From positions 2,760,520 through 2,824,519 of the forward strand of contig NC_091277.1 of assembly GCF_042100115.1 (NCBI RefSeq): 64,000 nucleotides of DNA, given 5' to 3'. Positions 1 to 64,000 of this stretch are shown piece after piece (within the stretch, counting starts at the first letter, position 1; every line of letters begins with the position of its first letter). The stretch is from Alternaria dauci. Taxonomy: Eukaryota > Ascomycota > Dothideomycetes > Pleosporales > Pleosporaceae. The translations under genes and the position numbers were made by a program. The notes under the pieces were generated by a model. That model saw nothing but the letters and a program-made list of their open reading frames with translations. It was not told where the DNA came from and did no database searches.

Positions 1-224
1 CGCTGATGCTGAAGTTGAATGTGGAAGATGATCATTCGGTGGTGTGATTGCGATAAATACATTATGCGCGTACATACATAGATCTCGGTATTGCCGCAAC
101 TAGAAATAGCTCAAATAACAAAGGAAAGTGCGTCAAGATGAGTTCTGCTTTACGGAAACTGCCAACAGCTCCTACTGCGATCCCAAACCCCATAGGTCAC
201 GACAGTCGAGCAAAGTCCCGAAGA

Positions 225-2091
225 CTAAACACCAGAGTCCTCCTGCTCAATACCAACTAGATCGGCATGACCTGTCCACCCGTCACAAGTGCTAGTAAGT
301 GTGTCGTTATTCGTGATGCCCGCGATCGCGTCATACTGCTCAACGAACTGCATCGCAAAGCCCTCCGACGTATGCCAACCGATATGGCAATGCATCAACC
401 AAGCTCCAGGATTGTTCGTCTCAAACGCCAGTACCAAGTACCCCGATGCAGGAAGCATAGCAGTATCACGGCGGGGAGGATTGGCGAGGTTGAGCGTTGT
501 CTCCCCATCAGTATACGTACCCGTTCCCTGCGCAATGACGTAGAAATCATGGCCGTGCAAGTGGATAGGGTGAGGCACAGCGAGCGTCGTGGAGATGACA
601 ACGTAGACCCATTCATTAGCGTTGGGTAGGACGAATACGGCGTTAGACGTCTCGAATTCAGTTTCGCCTCGCATGATCTTCGAGAGAGTTGGGTTTTCCC
701 ATTCAGAAATGAAAGTTGTGCTGTTCATCGTCCATTTGAAGAGTAGATCGGTGTTGAGCCCGACGGCGACGGGCTCGTCGGCTGTAGCATCGGCCGTGGA
801 GCCAACGGTCTTGGAGACATATGGTACAATATTGGCGGTTTCGTCGTCACAGCTATCCTCGTAGTCGTAGGCCGAGGTAGTGGGAGTACCGGGTGCATCT
901 CCGTAATAAATGATGCCGCGAATGTCATCGGTGTTATCGTTCTCTGAGCAGGCTGACTGGGGAATCGCACGCATCCAAAAGTCAGTCACATCGGTTTGGT
1001 CGGCGGTTACGACAATATCATAGCGCTGACCCATGCCGATATCAATGACTGTGGCTTCGTAGGGCTCGATAGCAACCAGATCAGAGCCGATCACCGTCAT
1101 CGTGTGATTGTCGATCATGAACTTGAAGTGTGTATCGACCGCGGCGTTCACAAGGCGGAACAGATACGACGTGCCAGCGACGAAGGATTGGTTGAACCGG
1201 AAGCCTCCGTCCTCGTACGTGTTTGTTCCATTGATGAGTCCATTGTCTAGGGTTGGCGGTCCAGAAGTCTCGGCGGAGTGGTAGAGCTCATCAACAGTCT
1301 GCATATCGTTAGTATGATCCAATCAATGTACTTGCTTTGAACGTGAACATACCTGATGATCCCAATCATTGAGCATCAATACACCAAGATCTTCATCGTA
1401 GTTGGCGGTGGCGGGTCCGTTGATGATGATGCCTCCGAAGACGCCTTGCCATGCTTGAAGTGCGAAGTGGGAATGATACCAAGAAGAGCCGTATTGCGTT
1501 GCCCGCCATGTGTACGTCATTGATTCGCCTGGGGCAGTTGGGCATTGCGTGATCGAGCCTAGTGGTAGAAGTTTAAAATCAGCATCGCTCTCAAAGATCG
1601 TTTGCGGAGAAGGATCACTTACTAACGCCGTCCTGGTCATTTGTGTTCATCTGCCAGATGCCGTGAAAGTGGATGCTCGTGCCGTTGTTCGAAGTCGTGA
1701 GCGAGTTTGTGACATGGACAATAACAGTATCGCCCCAGTCTGCGATAAGAGTAGGGCCAGGGATTGACCTGAGCGTACGCATATGGAGTTAGTGTTTGTC
1801 GCACGTGGATTTGGTGGCGATTTTCTCTTACCCGTTGACAGCCATGGCCGAGCGCGATACACCGTCTGGTGCAACAGTGACATCGGTGATCTCCAACCAG
1901 TATTCACGAGTCACCCCAGTATCGGGGACGTCGTCGGTTGGGTCTATATCAATGGAATAATCGCACCACTCTGAACGCGTCGAAGCGGTGTTTCCGCTAC
2001 AGGCGGCTCTGGGTCGTAGGTCCGAAGTAAAGGGAAAGGCAGTAGCATAGCTAGCTAGAGCTGCGACAGTGTAGATACCACGAAGAAGCAT
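225..2091 (-). CDS. Laccase-like multicopper oxidase, four exons, secreted
   Basis: Model: exons 2091-1832, 1768-1623, 1558-1353 and 1298-225. The three introns are 63, 64 and 54 nt with GT-AG ends, and the third has a TACTAAC branch site. The frame is continuous and gives 561 residues. Copper-ligand motifs appear in family order: HFHGIWQ (about residue 120), WYHSHF, HPIHLHGHDF and HCHIGWHTSEGFAMQF. The start is the ATG at 2091, followed by a hydrophobic signal peptide (MLLRGIYTVAALASYATA). The protein ends in DSGV, the DSG(L/I/V) tail typical of mature ascomycete laccases, where the C terminus plugs the tunnel to the trinuclear copper site. Family role: extracellular oxidation of phenolics with reduction of O2 to water, in melanin formation, lignin-phenol attack or detoxification. 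Substrate is not predictable here. It is divergent from the small secreted-protein gene at 3150. Confidence 0.93.
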
Positions 2092-3149
2092 GACGGCGAC
2101 GAAAGGTGGAATGCGACTGCGCTAGCAAAATGAATGGCAGAACCACAGCAAATGTTTCCGAACAGGAAATAAGAAAAGAGCGTATAGCAGTAGAAGCGAG
2201 TGTGAACGAAGCTGGATGATCTGCGGTACGGGTAGAGTGACGAACCTATATACCTTCAGTATCAGCATACTTGTAGTCTTCTACCTGCAAGCTAGCTGCC
2301 TCATCACCCTGCAGGCGATAGTCCATGTTCGTTGTTGAGCCTCAGATTGCCCCTTTGCTATCCCAGTTGACGTTCACCGCCGCGCGGCATGATACTGAGG
2401 CACCGAAGACCCCCACATCGCCTCGCCACTAAGTCGCTTCAGTCAACTCCATCTGAAAATAAACTCTGTCTAGCCCACATACAGTCGTGCCTGTTGCGAT
2501 AAAGCAGATTGAAAGTTCAGGAGGCTTTTCGCCGACGGTGATGAAATGGTACGCGCAATCCATGAGAACCATGAAACAATTCCAGGTTGTTGACAGAACG
2601 TTCATGCGACAGTGGCAGGGACACCAACTGTGGCTGAGAATCGCGACGCAATCGGGCCTAAGGACACGGGTAGTGGGCCGCATTACCCGCCAAGCTGCCG
2701 TTCGGCTGATGACGACTCAGGAACACGAGCAATGTGATTGGATGGTATAAACAAACACCCGCAAGCAGTCGTCACGGACCAGGTGAGTCCGATATAGCCA
2801 GCGTTCATGGCTTGCGAATCTGGGCGCCGGGGCTTGTGGAGCGGATGCGTCCGCCAATAGTGCGAATCTTCCTGTGTACGTGCGTCGGGCGTCGGGCGTC
2901 GTAGGCATCGGATGTTGGCCGAGATAGCCTCGCGACGTTACGTCGGCTTCATGATTCGAGAGATAGGGCGCAGAGGCCTCGCGGCGTGCTTGCGTTGCCT
3001 GCCTGTATTCAGGGAGAGAGCTCTTCCACAATGGGGATCGAGTTGTTTAAGAGGATCTAGGCTGCAGAGATGATTGACCGTCACCCAGCTCTCTCCACAT
3101 TCCTTTGATAACACATCCTCTTGTCAAGTCCGCATCTATTCTTTGCAAG
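2092..3149. promoter_or_regulatory. Divergent promoter region of laccase and small secreted protein gene
   Basis: No gene supported. A TATATA at 2247-2252 lies about 155 bp upstream of the laccase ATG and could serve that gene. Open frames here on both strands lack splice logic, recognisable motifs and codon structure. The interval is ordinary unique DNA. Confidence 0.45.
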
Positions 3150-3823
3150 ATGCGTCCCAACATGCGAAAGCTCTTGGCTGCCTCTCTTCCTCTTGTCGTC
3201 CTCGGTGCGCGCAAGCGCGATGTGTCTCCATCCGCAACATTCCAACTGTACGCATACGGCGATGGCTTTGGTGGCTTGCCGCTCTTCTATGCGGACGGCG
3301 TCGCATACGTTGGCAATCCAAGCCTTTCAGATAGTCCGGAGGCTGCTGTCGTGACCTGTAAGTTCTTAGCCTGCACTCGTCGTTCTGTACTTGCTTTTCG
3401 GTCAATGTTTTGTTTTTCGATTGCGCGTGTTGGGGTCCACTGACGTCATCAGTCACAACGAATTCTGATCACCACTTCATCGGTAATCCGAACGTCACCA
3501 CCGGAGATGTTACGCCCTCATGGTCCAACGTCACCCTCTACGTCCCCGAGCGCTCCTCGGGGAACAAGCGTGTTGGCTTCCTTCCGCCGAACAATGGTAC
3601 AGGCAACGCTACCACGCACACGTCTGGCTTCGCATTCTATGGGTCCACGGCTATGCTTTACAACGAGGACGGTAGTATCGCGACCCTGTTCAGCGGGGTG
3701 CAGTCGGAGACGACTGGCATATTCGAGTTGTTTTGGAACGAGACTACAGACGCAACGCCTTTGACGCTGCGTAGGGTAGCTCCTAGTAATGAACACAGCA
3801 ACACAACCTTAGAGGCTCGCTAG
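3150..3823 (+). CDS. Small secreted protein, hypothetical, two exons
   Basis: Exons 3150-3357 and 3453-3823, joined by a 95-nt GT-AG intron (donor GTAAGT), encode 192 residues. The start can be the ATG at 3150 or at 3162; both lead into a hydrophobic secretion signal (KLLAASLPLVVLG) followed by a KR pair that could be a processing site. The mature part is rich in Asn-X-Ser/Thr sequons, so N-glycosylation is likely, and in Gly/Phe/Tyr near the start (YGDGFGGLPLFYADG). There are few cysteines. I recognise the general type as a small secreted protein common in Pleosporales, but no function or named domain. It could be a wall-associated or effector-like protein. The frame is clean, so it is probably functional. 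Confidence 0.75.
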
Positions 3824-4231
3824 TAGGGAGTTGAAGCATGTCTTGAAACTACTTAGGAATCTGTATTAGTTGTTCTTTCTGTGTAACGATATCTGAGTTG
3901 AAAATTTTCTAGTAGAATACTAAAGCGTTATCCACGCATTGAGCGATCGCGTGCATTAGCTGATCGTCCGCTGGTACCGATGATTTTCGAACCTATCAGG
4001 ATCGGCAAGGAAGCGATAGAGGACTTCCGAACTCAGCTCTCGGAGGTGAAGCTGGAACCCCATCTCAGCTCTCGGGGCTGGAGCTGAAACCCCACCTCAG
4101 CAACGAGAGCTATAGAAGCTAGCTGCTAACCCCTCTCTTCCCTTTTCACAATTATTACAAGCCTGTACCTAAAGCAACTTTTCGACAGCAAGTCCGATAC
4201 CCAAGATTTCAGCGAACTATGACAAGACGCA
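3824..4231. other. Intergenic, no gene seen
   Basis: Holds the 3' flank of the small secreted protein gene. A short near-duplicate occurs around 4030-4105, where two segments share the words CTCAGCTCTCGG and GAACCCCATCTCAG or variants. No coding or RNA feature seen. Confidence 0.4.
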
Positions 4232-5473
4232 TTGGACAGAAATGATAATACAGCCCCCAAGCGAACGAAAAGAGAAATGGACCTTGTCTCGACCCTCACG
4301 ACCCCTAAAGCCCTGTTAAAACATCTTGATAAGAATAAAAAGTTATTTAAGCTTTTCAGATCCAAGCATGGAAAGCTTACTGGCAGGCTTAGAGCTTTCA
4401 TGAAACCCTTTGTGATACTGTCTGAGATGATATCTGCCGCCGTTTCTGCATCGGGATTCGCGCTAGCGTCTACAATCCTTGGGGTTGTATGTTTCGTTCT
4501 TAAGGCAGCTGATGGGGTATCTGAGGTTTACGCATGGATTGAAGAGCTTTTCGACAAGCTTCGGGATCTTACCACCTGTCTCGACAAATACGTACAGCTA
4601 GGCCATTCGAGACAAAGTTGTTGATATACTCGGCTGCCTTCTCGAAATCCGTATTTGCGCTGAGAACGCAACTAAGGACGGATGATGGAAGAATTATGCT
4701 GCGCTTCGTTTCCTCGGCGGCGATGAACGTGTGAAAGCCGCGTTTAGTAACCTTGCCAGCTTACTTCAGAGTGCGCAATCACTCGTCATTGCAATTACGT
4801 ATGCCACCAACCAGAAGATGGACAAGCGAATCGAAGAGATAGGAGCTCTGAGCGAAGCGATACTGGGTGCTGCGAACAAAGCAGAGGACGGGAAGAGGCG
4901 CAAAGAATGCATGGCATGGATCTCCAACATTGACTTTACTGCGCAACAATCTGACAACTTGGGGCGAAGACAAGCGAATACTGGAGAGTCGTTCTTGCAA
5001 AACCCTATCTTCACGAGTTGGGCGAATGGCCCTACAATATTATGGGGACTCTTCTGTCAGGGCGCTCCGGGCGCCGGTAAAACTGCCATGTCTGCTGCTG
5101 TCATCGATCATCTTTCGCGTCTGGGCTCTGCGGGCGAGGTCGGAGTTGCGTACTTCTACTGCAACTACAGATCACGCACTGAGCAGACGCTCCATAATCT
5201 CCTCTCAAGCCTTCTTCGGCGTCTGGTACAGCTTCGCAGCATAACCCCTTCGTGTGTCATTGACGCCTACAATAAATTCGGCCACAAGCGGACATTATCG
5301 TCAGAGGAGTGTGTGAAACGGATTGATTTAGTCTGCAAAGAATTTTCGATTACATACATTGTCGTCGACGCCATCGACGAGTGCCAGAAGGACGTGTCGC
5401 GAAATTTGTTCAAAAGCATCCGATCCGTCCAGAAGCAGAGTAACATCCGGTTCATGATGACAGCGCGTTTCAT
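4232..5473 (+). pseudogene. Truncated STAND/NACHT NTPase (fungal NLR) remnant
   Basis: The first open segment, 4232-4624, resembles the helical N-terminal domain of fungal STAND proteins (Goodbye-like; about residues 70-110, with ADGVSEVYAWIEELF). The frame then shifts by one near 4600, and coding resemblance continues in the new frame past an in-frame TGA at 4683-4685. The second segment (to about 5473) carries a Walker A, GAPGAGKTA, and a Walker B with NACHT-like acidic residues, YIVVDAIDECQ. The NACHT domain stops abruptly after MMTAR where the sequence runs into the 3' end of the cutinase gene; sensor repeats and the rest of the NTPase are absent. Intact relatives act in non-self recognition and heterokaryon incompatibility. 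With one frameshift, one nonsense codon and loss of the 3' half, this copy is non-functional. Confidence 0.8.
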
Positions 5474-5475
5474 AA

Positions 5476-6304
<829 letters not shown>

Positions 6305-7117
6305 AGCGGATGGCAGTGTTTCGAATAAGACTTCAATGTAGAAAAGAGGACTTAGGGTTTATTCGAAAGATCGTGTAGGTACGAATGAGCTTTGGATATG
6401 CGGTGCAAACGTCCTGGCTTGACTACGGTACTTATATTCTGTGCTTTAAGGTGTATTGAAAGCTTAGTAGGGCTCAAAGTGTAATTGTACTCGCGTCAGC
6501 CACTTGGCAATGGTGACCGTAACTTCTCAGAAATCCGAAAGATCTCGGAAAGTCTCCGTTGATGTGAGGTCTTAGACACATTTTAAGACTCGGCCCGTTC
6601 TCGGATAGATACGATCGCGTCTCTTGTGGGACACAGTAGTCGAATTGTAACATATTATTCAATTGGTGTCTTAGTCCAGCTACTGTGCGAATGTTCTAGA
6701 CGCGCGGCCATCGGTGCGATCGCGCCCAAGGCCGAAAATTTTCGGGGATTTCACTACCGTAATCAGTGAGCACATGTAGAGATTCAGCATGGATGGGCCT
6801 GGAGGGTTCGGCCCGTCTTTGGACGAACATACCAACACACAGGCTGCTCATCCCGAAATTTTACGGACCTGTTTACATGACGTTCGTACAGCACTAGACT
6901 TGCGCTGGTGTCGGGTGTATCGGACGTACAGTACTTGGTCTCGTCATAAGAGGCTGATCTCCAACACAGCCCCTTGGTGCTTACCAATATTCGCCCTGAC
7001 AAGCCGCCGAAGTTGCTGAGTGATCGCAGAGGAATAGAAACAATCGCAGTCATATGTATAAATATACATAGCAGAATGCACACACTGGGTACCCGGTTAA
7101 TATCTCAGTTCATCAGC
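6305..7117. promoter_or_regulatory. Divergent promoter region between cutinase and second small secreted protein
   Basis: No gene supported. A TATAAATA at 7057-7064, about 55 bp before the ATG at 7118, is a plausible TATA element for the + strand gene. An AATATAAG-like box on the - strand near 6431-6440 may serve the cutinase. The rest shows nothing recognisable. Confidence 0.4.
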
Positions 7118-7633
7118 ATGCAGTTCTCCATGAGGATCCTTCGCCTTGCAGCACTTCTGCTGCCTGCAGTAAGGGCTATTAACATGACCTTCTACAACCC
7201 ACAGTGTGGGGTTGACTACGCTTTTGGCCCGTTCTACGAAGAGTAAACTACCTCTTCCGCTCGTTGTCTCCCTTCCACCGTTCTCTAACCCCGTGATAGG
7301 CTTCTCTTCCAAGCAGAAACCCCTACATCAGGATCCAACTTCACAGACTTCTTTACCCCCAATGGTACTCTGGCTGTGTTAAACAACACCGCATCAGGTA
7401 TTGAGAACGTTGGGGTGCTGATGGATGCTATGCTACCGGATGATGGGTCGGTTGTCTGGAACGTAAGTTGCTCCCCTCCAGAACAGTGCTTGAACAAGAA
7501 GCTAACGTGAACGCTCAACATGTAGCACTACCCAAACATCACGTTTGTTGCCAATGAAACGGATACAATCAAGACTTACCAGCTCAATGGTATCCTGCAC
7601 ATAGTCGCGGCGGGCGAATGTAGTACAACTTAG
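7118..7633 (+). CDS. Small secreted protein, hypothetical, three exons
   Basis: Exons 7118-7242, 7300-7462 and 7526-7633 join in frame to 131 residues. The introns are 57 and 63 nt, both GT-AG with CTAAC-type branch sites. It begins with a signal peptide (MRILRLAALLLPAVRA) and carries several N-glycosylation sequons (NMT, NFT, NGT, NNT, NIT, NET). Two cysteines remain in the mature part, one near the N terminus (NPQCGVDY) and one near the C terminus (GECSTT), possibly forming a disulfide. No named domain recognised. Size, secretion and position beside a RIPed block fit an effector-like or surface protein, but this is inference. The frame and splice sites are clean. Confidence 0.72.
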
Positions 7634-7786
7634 TACGTATACTCTTCTGAGACACCGGTGGATCTTATCCATTCTCCACTTCCAAGCTTGACTCTGACAT
7701 GGAACTCAGTTTCTCGACCCGCTTCACGGTAACGAAGAATTTGATGACTGGCATTCCGAACTTGCAATCTCACTCTGGAAGCTTGG

Positions 7787-8305
7787 TTGAATACAATGGT
7801 TTTCGTGTTGATGCTTCGGAGGACCCGTGCTTCGCGCGATACTGAGCATGAGTTGTGGAGTGGAGAGGTCGCGGCATGTCAACCAACCGTAGGGTTCCAC
7901 CACATAGCACCCAAAGTTCTGGAATTAGGTGCAGACATAGAAACCATAGGCCCATGCGCACTTCACGAGGCAGCCTTGGCTTGCGAAATGCTGCCACTGG
8001 AATAGCTTCTGGAGAATGGAGTTGACGTGAACGCGCCGGGCGACAAATATGCTAATGCCAATATCACTACTGTCTTAGTAAATGCAGCCAACAGAGAGTA
8101 CTCTTTCCAGCCTTATGATACCTTGGAACTGTTGATTAAATATGGTGCGGATCTGGAAGTGCATAGCCCAGCAGTCCTTGAACTTGCGATTGCGAATGAC
8201 TGTGACGATGATGTCATAATGTTGCTAGGCGGCATCGTTGAGGTGCGTAAGGACACCGAAGATTCAGAAGAGGACAGCAAGGAACAGGGCGGAGAGCAAA
8301 GTGAG
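7787..8305 (+). pseudogene. Ankyrin-repeat protein remnant
   Basis: Two open segments in the same frame are separated by a TAG at 8003-8005. They show ankyrin-type helices and loops: ADIETIGPCALHEAALACE, then LLENGVDVNAPGD, LLIKYGADLEVHSPAVLELAIAND and VIMLLGG. About three repeats survive. Downstream is an acidic Glu/Asp-rich tail. No start codon with a credible N-terminal domain is visible. The TAG sits where a Gln codon would fit the repeat, so a CAG to TAG change is plausible. It may be the sensor end of the same kind of NLR gene whose N-terminal half lies at 4232-5473 on the same strand, but the two are separated by the cutinase and a secreted-protein gene and I cannot show they were once one gene. 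Confidence 0.6.
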
Positions 8306-8624
8306 GAGGGGGACAGAGCATCCTTCTCCTTGCGAATTCTCCTATATAAAAGAATCTGTTCGTTCAGATCGTTAAGAATTGTGGACCTCGGGAAGTTGTG
8401 ACTGGCTCAAGCTGATGCGTCATCGCAGTACTATAGGATAATGAAATAGATAAATCAGACGGAAACCATAGTATCGTGAGCCGAAGGCGCACAGAAGAGG
8501 ATGGGGAGGATAGTGAGGAAGACAATCAGAAGCAATGTACAAGAGACGATACCAATTGTTAAGAAGTAACAGAAACGCCGCACAAAAACCCTCACATCCC
8601 TCTCTGATTGCCGCGACATGTTAT

Positions 8625-9849
8625 CTATTGACCGTCCGCATTCTCATAGCAAGGGAACCAGCACTCGAAGTTCTGCGTATTCGGAGCACTTCCGTCGACG
8701 ACCTTGCAGAAGGGCAGCGGTTGCCGATTTGGGTCCGTATCGGGGTCAGTCCATGGGCCCCGACCATTACCCTGCATATCGGAGTCCCAATCGAAGAGGT
8801 TCACATTGACATTGTTTTGGCCCGGTGCGTACTCAAACTCCAGCGTGCTACCAAAACTGCCGGTGCGCTTGACCTGCAGGTCATTGGGAAGGCCCTGAAG
8901 GTTGCATGTGTCGCCGTCGTTGGGCAGGTTGCACCCAGCTGACGCCGTGTCCTGGTTTGCCCAGTCGCTGAGCTTGACGTCCTTGATCGTCGCGTCGCCG
9001 TCGCGCGTAAAGGCGACGCTACACTGGTAGAGTTCTGCGTAGACTGTGTTGGACAGCTTGTACTTGTTGTCATCACCCGCGCGGTTGTAGTAGCTGCTAA
9101 GTTTGCCTGTAGCGAAGGTCTTCTCCGAAAGCTCGAATTGCATGCCGTCGGAACCGCAGACACCCCCTGGATTAGGGTTCGGCTGACAGAATTTGAGCTT
9201 AGTCTGATCAGCACCCGTGATATCGAACTCCACGTCGAAGTAGTCGTCGCGGACCATGCCCTGGTTCCTTACAATCGCACCCAGCTTGCCGCCGATAGAT
9301 CCGTTCTCGCCACTTGGCATGCAGCGTAAACTGTTTGGTGCCAGTCTGTTTGGATCGCCAAATGGATATTGCTGGGACAGTGCAGGTGGCCACTCATCAC
9401 ATTAGTATTCCAGCGGACCTGCTGTCTTATCGCTGAACTTCTGACTGAACGGAAATTCACCACAGGGGCTATAGCCTCCAGCAGAACAGCCAGAGGCCTG
9501 TCGGTTCCTGCCATTCTTACCGCTGTTGCCTCCGGGCCCGATGTACACGACCCTGTTTGGATTTTGTATTGGTGGATTGGTATACGGAGCCTACCGCAGA
9601 CATGGGTTGGTTCTCGTTGAGTTGGTTGAGCTGGCAAACACTTACCACGCAATTGATGTAGTAACACGCATTGTTGCAAGCACCTTCTCCACCAACACAG
9701 GTAATTTTCTGAGGACCGAAATCCTTCCCAGCGCGCTTCTCAAACATCCTGTCTGCCCGTCCAGGTGCCACAATGGCAGGCACGTTGTTTCCCTGCTCCA
9801 AGCCCATCGATACTTGGAGCAGCAGAGCAATGGCCGCGATGTAATGCAT
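8625..9849 (-). pseudogene. Secreted NucA/NucB-type nuclease with in-frame stop
   Basis: Exon 1 is 9849-9646: a signal peptide, then CVGGEGACNNACYYINCV. A 55-nt GT-AG intron follows, and exon 2 runs from 9590 to 8625. The core CDEWPPA, followed by RCMPSGENGSIGGKLG, matches the DEWP..A / S..NRGAGSWVG layout of bacterial NucB-type DNases, a family also present as secreted fungal proteins. Upstream, SGCSAGGYSPCGEFPF fits the family's Cys-rich lead-in. A TAA at 9404-9402 falls directly before CDEWPPA in otherwise continuous frame; no intron of sensible size removes it while keeping the frame. CAA to TAA in a CpA context would be RIP-type damage. The C-terminal ~190 residues (Cys- and Asp-rich, no domain recognised) remain open. 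Either a recent pseudogene or a readthrough/sequencing case. Confidence 0.68.
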
Positions 9850-10643
9850 AGCGGGTGACGGAAGGGACTTCCTTTGACGAAGAGGGTATCGAAGCCTCCG
9901 AATGCTGGTGAAACTTGCAAACTGCGAACAAGATGTGAGAAAGAAGAAGAATGATAATCAGGGCAAGTATGAGGTCGGAGAACAGTGCTGGTGGTGAAGA
10001 GTCACAAGTTCGACATTCCAACCTCTTTATACCATCGCGACAACATCTTCAAATCAGCCCATCCCATCATCATCGTCAAGGTACTTCGATCCTGGCGGCT
10101 AAACCTGGGGGCTACATACTGCGTTTCAGCAACACCTCATACTCTCGAGATGCTCATGCTCGACACAGCTTTCAGGATTCCGTCAGCATAGAGTTAGTGT
10201 CGAAGTCAGCCAAGTCAATAAGCCCCGAGATGTCTTGCGTACAAAGGACGCCTGCCAACTCACTGGTACTCCTACATGCGAGAGTATTCTTGTACTCTGC
10301 AAGGCCGCCAGCAACCCGGGCTGCGCACGACTAGATATAACGAAGGAAGGATCGCAATCCCCGCATGCGATCGTGAGTAGTGTAGTCGTTATTCGCTGCG
10401 CTGGAAGTGTTTGCAGTTTGAAGTCCCTAGTCTGAGCTTACGGTGCAGGAGGTCAAAAATAAGGTGCGGCGCAGCGGGTGGCCCCACGTAAGCATCCGCT
10501 CCGCCTCACTGCATGCATGCGCGAACGCCAGTGACGTCAGAGAATAGTAAGACCATTAAGGGCGCAACTTGGCCGCAACAACAACTCGGCAGCCTTTGCA
10601 GCTTTCGCATTCCAAATCATATACACCACTCCATAAAACGAAC
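9850..10643. promoter_or_regulatory. Divergent upstream region of nuclease and 187-residue protein genes
   Basis: A TATAAAG on the - strand at about 10,031-10,025 could serve the nuclease gene. A TGACGTCA palindrome (CRE/bZIP type) occurs near 10,531-10,538, about 110 bp before the + strand ATG at 10,644. Nothing else supported. Confidence 0.4.
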
Positions 10644-11257
10644 ATGTCCGATCCACCCTACGCGCTCTTCGTCCTCGACAAAAGCATCACCAACGAGGTG
10701 ATTACCACCAGATCCATCCATCATGTGCCCGACACTAACAACCATAGTATCTCAACTCCGTCCTTGAGCGCGCTTACCATGGCGACAGCGACTCGGGCTG
10801 GAATTTCTGGGTCGCAACCGATTCCTACGATGACTTGCCCGCATGCCCCGAAGTTCACAAGCCCCCTCACGCCGGCGGCACTGAGCCACCGGTCCCATCC
10901 TCCTTTGTCTCACCCTGGCTCGGCAAGACGCCCGAAGACTGCGCAAAGTGGCTACAGGCGATGCCGCGCACCGAGTCCACGGATGAGAAGAAGTACGTCG
11001 TCGACACGCCTGTGAATCCACAGTACTTTGTATTCCTGAACGAGTTCTCAAAGGATGAGGACTTAGTGTTTGTCGCGCGCGTTGTCAAGCAAGATGGGGA
11101 AGAGATAAGAGTGGAGTATTTTCCGCAGTCTACAGACGAGGTACAGATGATGATGTGGACGAATTGGCAGTTCGACGAGAGAGCAGGCATGTACCAGCGG
11201 CTGTGTCTTAGCAAGAAGAAGCCAGATCGAAGTCAGTACAAGGGACTAAAGGCCTAG
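10644..11257 (+). CDS. Conserved-looking hypothetical protein, two exons, 187 aa
   Basis: Exon 1 is 10,644-10,697 (18 codons, MSDPPYALFVLDKSITNE). A 50-nt GT-AG intron follows with ACTAAC just before CATAG, and exon 2 is 10,748-11,257. Splicing places YLNSVLERAYHGDSDSGW directly after the first exon and leaves a continuous frame. There is no signal peptide or membrane segment, so it is probably cytosolic or nuclear. The C-terminal half alternates beta-like stretches (YFVFLNEF, LVFVARVV, IRVEYFP) and ends in a basic tail. I do not recognise the family. It is the last intact gene before the RIPed block and shows no RIP-type stops. Confidence 0.7.
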
Positions 11258-11700
11258 AGGTAGAGAGTAGTGAATACTTACTAAAAAACAAATGCGTTTA
11301 TTTCTCTAAACGTACTTCTTTGCACGTATATCTTTACACGTATATCTTTACACGCACTTCTCTACCCGCACTTCTTCGCCTAAACTTCTTTATATACACT
11401 TCTTTATATACACTTCTTTACCTATATATCTTACGTATGGAGGCGGCTTCCGATCTTTTAGCGGACCGTCATCCATTTGTTGTTGTTTTTTATTCGTAAT
11501 CTATTCCCTGAAATTAGCAACTACTTAGCACCTAATCCCTATACTAACTGCGACCGAACCAACTACGACCAAACCGACTACGACCGAACTAACTACGACC
11601 GAACTAACTACAGTGTCTGTGCACGTAATGCCTAGGTTCGCGTAATGCCTAGGTAATAACACTATAACCTTCTAAGAAAAGAAGCTGTAACGCTACTAAA
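11258..11700. repeat. Boundary zone with short degenerate tandem repeats
   Basis: Between about 11,300 and 11,435 a roughly 13-16 nt word (ACTTCTTTATATAC and variants) recurs about eight times. At 11,550-11,612 a 16-nt unit (AACTACGACCGAACTA) recurs about four times. At 11,625-11,657 GTAATGCCTAGGT occurs twice. Composition falls from ordinary to AT-rich across this interval, so it marks the edge of the RIPed compartment. Confidence 0.6.
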
Positions 11701-12991
11701 AGTTATAATAAAATTATATAAAGCTAGGTTTATACTATATAGCCTTATAAAGGTTTTAGCTTATTTAGAATATTTTTTAAGGGTATAGATTAACCGCGTT
11801 CTAGTCTTTTAGGGTAGAGCTACTAGTATAACTACTAGGGCTTATTTAAAAGCTATAGTATTACTAATATACTTCTAACACTTTATAGCTATCTTAGGAG
11901 CTTATAAGGCTTTATACTTACTCTTTTAGGATAGTTATATAGCTTTTTAAGAGTTATAAAGTACTTTTTAGCTATCTTTTTAGCTAACTCCTTCCTCTAT
12001 ACTTCCTAATATCTCTCTTATTTAATATACTTTACCTTAAGTAATTAAAGCTTATAATAGTAGGTTTACTCCTTTAGCTATATTATCTCTATATTTTAAA
12101 GTTATTATAATATAGCTTATTATTATTATAATACTTTATTATCTTAAGCTTATTAAATATACTTAGGTAACTAGAAAATAGCTCCCCTATAATACCTCTA
12201 AGTACCCTTAGGCTATAAGGTATAAAACTTATTATTATACTTCTTTTTAGTAGCTAAAGACTCCTTAAGGTCCCTTATCTCTCTTTTAAGGATACTATTT
12301 TAAGCTATAATATAGTATAAATATTATTAAAACTTCTTAATATTCTTATTACTTTAATCTTTTACTATATAGTATATAATAGACTTAATCTTAAGCTAGT
12401 CTTCTCTACTAAGTATAGAAGTTAAGCTTTTATCTAAATCTAATACTTCTTTAGTAAACTTCTTAAGTATAGTATCTAAGTTAGGTAAGTATATATTAAT
12501 TACTTTAAATAATCTTTTAATAAGTAGATATTTAAAAGTACTACTCTAAGCTCTCTAAAAGAGTAAGAAGAAGTCTCCTTTACTAATAAGTAAACTATAG
12601 CTTAATTAAAGAAAGTTTATTAGTTTAGATAAATAAGTAGTTAAGAGAGGCTTAAATATCTTAATATTAAGTAGTTAAAGTGTATAGGTAGTATAAGATA
12701 GAAATATAGCTAATAGGATCTTATTATTATATAGGATCTATAGCTATTAAGGAGTAGTAATTAATAGCTAGTTAAAGTATACCTTTTAGTCTCTTTTTTA
12801 AAAAACCTCTTTAAGATAAGTTAACTTAAAAGTATTATTACTCTAACTAAAAAGAGGTAAGGTAATTAAGACTAAGTAGTTACTTACTTTAATAGTATCT
12901 ATCTAGCTAAGTTAAATAGCTCTATTAGCTCCTTTAAAGATAAGTAAAGGACTTAGAACTAAGCTATCTAAATAAATATAAATTAAAATAG

Positions 12992-13476
12992 TATTATAAG
13001 GTAATAAGAAGGATCTCTCCTTAACGTAGGTTATATAGTAAGAGACTATTAGGTAACTACATTAGAAGGTAATAATTAGTATAGGGCGCTAGTTACGTAA
13101 TAGATATCCTACTAAGAGGAGCTATCCTACTAAGGATAGGATAGTAGGCCTATATAAGATATTAACTATTATAACTATCCCTTAGAAGATTATAACTAAT
13201 AGGATAGTAGTAATAGTAATAGATAAGGTAATAGGAAAAATAATATATTATATCTTATTATTATATTTTTTATAGTTAACTTAAATAGTTTATCCCTTAC
13301 TTAGATTATTAACTAGTTATTCTATTATTTATAGAATTAGTATTATTTATCTCTTAGTTATAATTATAACTCTTTTCTACTTAATTATTCTATACGCTAC
13401 CTTATAGACTATTACCTAAGCCTAACTTACCTTAGTATAGACTAAGTTTAGAGAAGTATAGTACGACCTTATATAA
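12992..13476 (+). repeat. Solo LTR of the 27-31 kb Gypsy family (RIPed)
   Basis: Aligns by eye with 26,446-26,932. Both begin TATTATAAGGTAATAAG and share the blocks ATTAACTAGTTATTCTATTA and CCTAAGCCTAACTTAC (or CTTACT) near the 3' end. The middle part diverges, with indels. No matching internal sequence follows, so it is a solo LTR or the edge of a deleted element. Ends are approximate. Confidence 0.65.
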
Positions 13477-14390
13477 TAAATAGTTATCTACTTAATTAAG
13501 CTATCTTAAAGAGCTAAAGTTACTCCTTTTTAGTTATAGAGTACCTTATTAAATACTTACTTTATTCTATTAAGTATTCTAAGTTAAAATCCTATTTTAA
13601 TTATATTAAATATATAAGTTAGTATAAGGTTATACTTTATAATCTTTTTATATAAAAGCTTAAAGTATATACTATACTTAGCCTCTAAATTAGCTTTATA
13701 CTATAACTAGTCTATCCCCTAACTATACTAAGTAATAAGGTTATCTAAATACTTATTTATAAAGTAAGTAACTTATCTTTTTTAACCTCTTTTCTAGCTA
13801 AAGATAAAGTAAATTAATATATTATTATCTTTATAGGTAGTAAATATTACTTAGTAAGTATCTTAATATATTATATAAGCTTAGCTTTATATTATAAGTA
13901 GAGGGATTAATAGCTAATACTATAAGGTTTTATTTTACCCTAATATCTTTAAGTAAGTATATATTAGTTAATATTATACTTAGTAATAACTTTTATATAT
14001 AAGAACTTATCTCTTAGCTTATATAATTTAATTTTTTTAATTACTTATTAACTTAGATTTATATTAGTAGAATTATAATATACTAAAGTTATAGTATTAT
14101 AGTATTCCCCCCTAGGACTTAGCGATAGGGCCTATAGTATAATCTGATATTATATTACTAAGAAATTTTAAAACTAAGCCTCAACTATATTAGTATATCT
14201 AGAGGTCTCTTTTTACCTATAATACCTTTCTATCTACTCTACCTATATTATACTATATATATACTTATATCCTAGATTCTTATTAACCTTAACTAACTTT
14301 ATAAAATAGCTATACTACCTTAACGTCCTTACTATTATAATTACTACTAATACTACTTAGAGATTAAGAAGCTCTATTATATTATAGTAA

Positions 14391-14446
14391 TTATAGTTAT
14401 AGTTATAGTTATAGTTATAGTTATAGTTATAATTATAATTATAATT
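14391..14446. repeat. TTATAG/TTATAA hexanucleotide microsatellite
   Basis: About nine consecutive six-base units, TTATAG drifting to TTATAA towards the right end. The drift is a G to A change at TpG-derived positions or ordinary slippage; no function seen. Confidence 0.8.
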
Positions 14447-16463
14447 CCCTTTAAGTAGCTATAAAGCCTATATATTAGTAGTAGTACCCTTATATATTAC
14501 TACTATAGCTACTATAGCTATTAAAGCTATTATAGCTATTATACTATACTTATTACTATTATATACCTAAATCCTATTATATTATATCCTAAGCCTTCTA
14601 TATTATTAAATTAATTATCTACTACTTATACCTATCTTAGCTCCTTAATAATATCTATAATATATAGTAGCTAGTCCTTAAAGTCCTTATTATAGACCTC
14701 CTCTAAGTACCTATACTACTTATTAGTTATTATAGTACTAGTAACCTATATATTATATATATACTAGACCTATATATCCTAAAGAAGAGTAAATAACTTA
14801 TTAGCTTTATTTATACCTTTACTAGCTAGTATAATAGTAGTACTTATAAAGAGGACCTTCGTAATAAATACTAAGTCCCTAAGTATATAGTTAAATTCTA
14901 TTTTAGTAAACCTATAAAATAGGCTAAGAGATTAAATATAAGTTTAGAACTTATACTTAAGGTTACTTTTAAGGGGGTTAATCTTAATAATAACTTTATA
15001 CTTACTATACTACTTAATAGTAGCTACTATAGTTACTAAGAGGGCTACTAAGCCTTCTAAAACTAAGCGCTTTATACTTATAATAATATTATATATAATA
15101 ACCTTTATATTAGAGATACTAGAGTTACTAGAGTTACTAAATATATTAGATATATTAAAGTATAGGAGTTAAGAGAAGAAAATTTAAGTTACTTAAATAT
15201 TTCTTTATTCTTAAGTACTATAGTTATAAGCTTAGGTATAAGCTATAGACTATAATTTAAAAATTCCTCTTCTCTTTAATATTACTATAACTTTCTAGAA
15301 CTACTTAAAGTTTAAGGCTTTAGCTTTAACTTATTTATTATTAAATATATATAGCTATATATAGTAAAACTAAGTATTTAGGAAATATACCTTTACTATA
15401 ATTTATTATAGTATCTTTTAATAGTATTATACTTATATCTTTTATTAGTATATTTATTATTTAATTAGTATTATATTATTAGGGGTAAGTATTATATAAA
15501 CCTAACTATTATATATATAAATATTATATATAATTTACTAATAATTTTCTTTATTTTCTAAAAGTAGGGGGGTATTATTAAAATATAAATTTAAAAAAGT
15601 AAAAAGTAGCTATCCCTCTACTTATTAGTTATAAAAGTTAATAAAAAAAAGATAAAGTAATAATATAATTTAAACGTTAGACTAATTAGTATTTTAGAGT
15701 AGTAAAGCTCTAATATCTATATATAAAAACTAAAGTTAAAAGAATTTACTAAAGGTAACTAAAAAGATACCTATTAAACCTTAGAAGGCCTAATAGGGAT
15801 TACTAGTATTAGTTAGTAATATAATTATAATTTATTATAAAGGGAGGAGGATATAGTATTTTTACTATAATTAAGCTTACTTAGAATTTTATATATTTCT
15901 ATAAAAGCCTAGTTAATTCTAACCTTTATACTAATCCTAACTTACTTTAAGTATCCTACTATATATAATTAAATTATACTATATATAATTAAATTATACT
16001 AAATATAAATATATAGAAAATAAAATATTATATATTTCCTCTTTATCCTTATCTAGGAGGTCTTCTAGCCTAGCCTAAAAACCCTAGCTAAATAGGTACT
16101 AATTTATATATCTATAAGTATACAATATACTTACCTTATATATACTAAGGAGCTACCTAAAGTAGTCCTTAATAAGTTAGATAAGTAATTACCTAAGTTC
16201 TACTACCTCTTATTAACTAAAATAGTAGATAATATTAATATTATTAATACCTTTAATATTAGTAATATTAAAGTAGAAGAGATAGTAAAGAAGAGTAAAA
16301 TATAGATACTATAAGATATAGAGGAGGTTCTCTATAAGGATTAGATTAATAATACTAGTAGTAGTAAAGTCCTTATAGTTAACTATCTTACTATCTTAGT
16401 ATTAGGAAAGAGATTAAGTTAAGAGAATCAGACCTAGATATAATAGGAAATAAGAAATATTAA

Positions 16464-16705
16464 TATAATAAGCTAAAGCCTAATTAACTTATTCCTTAAT
16501 AGTATCTAAGTTATATATCTAAGGTATATAGTTTATAGTTAATATATCTAAATAATACTTAAACTAAACTCTTAGACTTTAGACTAAAGGATAATCTAAG
16601 CTAATATTAATTAACTTTTAGGATAAGGTAGCCTATAGTTCTCTTTCCTATTAAATATAGTAATAGTATACTTATATATTAGCTCCCTAAGCGTAGCCCC
16701 TTATA
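16464..16705 (+). repeat. 5' LTR of the 16.5-23.0 kb element
   Basis: 242 bp, starting TATAATAAGCTAAAGCC and ending CCCCTTATA. Same length and collinear with 22,730-22,971; differences seen are largely transitions. A related solo copy is at 55,355-55,602. Confidence 0.85.
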
Positions 16706-19700
16706 TTTTATATTTAATCCTAATTAGTAGAGCCTTACCTTAAGACTTTATTAATGTAACGTATATTAAGCTCCTTAACTACCTCTTCTATTATAGATAA
16801 GTAGGTTAACCCTCTATATAAGATTAGTATTACTCTATTACTTAAAAGGCTTTTAGATAATAACTAAGTATAAGCTATTATAAGATTACTAGCTTAGGAT
16901 AATAACTTTATAAGACGCTTAGTTAACGTATAACTAGCCTTATATAATGCTAGCGCTAAATATATATTAGGTAGCTAGTAGACTCTAGTCTATAAGTAAG
17001 ATACTATTTAGAGAAAAGCCCTACGTAATACCTTAGTATTACTAAGGTATAGGTCCTACTACTTATAAAAAATACTATAAGGTAGTAAGTAATAATAATT
17101 AAGAAAAGCCTATAATCTCTTTTAAGGCTAAAGGGGTAAGTTTAGTTAGCTATAGTACTAGAACTATCTAAAGACTACTTAGAGTTATTAGGAAGATAGT
17201 TATATAAGCGCCTACTATATAAGTCCTATTAGTCCTCTATTAAATAGGGTATAGGCTATAATACTAAGTTAAAATACTAACTAGTGTAAGAATTATAAGT
17301 ATAAGGTAACTAGGTTACTAAAAGCTATAGCTACCTAATAACTACTAAAGGTTATTTAGAAGGGCTTTATTATAGAGAATAAACTATAGAAGCCTTATAT
17401 AGTAATAAGCTACTAAAGCCCTACTAGTCTTTACTATAAAGGAGTAAGCTACTACTTAGTAATTTATAAGAAACTAGCTATTAGTATAAGAATAATTAAT
17501 AAGTAAATACTAATTAAGAAGCTCTATAATAGATATAAGTATAGATATATAAGGAAATAAGCCTTTTAATAAAGAATTAGATAATAGATAATATACTTAA
17601 TCTTAATATTAATAAGCTATTAGTATATATATTAGCTAAATACCTTATAAGAGTATTTAATAAAGAGATATAAGAAGATATTATCTAAATATTAAAGAGT
17701 AATAATTAAAAGGATATTATAATAGCTCTAATAATTAATAAGATTACTAGATATACTAAAGAGGCTAGAAAGTTACTTAAGGGCTTACTAAAAGCCTCTT
17801 AGAATATAATAATAGTAATACTAGTAGTTTTAACTTAGCTTATATAGATAATAGTACTTATAACCTCTTAGTTAAAAGTACTAGAATAATAAAAGTACTA
17901 ACTACTAAAGTTTATCTATATACTTAAAAGTTATTTAAACCTAACCTTCTTATTTATACTCTTAGAAGTATATATAAAGATAAAGTACTTTTACTTAAAG
18001 CTATTTAATAAAGACTAAATAAAGTACTTTTTCTTTAGATATAAGATAAAAGCTAAGCTATATAATAACTACTAAGATATACTAAATAGAATAAAAATTA
18101 CTTATATAGTAAGTTATTACTTTAAATAAGCCTTAGATATTATCTTTCCTTAAGTAAAGTAATACTAAGAGTATAGTTTAATAGAAGACTTATAGTACTT
18201 CCTTAACTAATAATATAATAACTTATACCTAAAGGTAAAAGCTTTAGACTAGCTATTAAACTTATAATAAAGAAGACGCCTAATCTAAGACTACTATATA
18301 GAGTTTAATAGGTTAGAGCTTTAATTAGGTATATAAATTAGTAATACTTAAAAGAAGAGTATATTCTTAAAGGGACTTAATATAGAGATCTAGAAGGTAT
18401 TAGTATTAGTAAATAAGGACCTCTCTTTTAAATAGTTTATACGTAAAGTAACCTAAGTATTAGATAGCCTCTACTAGGTAAATATAGTAATACGTAGTTA
18501 AAAGGAGTTTAGTTAGTAGTATAGTTAAAACTCTTAATAATAGAACTATTAGAACTACGTAAGAACACCTTTACTACTAAAGGATATAGACTAAGAACTT
18601 ATAAAGGCTAGTAAAGTAAGTGTAAAGGATAGGAGACTAAATAGTAATTAGGGAAAGTACTATAGCTATAGTAGAGCTAAGTACTTTATAAGGAACTATA
18701 AGAAGGGAAGTAAGCCTAAGAGTACTAGGGTAAATAAAGTAACCTAGTATAAGTACTTATACGCTTATAGCTATTCTATAAAGATACTAGATAGTAGTAA
18801 TATAAAGGATTTAGGAAAAGAGTAGCTCTAAACTAAAGTCTTAGTTTAGAGCCTCTAAAGATAGATTAGTAAATATATAGTAAATAGAACTAGTTTTAAT
18901 ATTAATATATAAAAATATAACCCCTTACTATATACCTAATTATAAATATAGTCTATAACGCTACTATATTAATTAATAGTAAGTATTTATATTATATATT
19001 AGTTCGTAAGAAGTTTACTTACTAAAGCTATCTTAAGTACTTTATAGTTACTCTTTAGATAATTAAAGGGATTAATAGAAAGTTATTTAGAATTTAGGAA
19101 GTATTTTAATTTAAGTTTAATATATATAGCTCTTAAGAGGTTACTTATATATATATTATTAACTATATAGATAAGGATATTATCCTAGGGAAGGGGTAGA
19201 TAGACTACTAAGATATTATAATAGCTCTAGTAAAGAAGAGCTTATTTATCTACTTAATAGGCCTTTAGGTAAAGTATAATAAAAGTATTATAAATAAGAG
19301 AGTAGCTAGCTAAGTTAATACTACTATATTTATAAGTCTTATAAAAAGATTAAAAAACCTAGAAAAGAGAATCTAAGTATTTACTACCTTAATTATAGAT
19401 ATTAATAAAGCTTTAGTACTAAAGAAGATAGTAGATATAAAGTTAATACTACTAAAGTACTATTAGACCTACTATAATCTCTTTAACCCTAAGGAAGTAG
19501 AGAAGCTTCTCCTATACTAAAGACTAAGAGTAAACTATAAGATTAATTTAGAGCTAAAAGATAATTAGTAACCTTAGCTACTTTAAGGTTTACTATATAG
19601 TATATTAAGAAGAGAACTTCTAGTACTCTAAAAGGAGCTTACTTTACTACTAGAGAAAGGGTTTATTTATATAAGTAGCTTACTAGCTTTATTATTAATT

Positions 19701-22700
19701 CTTTTTACTAAGAAGCTTAGAAGAGGATTATATTTATATATAAATTACTAAGTACTAAATATAATTACTAAGAAGGATTAATACTTATTACTACTAAGAT
19801 AAGAAACTCTTAATAACTTAAGTAAAGTAAAGTAGTTTACTAAACTAAACGTAATTATAGCCTTCTATAAGATTAGGATAGCTAAGAGTAATAAATAAAA
19901 AATAGCTTTCTAAATATACTTTAGACTCTTTAAGTAGTTAGTAACTTTATTTAGTATAGTTAACTCTCTAAGTACTTTCTAATAGTATATTAACTAGACC
20001 TTAAGAGAGTACCTTAATAAGTTCTATTTAGTCTACCTTAATAATATACTAATTTATATAGATAGTAGCTTAAAATAATATAGAGACTATATCTAAAAGG
20101 TCTTTAGTAAGCTCTAAGATATAAGTCTATATATAGATATTAAGAAATATAAATTTAATATAAAGACTATAAAGTACCTTAGCTTTATTATTAACGCTAG
20201 GAAGGGTATTTAGATAGATCTAGATAAGGTTAAAGCTATTAAGGACTAAGAGGCTCTTAGGTTAGTAAAAGGTATTTAATTATTTCTTAGCTTTATAAAC
20301 TTCTACTAAAGGTTTATTAGAGACTTTACTAAAATAGCTACCCTTATTACTTAACTAACTAGAGATATAAGCTTTACTTAGGGATCTAAAGAATAATTAG
20401 TATTTAATAAGTTAAAGGAGATCTTCCTTATAAAGTTAAACCTTACTATATTTAACCTTAAACGTAATATAGTCCTTAAATATAACTTATTTAGTTATAT
20501 AGTAAGAGGAGTATAATATTAATATAATAATAATAGGATACTATATCCTTATATATACTTCTCTAGGAAGAATAACGCTTATAAGTATAACTATAAGATT
20601 TATAATAAGGAGCTACTTACTATTATCTACTACCTTAAGGAATAGGATACTAAACTATATTTAGTAAAGAGCTTTAAAGTAATTACTAACTATAAGAACC
20701 TTAAGTACTTTATAAAGCCTAAGATATTAAGTAAGTACTAAGTATATTAGGTAATACTACTAAGCTAATTTAATATAGAGATTCTATATTAGCTAAAGAA
20801 ATAGAATATAAGAGCTAATATACTTTTATAAAGAGAATAAGACTTACCTAAAGATATATTAGATAAGTATCTTTAGAAGTATATAATATAAGTCTTAAAA
20901 CTAATATCCTAGTACTATAAAGAAGTTAGTAGGGAATAAGATAATCTACTAGCTACTTAGGTAATATTAGTAAAGATATATATAGGATAGATAAGAGTCT
21001 ACCCTAACCTAACTAAAGAGTAATTAGAAGGATAAGATACTACTACTACTAAGAGTAGTATAGACTAAGTAGAATAAGATTATAGAATATTAGAAGAATA
21101 AGTAAGGTTAGAGAACTTAACTATATAAGGAAAGGAGCTAGCCTAAACTAATAAACTTAAGAAGTTATAAATAGAAGCTCTAAAAGTTAATTAGTAGTAT
21201 AAAGAGGTTTTATAAGTAGTACTAGGTTAGGAATAAAAGTTCTATCTTAGCTTAGGCGTAAAGTACTTAATCTTAAAGTATTTAGTAAATAACTAAAGAG
21301 TATTATTATACTAAAGTAGAAAATAAGTACTTAATAATAAGAACTTATATACTTAAATTATTAGTAAGATATATAATTCCTTTTTAGCTAGCTACCTAAG
21401 TAAAGAGATTACTTATTAAATACTTATATAGGACTTCTTCTAGCTAAGTATAATAAATAGTACTAAGTATTATATATAGAATTATAATATATATAAAAGA
21501 ATAATACTTTAGAGTAAAAGAGCTTAAGAATTATTAAAACTATTACCTATCTTAGATTACTTTTAGAAGGAAATCTTAATAGACTTTATTAAAGGATTAC
21601 CTATTAGTAAAGGTATAAAGAACCTTATAGTAGTAACTAACTATCTAGGGAAAGGATCTATCTTTATCCTATTACTTAATATAAGAATAGAGATAGTAGT
21701 CTAAGTATTCCTTAGGTATATAGTTATATACTACTAGCTACCTAATATAATTATATCTAACTAAGGTAGTTAGTTTATAAGCTTATTATAGGAGCGCCTT
21801 TATAAGATCTTAAAAATTAAGTAGTAACTATTAATAGCCTTTTACCTATAGATAAATAAGTTAATAGAGTAGATAAATAGTATATTAGAAGTATATATCT
21901 AAGTATTTATTAGCTAGGTATAAGATAACTAGGTACCTCTTTATCTTATAGCTTAGATTATAATTAATAGGAGGGATATAATATTAATAAGAGTATCTTT
22001 ATTCTTCTTATAATATAGTTACTACGTAGACCTACTATAGCTAGAGGTACCCTATAGTGCTAATTATAAGAAGTATAGTACTAAAGAGTATTTAGAATAT
22101 AAGAAAGCTAAGGCTATTATAGCTAAGTTCTAAGAAGTATTTAACTTAGCTTAAGCTAGTATAGCTAAAGCCTAGGTTAAATAAGAGAAGTAAGTAGATA
22201 AGTACTATAAAGAGGCTAAGAACTATAAGGTTAGTAATAAGGTCTAGCTTAGGCTTAATAAGTAATATAATACTAGTTATAAATTATATAAGCTTAACTA
22301 GAAAAATACTAAGTATATAGTAATTAAAGTAGTTAATAGCTATTTAGTTAAGTTAAATACCTTACTAAGCTACTATCTTATCTTTTATATTAACTAACTC
22401 TACCTTACTAGTATAGACCTACTACTAAGCTAAGTATAAAATAACTACTAGCTACTACTACTACTATAAGTAAATAGTAATAAGGAGTAAGTTATAGAAA
22501 ATATTATTATAGAGTAGCTTAGGTACTAAGGCTATAAATAAAAGCTTTACTATAATATTAAATAAAAAAGATACTATAAAAAATTATTTAAACTAGTAGA
22601 GCTATTAAAAGAAATAAAAGTACTAAACTAATAGTTAACTTATATAAAAAACTTTTAAGATAATAAAAGATACTTACTAAATAGTCTCTAGTAGTTTCTA

Positions 22701-22729
22701 CCCTTAAGTAAAGAGGAGGAGGAGGGTAT

Positions 22730-22971
22730 TATAATAAGCTAAAGCCTAATTAGTTTATTTTTTAATAGTTTCTTAGTTATATATAAAAGGTATATAGTTT
22801 ATAATTATTTTATCTAAATAATACTTAGACTAAACTCCTAAACCTTAGATTAAAGGATAATCTAAGCTACTACTAATTAACTTTTAAGATAAGGTAGCCT
22901 ATAGTTCTTTTCTTTATTAAATATAATAATAGTATACTTATATAATAGCTCCTTAAGCGTAACTCCTTATA
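22730..22971 (+). repeat. 3' LTR of the 16.5-23.0 kb element
   Basis: 242 bp, starts TATAATAAGCTAAAGCC directly after the polypurine tract and ends ACTCCTTATA. Collinear with the 5' LTR over its whole length. Confidence 0.85.
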
Positions 22972-25900
22972 GTCTATCCTAAGAACTATAAGAGAAGAGG
23001 AAAGGAATAAAGATAGTATAGTAAAGAAGAATTAAAATTATAATAAGAATTAGAGAATATAGCATAAAAAAGTATAAGATAAATAGTTAGTAAATTATAC
23101 TAGGAGGGAGGACTTTAGTATCTAGTTTAGGATTTATAGGTCTACTTATTAGGGTTATATATAGGTTTTATTATATAGTAGTAAGTCTAAGAGTTATTCT
23201 AGTTAAAGAAGAGGAGGCCTTCTTCTTAAGTAAAGGAGGGATATAGTAAAGAAACTAAAGGAAGTATAAGTAGTTAAAGAACTATTAGGCTTAAGGATAG
23301 TATAGGAAAAAGAGGCCTTATAAAAACTAACTAAATAGTATTTAGCTATAAAATAATAACTATAAGATATGCACTCCTTTTAATATTTCTATATCTATTT
23401 ACTATATTAAGTACCTATTCCTAATAGAGAATTAGTAACGAAATACTCTACTATAGCCCTCTAAGCCTTAAGCCTATAGATCTTATAAATAATCTTAGCT
23501 TTCTAACTAAAAGTACCCTTACTAATAGTAACCTTATACTAAGTCTTAAGCTTAGTAATCTTAATTATAATTATACTATACTATATCTTAAGATTAGTAT
23601 TAATAGGCTTCTACTTATATTAATATAGATTAGTATAGCTTATAATAAGCTATATAAGACTAGAAAAAAGTAAAGTAAGTATTTATAGCCTTCTTAAGAG
23701 TACTAAAGCCCTTATTAACTAATTCTACTTCTTCTTAGACCTTCTTAGCCTTAATTAGGGCTTTTACCTCCTTCTTAGTCTTAATTACGTCCTTAGAGTA
23801 TAACTTATTATTTCTATAGTACCTAGAATAAGGAGTATTAGGATTATTACTACTAGTAATAATACTACCTAGGTAGGCCTTACTAGTATAAAGCTATAAA
23901 TACTTATAGTTAGGGGTAAAAGTCCTAAGGTATAAGTTAGCTTAGATAGGCCTATAATAAGCTATAATAGGCTAAGATAACTTTATAAAGGCTAACTTAG
24001 GCTTAGTAGCCTAAAAAGAAGTAATAAAAGCTAACTTATATCTTAATAGCCTTCTTTATACTATAATACTCTTTACTAAGCTAGCCCTCCTACTTCTTAA
24101 AACCTTTAGCGTCTAGGGTAGGACCCTATATAGTAGTAGAGGTAATAGTATTATTATTAGGAGGCTTATAACTATAGTAAAGAATATAAATAATTTAATA
24201 AATCTTATTAAAGTTAATATCTATATCTATATAAAGTTATAATATATTAGTATACTCTATAATAAGTTTATAGGGTTAAGGTACTATATATTAGAGCTTT
24301 ATAGCTTAGTATTTAGTTTAGTAAGAAATAGTACCTATACTTATAGGACTTAACTATAGTAGTACTTCTAGCTATATTCTAAACCTTAGTAAAGAAGACC
24401 TTATAGTTATTTTTATTTATATTAAAGAAGTTATAGCTATACTCTCCTAAAACCTTATACTTACTTAACTCTTAGCCTAATAAGTAACTAGTATATAGAT
24501 AGTAAGTTATATATATAATACTAGAGGTATAGTAGTTAGATATAAGTAGCTTAGAATAAGGTACTATAAGAGGATATAGCTTAGAATAAGGTAGTATATA
24601 GTAGATAAGTATAAAAGAATAGCTTTAGACTACTAGACTATATACCTCTAAAAAGAGTAGTAATAACTAAGTAGTTATTTCTTATCTAGAATAGTATATA
24701 TAGTATATAATACTTCTTCCTTACTAGTCTCTCTACTAGGTAAAAGTAAGTCCTTATAATAAGTAAATAGGTAGGTAAAAAAGTTAAGAATATAGTAAGG
24801 GGTATAAAGGTAGAGTAGAGGAGGTTATATTAGTCTTAATCTAGTTATCTAGGTCCTATTAGTACTAGAATAAGCTAAAATATACCTCCTTACTTATTAA
24901 AGAGCTAAATAGCCCCTATAGGCCCCTAAGGGCCTATAATAAAGTAATTTAAGCTTAATAGGGCCTTTATAAGATTAAGAAAAGAGTAGAGAATTACTTA
25001 TAATATTAATTATTAAGTAGTAAGAAGATAGAGAAAAGATAATAGAATAGTTAAAAATATACTAAAAGCTTAGGCTACTTAGAAACTAAGCTAGTAAAGG
25101 TAATAGTAAGGTAGTAGTAAAGGTAAAGGTAAAGATTTTAAACTAAATAAATTCTTAAATTTACTTACTTATAGAATTATAAATTTACTTCCCTATATAC
25201 TACTAGCGCCCTTAGTAGTTAGGTACTAGGTAAGGTAGCTAACTAACTTAGAATAGGCTACTTAGGGGTAACCTATACTTAATTAAGTTAATTTAACCTA
25301 AGGAGGGGGATAATATTAGGAACTAGATATATCTAGTACCTTCTAGTCTAGAATAGACTAGGATAGACTTAAATACTCCTTCCTTTACTATTATAGCTTA
25401 ATAGCGATTTATCTCTAGTCTACTTAAGAATAATACTACTATTTATACTAATTATTATACATCTAGTATCCTATATTACTATTATCTAATAATAAGATAC
25501 TAGATTTAGAAGAGGAAGAAGACTTAGAGAATAAGGAGACTCTAGGGGGGAAGAGAAAGTAGAATAGTAGTAAGAGTATAATAAGAGAAATAAATTAGAA
25601 GCTAAAAGACTAACTTAAGGAGGCTATAGTATAAATAGTAGTAAGTATATAAGAGCTCTATAAAGTAACTTAGAAAGAGGTTACTATATTACTTAAAGAG
25701 TAGTATTATAGAAAATTTACTTAATATATACTATATATAAGTATTTAGGTAATAAGAAATATTATCTTTAAAGCTATTATAATAACTATAATAAAGTATA
25801 TATAAGACTAAAAAATACTTCTTAGCTATTAGCGCTCTTAGTACTCCTAAGGTAATTACCTATTTATTAATAATATTCCTTAACTACTATAATATAAAGA

Positions 25901-26445
25901 TTTTAACCTTTTTAGACTAGCTAAAGATAATAATTATTTTACTAGATTATTAGATATATATCTAGTACTTTTATAAGTATAATTATTAATATATAATAAA
26001 TCTAGGCTTATAGTAGAAGATATAAGTTAGTTTAAGAACCTAGTAATAATAGTTAAGATAAGTTAGGCTCTAGGTATTACTTTTAAAATATAATATAAGT
26101 AGATTATAGCTACTCTAAGTACTAAGTATAAATAATTAAAGAATTTAGTCTAGTAATAATAAGTATTTATAAGAAAGTATAATTATAAATATATAATAGT
26201 AGTAAAGGAGTTCTTCTTTAGCTAGTCCTATTAATATATAAATAAGTCTTTAGCTATAAAGGAAGATAACTTAATAAATTAGAAAGAGTTTAGTAAGTAA
26301 CTAAATACTAGGAAAAGATAGTATATAATAAAAGTAGAGTTTAGTATTAGAGTATTTATACCTTTACTATAAAAGTTAATTAAGAATATATATATAAAGT
26401 TAAGCCTAATAGTTATATATTTTATATAGTAGGTAAAGATACTAG
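22972..26445. repeat. Unassigned RIPed repeat DNA with a possible LTR edge near 25.3 kb
   Basis: No open frame. Near 25,300 a purine run (AAGGAGGGGGA) precedes TAATATTAGGAACTAGATAT, which looks like a polypurine tract followed by an LTR beginning TGTTAG before RIP. That would place the 3' end of another retroelement here, possibly with its body at 23.0-25.3 kb. No protein domain could be read with confidence. Confidence 0.4.
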
Positions 26446-29400
26446 TATTATAAGGTAATAAGGAATTATTCCTTTATATAAGTTATAAGGTAAGAGACCT
26501 TTAGGTAACTATATTAGAAGATAGTAATTAATATAAGGTAAGGAATATATAACTAATATTATACTAAGAAATACTATTAGGCGCTAGTATATAATAGTAG
26601 CCTTAGCCTAATAGATAGGTATTAGGTTTATTAGGCTAAGACTAGGGATAGTAATAATAGTAGTAATAGTAGAATAAATTATAATAAGTATAAGAATATA
26701 TTAGATCTTATTATTATACTTTTTATAGTAAACTTAAATAGTTTATCTCTTATATAGATTATTAACTAGTTATTCTATTATTTATAGAATTAGTAGTAAT
26801 TATCTCTTAGTTATAATAATAACTCTTTTCTACTTAATTATTCTATATCTTACCTTATAGACTATCGCCTAAGCCTAACTTACTTTAGTATAGACTAAGC
26901 TTAGAGAAGTATAGTAAAACCCCTATATAATACTTTAACTACTCTAGATATTAGTAGATATTTAACTAATAGATTTACTTAATTAAGATTTAATATAGTA
27001 TCCCTAAGAGTAGTATAGAATAATAAGGCTTAGGGTCTAGGACCCTTAATTCTAGTAGCTATACTAGTTAATAATAAGATACTTAATATATCTAATTTAG
27101 ACTTAGAGGAAAACCTTAGTAATAGAGAGCTATAAAATCTTAAGTAATAGGCCCTTATTTAGGCTTAATAAATAGTTAAGATATAGAATATAATTAATTA
27201 ACTTATAAGCTAGCTAATAGCTACCCCTAATAAATAACCTATTTCTACTAAGAAACCTAAGATAGCGTTACTAGAGAAATATAGTAGAGAATAAGAAAAG
27301 CTATAAGTATTCCTTACTAATATTAACTTATATTATAAGTATTCCTTACTAATATTAACTTATATTATAAGTATAATAAGGTACCTAATAACTAGGAAAA
27401 GATCTTTATAGCTAGTATATATATAAAGGATAAGGCTTCTAACTAGATATAACCTTATATAGATAACTACCTACTAAACGTAAAGTATATAAGTACTAAA
27501 GAAGGAACTTATACCTTATTTTTAAGTTAGATAGAGTTTAAATAAGAGATAAGATATATCTTTAGAGAAGTAAATACTTAGAACTAAGTAGAGAAGAAGA
27601 TTACTTACCTAAGGTAGGCTATATTAGTATTAGTATATATAGTAGAATTTAAGTAACTATAAATATAGATTAACTAGGATAATATAGCACTTTAAATAGT
27701 ATTTAAAGTAGGCCTTAAAGAAAATATTAAGGATAGCCTTATATACTATAATAAGCCTAGAACACTATACGCTCTAATTAAGCTAGCTACGCGTATAGAT
27801 AATAGGCTTTAGGAATAAAATAACTAGAAGAAATACTTCTAACCTAACCTACTAAATATAAAGAGGTAACGTAGAAGGTATAATAGAGATAGTAACGCTA
27901 TTATAACTAGTAAGGTATAAGAAAAAGCTAAAGATAAAAGGACCTAAGGATAGAGATAAGATAATCTCTCTAAGGAAGAATGCTAGAAGTGTTATAATAA
28001 TAAAGTATGTCTCTAATATAGTAAAGTAGGATACTTCGCCTAAGACTATAAGGAAGATTAGGTTAAATAGGCAGCTATTAAGATTAGGATAATTAGATAA
28101 GGTACGCTATACCTAGCTAGACTAGAGTTAGATAATAACCTTAGTAACCTAGACCTTTATAAGGAAGTACGTTTAGTAGATAAGGAAGCTTTTATAATTA
28201 TTCTATAAGTTAAGAAGGATAATAAGGTCTTAGCTATAGATAAGCTAAGGACTATAGACTAGAAAGTTAAGGGTAAGGACGTTCTAAAACGTCTAGCTAA
28301 CTAGTAGTATTAGATATATAGAGATACTACACACTATACTAATAACTATAGGATTTAAAGTTAAATTATAATTACTAGTAAAAATACTAAAGTAATTAGA
28401 CGCTAGGTAGTAATCTAATAACCCTACTTTAAAGATTTAGAAGTTAAGGGTAAGGCCTAAGAAACGTCTAAAGAAGAGGAAGATACTAAGGAATATAAGA
28501 AGATATATTAGTATAATTATAAAAGTAATTACTAGTTCTATAAGGAAGATAAGGAGAAGTGTAGGATAGACTAAGACTAGTACTATTACCTAAGCCTATA
28601 GGCAGATAAATATCTAGCTAACAACTACTATATCTATAAACTAGAGAAGGTAGAAATATATAAATAACTCCTTTAGACGTAATATAAGAATAGGTATAAC
28701 TTCTATTATAAGTAGCTTAAGGAAGTATATAAGGTAAATAACTATTACTATTATACCCTAGTATTAAATATCTATAAAGTTATAGACTATAAGATTTATA
28801 AAGCTAAGAAGGCTTAACTAAGGAAGAGAATTACTAGGGAGGAGATTCCTTATTAGAATATTTATTAGAGCTTCTATTATAACGATAGGTACTTAACGCA
28901 CTATAGCTTAAAGAATAATATAGGCTACTTTCCTAGGTATAGGAAAGGTAAGTAGTTAAAAAACTAAGATACTATTAAGGATAGGGTTATACTAATAAAG
29001 GTATACTAAAAAGGACCCTTAGGAAGGTACAGGATACTAATAGTTAGGTAAAGTAGCTACTTATAACTATATCTATACTAGGTTAAGATATCTAGGCGCT
29101 TATAGATAGTAGGGCTATAAGGATAATAATCTTACCTAGAGTAGTAGAGAAGTACGGGATACCTTACTAGGTTAAGAAAAAACTAGTACTAGTAGTACTA
29201 GCTAACGAAAAACCTATAGAATATAGAGGTAGTATAATAAGGTTAGAGACAAAACTAATAAAGCTATAGATAGTAGGTATTAAGTGCCTTATAAATATTA
29301 ATATTATAGATCTAAGAGGACTAGATATATTAATAGGTTATAACTAGCTAGATACCTATAACCCTACTATTAATTAGCGAATATAGATAATACTTAGAAG

Positions 29401-31030
29401 AGAACCTATATATAAGGTTACTAGAGTACGTAGAAGAGTAAGCCTAAAGGACTAGAGCTTAACCTAGGATAGGAGGTTTAGTAAGATCTTACCTTATAAG
29501 ATTATAAGAATCTATAAGAAGGACCCTTAAAGAGTAAGAGTTATATAGATAAGATAAGTTATAACTATAAAGGAAGGACCCTTACTACTAGAGATACTAA
29601 GAGAGTATTAAACTAATAAGTTTAGAGAACTCTTTAAGGAAAATAAAGCTATAGATTTAGTAAACTATTAGGATTAGGATTATAAGATTATCCTAGATAA
29701 AGGGGTAAAGCTAAGCCTAGGACTAATATATCCTATATTACCTAAGCATAACGCTAAGCTAAGGGAGTATATCTAGAAGAATCTAAAGAAGGGATTTATC
29801 TAACTAGGATTAGGCCTAATAGCCTTACCTATCTTATTTATAAAGAAGCCTAATAGGAAGTAGTGACTATATATTAACTTCTATAGGTTAAATAGCGTTA
29901 CTTAGAAGAACTAATATCCCTTACTACTAATAACTAAGCTTATAGATTAACTCTAGGGAGTTAAGTAGTTTATAAAGTTCGACGTTTAGGAAGGATTTTA
30001 CTAAATTAGGATTAAGGAAGGATATAAATAGATAATAGCGTTTAAGATAAAATATAGACTATTTAAGTATATAGTAATACCTTTTAGGTTAACGAATGCC
30101 CTAGTAACGTTTTAATTAGTTATTAATAACGCGCTCTATAAATACCTTAGGATCTTTATTATAGCGTATATTAATAATATGTTAGTTTACACTAGCGGGA
30201 CGCTAGAAGAATATATAGAGTATATAAAGAAAGTGCTAAGGAAGCTTAAGGAATATAAGCTATACCTATAGCTAGGGAAGTGCGAATTCTATATAAAGGA
30301 AATAGAATACCTAGGCTTTATAATATCTATAGAGGGAGTAAAGATAAACCTAAAGAAGATAGTAGCTATATAGGAGTAGCTAACGCCTAAAATAGTTAAG
30401 GATATATAATCCTTCCTAGGATTTACTAACTACTACTAGAAGTTTATTAAGGATTACTTAAAGATTATAACACCCCTCTCTAAGATTATAAAGAAGGAAA
30501 TTAGTTTTAAATAGAATAAAGAATATTAGGAAGCTTTTAATTAAATTAAGTAGATATTCCTTAAAGTACTAGTACTAGAGATATATAACCTAAAATAAGA
30601 GACGTAAGTTAAGACTAACGCGTTAGATTATACACTTAGAGCTATATTATTATAGTAGTACCTAGATAAGAAGTAGAGACTAGTGTTCTACTACTTAAGG
30701 AAGTTCTCTAGAGTAGAACTTAATTACGATATTTATAATAAGGAGCTACTAGGAGTAGTTAATTCCTTTAAATAGTAGGAAGTCTATTTACTAAGACTAC
30801 TATACTAGATTAAGGTTTTTACTAATTACTAGAACTTAGTAGGTTTTATAATAATAAAGAAACTTAACTAATAATAAGTCTAATAGGCTAAGATACTAGC
30901 TTAGTTTAACTTTAAGATAACTTACTATATAGGAACGCTTAATAGAGCTGCGGATACTTTAAGTAGGAGATCTAACTTACGCGAAGATAGTTATAAAGAA
31001 CTATATAACGCTATATTTAAGAAGATACCT
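26446..31030 (+). mobile_element. RIPed Gypsy-type retrotransposon, 3' part missing
   Basis: The left LTR is about 26,446-26,932 (shared with the solo LTR at 13 kb). Gag-like sequence follows, with a decayed CCHC zinc knuckle near 27,990-28,065 (C..CY then a GYFA..Y spacing). The protease trace is ALIDSRAIRIII near 29,100. Reverse transcriptase follows (FRLTNA at about 30,090 and AYINNMLVYT near 30,170), then an RNase H trace ending GTLNRAADTLSRR near 30,960. RIP is milder than in the element to the left, so codons such as GCG and CGT survive. No integrase or 3' LTR is visible: the element runs into the 34-bp minisatellite zone at about 31.03 kb. Confidence 0.78.
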
Positions 31031-31107
31031 AATACTATAGAGGTAAACAGTACTACTAGTATAGGGTTAGAGGTAGGATAGTAGCTATAGGGGTCTACCC
31101 CTAGGGG

Positions 31108-31660
31108 TAAGATAGTATCTATAGAGTACTACCCTTAGGGGCGAGATAGTAGGCGTAGAGTGCTGCCCCTAGGGGCGAGATAGTAGGCGCGGGTTGCTGC
31201 AAGTTACTGCAAGTTGCTACCCCCGGGGGCGAGATAGTAGGCGTAGAGTGCTGCCCCCAGGGGCAAGATAGTAGCCGTAGAGTGCTGCCCCCGGGGGCGA
31301 GATAGTAGCCGTAGAGTGCTGCCCCCAGGGGCGAGATAGTAGCCGTAGAGTGCTGCCCCTGGGGGCGAGATAGTAGGCGTAGAGTGCTGCCCCCGGGGGC
31401 GAGATAGTAGCCGTAGAGTGCTGCCCCCGGGGGCGAGATAGTAGCCGTAGAGTGCTGCCCCCAGGGGCGAGATAGTAGGCGCGGGTTGCGGCAAGTTGCT
31501 GTAAGTTACTACCCCCGGGGGCGAGATAGTAGCCGTAGAGTGCTGCCCCCAGGGGCGAGATAGTAGGCGTAGAGTGCTGCCCCCAGGGGCGAGATAGTAG
31601 GCGCGGGTTGCGGCAAGTTGCTGTAAGTTGCTGCCCCTAGGGGCGAGATAGTAGGCGTAC
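31108..31660. repeat. 34-bp GC-rich minisatellite, array 1 of copy A
   Basis: About 15 units of a 34-bp sequence built from GTAGCCGTAGAGTGCTG, the palindrome GCCCCCGGGGGC (or the variant GCCCCCAGGGGC) and GAGATA. Three interruptions near 31,190-31,220, 31,480-31,510 and 31,600-31,632 carry GCGGGTTGC followed by GCAAGTTGC. Leftmost units are RIP-softened (CTACCCCTAGGGG). Because 34 is not a multiple of three, the long open frames on the - strand here are repeat artefacts. Confidence 0.9.
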
Positions 31661-31789
31661 ACGTAGCGCTAATGTTACTGTCGTTATGCTTGGTGAAATG
31701 CTGTGTCTGTAGATCTAATGAGTGAAATTGCACCTCCGCCTGTCTACTCTTCGTAGATGGTGCGTATAGTAGTATCTAGATAGTAGATG

Positions 31790-32140
31790 TAGAGTGCTGT
31801 AAGTTGCTGCCCCCAGGGGCGAGATAGTAGGCGTAGAGTGCTGCCCCCGGGGCGAGATAGTAGGCATAGAGTGCTGCCCCCGGGGGCGAGATAGTAGCCG
31901 TAGAGTGCTACCCCCGGGGGCGAGATAGTAGCCGTAGAGTGCTGCCCCCAGGGGCGAGATAGTAGCCGTAGAGTGCTGCCCCCGGGGGCGAGATAGTAGC
32001 CGTAGAGTGCTGCCCCCGGGGGCGAGATAGTAGCCGTAGAGTGCTGCCCCCGGGGGCGAGATAGTAGGCGTAGAGTGCTGCCCCCAGGGGCGAGATAGTA
32101 GCCGCGGATTGCCGTAAGGTGCTGCCCTTGGGGGCGAGAG
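31790..32140. repeat. 34-bp GC-rich minisatellite, array 2 of copy A
   Basis: About 10 further units of the same 34-bp repeat, separated from array 1 by about 130 bp of unrelated sequence (31,661-31,790). The last, degenerate unit (CCGCGGATTGCCG, then CTGCCCTTGGGGGCGAG) ends about 160 bp before the ATG of the ParB-like gene, and the same terminal unit is present in copy B. Confidence 0.9.
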
Positions 32141-32297
32141 TGACTAACACTCACCGCTAGACTTACAGCGGCCTATGCAAGAATAGACGGCTTCTCGCCT
32201 ACTTATACCTTGTGTAGTACCTCTCTATTGCTTTCTTACCTTCTCTTATCTCTTTTCCACTTACCTTAGTTTCTGTGTTCTTTCTAACAACGTTGCA

Positions 32298-34565
32298 ATG
32301 AAGCGCCCTCTAGCAAACGTTTTAACCAAAAACAGCAAACGGCAGCGTACGAATGATCCAGAGATTGAAGAGACAACTCCTATCCACGAACAAGCTGCGC
32401 CATACCTACTCGCTATAGCGAAGTTTCCAATCGATGCGCTTAGCGCAGAATGGAGTTTTGGTGTCAATAGGTCTATTGACACAGCACACCAGCGCCGCCT
32501 CTGCGAGATCTTTAACGAAACTGGTATTCTTCGACGAGACCCTAGCCACCAACTGCAGATTGCCTGTTCTAAGGAACACGTAGAGCAGATGCTTCATCAT
32601 CTGAAGGTGGAATTGCCAGCTCAGAGCACAGTTACTTCTGCCACGTTTGCGGATAAGGAAGGATTGGAATGGCCGTCGTTCAAGAGCTGGAAAAGCGTGA
32701 CTGGAGGGACAGCGGAACTTATTACGGGTCACCATCGTGTAGAGGCATTCAAAGAGTATCTTCGCCTTCGGCAGTTAGGAGAAGAGGAGAGGTGGTGGGT
32801 GTGCCGCATCTACGATAAAGGCGGGTGCCCCTTAACGCGCGTACTGTGAACAACAGCCCCTAACCTTTTTAGACACGCTACCACCAGACACTCGTGTTAA
32901 ACTTCGGGCGAATCGGGCCGATATTACGCTCCCTGACAATCATGGCCAGATATGGTCCGAGTTAACCAGCCTGTTCTGCACAAACGCCAATCTCTTTCAA
33001 GGCTCAAGCAAGTCAGTTGAGAAAGAGATGAGAGAGCATCTTCAGCTTAGTAGCCGCGTCAAGTTCCCAATACGGCGGCTAGTTACCCTGTGGAGAAATC
33101 AAAACTGGCAGCCCCTGCTTACGCGTTGGTGTTCTACCGCAATTGGGCAGGCAACGTTTAATCTCTCCACTTTTGAGTGGATGGCTAGTTGTCGGATAGA
33201 TGACGTATGTGTAACCCGCCGCCGAAATACTCTGACCTGTCTTGCTAATCTACTGTCTAGCATTGGTTCGCTGCGTTTGAGAACGTACTTCGCATCTCTA
33301 CATCTATTCGAAAGCAGTATGGGGTTGACGCCAGTTTAGCAGACTGGAACACGCTAGCTAGCCTGCCCCAGGCACGAAGTCCCCATGACGTACAAGACCT
33401 GTTCTACCCTGGCGAGGAGTTAGACAAGGATCCTGGCCCTTCCCATACGCGCCGGCAGGGCTTCTTCCCAACTCTAAGCAATGAGGCCTACCATGCGCTA
33501 TACTCCACTGTACTTTCAAAGCCCACACACACGTACACAAACATCCTCGCTCTCTTAAAAACCCCGAAGAAAGAGGGGAAGCTTATGAGGAGTATTATGA
33601 CCCACGTCAGCCAATGGGTAAACAGCGGATCCGCCAAGGTGTCTGACAGCGACAACAACAAACCCGCACTGCGGAAGTATCTAGTGCCCGTGCTGCAGAG
33701 CAGGCATGCCGGCCAGGCTGATCAAAAATCTCTTGACCTCCAACAAGAAGTACTGCAACACGTACAGCAAAATGCGGAAGCATTCACAAGCTCTATACTA
33801 GACCGCTATATTGACGAGTACCCAAGTGCAGAGATCAAGAACTACGGCGCACGCTTCCAGCATAAGGTGTGGAGAGAACTGCTGTCAATTGTGACCAGTT
33901 TCACAGGGCCAACCTTGCACAACAAGCACTTGGCGTGCCTAATTCAAAGCGATACCTACATAGCGCGAACGCCTACAATCGCACAAATCGCGTGTGATGC
34001 TATCTGTCAGGTCCCTGAAGTCGTCAACGAACCTGCGCTCCAGTCTACTAGGGCAGCAAACGACTTGCTAGAGACAATTCAGGTCGCAATCACTGAATGG
34101 ATGTCTAGACACACTCTAGAAGACTCTGATAATACAAGTCAAGAGGTTCCGCTGCCCGCAAGGCACTCTAACGCCGAGTCTAGCAGAGAGAGAGAGCTCA
34201 ATCTGACAGTCTCTGAAGCGGCACGTAGCGTTTCAGCACGGTCGAGTTCGGACCAGCTTACCCCAGAGCTAATTTCTCACCCCTCAACTGAGCCGCGCAT
34301 ACCCAAGGCATCCCAGCAGACCAAAGTTCAAAACAGGGGGATTGAGGACTTGAGTCTAAGCGACCTTGCTGCAGCCCGAGAGAAACACCGTCAGAAACGC
34401 ACCCTTAGCGACCAGGTAGCTGTAAAGGGCAGTGCTTCTCTAAGCGAAAAGACCCGAAAGAAACACCGTAAGAAACACACCCTTGGCGACCAGGTAGCTG
34501 TAGAGGGCAGTGCTTCTCCAAGCGAAAAGACTCGACAGAAACAACGAGGGGCTTGGAGGAAGTAA
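32298..34565 (+). CDS. ParB/DUF3723-like protein, copy A, three exons
   Basis: Model: exons 32,298-32,820, 32,873-33,204 and 33,261-34,565, giving 719 residues. Intron 2 (56 nt) is GT-AG with CTAAT. Intron 1 (52 nt, CCTAAC branch, TTTTTAG end) must begin at a GC to keep frame; without it the frame stops at 32,847-32,849. Around residue 143 is ELITGHHRVEAF, like the G-x-(H/R)-R box of ParB/sulfiredoxin-fold proteins. It is followed by ERWWVCRIYDK, a layout I associate with fungal DUF3723 proteins. The C-terminal third is low complexity with two ~30-residue basic repeats around KHR(Q/K)K and SDQVAV/GDQVAV. No signal peptide, so intracellular, probably nuclear. Function unknown; DNA binding or nucleotide-dependent clamp activity is inference from the box only. 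The gene lies just downstream of the minisatellite in both copies. Confidence 0.68.
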
Positions 34566-34723
34566 TCCGTATCTGACCCTAGCCCTAACCCAATAGACAC
34601 TGTTCCTCTCCTCTTTCCTCTGCACTGGATATTGTGATTCTCGATCATCATCTATCGATCTACCCTACAAGATCCTCAGCCCTTAGCCAACGTACTATTT
34701 TATATAATACTGTTCTTATCATC

Positions 34724-37700
34724 ATGTCTTTAGATCTTGCACAACAAAACGATAGCGATTACGATAACAGCAGTGCTGGAGAGGAGGACGGCCTGTACCA
34801 AGATGTGCAACCTGATGAGCACGATAGAGAACCTGACGAGCATGATGGAGAAGAATACCACGAGAGCAGCCTTGGGGACGAAGACGCAATAGCGAATAAT
34901 CAACTTACCTGGGCTATTGACCACAGCGGAGGTGACCACCGACTACCTGGTGAGTTTAAGAGCATCCTACTTGTACGCATATAGTAACTACGTAGTAGTG
35001 AAGGGATTTATCAAGATGATAGACAGCCCCGAATTTAACGGCAGTAAGGCTATTGGAATGCTGCAGAAGCGATACACGATAGACTACGGATCGAGGCGCG
35101 TTGGGTCCCGACCAGCCAAGCCTGAGGACAAATTTATCCCTGAGTTCCACCTCGACCTTATCATTATCATCGGCCGGCCGCTCCAACCCATTGTGAAGTT
35201 CTCTACGTTCTTCGACCACGTAACAATCAGCTTTAAACACTGGCGAGCTCCATACAGCGCTAAACACAGCCACGGACTGTCGTTTGATATGGAGCATCGT
35301 ACCTTCCGTCTTGCAAAGGGTGGAACGCGCGAATCTTGGTTTATTGTTATGCACCCTGTCGATAGCACAGTAGACCCTCTTCTGTCAGGCAGCGAACGTC
35401 GCAAACGCCGCGAGAAGGCGTCTGAGCACAGCGCTCTCAAACCCTCCCATGCCCTGTTCCTTACGTCGTACATTAAGAAAGTCTTCCTTACAGGCGTATT
35501 ACTTGGAGAGGGTGTTGAGGCTTCTTGGAAATTGGATGGACCCCAGTCGCAATCGATCTCAATCGTCAAGTGGGAAACGTTCCAGGAGCAGTTCATGGAA
35601 GGGTGGCCAGAGTACGTGCGCAAGAACACGCAGGATCCGTTCTAGACTGAGAACCTGCCAGCGTTCCATGCGTATGACTACGGGCAGAACCTTCCAATTG
35701 AGTTGTCTACTGAGCAACTCAATAGTCTGCCTAAGGAAACCCGGTTGCGCCCTGATGACGAGACGTCTGACTCTGATGACGAGACGTCTGACTCTGATGA
35801 CGAGACGTCTGACTCTGATAGCGAGACGTCTGATTCTGGGAATGATTTGTCAAACTCTGGGAATGATTTACCAAACTCTCAGAATGATTTATCTAACTCT
35901 GAAGACGCGGCGGCTAGGTCCGAAGGCGGCGCAGAGGGGGCTACGCCCCCACAGAGCGGTACACAAACAGGCGATCCAATTCCCCCGCCGCACGACCATC
36001 AACAGCCGTTTGATAACTACACACAGGATCTTCTACGCGCACTAGAGGACAAGTATAGACTGGAGAGCATTGAGACGGTCTCCTACGCGCTAGCGGTCGA
36101 CATCCACTTAATAGCATCTTCCAACCTCCCTAACGCCTCTAATGACGTCGGTGTCATTCTCGCACCTGCGCGCTGCCTCCTTGCCAATCGCAACAACGTT
36201 GTTCGCCAATACCAACACCCGCGCGACTTTACCTTCTACCCTCTTGCCTTCCATCCATCGTACGGCAACTTCTCCTCCGCGCAGCCCCCAGCATTCCTAC
36301 GCGACAACGTGCTCGCTGTAATGGAGGACAACATGAGCTATCAGAACAACGGTGCGAGCGTGTTGACTAGTGGTTATTTTCAGGCGTACTCCAACATTAA
36401 GCGAACTATACGCCATAGCCCCGGCAACTTACTTGCTACCAAGGGCATTGCCACGGCTGCCCTGACGCTGCCAGATCAGGATGGCAACCTAAACCCTCGG
36501 GTAGCGGCGAAGCGGCAGCGTTTACTGCGGAAATTGCGAGGCGAACAGACTCCTGATAACCCTACGTCTTCCCAACCGTTCGCTCGCGAGCAACAGCGGA
36601 TTAAAGCCGCTATAAAGGAAGAACTGTACGCGTTTAGGATGGAGCAAGTTCTGTCTGTGCAGGTGTCGCAGTTAGCTGACGGTCAACGGAATTTTGCGAC
36701 AGTGCTTCAACCTATCCTCCAGCTAATCCGGTACTTCTCGCTGGAACAACCTACCTACATTGATGTCCTCTTCGCGTTCAAAGAACGCATCTTTCCAAAG
36801 GTTCTCTCCTCCTTTGCTAGTCTGTTCGCGCACGCATCAGACGAGTTTTATCGTCGCTTCAAGGCTGCTGGCTCTAAAGGGCTGCCTTTTGCCCTAGCGG
36901 AAGGTGTGGCCGCATTCGATCGCCTTGGCAGCTACTGCTTTACTGGGTTCCCCCGGTCTTTAGTGGGCTCAGTGCTCGGGCCTCTCTGCACCATAGAAAG
37001 CATTGAGCAGGGTGGGTGGCCGTTTATCGACCCCAACATGCTCAATCTGCAAGGCAGTGGCCATGCTAACCTAGTGCGTTGGCCGCGCATGGACAATGGA
37101 CGACCTATTATGATGCACGTTGCTTCCATTCGCCACCACTATGGGCCCCAGGTTGCCGCTTATTGTCACAGCGAGGTATGGTTCCGTGAGCTTGGTGGGC
37201 TCACAGGTAAAGGGCCTCGTGGCGCAGAAGAGTTCCTAGTAGAGGTGCTCGAAGAGATGTGGAAGCCGCAGACAATCGCTTTCGTAACACACCAATTCTA
37301 TCGCGCTCTGAACAAGGGCGGACGGGGCAATGCTCAAAGCGTAAGCCTAACAACACTGCAGGCACGACAGGAGGCGCAAGAGCAGGTGACGCGTTGGGCT
37401 GAAAGCGAGCACCCCTTCTCTGCAGGGTTCGTGCAATTAGCGTTTCAAATATCAGCCGCTAACACAGTACAGGGAGTACGAGTCGATCTTTCCTGTCTTT
37501 TATCCAGAAGCGACTTCGGGTTTGAGAAGCCAGACGCGACGCGACTTTGCGCAAGAGCTCTACTGGGAGTGTGTTAACAGCCATGGCCAATCTAGTAGCT
37601 ACCTCTTTTCAAAGAACGCGAGCTGGTTCACTGTGTTACGCGCTGCCGTGCAACACGCCAGGGCCAAGGCGATGAAGGAGGAATACTGGATCAGCGCCAT

Positions 37701-38599
37701 AATGTCAGCTCTAGCGGCGTGCCGCATTGACTGTGTGCCTGGTTCATACCATGGCCGATTGAGCTACCGGAGAATGACGCGGCTAGTCGGTAACGTTCCG
37801 GCCCCATCCGCTATAGCGGCGAGACCGGGCAGCCTCAAGCGGGCAGCGATTGAGGCAGTACACCAAGCAAAGCGGCGCTCGCAAACAAAGAGTACTATCG
37901 ACTTTGGTTGCCAAATCCCTTTTAACGCCATCCCGCCGCTAGTTGAAAAAGGTTTTCAGCAGTTGGACGGCCAGTTCTCAAAGTCCGGCATGAATCAGAA
38001 GGTTCGTGAACACTACCACAGAGCACGTCAGTGCCTCATCGAGTGCTTAGGTCAGCCAAAATGCGATCTAATGCTCATGTTGGTGTTAACCCTTGCATCC
38101 TCTTCAGCTACCCCTACTGTAGCGGTGAATGCGACTGAGTTTTCCAAAGGACCAACCAAGAACTCTGAAATGTTTGCGGCCGCCTTGGTAACAAGAATGC
38201 TCTGGTCTCTTCGACCAGATTACTTCCCGTCGGAGGAAGACGATGGTTGGGTGCTTTCGGTACGGGAGATGACGAAGAAGATTGGTAAGACTTCCCTAAG
38301 AGAGGCCCTTTTCCCAAGTAAGAAGCATTGCTAACATAGTACTATCTGGGGTAGAGCACAAAGGTTGCAACAACCGCTTCCTTCGACAACTGCAATGGAT
38401 TCGGGTTACTAGTGGGCGTCGAGACTCCCCAAGGAACAGCGACATAGCGATCAACTATGATTCCGTTCTTGAGAAGAGACGTACAGAGTTAATGCGACTA
38501 CGGAGCGATGCTAAAGGTTTTATTCAATGCGTGTTTGGTAGTTCTGATTATGCATGGGTTGACCGATGTCATACTATTATACAGGAGTCCCCAGTGTAG
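34724..38599 (+). pseudogene. Large unknown protein gene, copy A, nonsense-mutated
   Basis: Same four-exon structure as the intact copy B: exons 34,724-34,949, 34,996-37,385, 37,468-38,284 and 38,340-38,599. In exon 2 a TAG at 35,643-35,645 replaces the Trp codon TGG found in copy B, cutting the product to about 290 residues. The change is TpG to TpA, a RIP-type transition. Downstream reading is otherwise open, so it is a young lesion. Copy A has three DETSDSD units where B has four (21-bp unit). Reinitiation or readthrough cannot be excluded, but as written this is a pseudogene. The protein is described under copy B. Confidence 0.8.
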
Positions 38600-39367
38600 A
38601 GTAAGCTATTATAGCTTCCACTATAATTTTACATCTTCTCTCCTATAAAACACGTATATACTATATACATCTTCTATCCTATACAGCTTTTGAAGAGATT
38701 AATACACGTTACGTAGTGTTATGATTTTTTAAAATATTTCGTATTAACTGTAAATTCAGAAAAACACCAACCCCAATATTAACCGTACTATCGTTGTCGC
38801 ATGTAATCCGTTTCTTAATCTTAACTGTGTCTCTTCTCTACTATTTACATAATTAACGTAATAGTAAAAAGACGCAGGCACTAGAGAATAGAGCCTGCGA
38901 AGTCTACATTGCATTAGTGGCTGAAGTAGCACAGTGTAGAGGCATCCTGTTACTATTCTCCGCAGGCAAAGGTAATAGCACCTTGCGCGGCAACCTTTAA
39001 GGAAAAGAGAGGAAGCCGCTATGTGTTTCGCTCTTCTTTGTAGTTATTTGTAGATTTGTAGCCTGCGGTGTTGTTGACTTATCTGTATCGCAATACGACA
39101 GCAGCTTCCTAGCAGGCTGTAATCGTCGAGAGCCACGGTACAGCCGGTGACTTAGACGACAGACCTAGCCTAACACTAAATTGGCAAGCTTCCGCAACAC
39201 GGACGCATACACCCCACCTGCTAATAAGCACCGCTATGACTAGCAACTCTCGTCTACCTCACTACTTCCGTAGAGTGTCGCTAGAAGCTCAGCATTGTGC
39301 TCTTCGAGCCCATCACTCTTTTTCCGCAGCGCATAGTTCAGGGTCGTCAGGTAACCCGGTTTATTGT
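38600..39367. other. Intergenic region between convergent genes, with alternating 7-mers
   Basis: No gene supported. The 7-mer CGCAGGC occurs at 38,873 and 38,961, and its complement GCCTGCG at 38,893 and 39,061, making two inverted pairs. The same arrangement is in copy B. It could be terminator hairpins for the convergent genes or protein sites. Confidence 0.5.
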
Positions 39368-41230
39368 TCAACCTATAGGGCTTACAGGACAGAATAATTC
39401 AAGTACCGACATCTGTCGCAATGGCGCCGGCGATGCCGGGATACTTTCCGATGCGTCAGAATCAGTGTCATCTTCGGCTTCGCTGTCTGGAATCTCTGTT
39501 AACCCCACCGCCGTAGCTAGCGCATTCGCTTCAATGCTAAGCCTCTCCTTTCCAGCAATCGGCGCACCAGTAATTCCATCCGGCCCTAGCCAGGCTTCGA
39601 GGGCCCTGCTTGCCGTGCAAATTTCCGGCCGTTCGCGCTTCACTAGCTCAAGAAAAACATCGCGCTGGTTCTTCCGCAGCACACGCTCGAGCCAATGGTT
39701 TGAGACCTCTTCGTGGGGTATGAGCAGCAGCGATCCCCAGCCTAGAGCTTGAACTATGTCGAACCATCGTGTCGCTCGCTTTAGGCGGTAACGAAAGGCT
39801 GCGTGGTCAGATTTAGATGGTGATTGGCAAACCAGATGGACCAAATATGTGATAGCCTCTGTTCGTGCCTGGCCCTTCCCGTACCTGTTGCGAGTTCTGT
39901 CGTTACTGGCTAGACGATCAGCGACCTGGATTTCGTCGACCTTGCGAGCGTACGCCTTCCCTAGCAAAGCGAAAGCCCAGCGAGTGCCAATGTTTACAGC
40001 TGCAAGCATCGTCTCGTACCGTGTGCACATGTCCCAGGCAAAGCAGAATGCATTGTCGGCATCAGTATGAAGTGTTGCGCTACTATCCACTGACTGCGAC
40101 ATTTGCGTCTGGGTAAGAACATAACGATCTACTGGTTTTACCAAGAACGGCGTGCCCTGTTTCCGCCAATTATGCAGGAACTGCGCAGCGCTGTACTGCG
40201 AGGTTGCATTTCCAAAAGCACGCGCTTTTGCTAGCATGCTGCAGGCAGTATAGTAGGGTGTTGGCGAGGCTGTATAGAAATCAGCATCTTCCGCGACTTT
40301 TTGCTTGAAGATCCAAGAGATCGTCGGCTCATCGTCTGGCGCAATGCTGCCGTACGCCATACGTTCCTGCGCAGGCATCTTCTCAGGCGGTTCCTTTAAG
40401 CCTATCGCCTCGAGCTTTATTACACGCGATCTTTCTAGCTTTCTTGTACGCCGTAGCTCTGCAAGACGATTCTTGTTTGTAACTGTTGCGGACCTCTTTA
40501 CGGATAGAGGCGTCGTCGCACTCTGGTTTTCGCTGTCCTCGTCGCTTGTTCCGCGCTCGTGTCCCCCCTCCGCTCTAGCTGTGTCTTTGCCAGCGTGTAC
40601 TGTCATAGTGTTGACTTCGCTAGCCCTAGCCGTCGATTCGTCCGCGCTGTCCTCCTGTATTGCTAGGCGGTTTAAGCTGTTGGCACGGATCTCGCTGCGA
40701 ATAGGCGATGAGGAGGCTGGACGTTTACGGTACGGCACAAGGTCGCCTGTAGCCCTCTGTGCTGATGGCGGTATGCTATCGTCCTTGTCTGAGTCTATAG
40801 CCATGCGGTCCTCCGCGATGCCTTCCGTTGGCGTCATTAGCCGCGCTGTAGTTAAGTTTCTAGGCTCTAGAGACTTACTACTAGCAAAGTCCATAGCAGC
40901 GCTTGTGAGACGCCCCCAATTTTCTGCGTCAAGTGTGCTGGCACCCAGCGTCTCTTTCAGCAGCCATATCGCATCTAGTGTCGAGTGGGCTATGAAAACC
41001 GGCTTGCACGCTTCGTCGTCGCCTACTTCTGGAACGATCCATCCCGCGTATCGTACATCGCCTGGTACACGGCATGGTTCTGCGAGACGACGCGCAAGAA
41101 ATCTGCTGTAGGACGGGTTAGGTGGGCTGTATGCTAAGTTGTTAGCGACTGTAGCGTCCCACTGTGCAGGAAAGCCTCTTCCGCTGTGTTTATCCTGACA
41201 ATGGTCACTATCGAGCTGTAACTGATCCAT
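39368..41230 (-). CDS. Unknown 620-residue protein of the module, copy A
   Basis: One uninterrupted frame, ATG at 41,230, stop at 39,368-39,370. No introns are needed. The N-terminal ~120 residues look globular (YAGWIVPEVGDDEACKPVF). A low-complexity, Ser/Asp/Arg-rich linker follows (about residues 130-260), with basic patches (RRTRKLERSR) compatible with nuclear entry. A second globular region (about 300-560) is rich in Trp, Tyr and Ala (WAFALLGKAYARKVDEIQ, RYRLKRATRWFDIVQALG). It ends in an acidic tail (DSEAEDDTDSDASES). No named domain recognised and no transposase catalytic pattern seen. It converges on the large unknown gene, and copy B carries the same 3' end, so both belong to one module. 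Confidence 0.72.
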   Translation of the reverse strand: MDQLQLDSDHCQDKHSGRGFPAQWDATVANNLAYSPPNPSYSRFLARRLAEPCRVPGDVRYAGWIVPEVGDDEACKPVFIAHSTLDAIWLLKETLGASTLDAENWGRLTSAAMDFASSKSLEPRNLTTARLMTPTEGIAEDRMAIDSDKDDSIPPSAQRATGDLVPYRKRPASSSPIRSEIRANSLNRLAIQEDSADESTARASEVNTMTVHAGKDTARAEGGHERGTSDEDSENQSATTPLSVKRSATVTNKNRLAELRRTRKLERSRVIKLEAIGLKEPPEKMPAQERMAYGSIAPDDEPTISWIFKQKVAEDADFYTASPTPYYTACSMLAKARAFGNATSQYSAAQFLHNWRKQGTPFLVKPVDRYVLTQTQMSQSVDSSATLHTDADNAFCFAWDMCTRYETMLAAVNIGTRWAFALLGKAYARKVDEIQVADRLASNDRTRNRYGKGQARTEAITYLVHLVCQSPSKSDHAAFRYRLKRATRWFDIVQALGWGSLLLIPHEEVSNHWLERVLRKNQRDVFLELVKRERPEICTASRALEAWLGPDGITGAPIAGKERLSIEANALATAVGLTEIPDSEAEDDTDSDASESIPASPAPLRQMSVLELFCPVSPIG

Positions 41231-41676
41231 TTTAGAACCAAGGCTGACGCTCTAAGCCAGCGATTAGTGTGTGGGTAGAAAAGTAGTAAGAATAACAGCA
41301 GAGAAAAGAAGACGTGGCATGGAAAGCAGGGGGCCAGGGCGTGCCGGCAAGGTGCGGCATATAGTCGCACCGACTAACAAGGTAGAGTACGGTCCCTAAT
41401 CCCAGAAGAGGTCGCGTCCTTGAGTGTAGAATACATGTTATTTCTCTTTTTAGAGTACTATTCTTATATAATATTGAATACTAAAGTTTAGTTGTTGAAG
41501 ACACGAAAGATCTCAAAGAGGTAGTCCTAGATAGGGAGGGTCGCTCTGCCTCGTACATCTAAGAGCGCAGTTCCAAATAATATAACACTAGTATTTGCCT
41601 TTAGAGGTGCAGCGTGAAGAAGGTTGGAGCGCCAGCCCTAAGGTAGTTAAAGCGTCCGAATGTTCCAGCTGCAAGG
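41231..41676. other. Upstream region of the 620-residue protein gene
   Basis: Nothing coding. The stretch 41,430-41,490 is AT-rich with TATATAATATTG, and could contain core promoter elements for the - strand gene. No repeats recognised. Confidence 0.35.
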
Positions 41677-41745
41677 TTGCGATATGGCTTGGGACGCAAG
41701 TTGCCGCAACGGTTGGTTGCCAGCGAGGGCAAGTTACGCAGAGAC
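41677..41745 (+). repeat. Isolated copy of the 68-bp repeat
   Basis: Starts GCGATATGGCTTGGGACGCA and continues as in the array at 42,700-42,985, then diverges after GGGCAAGTTACG. It lies on the other side of the inverted-repeat element and the gene remnant from the main array. Confidence 0.75.
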
Positions 41746-41820
41746 CACGGTATGGCTTCATACACCTACTAACACCTTTTGGGCAACTCTCTGGACTGTC
41801 CAAGGTACTGCATGACAGAG

Positions 41821-42233
41821 TTGTCAACAATCAAGCCAATCAAGCTGGGTGCCCCAGCTTAGCTTGATTAGTGGGTACCTCTACCTCAGCTTAGCTTGAT
41901 TGGCTTGATGGTTAAAATTAATAAGCTTGGCTTGTTTAGCTTGATTAGCTTAACAAAATTAATCCCCCTTTCAAGAAGCTTAAAAGGGGATAGTGTAGGG
42001 GTATCCTTATATAATCTTATCACCACGTGATCTTATCACCACGTGACCTTACTTACTTACTTTAACCTTCTTTATAGAGTATTAATTCTATCAAGCCAAT
42101 CAAGCCAAACAATCAAGCTAGCTTATAGTAGCTTGGCTTAATTGATTTATACCTCTACTCTAGCTTGGCTTGATTGATACGCCAGCTTGATGCCCCAGCT
42201 TGATAGCGATCAAGCTGGCTTGATTGTTGACAA
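41821..42233. mobile_element. 413-bp element with perfect 17-bp terminal inverted repeats (MITE-like)
   Basis: Left end TTGTCAACAATCAAGCC (41,821-41,837) is the exact reverse complement of the right end (42,217-42,233). The interior is dominated by variants of CAAGCTAGCTTGGCTTGATT in both orientations, plus a 16-bp unit containing CACGTG repeated twice near 42,019-42,050. Non-coding. The flanks show imperfect similarity (CTGCATGACAGAG on the left, CTGCATGAACAGA on the right) rather than a clean short target duplication. It could be a MITE or a large hairpin of other origin. Confidence 0.6.
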
Positions 42234-42653
42234 GTCTGCTGCATGAACAGACGGTTGTTGAACCAATGAACAAACTGATTCCTAATGGTTGTCGCTGTAG
42301 AGAAAACGTCGAGGTAGGCAGTATACTCAGTCCTGGACGGCACGCTGGGACTCTGCCTTGGCCACTGGTTCCTCAGATCTTCCACGAACGAGTCGATCGC
42401 CCTAGTTTGATTCTCCTGAAATGCGGCGTGCAATCCTGTCGTGATGCTGCTGTTCAGTCTCCGATTCTCGCTTTGGTAGATTCGCTTCATTGGAATCTGC
42501 AAACGCCTTGGTGTTGCACAGCACCGTGTTCCGAATCGCATTCTTGTTGAAGTCCTGTCCCTGGTCTAGCTCGTATTTCAGTGCAGTAGGTGGCTGTACC
42601 GCCGAGAGCTTATATACCCTATAGGCTGCAGCTAGAGCCTGTATCGCATCCAT
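42234..42653 (-). pseudogene. Gene remnant, internal piece of an unknown large fungal protein
   Basis: On the - strand an open segment starts at 42,653 (MDAIQALAAAYRVYKLSAVQ) and runs to KRESETEQQHHDRIARR. Coding sense then continues one frame away (TRAIDSFVEDLRNQWPRQ...) to about 42,240, where the inverted-repeat element begins. So it has one frameshift and a lost 3' end. The LRNQWP box followed by a Tyr/Val/Trp-rich stretch reminds me weakly of giant fungal DUF3638-type proteins; this is a low-confidence hint. Not functional. Confidence 0.45.
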
Positions 42654-42698
42654 GTCTGACTTTTCGGCGTAAGCCGTCGTACAAAACTATGTCATTAG

Positions 42699-42985
42699 AT
42701 CACGATATGGCTTGGGAAGCAAGTTGCCGCAACGGTTGGTTGCTAGCGAGGGCACGTTGCGAAGCGGTTGCGATATGGCTTGGGACGCAAGTTGCCGCAA
42801 CGGTTGGTTGCTAGCGAGGGCACGTTGCGAAGCGGTTGCGATATGGCTTGGGACGCAAGTTGCCGCAACGGTTGGTTGCTAGCGAGGGCACGTTGCGAAG
42901 CGGTTGCGATATGGCTTGGGACGCAAGTTGCCGCAACGGTTGGTTGCTAGCGAGGGCACATTGCGAAGCGGTTGCGAAGCATGGA
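42699..42985 (+). repeat. 68-bp minisatellite
   Basis: About four tandem units of 68 bp containing GATATGGCTTGGGACGCAAG, TTGCCGCAACGGTTGG and TTGCTAGCGAGGGCACG, the last unit partial. Units are nearly identical, so the array is young. Each contains GCAAGTTGC. Confidence 0.9.
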
Positions 42986-43292
42986 GTAGTATTTAGTGTG
43001 GTAGGTTGCATTCGGCCTGACTCGGAAGACCACGCGCCCGCAAGTCAGGCTGACAGCAGCGCTTCCACTCACAACGTTACCTAGGTACAGCAGTAACTTG
43101 CTATTGCTAACAGAGGCAACTTTCTAGGCTTCCTACAGTGGCAGCAGTAGGCAATACGTACAGCGTTACTCTATGTTAGTCTGGTGCGCCTATATCGGTA
43201 TTGAGTCATGGGATCGATTTTGTACTACAGACTACTTGAGAAAGTTACAGTATGTCTCCGCGATTTCCGGGCAGTCATTCCTTCAAAGTATC

Positions 43293-46200
43293 TCAGTCTT
43301 GCGCCTTTATCGTGCTCTGAAAATAGCCTTTAGCTTGGAGGTTCTTGACTATCCTCATGTCAATGGTGTCTCGGCATCCTTGAGGGGCAGTAGTTGTCAG
43401 CCATTCAACGAAGACTTCGGCGAACCTCGTATTAATGCGATGTTGGCGTTTCGCAGCCTGTTCAGCAATATGCGCGTTACTCTGAGGCTCAAGACCATGC
43501 AAGATGTTGCCCTCTGTAAGCGATATTGACTGACACATCGCGCCCGTTGCACCCACGAGAATATAGACGCCATCGTCGACCTTGCCGCCCCCCTCATCCC
43601 AGACCTTCTTCCACTTGGGTACTTCCTTGTCCCGTGTCACGGCGTTGTAGGCATGAACAACGTGTTTCTCTCCAAACGTTTGGCAGATGTAAGCGTAGAT
43701 CAGAGCACGTGACAATGTCGAGCTCGCGAGTACGACGTACTTGGCTCTGTACTCTAGGGTTTCTCCTTGGTGTGCGCGAGGACGGGGATGGGGAATGGTC
43801 GTCTTCTTGTTGCGTAGCTCTTCCAACGTCTTGTGAATGTATGCGACCTTGGCTGAGCCCTTGCAAGCCTCCAATGCAATGTCCCAGATGAATGAGTGTC
43901 GAATTGTGTCGCTGTTCACAAGAGCTGTGCGGAGGTTTTCGTTGTTATTACTGAGACTGCGGTGAGGGTCGAGGATCCGATCTCCGATAAGCTGGTCGGC
44001 ATCCCAATTGTTGATTGCGGCCATAAGGTTAGGAAAGATGCTGACATGTCGCGCAATGCGGTAGGCCTCGGAGTCTGCGACTGCGCCTGGGGGCATGGTG
44101 GGCTTGGACTTCTTGCTGCTCTCTCCCCCTTGGTCTTCCCAGGCCTCCACTTCCTTCTCGTAATGCTGTTTGACCGCGGCTAGCACGCGAGACTCTTCTT
44201 GTTCCACGTTAGCGAAGTAACACGCATCGTGCTGCAGATACGTGAAGTTGACAGTAAGCTTTGCTGTGACAACGTTGAGGGGTTTGCGCCAGGGATCCAG
44301 ACTGTCGGTGTCGCGCATTATGAAACACCACCGAACCATGTCCCGAAAATTGTTCAGCATGTCCTTGATCTCGCCGGACTGGAGTTGCTTGTCGAGCGCG
44401 GACTGTACTTTGTTCTTTTCCTTCTCGGTTTTACAACGCTGCATCCCGTCGTGATACTTCTTGTAGCTATTGAGGAGCTTTCTCCACACTGCAGTACAAT
44501 CTACCCCTTTCAAATTGGCTAAAGCTTTGGCGCCTGGATCGGTGGACTGCTTTTGTACTAACCGCTGGATCACGTGGTCGGCGAATCCTAACACCAGGTC
44601 GACCCCGTTCGTGAGAGCTGTGCCCGTCTGACCTACTATACCAGTACGATGATCATTGGGCCTGTAGTCCAAAATGGGGTCGATGATGTGGGTGTAGGTT
44701 TGAGTTTTTGTACCCGGGGCGGTATGCAGCTCGTCGACCATGATTATTGCAGCGCAACCAACGAATGTGACCAACCACACCTCGACCCTCACACCTTTGT
44801 CGTCTGTCCATATTTGCATGCGACGAGCCTGCCAAGGGCCGAGACCATCAAGCGCAGGCAATCGTGAAGTGTCCATATGCGTCTTGGCGCACAGGCTCAG
44901 CTGTGCTCTCAACGCCGCCCTCTTCTTAGTATGCCTCTTGTCGGTCTTTTCTAACTGTTGTTTTAGCCTCTTGTACTGAGGGGGCGCAGAGGTATCGACA
45001 AGCGTGCCAAAGATCTTCGTCTTCCAAGACTCGCGAGTTGAGACTATCAAGAACCTAACGCTCGTCTTTTGAGGTCTGAAGTCCGATGTCTCAGGGACGC
45101 TGTTTGCCCATTCCTTAGTCGGGTTGTTCAACTTCCACACCTTGTTGTACTCCCCATAGGCCAATCGTGATTTCAACCAGTTAGGGCGACGGTTGACTTC
45201 ATCCCACTCTTTTGGTGTCATGCTAGAGTAGATGCTGTTCTTCGCACCGCCATAACGCTGTACAATCTCTTCGCCCGTACCGTGCAAGACTATCAGCTTC
45301 GGTGGCTTGTACTCTGATCCTTGAGCCAAGTGGGCGCTGCCACCCATGATCATACGCCATGCTTGTACCAATGTTTCAAGGCCTGCTGCACTCGCAACAA
45401 AGTAGGTGCATCCAAACAGATTCGGCGTCTCTATCTCGTCTCCGTTCGATTTGAGAGCAGTGTAGGGGAAGTCTGGCGTCGCGCTGATGCCGAGGCGCTG
45501 GTACGATCTAGCAAAATTGAGATACCATATGAGGACATCGGTGATCGTCTTGCCCATGCCCATGTCGTCGGCGATGACAAGTGCTCCTCGGTCGCCGGCG
45601 AGGACATCCAAGCCATCCTTGGCGCCGACCAACTGATGGGGTAGCGGGTGGAAATCTGGGTTTAAGCCGACCCCAGTTCCGAGGTTGATCTGGTCGCCTT
45701 TGAGGTCGTCGAGCGCAAGGCCGAAGGTTTGCGCGGCTAAGTCCCACAAGTCTATGTTCGACTTTTGCGCGTGCGCAAAAGCAGACATACCATCCATCTT
45801 CACCTTCATAGTGCTCGAGAAATGCGCGTTTGCCTGGGTCTTAGCTTGTTCGTTCAATGGGGGTTGTTCCGGTTCGCCTTCGTCTAACATGCATTCTTCT
45901 AGCACCTCTTCATCGTCTACGAGAATGTCCATGTTGTTACTAGACTCGCTGTCACTAGAATCGCTGCTACCACTATCGTCGCTGATATGTATTGGGTCGT
46001 CTAGTCCGCTACCGTGGTAGCTATTAGAAGGGAAGGTCTCGACAAACTTGAGAAAGGACTTAGGTGCGCTGGACGGTGGTTTGGCAGGTCTGGCGAGCGG
46101 TAGCAGATTCACGGGTGTGAACGACGAGGGTTGAAGTGTGCGGGGGAAGGCGATGCTGTTATTCCTGGACATGTATGACGAGAACGGACCTACAGGATGC

Positions 46201-47582
46201 TGCTTGTGTGCGCTGTTGCTAGGTGTGGATTCTTCCCTCGACCAGGATAATGGATGTATGTTGGCCGCCAAATCTAGTATCTCCTTGAGTGTCTTGGGTG
46301 TAAGCTCCTTACTTTCCGGTGGGACGGCTTCGGAGGAGGCAACTTGCATGTGGGTGGCATCTTGTTGCTGGTCACCTTGCACCTCTGCTGGCGGGGCGGG
46401 CTCGGAGGAGGCAACTTGCATGTGGGTGGCATCTTGTTGCTGACCATCTTGCACCTCTGCTGGCGGGGCGGGCTCGGAGGAGGCAACTTGCATGTGGGTG
46501 GCATCTTGTTGCTGGTCACCTTGCACCTCTGCTGGCGGGGCGGGCTCGGAGGAGGCAACTTGCATGTGGGTGGCATCTTGTTGCTGACCATCTTGCACCT
46601 CTGCTGGCGGGGCGGGCTCGGAGGAGGCAACTTGCATGTGGGTGGCATCTTGTTGCTGGTCACCTTGCACCTCTGCTGGCGGGGCGGGCTCGGAGGAGGC
46701 AACTTGCGTGTCGGTTACGTTCAATCTAACCGTCGTGACAAACACTACGGCTGTGCCAGCTGGGATTTCTCGCATAGCAAAGTTGAATCCACCTTGGCTT
46801 CCAATTCCGATATGCTGATTTGCTCTTGGAGCGATAAACAAGCGGCCCTTGAAGTCGAATCCATCGAGTCCTAGGCCTTGCGCAGTTTCGTAGCATTGCT
46901 CAGCTTCGTCGCGTAGTTTTTCCCAGTTGGGGATGCCCTCCTAACATATGTCACTGAATTCGACCATGCTGACTACTTCGCTGATCTCTCCATCCTTTAC
47001 GGCGCATATATGTACCTGTGTGTCGAGATTTGAAGCGGTTGGCATGGGAGGATTAGCAGGCTTGTCGTTGTTCGGAGTAGGCGTGAATCCTGTAGGAACG
47101 GTTCTGGATCGAGAGCGCTTAGGTGGGTGGTCTTTGGAGTTGTGCGTTGATTCTGGCGATAACTCGCGCTTTTGGAGTGTAGAGGTTGCCGTCAAGGGGT
47201 TGGGGGTTGGGGCTTTAGCATGGTCGCCTTCCGCTTTACGCTTCCTCAGGCGATTGAGAGAATGTGTGATCAACTTGCTAATCGCCATTGTCCTCCACGC
47301 CTTGGGTTCGTTGCGGAAGTCGGGTACGGACTTCCAGACCAGGGCGTGTAGGTTCTTGTTCAGGTCTTCATTGGCAGTGTCGCTGAGCTTTGCTGCACCT
47401 CGATTGCGTGCATCGGGGTAGTTGTCCACAAGAATCTTGTCAATCGTCCTGGCTATCTCCTTTTGTCTGGTGGCGTCGTCGATGCCGAAGCCGCGGAAGA
47501 TCTCTGTTTGGTTCCCCGAGTAGCTAAGGGAGCTGGGGTCGCCTGCCGGTGGATGGGCGGGTGACTGCGTGTTATCGTCCAT
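43293..47582 (-). CDS. SNF2-like helicase/ATPase of the module
   Basis: Start taken at the ATG at 47,582 (MDDNTQSPAHPP); frame to 43,293 is continuous except for one TAG just after SDIC (about 46,942). Either a 75-nt in-frame intron removes it (GTACAT ... TGTTAG) or it is a CAG to TAG lesion. Full length is about 1,405-1,429 residues. SF2/SNF2 motifs: I ADDMGMGKT (about residue 670), II VDELH (about 947, DELH instead of DEAH), III GQTGTALTNG, V GATGAMCQSISLTEGN, VI EQAAKRQHRI (about 1,375). Residues about 290-415 hold five 24-residue repeats around VASSEPAPPAEVQ. The family moves or remodels DNA-protein complexes using ATP. It diverges from the SF1 helicase gene and shares its promoter. No bromo-, chromo- or RING domain seen. 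Confidence 0.78.
46331..46705. repeat. 72-bp coding tandem repeat inside the SNF2-like gene
   Basis: Five in-frame units of 24 codons (VASSEPAPPAEVQ then GDQQQ or DGQQQ, then DATHMQ), alternating in two subtypes, so the array grew as a 144-bp dimer. Long open frames on the opposite strand here are artefacts of the repeat. Confidence 0.9.
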
Positions 47583-48692
47583 CCTAGTCACCCGTGGTAG
47601 AAGGTGTATGCAGGTTGACGATGCTGCGGTACGTGGTGGGTGGGTGGTGTTGCGGCGAGCGTCGCAACGTTCGTGTTGTGGCAACATGCGCGAGGAAACA
47701 GCCGGAGAGCGGTGAAAAGTGAAAGGGGAAGCTCCCAGTAATTTTAGCCTCGTCGCCCGTACTGAGCCTAGTAGAACGATGACCAGGAGTAGGGCATAGT
47801 ATAGCCACCCGGTTCTGGCGTGAGCGCTCACTGTTGAGCATTGCGGGTACAGCGCACAAGACTCTGACGCGGGCTCACGTTGCGTACGCGCGAAACAGAG
47901 AAAGTTGATAAAAGATATGGGGATCACCCGAGTGTATAGAAAGCGAGCAGAGGGAGAAGAGAGACAAGGAGCAGGGAAAGTAGGGAGAGACATGGGGATC
48001 ACCCAAACGCAGTTCTGGCCGTCATCGTGAACTGAATCGAGCATAGAAGTTGATAGAACCAAACAAAAGAAAGCGAAAAGAGATATGGGGATCACCCAGC
48101 CGTAGGACTAACTGTAGTCGCGAAGGAGAGAGCCAAGACGTAGCCGGCTACACGCTGCGCATTGCTGTGGCCTTGACGCTCGCTAGATCTCCCATTCACC
48201 TTGGCATGTCCTCGCTTATTTGTATGGCCGGTCCGATAGTTATCTTCCTATTGCCCAAAGGTCGACTGGCTGTCCACTTCTGTCTCTTGGTACCAACTTG
48301 TAGAACTCGGGTGATCCCCATATCCTCTTCGCGTCCCTATCGTTCTCCATCCAATCCTTCTTTTCACGTGTCTTTATCTTGCTCCTCGCTTCCTCACGCA
48401 CAACCCAAGGTGAGCAACGCAAAATTTGCTTGGCGTTAGCGTCTCTCGCGCTCGCGCTACCTAGTCCTGCACAAATAACACTTTCCTCCACACCAACTAC
48501 TTGACACCTTCCCCGAATTGCTTCTCTTGAAAGCAAACCACTCTCAACGTCGATATCTCTACCTACCCATTGACCCTTGTCGGTAAGTTGTTGTGGCCTC
48601 CTGTTCCGCTGATCGATTGCTAACGATGTGCTGTCCGTATAGAAACAAAGTCTCACCTACCGTTGAAACTCTGTTTTTGCATATCGTCCAGC
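47583..48692. promoter_or_regulatory. Bidirectional promoter with four copies of a 15-bp motif
   Basis: The motif ATATGGGGATCACCC occurs at 47,915-47,929 and 48,083-48,097. A one-base variant (ACATGGGGATCACCC) is at 47,990-48,004 and an inverted copy at 48,309-48,323. The first and the inverted copy match over 20 bp (GATATGGGGATCACCCGAGT). The interval separates the divergent SNF2-like and SF1 helicase genes. No binding factor recognised. An intron in the helicase 5' UTR is possible (GTAAGTTGTTG near 48,580, acceptor near 48,641). Confidence 0.65.
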
Positions 48693-51600
48693 ATGGCCGA
48701 CCAGTCTGTCATGCACTACATGGTCAATGACCGGCCGACGTCGGCGCCGCATGATACAGAAGTCTACGACCAGGGCATTGCTGTCTTGGAGGCACCCGGC
48801 AAAGACTCTGTCCAGCTCGGAGGCCTTCCCGACGCCCCTGACCGAGAGAAGCACGCCTGCTTCACCTGCAAAGAACCAGGCCACAGGGCCAAAGATTGCC
48901 CCAAGAAGCTCGAACAGCAAGCGTGTTCCAACTGCGGCGAGGTTGGCCATGTCTACCGCGACTGTCCCACGAACGAGTGCTTCAACTGCGGTGGTCACGG
49001 GCACCTCTCCAAGCAATGCCCTAGTGAGCCAGCAGCAGACCAGGGCCCTAGGTGCAACGGCTGTAACCGTCTCGGCCACGTTGCCTCGGATTGCTTCTAT
49101 CCCCAGCCGATCAAAACCCGCAAGTTTCGTGCTCCTAAGGAGGACGCCTCCAAGGAGGACGTCTCCAAGGAGGACGCCTCCAAGGAGGACGTCTCCAAGG
49201 AGGACGTCTCCAAGGATGGCAAAGACGAGCTTCCTCCTGCCCAAACCATGGCCCCACCACTGGATAAACCTAGCTTCACAACAAAGTTATTCACTCGGAA
49301 GATCCCTCACTATGTCTCCTCCGTTAGTGTAGAGATGGATATTTCCTATCCGAGCGACGACGCTAGTATCACCCTCCGTGGCCACGCTCATCGGGCAGCC
49401 TCCATTACCCTGACAGCCCACAACATCGTCAACTGCACTGTACTTCCCATGAAGATCACCGATGAGTTCTTCACCTCAAGGGTTTCCCAAGAAGATGTTA
49501 AGCGAGCTGCTAGTAAGCTTGCACTCAGCGAACTAGGGATGCTCCTACACTTCCGCTTCGACCTCCAAACCGAACAACCTGACGGACAACCTCTGAACTC
49601 CCGCCCCCTCTACGGATTGGGGTTCTTCTCCCACCAGAACTTTGGGATCTTCGATGAAGTCATCCATCGTGCTCGCGATATCCTCGAGAATGGCGGCGAG
49701 GGCACCGTGCTGCACTTCTTCACGGTCGCCACAGAGTCAGCACAAGAGCGCATGGATACCGTGTACAAAGAGATGCAAGCTCAATACAAGAACGACCCGA
49801 TTCTGCTCTACTGGAAGGACTGTCGTGTCAACCCTCAGACTGGCATGGAGATCTCTGTCGACAAGCAGCCGAAAGGATTCAAGGTCCCTCCCCAGTGGGC
49901 ATTCCAGAACAACACACAGTACGTCACCGTGCACTACCAGAACCTTGTCCACGAACTGCGCAAGGCCGCCAAGCAGAAGGGTTTCGAGATCACCGACACC
50001 AAGATTATGAAGGTTCGCGGCGGCGGTGACCGGTTATACTACGCCGAGCTCAGGGTACCAGAGGGCGCCAGCTACCGCGAGGGCGCCTTCGTGGACATCC
50101 AGTTCAGTCCCTACCAGGAGCAAGCGGACACCTGGCGATTTGAGATCAAACCGTCCGCAGGCATCACGCCCGCTAGCTACATAGGCGGCTTTCTCTACCG
50201 CCCTCGCTTGGGTGCATCCTTCGCCGAGCAGCCCCTGTTCAAGGAGGGCGTTCACTACAGCTGTGCATTTAACTATCGTACTTTGCCTGAAGCTGAAGAG
50301 GCATTGCGTAAGCTTCGCGGCATCTACGTCTTTGCTCGCTTGAACCCTGCCACCGTGGGAATCAAGCGCCAGATCAACGCCCTTAACCATTACTTCCGAG
50401 GCGGCGATGCCTTTAGCGATGTCACTCAAATCCTCCACAACTCCTACCTTCGCTTCCCAGACGACAAGATCGTGGACTACTTCGCCGGCATGTTCGCGTA
50501 TTTGGGAGACAACGGTGCTAAGGACAGCATCATGGAGCGTCTGAACCGCTCACTCCAACCCGACGTTTTGCAGAAGCTTCGCGCCCTTGCCGGTGGTGTA
50601 GCGCTCATCCAAGGTCCTGGTGGCGTTGGCAAGACACGCATCATCGAGGCTCTGGCTGTTGCGCACTACGAGGCTCAACAAACTGGCGTTATCCATGGCC
50701 TTGGTCGCCTTGCTGCTTTCTGGGTCACGTCGCCGTTGAACAAGCAGCTCGACGACGCTATGCTCAGGATCTACACGGCCTGCCTAGAGCGACGGAAGGA
50801 GCTCAAGGCCGCTGGCATCCAGGCACGTTTCCCTATCGTAATCCGACGCCATATGAAAGAGACGGAGACAGCGGTTGTTCGCAAGGAGTCCGAAGCTGCT
50901 CGCAACGTCCTGCTAAAGAACGAGAAGCCGCCCTACTTTGAATACATCGAAGAAGAGCACTTCACCAAGGACCAGCTGAAAGAGCAGGCAGCGGCTTACC
51001 AGGAGAAGTCCAGTGAAGACAGGCGGACCATGGCGTTCCTTGACGCACTGACAGTGGACTCGCAATTCCGCATCCTTCTTGAGACGTCCGAGACAAAGTC
51101 GTCTTTCACCGACAAGCGACTTCAGTTGGAAATGCTGTCGGAGGGTGCGTGGGTTCTGCGCCTCGCCGGAGTGCCGGAGCGTAATGCCGATACGAACGAG
51201 TTAGTGGTACACGAAATCGCCCAACCAAAAAAGTACCGCGATTTCCGTTTTCAGCTCGACCTCTATGCTTCAGGCCAAGAATTCGACGCCGATGACATGC
51301 GCCGACTGACTGCTCTCACCAACGAGATCATTAGGGACCTCGCTCAACTGGCCGTAGCCATTGGCATGACCTCCGACGTAATCTCGCAGCCGCGTACTCA
51401 TACGCTCGAGCAGCCGTATGCCGTTCATCACGACGAGGCTGGCAAGTCAAGCGAGTCAAGCACGCTCGCTCCTCTCGTGTACACGCACGCCTATAATAAC
51501 GAGGGCCCGCTGATGGTCGAGCGCAAGGCCATAACACCCCACCTGTTCTTCGGCGATATCCATCAGCCAAAGCCTTCTGCTGCCGGTGGTTCGGAGGAAC

Positions 51601-53213
51601 GTCACGTCTTCAGTGATCAGCAGGACCTACCTTTCTTCCATCGTGCGATGCTAGGCGGCTGTACCACTATTTACCTGCACACACAGTACCGCTTCAATTC
51701 CGACATCAACGCTCTCACCAACCACATCCTTCCTCGTGGCCGTATGGAAGTGGCCCCCGGGGTAGATGACCGGGAAGAAAACATTCGCGCCATGGAGATC
51801 GCGATGGAGCAGTTCAACATTTCCTCCGGCCATCGCGTCATCTTCGTCAGCGTCAAAGGTAGCCACGACATCGTCGGTGCCACCAAGTCTCGCTACAACA
51901 AGGACTTCATTCCCTATACCCTCCGGGCCGTCTGCAAGATGATCGCTGGCGGGTTTTCTGGTAAGCAGGTCGCTATCATCACCCCGTATGTAGCGCAAGT
52001 TGCCGCTATCCGCTTCGTATTGGCTAGATTCATGGAGCACTTAGCCAATCAGGTTGACGAGGAGGAGCTGTTCAAACTTAGCGTCCAGCTGCGAGACGTC
52101 GAAGTCTTCACAGTCGACAAAATGCAGGGCGCCGAGAAGGAAGGTATTGTATTCGACACCACCAACGCTGGCGACCTCGGTTTCGTCAAGCATACCACAC
52201 GAATGCTCCTAGCCGTTGGACGCGCGCGTTCCCTCCTCGTTATCGTTGGTAATCCTGTGAGCGTCCTCGCCGAATACACTGGTGCGACCGACAAGGACAA
52301 GCGGTACGTCAAGCTCGCCTACTACAAGGTTTGGAAATGGTGCCTAGACCGAAAATCCGCCATCCAATTGCACGTTGATCCAGAATTGGCTCAAGGTTGG
52401 TGCGAGTTCAACCCCCCGTTCAATGTCGCCGAGCATATAGAGGCCTTCGCTGCGGGCTCTCAGGCCACTGAAGAGCCCATAAAGATGTTTCCCGATGCCA
52501 ACTACGGACCTCTCCCCACATTTTCCACAGCCTCCCCCGTCGACGGTGATGGAATTGATTTCTATTCCGGTGGAGATGACTGGAATCGGGATGACGCCAA
52601 GGACAAGCCAAATGATGATGGGGTTCCTTTCTATTCCGGTGGAGATGACTGGAATCGGGATGACGCCAAGGACAAGCCAAATGATGATGGGGTTCCTTTC
52701 TATTCCGGTGGAGATGACTGGAATCGGGATGACGCCAAGGACAAGCCAGAGGGTGAGGATCACGCCGACGATGGTGGAGACGAAGCCAAGGACAAGCCAG
52801 AGGGTGAGGATCACGCCGACGATGGTGGAGACGAAGCCAAGGACAAGCCAGAGGGTGAGGATCATGCCGACGATGGTGGAGACGAAGCCAAGGACAAGCC
52901 AGAGGGTGAGGATCACGCCGACGATGGTGGAGACGAAGCCAAGGACAAGCCAGAGGGTGAGGATCACGCCGACGATGGTGGAGACGAAGCCAAGGACAAG
53001 CCAGAGGGTGAGGATCATGCCGACGATGGTGGAGACGAAGCCAAGGACAAGCCAGAGGGTGAGGATCACGCCGACGATGGTGGAGACGAAGCCAAGGACA
53101 AGCCAGAGGGTGAGGATCACGCTGACGATGATGAGGATCACGCCGGCAATGATGAGGGTCACGGTGGAGATCAGTGCAGCAACGTAGCACACGACTGGAA
53201 CCAGTACGATTGA
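48693..53213 (+). CDS. CCHC zinc-knuckle plus UPF1-like SF1 helicase
   Basis: One exon, 1,506 residues from the ATG at 48,693 (MADQSVMHYM). Four CX2CX4HX4C zinc knuckles lie at residues about 56-135 (CFTCKEPGHRAKDC, CSNCGEVGHVYRDC, CFNCGGHGHLSKQC, CNGCNRLGHVASDC), a nucleic-acid-binding array. A KEDVS/KEDAS repeat follows (about 149-173), then a large unassigned region. SF1 motifs: Walker A GPGGVGKTR (about 641), DEAG (about 914), FFGDIHQPKP (about 953), QYRFNSDIN (about 998), ITPYVAQV (about 1,095), TVDKMQGAEKEG (about 1,142), AVGRARS (about 1,175). This is the UPF1/SMG-2-like order. The acidic tail has three 23-residue and eight 17-residue repeats. Likely an ATP-driven RNA or DNA helicase; it is not canonical UPF1, which lacks CCHC knuckles. 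Frame intact despite repeats. Confidence 0.85.
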   Translation: MADQSVMHYMVNDRPTSAPHDTEVYDQGIAVLEAPGKDSVQLGGLPDAPDREKHACFTCKEPGHRAKDCPKKLEQQACSNCGEVGHVYRDCPTNECFNCGGHGHLSKQCPSEPAADQGPRCNGCNRLGHVASDCFYPQPIKTRKFRAPKEDASKEDVSKEDASKEDVSKEDVSKDGKDELPPAQTMAPPLDKPSFTTKLFTRKIPHYVSSVSVEMDISYPSDDASITLRGHAHRAASITLTAHNIVNCTVLPMKITDEFFTSRVSQEDVKRAASKLALSELGMLLHFRFDLQTEQPDGQPLNSRPLYGLGFFSHQNFGIFDEVIHRARDILENGGEGTVLHFFTVATESAQERMDTVYKEMQAQYKNDPILLYWKDCRVNPQTGMEISVDKQPKGFKVPPQWAFQNNTQYVTVHYQNLVHELRKAAKQKGFEITDTKIMKVRGGGDRLYYAELRVPEGASYREGAFVDIQFSPYQEQADTWRFEIKPSAGITPASYIGGFLYRPRLGASFAEQPLFKEGVHYSCAFNYRTLPEAEEALRKLRGIYVFARLNPATVGIKRQINALNHYFRGGDAFSDVTQILHNSYLRFPDDKIVDYFAGMFAYLGDNGAKDSIMERLNRSLQPDVLQKLRALAGGVALIQGPGGVGKTRIIEALAVAHYEAQQTGVIHGLGRLAAFWVTSPLNKQLDDAMLRIYTACLERRKELKAAGIQARFPIVIRRHMKETETAVVRKESEAARNVLLKNEKPPYFEYIEEEHFTKDQLKEQAAAYQEKSSEDRRTMAFLDALTVDSQFRILLETSETKSSFTDKRLQLEMLSEGAWVLRLAGVPERNADTNELVVHEIAQPKKYRDFRFQLDLYASGQEFDADDMRRLTALTNEIIRDLAQLAVAIGMTSDVISQPRTHTLEQPYAVHHDEAGKSSESSTLAPLVYTHAYNNEGPLMVERKAITPHLFFGDIHQPKPSAAGGSEERHVFSDQQDLPFFHRAMLGGCTTIYLHTQYRFNSDINALTNHILPRGRMEVAPGVDDREENIRAMEIAMEQFNISSGHRVIFVSVKGSHDIVGATKSRYNKDFIPYTLRAVCKMIAGGFSGKQVAIITPYVAQVAAIRFVLARFMEHLANQVDEEELFKLSVQLRDVEVFTVDKMQGAEKEGIVFDTTNAGDLGFVKHTTRMLLAVGRARSLLVIVGNPVSVLAEYTGATDKDKRYVKLAYYKVWKWCLDRKSAIQLHVDPELAQGWCEFNPPFNVAEHIEAFAAGSQATEEPIKMFPDANYGPLPTFSTASPVDGDGIDFYSGGDDWNRDDAKDKPNDDGVPFYSGGDDWNRDDAKDKPNDDGVPFYSGGDDWNRDDAKDKPEGEDHADDGGDEAKDKPEGEDHADDGGDEAKDKPEGEDHADDGGDEAKDKPEGEDHADDGGDEAKDKPEGEDHADDGGDEAKDKPEGEDHADDGGDEAKDKPEGEDHADDGGDEAKDKPEGEDHADDDEDHAGNDEGHGGDQCSNVAHDWNQYD
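49137..49215 (+). repeat. 15-bp coding repeat in the SF1 helicase
   Basis: About five units of AAGGAGGACGTCTCC or AAGGAGGACGCCTCC encode KEDVS/KEDAS. It is a charged linker between the zinc knuckles and the helicase part. Confidence 0.9.
52550..53155 (+). repeat. 69-bp and 51-bp coding repeats in the SF1 helicase tail
   Basis: Three 23-codon units (around FYSGGDDWNRDDAKDKP) are followed by eight 17-codon units (EGEDHADDGGDEAKDKP). Units are nearly identical at DNA level and all keep frame. The opposite-strand open frames here are artefacts. Confidence 0.92.
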
Positions 53214-53765
53214 AAAGGTTCTAGAGACGCTGGAGGTGATTTGGAGATCAAGGAAGACAAGCCTCCCAGTAGGATAGTGTGGGACTAGGCTAATATCGAT
53301 CTCTTCTTGTTCTTTGAAAGCCAGTACGTAGTAATGAAGAGAAGTAGTAGAGTAAGAGTTTATGCGCTTACTCTATTCCTCTTAAAGTGATAATACACTG
53401 TATCAAAATAATAAACGTGCTGGTAAAAGACGCAAGCACAACACTGTTGAAAGACACTGTAATAAATCGCGGTAAAGGTGTGTTTCCTAAACACCTTGAG
53501 TTCACCGTATGCAGCTGTATATGTTTGACAATAGATGGGTTGGAAGTAAAGCCCTGAACTTCAAGCGGTTCTGGAGAGTTGCGGCTACGTTGGGGAGAAG
53601 AGGAGTTAAGGCAGAAGAGGATTTTGGAGGAGAAGTAATAATATACTGTATGTAGAACTTATACGGGTGTATAAAGCTGTAATATGTAGTATAGTAAGGT
53701 ACAATAGGTGGTACAATAGTTGGTAATATGTACTATAGTATGTTGTATTATACATTACGATATAT
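53214..53765. terminator. 3' flank of the SF1 helicase gene with a stem-loop
   Basis: No gene supported. TAGAGTAAG (53,348-53,356) and CTTACTCTA (53,367-53,375) form a 9-bp stem with a 10-nt loop about 135 bp after the stop codon. From about 53,640 the sequence becomes AT-rich (TAATATGTAGTATAGTAAGG) and leads into the 22-bp array. Confidence 0.4.
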
Positions 53766-53769
53766 CACG

Positions 53770-54490
53770 GTTGATGTTGCAGCAAGTTGAGGTTCATGTT
53801 GCAGCAAGTTGCGGTTGATGTTGCAGTAAGTTGCGGTTAATGTTGCAGCAAGTTGAGGTTCATGTTGCAGCAAGTTGCGGTTAATGTTGCAGCAAGTTGC
53901 GGTTGATGTTGCCGCAAGTTGAGGTTCATATTACAGCAAGTTGCGGTTAATGTTACAGCAAGTTGCAGTTAATGTTGCAGCAAGTTGAGGTTCATGTTGC
54001 AGCAAGTTGCGGTTGATGTTGCAGCAAGTTGAGGTTCATGTTGCAGCAAGTTGAGGTTCATGTTGCAGCAAGTTGCGGTTGATGTTGCCGCAAGTTGAGG
54101 TTCATGTTGCAGCAAGTTGCGGTTGATGTTGCAGCAAGTTGCGGTTGATGTTGCCGCAAGTTGAGGTTCATGTTGCAGCAAGTTGAGGTTTATGTTGCAG
54201 CAAGTTGAGGTTCATGTTGCAGCAAGTTGAGGTTTATGTTGCAGCAAGTTGCGGTTGATGTTGCAGCAAGTTGAGGTTTATGTTGCAGCAAGTTGAGGTT
54301 CATGTTACAGTAAGTTGCGGTTAATATTGCAGTAAGTTGCGGTTGATGTTGCCGTAAGTTAAGGTTGATGTTACAGTAAGTTAAGGTTCATGTTACAGCA
54401 AGTTACGGTTTATATTATAGTAAGTTAAGGTTTATATTATAGTAAGTTAAGGTTTATATTATAGTAAGTTAAGGTTTATATTATAGTAAC
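53770..54490 (+). repeat. 22-bp minisatellite with a RIP gradient
   Basis: About 32 units of 22 bp with core GTTGCAGCAAGTTG, followed by CGGTTGAT or AGGTTCAT. To the left, units keep CpA and TpG. To the right they decay to TTATAGTAAGTTAAGG, all by C to T or G to A at CpA/TpG. After 54,490 the sequence is fully AT-rich. Confidence 0.92.
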
Positions 54491-55920
54491 TTTTAATAAA
54501 TATTAAAGTTAGTATTACCTAATCTTTTAAAAATTTATATATCTATTAGTATAAATAGTTAGTAATCCTTTTACTATATCTTTAAAAAATATACTTTCTA
54601 CTAAATATATTTATAATAATTAATTTTTTTCTTTCTTATTTATTATTTAATAATATTACTATAGAAGTAATAAAACTAGACTACTTTTACTTTATAATAA
54701 TAAAGTAATAAATAAAGAAAAAGTATAAAATAAAGCTAGTTAAATTAAATTTTATTTAAATAAGTAGAATAATAAATACTAAAGTAAGAATAAAGTTATT
54801 AAGTATTTAATTAAGTAATAAGTAAAGATAGTTTAAAGCTATATTAACTAAATACTAGTTACTACTAAGTAAGACTTTCTTATATTATCTTTATAAAAGA
54901 AATTTATACTACTATATATAAAACTTAAATAAAGATTAAGAATTTATAAAGTTTTACTATAATTAAGAAACCTTTTAAAAAAAGTTATTTATTTTACTTA
55001 ACTAAGGGTAAGTATATAGTATATAGTAATATATTAAATAAGATTTTTTTACTTTTTTATTTATCTATATTCTTATATAAAGGTTTACTTAGATTTAATA
55101 ACTTTTAACTACTTTATAAAAAGAAGAAAAGAGTATAACTTATATTTAAGATAAAGATATTTATAAAGTAAAAGAATAAAATATTTAATACTTTAAAATA
55201 AAAAATATTTTATAAAAATTTAGTATTTTTTCTTTAAGAAAAAAAAGTATAATAAAGTATTAGTAACTACTAAGTATAGTTATTTAAAAAATAAGAAGTA
55301 GTTTTTTATAATTTATTATTTTATAATAACTAGTTACTTCTAATTAACTTACTATATAATAAGCTAAAGCCTAATTAGTTTATTCCTTAATAAGATCTTA
55401 GTTATATATATAAAGTATACTATTTATAAAATCTAAGTAGTAAGTAGTTTACTTAGATTCTATACTAGTATACTAGATAAATAATACTCTAAGCTACTAC
55501 CTCCTAAATAGCCTTTAGACTATAGCTTTCCTTAACTTCTTTTCTTATTTAATAAAATAATAGTATACTTATATAATAGCTCCTTAAGTATAGCCTTTTA
55601 TATACTACTTCTAACTATATAGCTATTTTTAATTAAGTAAACTAGTAGAAAGAAATAATTTTAAAAGTAGTATTTATTAAAAGTTAATAAAAGATTTAAG
55701 GTAAAAATAAATTTTTTTTTATTTTATTTAAAAAAAGAGTTTTTAAGTATTTTAAGTAATAGTTAGTATAGTTTTTTAAATCCTTTATTACTAATAGTAA
55801 GATTTATTTCTAAAGTATATAGTTTTATTATTTATATTACTATATAGCTAATAATATTATAAGAATAAAATAAATATAAACTTTACTACTATTTTACTTT
55901 AACTTTAATATAAATTAATC
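54490..55920. repeat. RIPed AT-rich spacer between module copies
   Basis: Stop-filled, TpA-rich DNA with no readable domain apart from the solo LTR at 55,355-55,602. Same style as the 11.7-31 kb block. Confidence 0.8.
55355..55602 (+). repeat. Solo LTR of the 16.5-23.0 kb element family
   Basis: Begins TATAATAAGCTAAAGCC, contains AATAGTATACTTATATAATA and GCTCCTTAAG like the paired LTRs, and ends CTTTTATA; 248 bp with a divergent middle. No internal element sequence flanks it. Confidence 0.8.
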
Positions 55921-55924
55921 TTAA

Positions 55925-56149
55925 AAGCCTTAAGTAACTAAGAAGCCCTAAGTAACTAAGAAGCCCTAAATAACTAAGAAGCCTTAAGTAACTAAGAAGC
56001 CCTAAATAACTAAGAAGCCCTAAGTAACTAAGAAGCCCTAAGTAACTAAGAAGCCTTAAGTAACTAAGAAGCCCTAAATAACTAAGAAGCCCTAAATAAC
56101 TAAGAAGCCTTAAGTAACTAAGAAGCCCTAAATAACTAAGAAGCCTTAA
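55925..56149 (+). repeat. 18-bp minisatellite
   Basis: About 12 units of TAAGTAACTAAGAAGCCC and variants (TAAATAACTAAGAAGCCT). It abuts the start of duplicated copy B and is absent at the start of copy A, where the Gypsy pol trace lies instead. Confidence 0.9.
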
Positions 56150-56211
56150 ATACTATAGAGGTAAACAGTATAACTAGCATAGGGTTAGAGGTAAGAGAGT
56201 AGCTATAGAGG

Positions 56212-56375
56212 TCTACCCCTAGGGGTAAGATAGTATCTATAGAGTACTACCCTTAGGGGCGAGATAGTAGGCGTAGAGTGCTGCCCCCAGGGGCGAGATA
56301 GTAGGCGTAGAGTGCTGCCCCCAGGGGCGAGATAGTAGCCGCGGATTGCCGTAAGGTGCTGCCCTTGGGGGCGAG
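56212..56375. repeat. 34-bp minisatellite, short array of copy B
   Basis: About four units, the first two softened (CTACCCCTAGGGG, CTACCCTTAGGGG), then two with CTGCCCCCAGGGGCGAG and the same degenerate terminal unit as copy A. Confidence 0.9.
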
Positions 56376-56534
56376 AGTGACTAACACTCACCGCTAGACT
56401 TACAGCGGCCTATGCAAGAATAGACGGCTTCTCGCCTACTTATACCTTGTGTAGTACCTCTCTATTGCTTTCTTACCTTCTCTTATCTCTTTTCCACTTA
56501 CCTTAGTTTCTGTGTTCTTTCTAACAACGTTGCA

Positions 56535-58802
56535 ATGAAGCGCCCTCTAGCAAACGTTTTAACCAAAAACAGCAAACGGCAGCGTACGAATGATCCAGAG
56601 ATTGAAGAGACAACTCCTATCCACGAACAAGCTGCGCCATACCTACTCGCTATAGCGAAGTTTCCAATCGATGCGCTTAGCGCAGAATGGAGTTTTGGTG
56701 TCAATAGGTCTATTGACACAGCACACCAGCGCCGCCTCTGCGAGATCTTTAACGAAACTGGTATTCTTCGACGAGACCCTAGCCACCAACTGCAGATTGC
56801 CTGTTCTAAGGAACACGTAGAGCAGATGCTTCATCATCTGAAGGTGGAATTGCCAGCTCAGAGCACAGTTACTTCTGCCACGTTTGCGGATAAGGAAGGA
56901 TTGGAATGGCCGTCGTTCAAGAGCTGGAAAAGCGTGACTGGAGGGACAGCGGAACTTATTACGGGTCACCATCGTGTAGAGGCATTCAAAGAGTATCTTC
57001 GCCTTCGGCAGTTAGGAGAAGAGGAGAGGTGGTGGGTGTGCCGCATCTACGATAAAGGCGGGTGCCCCTTAACGCGCGTACTGTGAACAACAGCCCCTAA
57101 CCTTTTTAGACACGCTACCACCAGACACTCGTGTTAAACTTCGGGCGAATCGGGCCGATATTACGCTCCCTGACAATCATGGCCAGATATGGTCCGAGTT
57201 AACCAGCCTGTTCTGCACAAACGCCAATCTCTTTCAAGGCTCAAGCAAGTCAGTTGAGAAAGAGATGAGAGAGCATCTTCAGCTTAGTAGCCGCGTCAAG
57301 TTCCCAATACGGCGGCTAGTTACCCTGTGGAGAAATCAAAACTGGCAGCCCCTGCTTACGCGTTGGTGTTCTACCGCAATTGGGCAGGCAACGTTTAATC
57401 TCTCCACTTTTGAGTGGATGGCTAGTTGTCGGATAGATGACGTATGTGTAACCCGCCGCCGAAATACTCTGACCTGTCTTGCTAATCTACTGTCTAGCAT
57501 TGGTTCGCTGCGTTTGAGAACGTACTTCGCATCTCTACATCTATTCGAAAGCAGTATGGGGTTGACGCCAGTTTAGCAGACTGGAACACGCTAGCTAGCC
57601 TGCCCCAGGCACGAAGTCCCCATGACGTACAAGACCTGTTCTACCCTGGCGAGGAGTTAGACAAGGATCCTGGCCCTTCCCATACGCGCCGGCAGGGCTT
57701 CTTCCCAACTCTAAGCAATGAGGCCTACCATGCGCTATACTCCACTGTACTTTCAAAGCCCACACACACGTACACAAACATCCTCGCTCTCTTAAAAACC
57801 CCGAAGAAAGAGGGGAAGCTTATGAGGAGTATTATGACCCACGTCAGCCAATGGGTAAACAGCGGATCCGCCAAGGTGTCTGACAGCGACAACAACAAAC
57901 CCGCACTGCGGAAGTATCTAGTGCCCGTGCTGCAGAGCAGGCATGCCGGCCAGGCTGATCAAAAATCTCTTGACCTCCAACAAGAAGTACTGCAACACGT
58001 ACAGCAAAATGCGGAAGCATTCACAAGCTCTATACTAGACCGCTATATTGACGAGTACCCAAGTGCAGAGATCAAGAACTACGGCGCACGCTTCCAGCAT
58101 AAGGTGTGGAGAGAACTGCTGTCAATTGTGACCAGTTTCACAGGGCCAACCTTGCACAACAAGCACTTGGCGTGCCTAATTCAAAGCGATACCTACATAG
58201 CGCGAACGCCTACAATCGCACAAATCGCGTGTGATGCTATCTGTCAGGTCCCTGAAGTCGTCAACGAACCTGCGCTCCAGTCTACTAGGGCAGCAAACGA
58301 CTTGCTAGAGACAATTCAGGTCGCAATCACTGAATGGATGTCTAGACACACTCTAGAAGACTCTGATAATACAAGTCAAGAGGTTCCGCTGCCCGCAAGG
58401 CACTCTAACGCCGAGTCTAGCAGAGAGAGAGAGCTCAATCTGACAGTCTCTGAAGCGGCACGTAGCGTTTCAGCACGGTCGAGTTCGGACCAGCTTACCC
58501 CAGAGCTAATTTCTCACCCCTCAACTGAGCCGCGCATACCCAAGGCATCCCAGCAGACCAAAGTTCAAAACAGGGGGATTGAGGACTTGAGTCTAAGCGA
58601 CCTTGCTGCAGCCCGAGAGAAACACCGTCAGAAACGCACCCTTAGCGACCAGGTAGCTGTAAAGGGCAGTGCTTCTCTAAGCGAAAAGACCCGAAAGAAA
58701 CACCGTAAGAAACACACCCTTGGCGACCAGGTAGCTGTAGAGGGCAGTGCTTCTCCAAGCGAAAAGACTCGACAGAAACAACGAGGGGCTTGGAGGAAGT
58801 AA
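56535..58802 (+). CDS. ParB/DUF3723-like protein, copy B, three exons
   Basis: Exons 56,535-57,057, 57,110-57,441 and 57,498-58,802, 719 residues, with the same GC-AG first intron as copy A. I see no coding difference from copy A by eye. The GHHRVEAF box lies at about residue 143. The GC donor in both copies means either it was duplicated with the block or it is a genuine non-canonical intron of the family. Position relative to the 34-bp array and the following large gene is also conserved. Confidence 0.68.
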
Positions 58803-58960
58803 TCCGTATCTGACCCTAGCCCTAACCCAATAGACACTGTTCCTCTCCTCTTTCCTCTGCACTGGATATTGTGATTCTCGATCATCATCTATCGATCTAC
58901 CCTACAAGATCCTCAGCCCTTAGCCAACGTACTATTTTATATAATACTGTTCTTATCATC

Positions 58961-61900
58961 ATGTCTTTAGATCTTGCACAACAAAACGATAGCGATTACG
59001 ATAACAGCAGTGCTGGAGAGGAGGACGGCCTGTACCAAGATGTGCAACCTGATGAGCACGATAGAGAACCTGACGAGCATGATGGAGAAGAATACCACGA
59101 GAGCAGCCTTGGGGACGAAGACGCAATAGCGAATAATCAACTTACCTGGGCTATTGACCACAGCGGAGGTGACCACCGACTACCTGGTGAGTTTAAGAGC
59201 ATCCTACTTGTACGCATATAGTAACTACGTAGTAGTGAAGGGATTTATCAAGATGATAGACAGCCCCGAATTTAACGGCAGTAAGGCTATTGGAATGCTG
59301 CAGAAGCGATACACGATAGACTACGGATCGAGGCGCGTTGGGTCCCGACCAGCCAAGCCTGAGGACAAATTTATCCCTGAGTTCCACCTCGACCTTATCA
59401 TTATCATCGGCCGGCCGCTCCAACCCATTGTGAAGTTCTCTACGTTCTTCGACCACGTAACAATCAGCTTTAAACACTGGCGAGCTCCATACAGCGCTAA
59501 ACACAGCCACGGACTGTCGTTTGATATGGAGCATCGTACCTTCCGTCTTGCAAAGGGTGGAACGCGCGAATCTTGGTTTATTGTTATGCACCCTGTCGAT
59601 AGCACAGTAGACCCTCTTCTGTCAGGCAGCGAACGTCGCAAACGCCGCGAGAAGGCGTCTGAGCACAGCGCTCTCAAACCCTCCCATGCCCTGTTCCTTA
59701 CGTCGTACATTAAGAAAGTCTTCCTTACAGGCGTATTACTTGGAGAGGGTGTTGAGGCTTCTTGGAAATTGGATGGACCCCAGTCGCAATCGATCTCAAT
59801 CGTCAAGTGGGAAACGTTCCAGGAGCAGTTCATGGAAGGGTGGCCAGAGTACGTGCGCAAGAACACGCAGGATCCGTTCTGGACTAAGAACCTGCCAGCG
59901 TTCCATGCGTATGACTACGGGCAGAACCTTCCAATTGAGTTGTCTACTGAGCAACTCAATAGTCTGCCTAAGGAAACCCGGTTGCGCCCTGATGACGAGA
60001 CGTCTGACTCTGATGACGAGACGTCTGACTCTGATGACGAGACGTCTGACTCTGATGACGAGACGTCTGACTCTGATAGCGAGACGTCTGATTCTAGGAA
60101 TGATTTGTCAAACTCTGGGAATGATTTACCAAACTCTCAGAATGATTTATCTAACTCTGAAGACGCGGCGGCTAGGTCCGAAGGCGGCGCAGAGGGGGCT
60201 ACGCCCCCACAGAGCGGTACACAAACAGGCGATCCAATTCCCCCGCCGCACGACCATCAACAGCCGTTTGATAACTACACACAGGATCTTCTACGCGCAC
60301 TAGAGGACAAGTATAGACTGGAGAGCATTGAGACGGTCTCCTACGCGCTAGCGGTCGACATCCACTCAATAGCATCTTCCAACCTCCCTAACGCCTCTAA
60401 TGACGTCGGTGTCATTCTCGCACCTGCGCGCTGCCTCCTTGCCAATCGCAACAACGTTGTTCGCCAATACCAACACCCGCGCGACTTTACCTTCTACCCT
60501 CTTGCCTTCCATCCATCGTACGGCAACTTCTCCTCCGCGCAGCCCCCAGCATTCCTACGCGACAACGTGCTCGCTGTAATGGAGGACAACATGAGCTATC
60601 AGAACAACGGTGCGAGCGTGTTGACTAGTGGTTATTTTCAGGCGTACTCCAACATTAAGCGAACTATACGCCATAGCCCCGGCAACTTACTTGCTACCAA
60701 GGGCATTGCCACGGCTGCCCTGACGCTGCCAGATCAGGATGGCAACCTAAACCCTCGGGTAGCGGCGAAGCGGCAGCGTTTACTGCGGAAATTGCGAGGC
60801 GAACAGACTCCTGATAACCCTACGTCTTCCCAACCGTTCGCTCGCGAGCAACAGCGGATTAAAGCCGCTATAAAGGAAGAACTGTACGCGTTTAGGATGG
60901 AGCAAGTTCTGTCTGTGCAGGTGTCGCAGTTAGCTGACGGTCAACGGAATTTTGCGACAGTGCTTCAACCTATCCTCCAGCTAATCCGGTACTTCTCGCT
61001 GGAACAACCTACCTACATTGATGTCCTCTTCGCGTTCAAAGAACGCATCTTTCCAAAGGTTCTCTCCTCCTTTGCTAGTCTGTTCGCGCACGCATCAGAC
61101 GAGTTTTATCGTCGCTTCAAGGCTGCTGGCTCTAAAGGGCTGCCTTTTGCCCTAGCGGAAGGTGTGGCCGCATTCGATCGCCTTGGCAGCTACTGCTTTA
61201 CTGGGTTCCCCCGGTCTTTAGTGGGCTCAGTGCTCGGGCCTCTCTGCACCATAGAAAGCATTGAGCAGGGTGGGTGGCCGTTTATCGACCCCAACATGCT
61301 CAATCTGCAAGGCAGTGGCCATGCTAACCTAGTGCGTTGGCCGCGCATGGACAATGGACGACCTATTATGATGCACGTTGCTTCCATTCGCCACCACTAT
61401 GGGCCCCAGGTTGCCGCTTATTGTCACAGCGAGGTATGGTTCCGTGAGCTTGGTGGGCTCACAGGTAAAGGGCCTCGTGGCGCAGAAGAGTTCCTAGTAG
61501 AGGTGCTCGAAGAGATGTGGAAGCCGCAGACAATCGCTTTCGTAACACACCAATTCTATCGCGCTCTGAACAAGGGCGGACGGGGCAATGCTCAAAGCGT
61601 AAGCCTAACAACACTGCAGGCACGACAGGAGGCGCAAGAGCAGGTGACGCGTTGGGCTGAAAGCGAGCACCCCTTCTCTGCAGGGTTCGTGCAATTAGCG
61701 TTTCAAATATCAGCCGCTAACACAGTACAGGGAGTACGAGTCGATCTTTCCTGTCTTTTATCCAGAAGCGACTTCGGGTTTGAGAAGCCAGACGCGACGC
61801 GACTTTGCGCAAGAGCTCTACTGGGAGTGTGTTAACAGCCATGGCCAATCTAGTAGCTACCTCTTTTCAAAGAACGCGAGCTGGTTCACTGTGTTACGCG

Positions 61901-62857
61901 CTGCCGTGCAACACGCCAGGGCCAAGGCGATGAAGGAGGAATACTGGATCAGCGCCATAATGTCAGCTCTAGCGGCGTGCCGCATTGACTGTGTGCCTGG
62001 TTCATACCATGGCCGATTGAGCTACCGGAGAATGACGCGGCTAGTCGGTAACGTTCCGGCCCCATCCGCTATAGCGGCGAGACCGGGCAGCCTCAAGCGG
62101 GCAGCGATTGAGGCAGTACACCAAGCAAAGCGGCGCTCGCAAACAAAGAGTACTATCGACTTTGGTTGCCAAATCCCTTTTAACGCCATCCCGCCGCTAG
62201 TTGAAAAAGGTTTTCAGCAGTTGGACGGCCAGTTCTCAAAGTCCGGCATGAATCAGAAGGTTCGTGAACACTACCACAGAGCACGTCAGTGCCTCATCGA
62301 GTGCTTAGGTCAGCCAAAATGCGATCTAATGCTCATGTTGGTGTTAACCCTTGCATCCTCTTCAGCTACCCCTACTGTAGCGGTGAATGCGACTGAGTTT
62401 TCCAAAGGACCAACCAAGAACTCTGAAATGTTTGCGGCCGCCTTGGTAACAAGAATGCTCTGGTCTCTTCGACCAGATTACTTCCCGTCGGAGGAAGACG
62501 ATGGTTGGGTGCTTTCGGTACGGGAGATGACGAAGAAGATTGGTAAGACTTCCCTAAGAGAGGCCCTTTTCCCAAGTAAGAAGCATTGCTAACATAGTAC
62601 TATCTGGGGTAGAGCACAAAGGTTGCAACAACCGCTTCCTTCGACAACTGCAATGGATTCGGGTTACTAGTGGGCGTCGAGACTCCCCAAGGAACAGCGA
62701 CATAGCGATCAACTATGATTCCGTTCTTGAGAAGAGACGTACAGAGTTAATGCGACTACGGAGCGATGCTAAAGGTTTTATTCAATGCGTGTTTGGTAGT
62801 TCTGATTATGCATGGGTTGACCGATGTCATACTATTATACAGGAGTCCCCAGTGTAG
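58961..62857 (+). CDS. Large unknown protein of the module, copy B, intact, 1,237 aa
   Basis: Exons 58,961-59,186, 59,233-61,643, 61,726-62,542 and 62,598-62,857 join in frame. Introns are 46, 82 and 55 nt, all GT-AG; the last two end GCTAACACAG and GCTAACATAG. The N terminus is acidic (DEHDREPDEHDGEEYHESS). A globular block follows (about residues 76-310; FHLDLIIIIGRPLQPIVKF, HRTFRLAKGGTRESWFIVMH). Next is an acidic repeat, DETSDSD x4. A long globular part (about 410-870) contains NNGASVLTSGYFQAYSNIKR, FRMEQVLSVQVSQLA and FDRLGSYCFTG. A basic C-terminal third follows, ending WVDRCHTIIQESPV. I recall uncharacterised fungal proteins with the NNGA...F.AYSNIKR block, but no named function. No catalytic motif of a transposase or polymerase was recognised. 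It may work with the ParB-like protein, since the two stay adjacent in both copies. Confidence 0.7.
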
Positions 62858-63625
62858 AGTAAGCTATTATAGCTTCCACTATAATTTTACATCTTCTCTC
62901 CTATAAAACACGTATATACTATATACATCTTCTATCCTATACAGCTTTTGAAGAGATTAATACACGTTACGTAGTGTTATGATTTTTTAAAATATTTCGT
63001 ATTAACTGTAAATTCAGAAAAACACCAACCCCAATATTAACCGTACTATCGTTGTCGCATGTAATCCGTTTCTTAATCTTAACTGTGTCTCTTCTCTACT
63101 ATTTACATAATTAACGTAATAGTAAAAAGACGCAGGCACTAGAGAATAGAGCCTGCGAAGTCTACATTGCATTAGTGGCTGAAGTAGCACAGTGTAGAGG
63201 CATCCTGTTACTATTCTCCGCAGGCAAAGGTAATAGCACCTTGCGCGGCAACCTTTAAGGAAAAGAGAGGAAGCCGCTATGTGTTTCGCTCTTCTTTGTA
63301 GTTATTTGTAGATTTGTAGCCTGCGGTGTTGTTGACTTATCTGTATCGCAATACGACAGCAGCTTCCTAGCAGGCTGTAATCGTCGAGAGCCACGGTACA
63401 GCCGGTGACTTAGACGACAGACCTAGCCTAACACTAAATTGGCAAGCTTCCGCAACACGGACGCATACACCCCACCTGCTAATAAGCACCGCTATGACTA
63501 GCAACTCTCGTCTACCTCACTACTTCCGTAGAGTGTCGCTAGAAGCTCAGCATTGTGCTCTTCGAGCCCATCACTCTTTTTCCGCAGCGCATAGTTCAGG
63601 GTCGTCAGGTAACCCGGTTTATTGT
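62858..63625. other. Intergenic region between convergent genes, copy B
   Basis: Same as 38,600-39,367, including the alternating CGCAGGC/GCCTGCG sites (first at 63,131-63,137). No gene seen. Confidence 0.5.
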
Positions 63626-64000
63626 TCAACCTATAGGGCTTACAGGACAGAATAATTCAAGTACCGACATCTGTCGCAATGGCGCCGGCGATGCCGGGAT
63701 ACTTTCCGATGCGTCAGAATCAGTGTCATCTTCGGCTTCGCTGTCTGGAATCTCTGTTAACCCCACCGCCGTAGCTAGCGCATTCGCTTCAATGCTAAGC
63801 CTCTCCTTTCCAGCAATCGGCGCACCAGTAATTCCATCCGGCCCTAGCCAGGCTTCGAGGGCCCTGCTTGCCGTGCAAATTTCCGGCCGTTCGCGCTTCA
63901 CTAGCTCAAGAAAAACATCGCGCTGGTTCTTCCGCAGCACACGCTCGAGCCAATGGTTTGAGACCTCTTCGTGGGGTATGAGCAGCAGCGATCCCCAGCC
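63626..64000 (-). CDS. Unknown 620-residue protein of the module, copy B, partial
   Basis: The last 124 codons of the same gene as at 39,368-41,230, with stop at 63,626-63,628 and no difference seen. The 5' part lies beyond the window end. Confidence 0.8.
   Translation of the reverse strand, partial: GWGSLLLIPHEEVSNHWLERVLRKNQRDVFLELVKRERPEICTASRALEAWLGPDGITGAPIAGKERLSIEANALATAVGLTEIPDSEAEDDTDSDASESIPASPAPLRQMSVLELFCPVSPIG

Follow-up and report, generated by a model that had tools for sequence, protein, structure and literature searches.

We analysed a window of 64,000 nucleotides from the genome of Alternaria dauci, the carrot-blight fungus. It contains one copy (A) of a five-gene element of about 25 kb and the beginning of a second copy (B), laid out as follows (positions are those of the window).

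26680–31034, no strand: RIPed dispersed transposon, flanking and outside the element, interrupted by it; its last bases are the target ATA
31035–56152, + strand: element copy A, running from the fixed inner terminus up to where copy B joins it, in the 18-bp array of copy A, which is cut short there
31035–31052, + strand: fixed inner terminus, CTATAGAGGTAAACAGTA
31068–32104, + strand: 34-bp minisatellite with C5G5-type palindromes, its inner edge with RIP-like changes
32298–34565, + strand: gene 1, with two introns, for a protein of about 717 aa; a tentative model, several splice choices being compatible
34724–38334 (ends approximate), + strand: gene 2, a large protein
39368–41230, − strand: gene 3, about 620 aa
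42703–42977, no strand: 68-bp minisatellite lying between gene 3 and gene 4
43293–48107, − strand: gene 4, SNF2/SF2-helicase-like
46330–46715: 72-bp coding minisatellite in gene 4
48624 (or 48693)–53213, + strand: gene 5, the outermost gene, four CCHC knuckles and a UPF1-type SF1 helicase
53769–54476, + strand: 22-bp minisatellite, grading into an AT-rich, RIP-like form
54500–55920, + strand: AT-rich tail, which the 25 listed full-length places share at 99–100% identity (40/72 candidates scored)
55925–56149, + strand: 18-bp array, AAGCCCTAAGTAACTAAG
56153–64000, + strand: element copy B, joined at ATA within the 18-bp array of copy A

Since the element starts at 31035 and again at 56153, its period is 25,118 bp; copy B is incomplete because the contig stops at window position 64000. 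A preliminary description of this DNA had noticed a partly duplicated module with a direct repeat of 7.85 kb. The duplication was confirmed: 31957–39742 and 56194–64000 are 99.4% identical over 7807 columns, with 24 SNPs (20 in the 34-bp array, 4 in the gene part) and one 21-bp unit difference. The "RIPed blocks" reported on both sides of the module are in part a flanking transposon and in part the element's own AT-rich tail. The AT-rich stretch at 26.7–31.03 kb was accordingly rejected as part of the element: the transposon occurs at more than 25 other genomic places of at least 2 kb, with 83–93% identity (29/279 candidates scored), and CCTAATA stands before the joint, with G after it, in 9 of 10 other copies, which extend beyond.

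The genes gave few matches to known families. For gene 1, labelled ParB/DUF3723-like at first sight, exon 1 matched DUF3723 with an E value of 0.028 and a GHHRVEA motif could be read by eye, but the spliced model had no match; a DUF3723/ParB-like protein is thus weakly suggested. Gene 2, the former "1,230-aa unknown", belongs to a fungal family with 194 homologues at E ≤ 0.001, present in Pleosporales, Fusarium and Metarhizium. This family has no Pfam model (member P0017 gave no match, and the 42 members scanned gave scattered ones at most, the best with E 0.013), and no PDB chain matched the profile of gene 2 at E ≤ 10. The 620-aa product of gene 3 could not be assigned to a family from Pfam, NCBIfam or PHROGs. 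Gene 4 is a putative SNF2-like ATPase: its sole profile match was phrog_62 "DNA helicase" (4.5e-8), DExx-type motifs could be read by eye, and Pfam (no match above cut-off) and the PDB (no real match) added nothing; none of the 7994 candidates scored was a homologue at E ≤ 0.001. Genes 2 and 4 carry premature stops in copy A, the latter being split by its stop, whereas other copies are open there, the frame of gene 4 spanning 1628–1844 aa in 27 of the 33 copies that are not cut.

The reading of gene 5 as CCHC plus SF1 helicase held up well, with matches to AAA_12 (3.6e-27; 95.6 bits vs a cut-off of 27), AAA_11 (27.2 vs 27 bits) and zf-CCHC (1.7e-18); its best matches were AAA_12/AAA_11 and UPF1, not RecQ. 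The C-terminus contains coding minisatellites. Two homologues at E ≤ 0.001 emerged among 7998 candidates, P0001 (36% identity) and P0002, a Vezdaea protein (E 1.6e-4), and searches of IMG/VR viral contigs with genes 2, 3 and the helicase confirmed no relative. As previously remarked for transposase, integrase and tyrosine recombinase, no such enzyme, and no reverse transcriptase, polymerase or HUH nuclease, was recognised in the 20 of 64 element ORFs (≥90 aa) scanned with Pfam. Hairpins at the element termini were rejected, the DNA-fold z-scores of four stretches (0.07 to 0.69) being no better than those of shuffles, and the region 30800–56400 had 0 Rfam matches at E ≤ 1, hammerhead included.

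Genome-wide, we found 36 near-identical copies of the five-gene element (gene 3 search, 39/39 candidates scored; two of the gene 3 copies are truncated by contig ends). Genes 1 and 2 likewise occur 36 times (gene 1 also as one RIPed relic), gene 4 occurs 34 times and the gene 5 helicase at least 31 times (31/45 candidates scored). The linkage of the five genes, at first only an inference, is therefore a matter of co-occurrence in whole-genome searches, and chance adjacency is ruled out because the copies number 36. Nor is the unit refuted by helicase genes standing alone elsewhere or by a natural end of copy B: it is the contig that stops within copy B, and tandem copies that are complete are present at C1R, C3R, C4L, C8R and other ends.

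Mapping the copies relative to telomeres placed the element at 19 of 20 chromosome ends; the sole element-free end terminates in rDNA. Copies are single or tandem, with head-to-tail arrays of 2–6 (the maximum) at seven ends, and the helicase points toward the nearest chromosome end in 31/31 placed copies. The genome-wide search revealed no intact internal copy. These data support the original proposal of a DNA-maintenance, mobility or subtelomeric element.

The inner terminus is precise. A genome-wide scan allowing ≤2 mismatches gave 43 matches, 42 of them genuine (reversed-pattern control, 1), whereas a scan of the window only, with 3 mismatches, gave 2 vs 1.46 expected. All 42 starts read ATA followed by CTATAGAGG or a near variant, ATA preceding every one, and the first element base C is unchanged in all except C3R-4, which reads G. 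The 20-base inner flanks are distinct at 23/23 sites and have no fixed position beyond ATA; T occurs at position −4 in 15/23, above expectation. The DNA joined comprises chromosome-end DNA, transposon relics, older elements, and the element's own tail and arrays; at C4L and C9R, starts are stacked within its own 34-bp array. Four of the 42 start junctions lie outside any intact unit. Apart from one chance match, no start is distant from chromosome ends, the farthest genuine ones lying in the C4L array, at 156 kb, and in a relic at C3R, whose distance to the telomere is ~132 kb.

Native (unoccupied) versions of the target, which are paralogues and not alleles from an element-free strain, are known for 22 junctions. 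When these sites were placed through the best match to the 24 bases preceding the joint, AT stood at the joint in 20/22 (at other offsets in ≤6), the placement being partly circular for the 18-bp array because ATA occupies this place in 348 of 716 units and GTA in the others. The paralogues found for C7L and C10L lack AT (matches of 21/24 and 18/24), and one paralogue is common to C8R and C2L. The flank of C5R resembles an older element. Four native targets have ATT before joining and ATA after, implying that the last A is the element's. Moreover, native versions extend beyond the joint while the occupied chromosome does not, pointing to one-ended attachment at AT, with the element supplying its own end.

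At the outer side, the telomere could be read at 16 ends, and at all of them the outermost copy passes into (TTAGGG)n. In outermost copies the 18-bp array ends with AAGCTGTAACCG, and the tract stands beyond it at 15 of the 16 ends; C5L has one extra G, and at C2L six AAGCTGTAACCG bases are missing. The genome encodes a Telomerase_RBD (C8:1169027-1169472). The 17 tandem joints fall in the 18-bp array (9/17) or in the tail (8/17, at four positions), and none contains a TTAGGG tract, suggesting that new copies attach to worn ends. The array joints are not all independent, tail position 1068 being common to five copies, and such sharing indicates that arrays are also copied by recombination.

The element begins on the inner side with a constant terminus (ACTATAGAGG...), contains five linked genes and, at the ends read, finishes with a constant outer terminus (...AAGCTGTAACCG) that TTAGGG follows, and it appears to attach to chromosome ends at AT, bringing the telomere along. 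To our knowledge, such an attachment route matches no element known. We think it likely that this is a telomere-capped mobile element of ~25 kb, attached by one end at AT, whose copying is primed from the 3' end of an eroded or cut chromosome. Trimming of a worn or cut end would uncover a 3' ...AT(A), whose 2–3 bases would pair with the element terminus and so prime synthesis of the entire element as far as its outer arrays; telomerase would then lengthen the TTAGGG tract. Repeated rounds on element-bearing ends could build the tandem arrays, and recombination between ends could keep the copies nearly identical. As a guess, the enzyme that nicks, joins or primes might be among the products of genes 1–3, and genes 4 and 5 (SNF2-like and SF1) might assist copying by opening or remodelling DNA or RNA.

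A giant telomeric retroelement akin to Terminons or HeT-A, whose antisense RNA is reverse-transcribed onto an exposed end by its own reverse transcriptase or by host telomerase, would also fit the short AT(A) overlap and a polarity compatible with priming by the chromosome 3' end. CCHC knuckles, frequent in retroelements, are present as well. Terminons, the giant Penelope-like retroelements of bdelloid rotifers, are likewise large, telomeric and head-to-tail, with multiple ORFs and end attachment by base pairing, but they encode reverse transcriptase, have hammerhead motifs and join exposed telomeric repeats (PMC6431247). Here no reverse transcriptase match was found in the 20/64 ORFs scanned with Pfam or in spliced gene 1, no hammerhead or other Rfam match was seen, and attachment is at AT of non-telomeric DNA. 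Furthermore, the predicted + strand introns of genes 1 and 2 would have to outlast the RNA stage, which antisense RNA alone permits. Overall, we regard a retroelement of this kind as unlikely.

We give a similarly small chance to a two-ended DNA transposon, for example a rolling-circle, Helitron-like one targeting AT, that inserted near ends and had its distal DNA later replaced by break-induced replication. The strict AT target without visible duplication, the SF1 helicase, the fixed left end and the evident recombination between ends speak for it, and Helitrons insert between A and T at AT sites (PMC4778049). Nevertheless, no Rep or RepHel match was found in the proteins scanned, the terminus (ACTATAGAGG) is not 5'-TC, the helicase is closest to UPF1, and no two-sided, intact internal copy was found, off-end starts amounting to one chance match; conversion would have been required at all 19 ends.

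Less probable still is an ordinary subtelomeric helicase repeat spread purely by homologous recombination between ends. The copies resemble yeast Y' in being restricted to ends directly inside the telomere, tandem, helicase-bearing and of low divergence, while Y' measures 5.2–6.7 kb with two large ORFs (PMC11042809), against ~25 kb and five genes here. The joints common to several copies do imply recombinational copying of arrays. However, homology predicts neither a fixed terminus in differing DNA (23 inner flanks all different, with the joint exact) nor AT at native targets, nor does the Y' pattern match 17 tandem joints without telomere repeats; spread by flank homology as the sole mechanism is contradicted. 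Passive capture, in which microhomology end-joining without any enzyme of the element would attach a linear or broken piece of DNA with a defined end to eroded chromosomes, is the most improbable, since end-joining generally trims and gives variable joints whereas 41/42 starts keep the first base exactly, even if the joint overlap is just 2–3 bases.

Other chromosome-end or giant fungal elements were also compared. Fungal telomere-linked helicases also lie at numerous chromosome ends (PMC12857005, PMC4522978), but they are RecQ in PMC4522978, unlike the UPF1/IGHMBP2-type SF1 helicase found here with CCHC knuckles and four further genes; a RecQ element was rejected accordingly. The MoTeR and FoTeR retrotransposons are fungal, telomere-inserted and array-capable, but FoTeRs are 4.3–7.3 kb and encode reverse transcriptase, and telomere repeats separate arrayed MoTeR copies (PMC8381367, PMC12857005). 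Starships are likewise giant elements of fungi, and DUF3723, described as one of their characteristic features (PMC11623301), has a weak match in gene 1. They are typically ~100 kb, and this element is end-restricted; a Starship was rejected, no captain having been found (no tyrosine-recombinase match in the first gene; Phage_integrase in 0/1 genome at E ≤ 0.001).

The element may represent, though we lean slightly against asserting it, a eukaryotic mobile element of a new class: multigene DNA, transposing one-endedly onto chromosome ends at AT through a fixed terminus, bringing outer arrays and a telomere seed of its own, both parasitising and repairing worn ends by means of an enzyme from the families of genes 1–3. 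If one-ended attachment is right, its capture would be a telomere-healing route alongside telomerase and Y' recombination. Among the matches listed, no title or abstract opening described such an element, and none was an A. dauci genome paper; the available part of a 12-genome Alternaria paper (PMC13068351), which covers section Alternaria and not section Porri, has 0 occurrences of "tandem" and of "helicase". An element at chromosome ends whose terminus is precise and whose target is defined, yet with recognised transposition enzymes absent from the ORFs scanned, offers 42 start junctions for testing how chromosome ends acquire sequence.

An older element copy has been destroyed by RIP (98% of CpA sites), while the genes of the window copy show no RIP bias. 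That dozens of nearly identical copies lack RIP in their genes, despite heavy RIP in the genome, makes it testable how large repeats escape, either by recent asexual amplification or by protection.

The window (C6:2760520-2824519), 64 kb long, closes a 2.82-Mb contig of the 34.9-Mb, ten-contig genome of Alternaria dauci (Pleosporales, section Porri). The duplication of the module's start, claimed in the preliminary description, was borne out at 99.4% identity across 7807 columns, and the window can be laid out as follows.

Features of the window (window positions)
228-1322, multicopper oxidase, inner part of the window
4686-5486, NACHT-type (NPHP3_N) protein, inner part of the window
8628-9401, NucA/NucB DNase-like ORF, inner part of the window
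31035-56152, element copy A (about 25 kb, five genes)
31068-32104, 34-bp minisatellite
54500-55920, AT-rich tail
55925-56149, 18-bp array
56153-64000, element copy B, cut by the contig end

In a genome search, gene 3 was found in 36 copies (34 complete, two cut by contig ends; 39/39 candidates scored), 100% identical to the nearest per cent, at every one of the 20 chromosome ends except C7R.

Gene 3 copies per chromosome end (contigs C1 to C10; L, left; R, right)
Left: C1L 1, C2L 1, C3L 1, C4L 6, C5L 1, C6L 1, C7L 1, C8L 1, C9L 1, C10L 1
Right: C1R 4, C2R 2, C3R 4, C4R 1, C5R 3, C6R 2, C7R 0, C8R 3, C9R 1, C10R 1

Gene 1 likewise came to 36 copies, with a RIPed relic besides, and two fragments at C9L (41/41 candidates scored); gene 2 also had 36 copies (43/112 scored). 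Gene 4 had 34 copies, one of them cut (38/68 scored), as expected with two element copies truncated before this gene. The helicase gene, gene 5, had at least 31 copies (31/45 scored), with none at C2R among the matches listed; all 31 placed copies point towards the nearest chromosome end. Complete neighbours in six arrays were spaced 24,146 to 27,123 bp apart. By arithmetic, 36 units of about 25 kb make up roughly 0.9 Mb, or 2.6% of the genome.

A genome-wide scan for the inner terminus, CTATAGAGGTAAACAGTA, returned 43 matches with at most two mismatches (37 exact), and the reversed pattern, used as a control, returned one. One of the 43 was internal, with sequence diverging just past the pattern, and was not counted as a start. 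The remaining 42 comprised 36 unit starts, two stacked starts (C4L, C9R) and four without an intact unit (C1L, C3R, C5R, C8L). All were placed towards chromosome ends and preceded by ATA; a single start, C3R-4, had G rather than C as its first base. The 20-base flanks were all different across 23 sites (19 ends and the four odd starts), the sole clear skew apart from the fixed ATA being T at -4 (15/23). The C2L and C8R flanks belong to related transposon copies, with joints five bases apart. The C5R flank looks like part of an older element; its paralogues lie inside relic starts, by 0.8 kb on C8 and 0.4 kb on C3.

Unoccupied versions, meaning paralogues or element-internal sequence rather than alleles without the element, were available for 22 targets: 15 flanks and seven sites within the element itself (four positions in the tail, one in the 18-bp array, two in the 34-bp array). 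Of the 23 flanks all but C4R were searched, and seven of these (C3R, C4L, C9R and the four odd starts) gave no usable native version. To place native sites, the 24 bases preceding the joint were matched and the best match taken, a procedure with some circularity in the case of the 18-bp array, where 348 of 716 units have ATA at that spot and the others GTA. AT occupied -3,-2 in 20 of the 22 native targets (other offsets, at most 6/22), followed by A in sixteen and T in four. Since joined sites always read ATA though four native sites read ATT, the final A is the element's own. The two targets without AT (C7L, GTA; C10L, GCG) both came from diverged paralogues and were counted as misses; they may reflect later transitions. 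Of ten other copies of the transposon that flanks copy A, nine read CCTAATA/G (slash, joint) and then continue; in the window, the transposon stops at the joint and the element starts.

At the outer end, AAGCTGTAACCG closed the 18-bp array, with TTAGGG repeats next, at 15 of the 16 ends read. C5L had one extra G at this boundary, and C2L lacked six bases of AAGCTGTAACCG. At C2R, C5R and C6R the contig end falls inside an element. Four contigs run on past the telomere tract (C3R, C4R, C7L, C9L), and we take the additional sequence for misjoins. Some 119 kb of other sequence lie beyond the right telomere of C3 (contig-end sequences L020:8557-10000, L029); judged by eye they are a candidate for mitochondrial DNA, and the junction is probably a misassembly; the roughly 21 kb of other DNA after the C4R tract (L021:7433-10000, L030) is a probable misjoin too. 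Outside the C9L tract (L017:1-3235), a piece of the inner part of an element lies inverted, from either a chimera or a fold-back event, and outside the C7L tract there are 177 bases of unidentified sequence (L015:1-177).

C3L and C6L have several telomere tracts with 18-bp units between them, in repeated blocks of tract and array at the extreme ends (L011:1-374 and L014:1-809, respectively). These are a record of terminal recombination, expected where ends recombine. A telomerase RNA-binding domain is present on C8, and therefore the element is probably no substitute for a missing telomerase.

Nine of the 17 tandem joints fell in the preceding copy's 18-bp array and the other eight in the AT-rich tail of that copy, five of them at position 1068 and one each at 893, 1308 and 1362. 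None of the 17 had a TTAGGG tract at the joint which, together with the tail joints, implies that the telomere, and in some cases part of the tail, had already gone from the recipient end. Joint 1068 is shared, so recombination later copied arrays between C3R and C5R. At C1R, three of four copies (C1:6954371, 7004300, 7029572) have one common damaged gene 1 allele (three TAG, one TAA), meaning that the damaged copy was itself amplified inside the array.

The element has a fixed terminus and an AT target, and the native continuation is lost. In the simplest reading, an exposed chromosome 3' end in ...AT would prime copying onto the element terminus, from a template of either RNA or DNA; a natural 3' overhang would fit, because it is the chromosome's 3' end that meets the 5' start of the element. 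Alternatively, a two-ended transposon targeting AT may have inserted, with recombination then acting at every end; this route needs more steps, and no intact two-sided copy is left. Homologous recombination alone does not explain the exact joints after 23 different flanks. The element works similarly to Y', Terminon and HeT-A, as a telomeric element, but for each mobile-element family compared it lacks a defining feature that was tested. We therefore regard it as a novel form of telomere-restricted giant element, and the probability that it makes up a separate class is substantial.

A relic at C8:47944-49993 aligns gap-free to window 32297-34346, with 543 C-to-T/G-to-A differences, 7 reverse transitions and 11 transversions. 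Changes affected 277/282 CpA, 204/228 CpG, 34/312 CpT and 28/224 CpC. RIP bias was absent from 32140-53768 of the window copy (TpA/ApT 0.98, versus 1.94 in the relic), to which the other copies are nearly identical in protein. Hence RIP has targeted the element, and the present copies have been made, or re-made, since. The AT-rich tail has a TpA/ApT of 1.65, and RIP-like changes common to copies occur in the tail and at array edges. In-frame stops were found in 4/36 copies of gene 1, 7/36 of gene 2, 0/36 of gene 3 and 5/31 of the helicase, and gene 4 was shortened in 6/33 uncut copies; intact copies exist for each gene.

The helicase is a UPF1/IGHMBP2-type SF1 protein with CCHC knuckles, a layout found likewise in its sole good relative, P0001. 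At E<=0.001, 194 of the 8000 sequences scored were homologues of gene 2; the 120 listed, with many invariant residues, include Pyrenochaeta, Fusarium, Metarhizium and metagenome sequences and two annotated A. dauci proteins (P0003, P0004). When 42 members were compared with Pfam, matches were scattered and none was confident (best E 0.013); a gene 2 profile gave no PDB match. This large fungal family without a Pfam model (P0003-P0122) has members in Fusarium poae, F. oxysporum and Metarhizium, where it may mark related elements. Family evidence is weak for genes 1 (ParB/DUF3723-like), 3 and 4 (SNF2-like). Adjoining the ParB-like gene, C5G5-type palindromes form the basis of the 34-bp repeats (window 31215-32104), which could be iteron-like binding sites.
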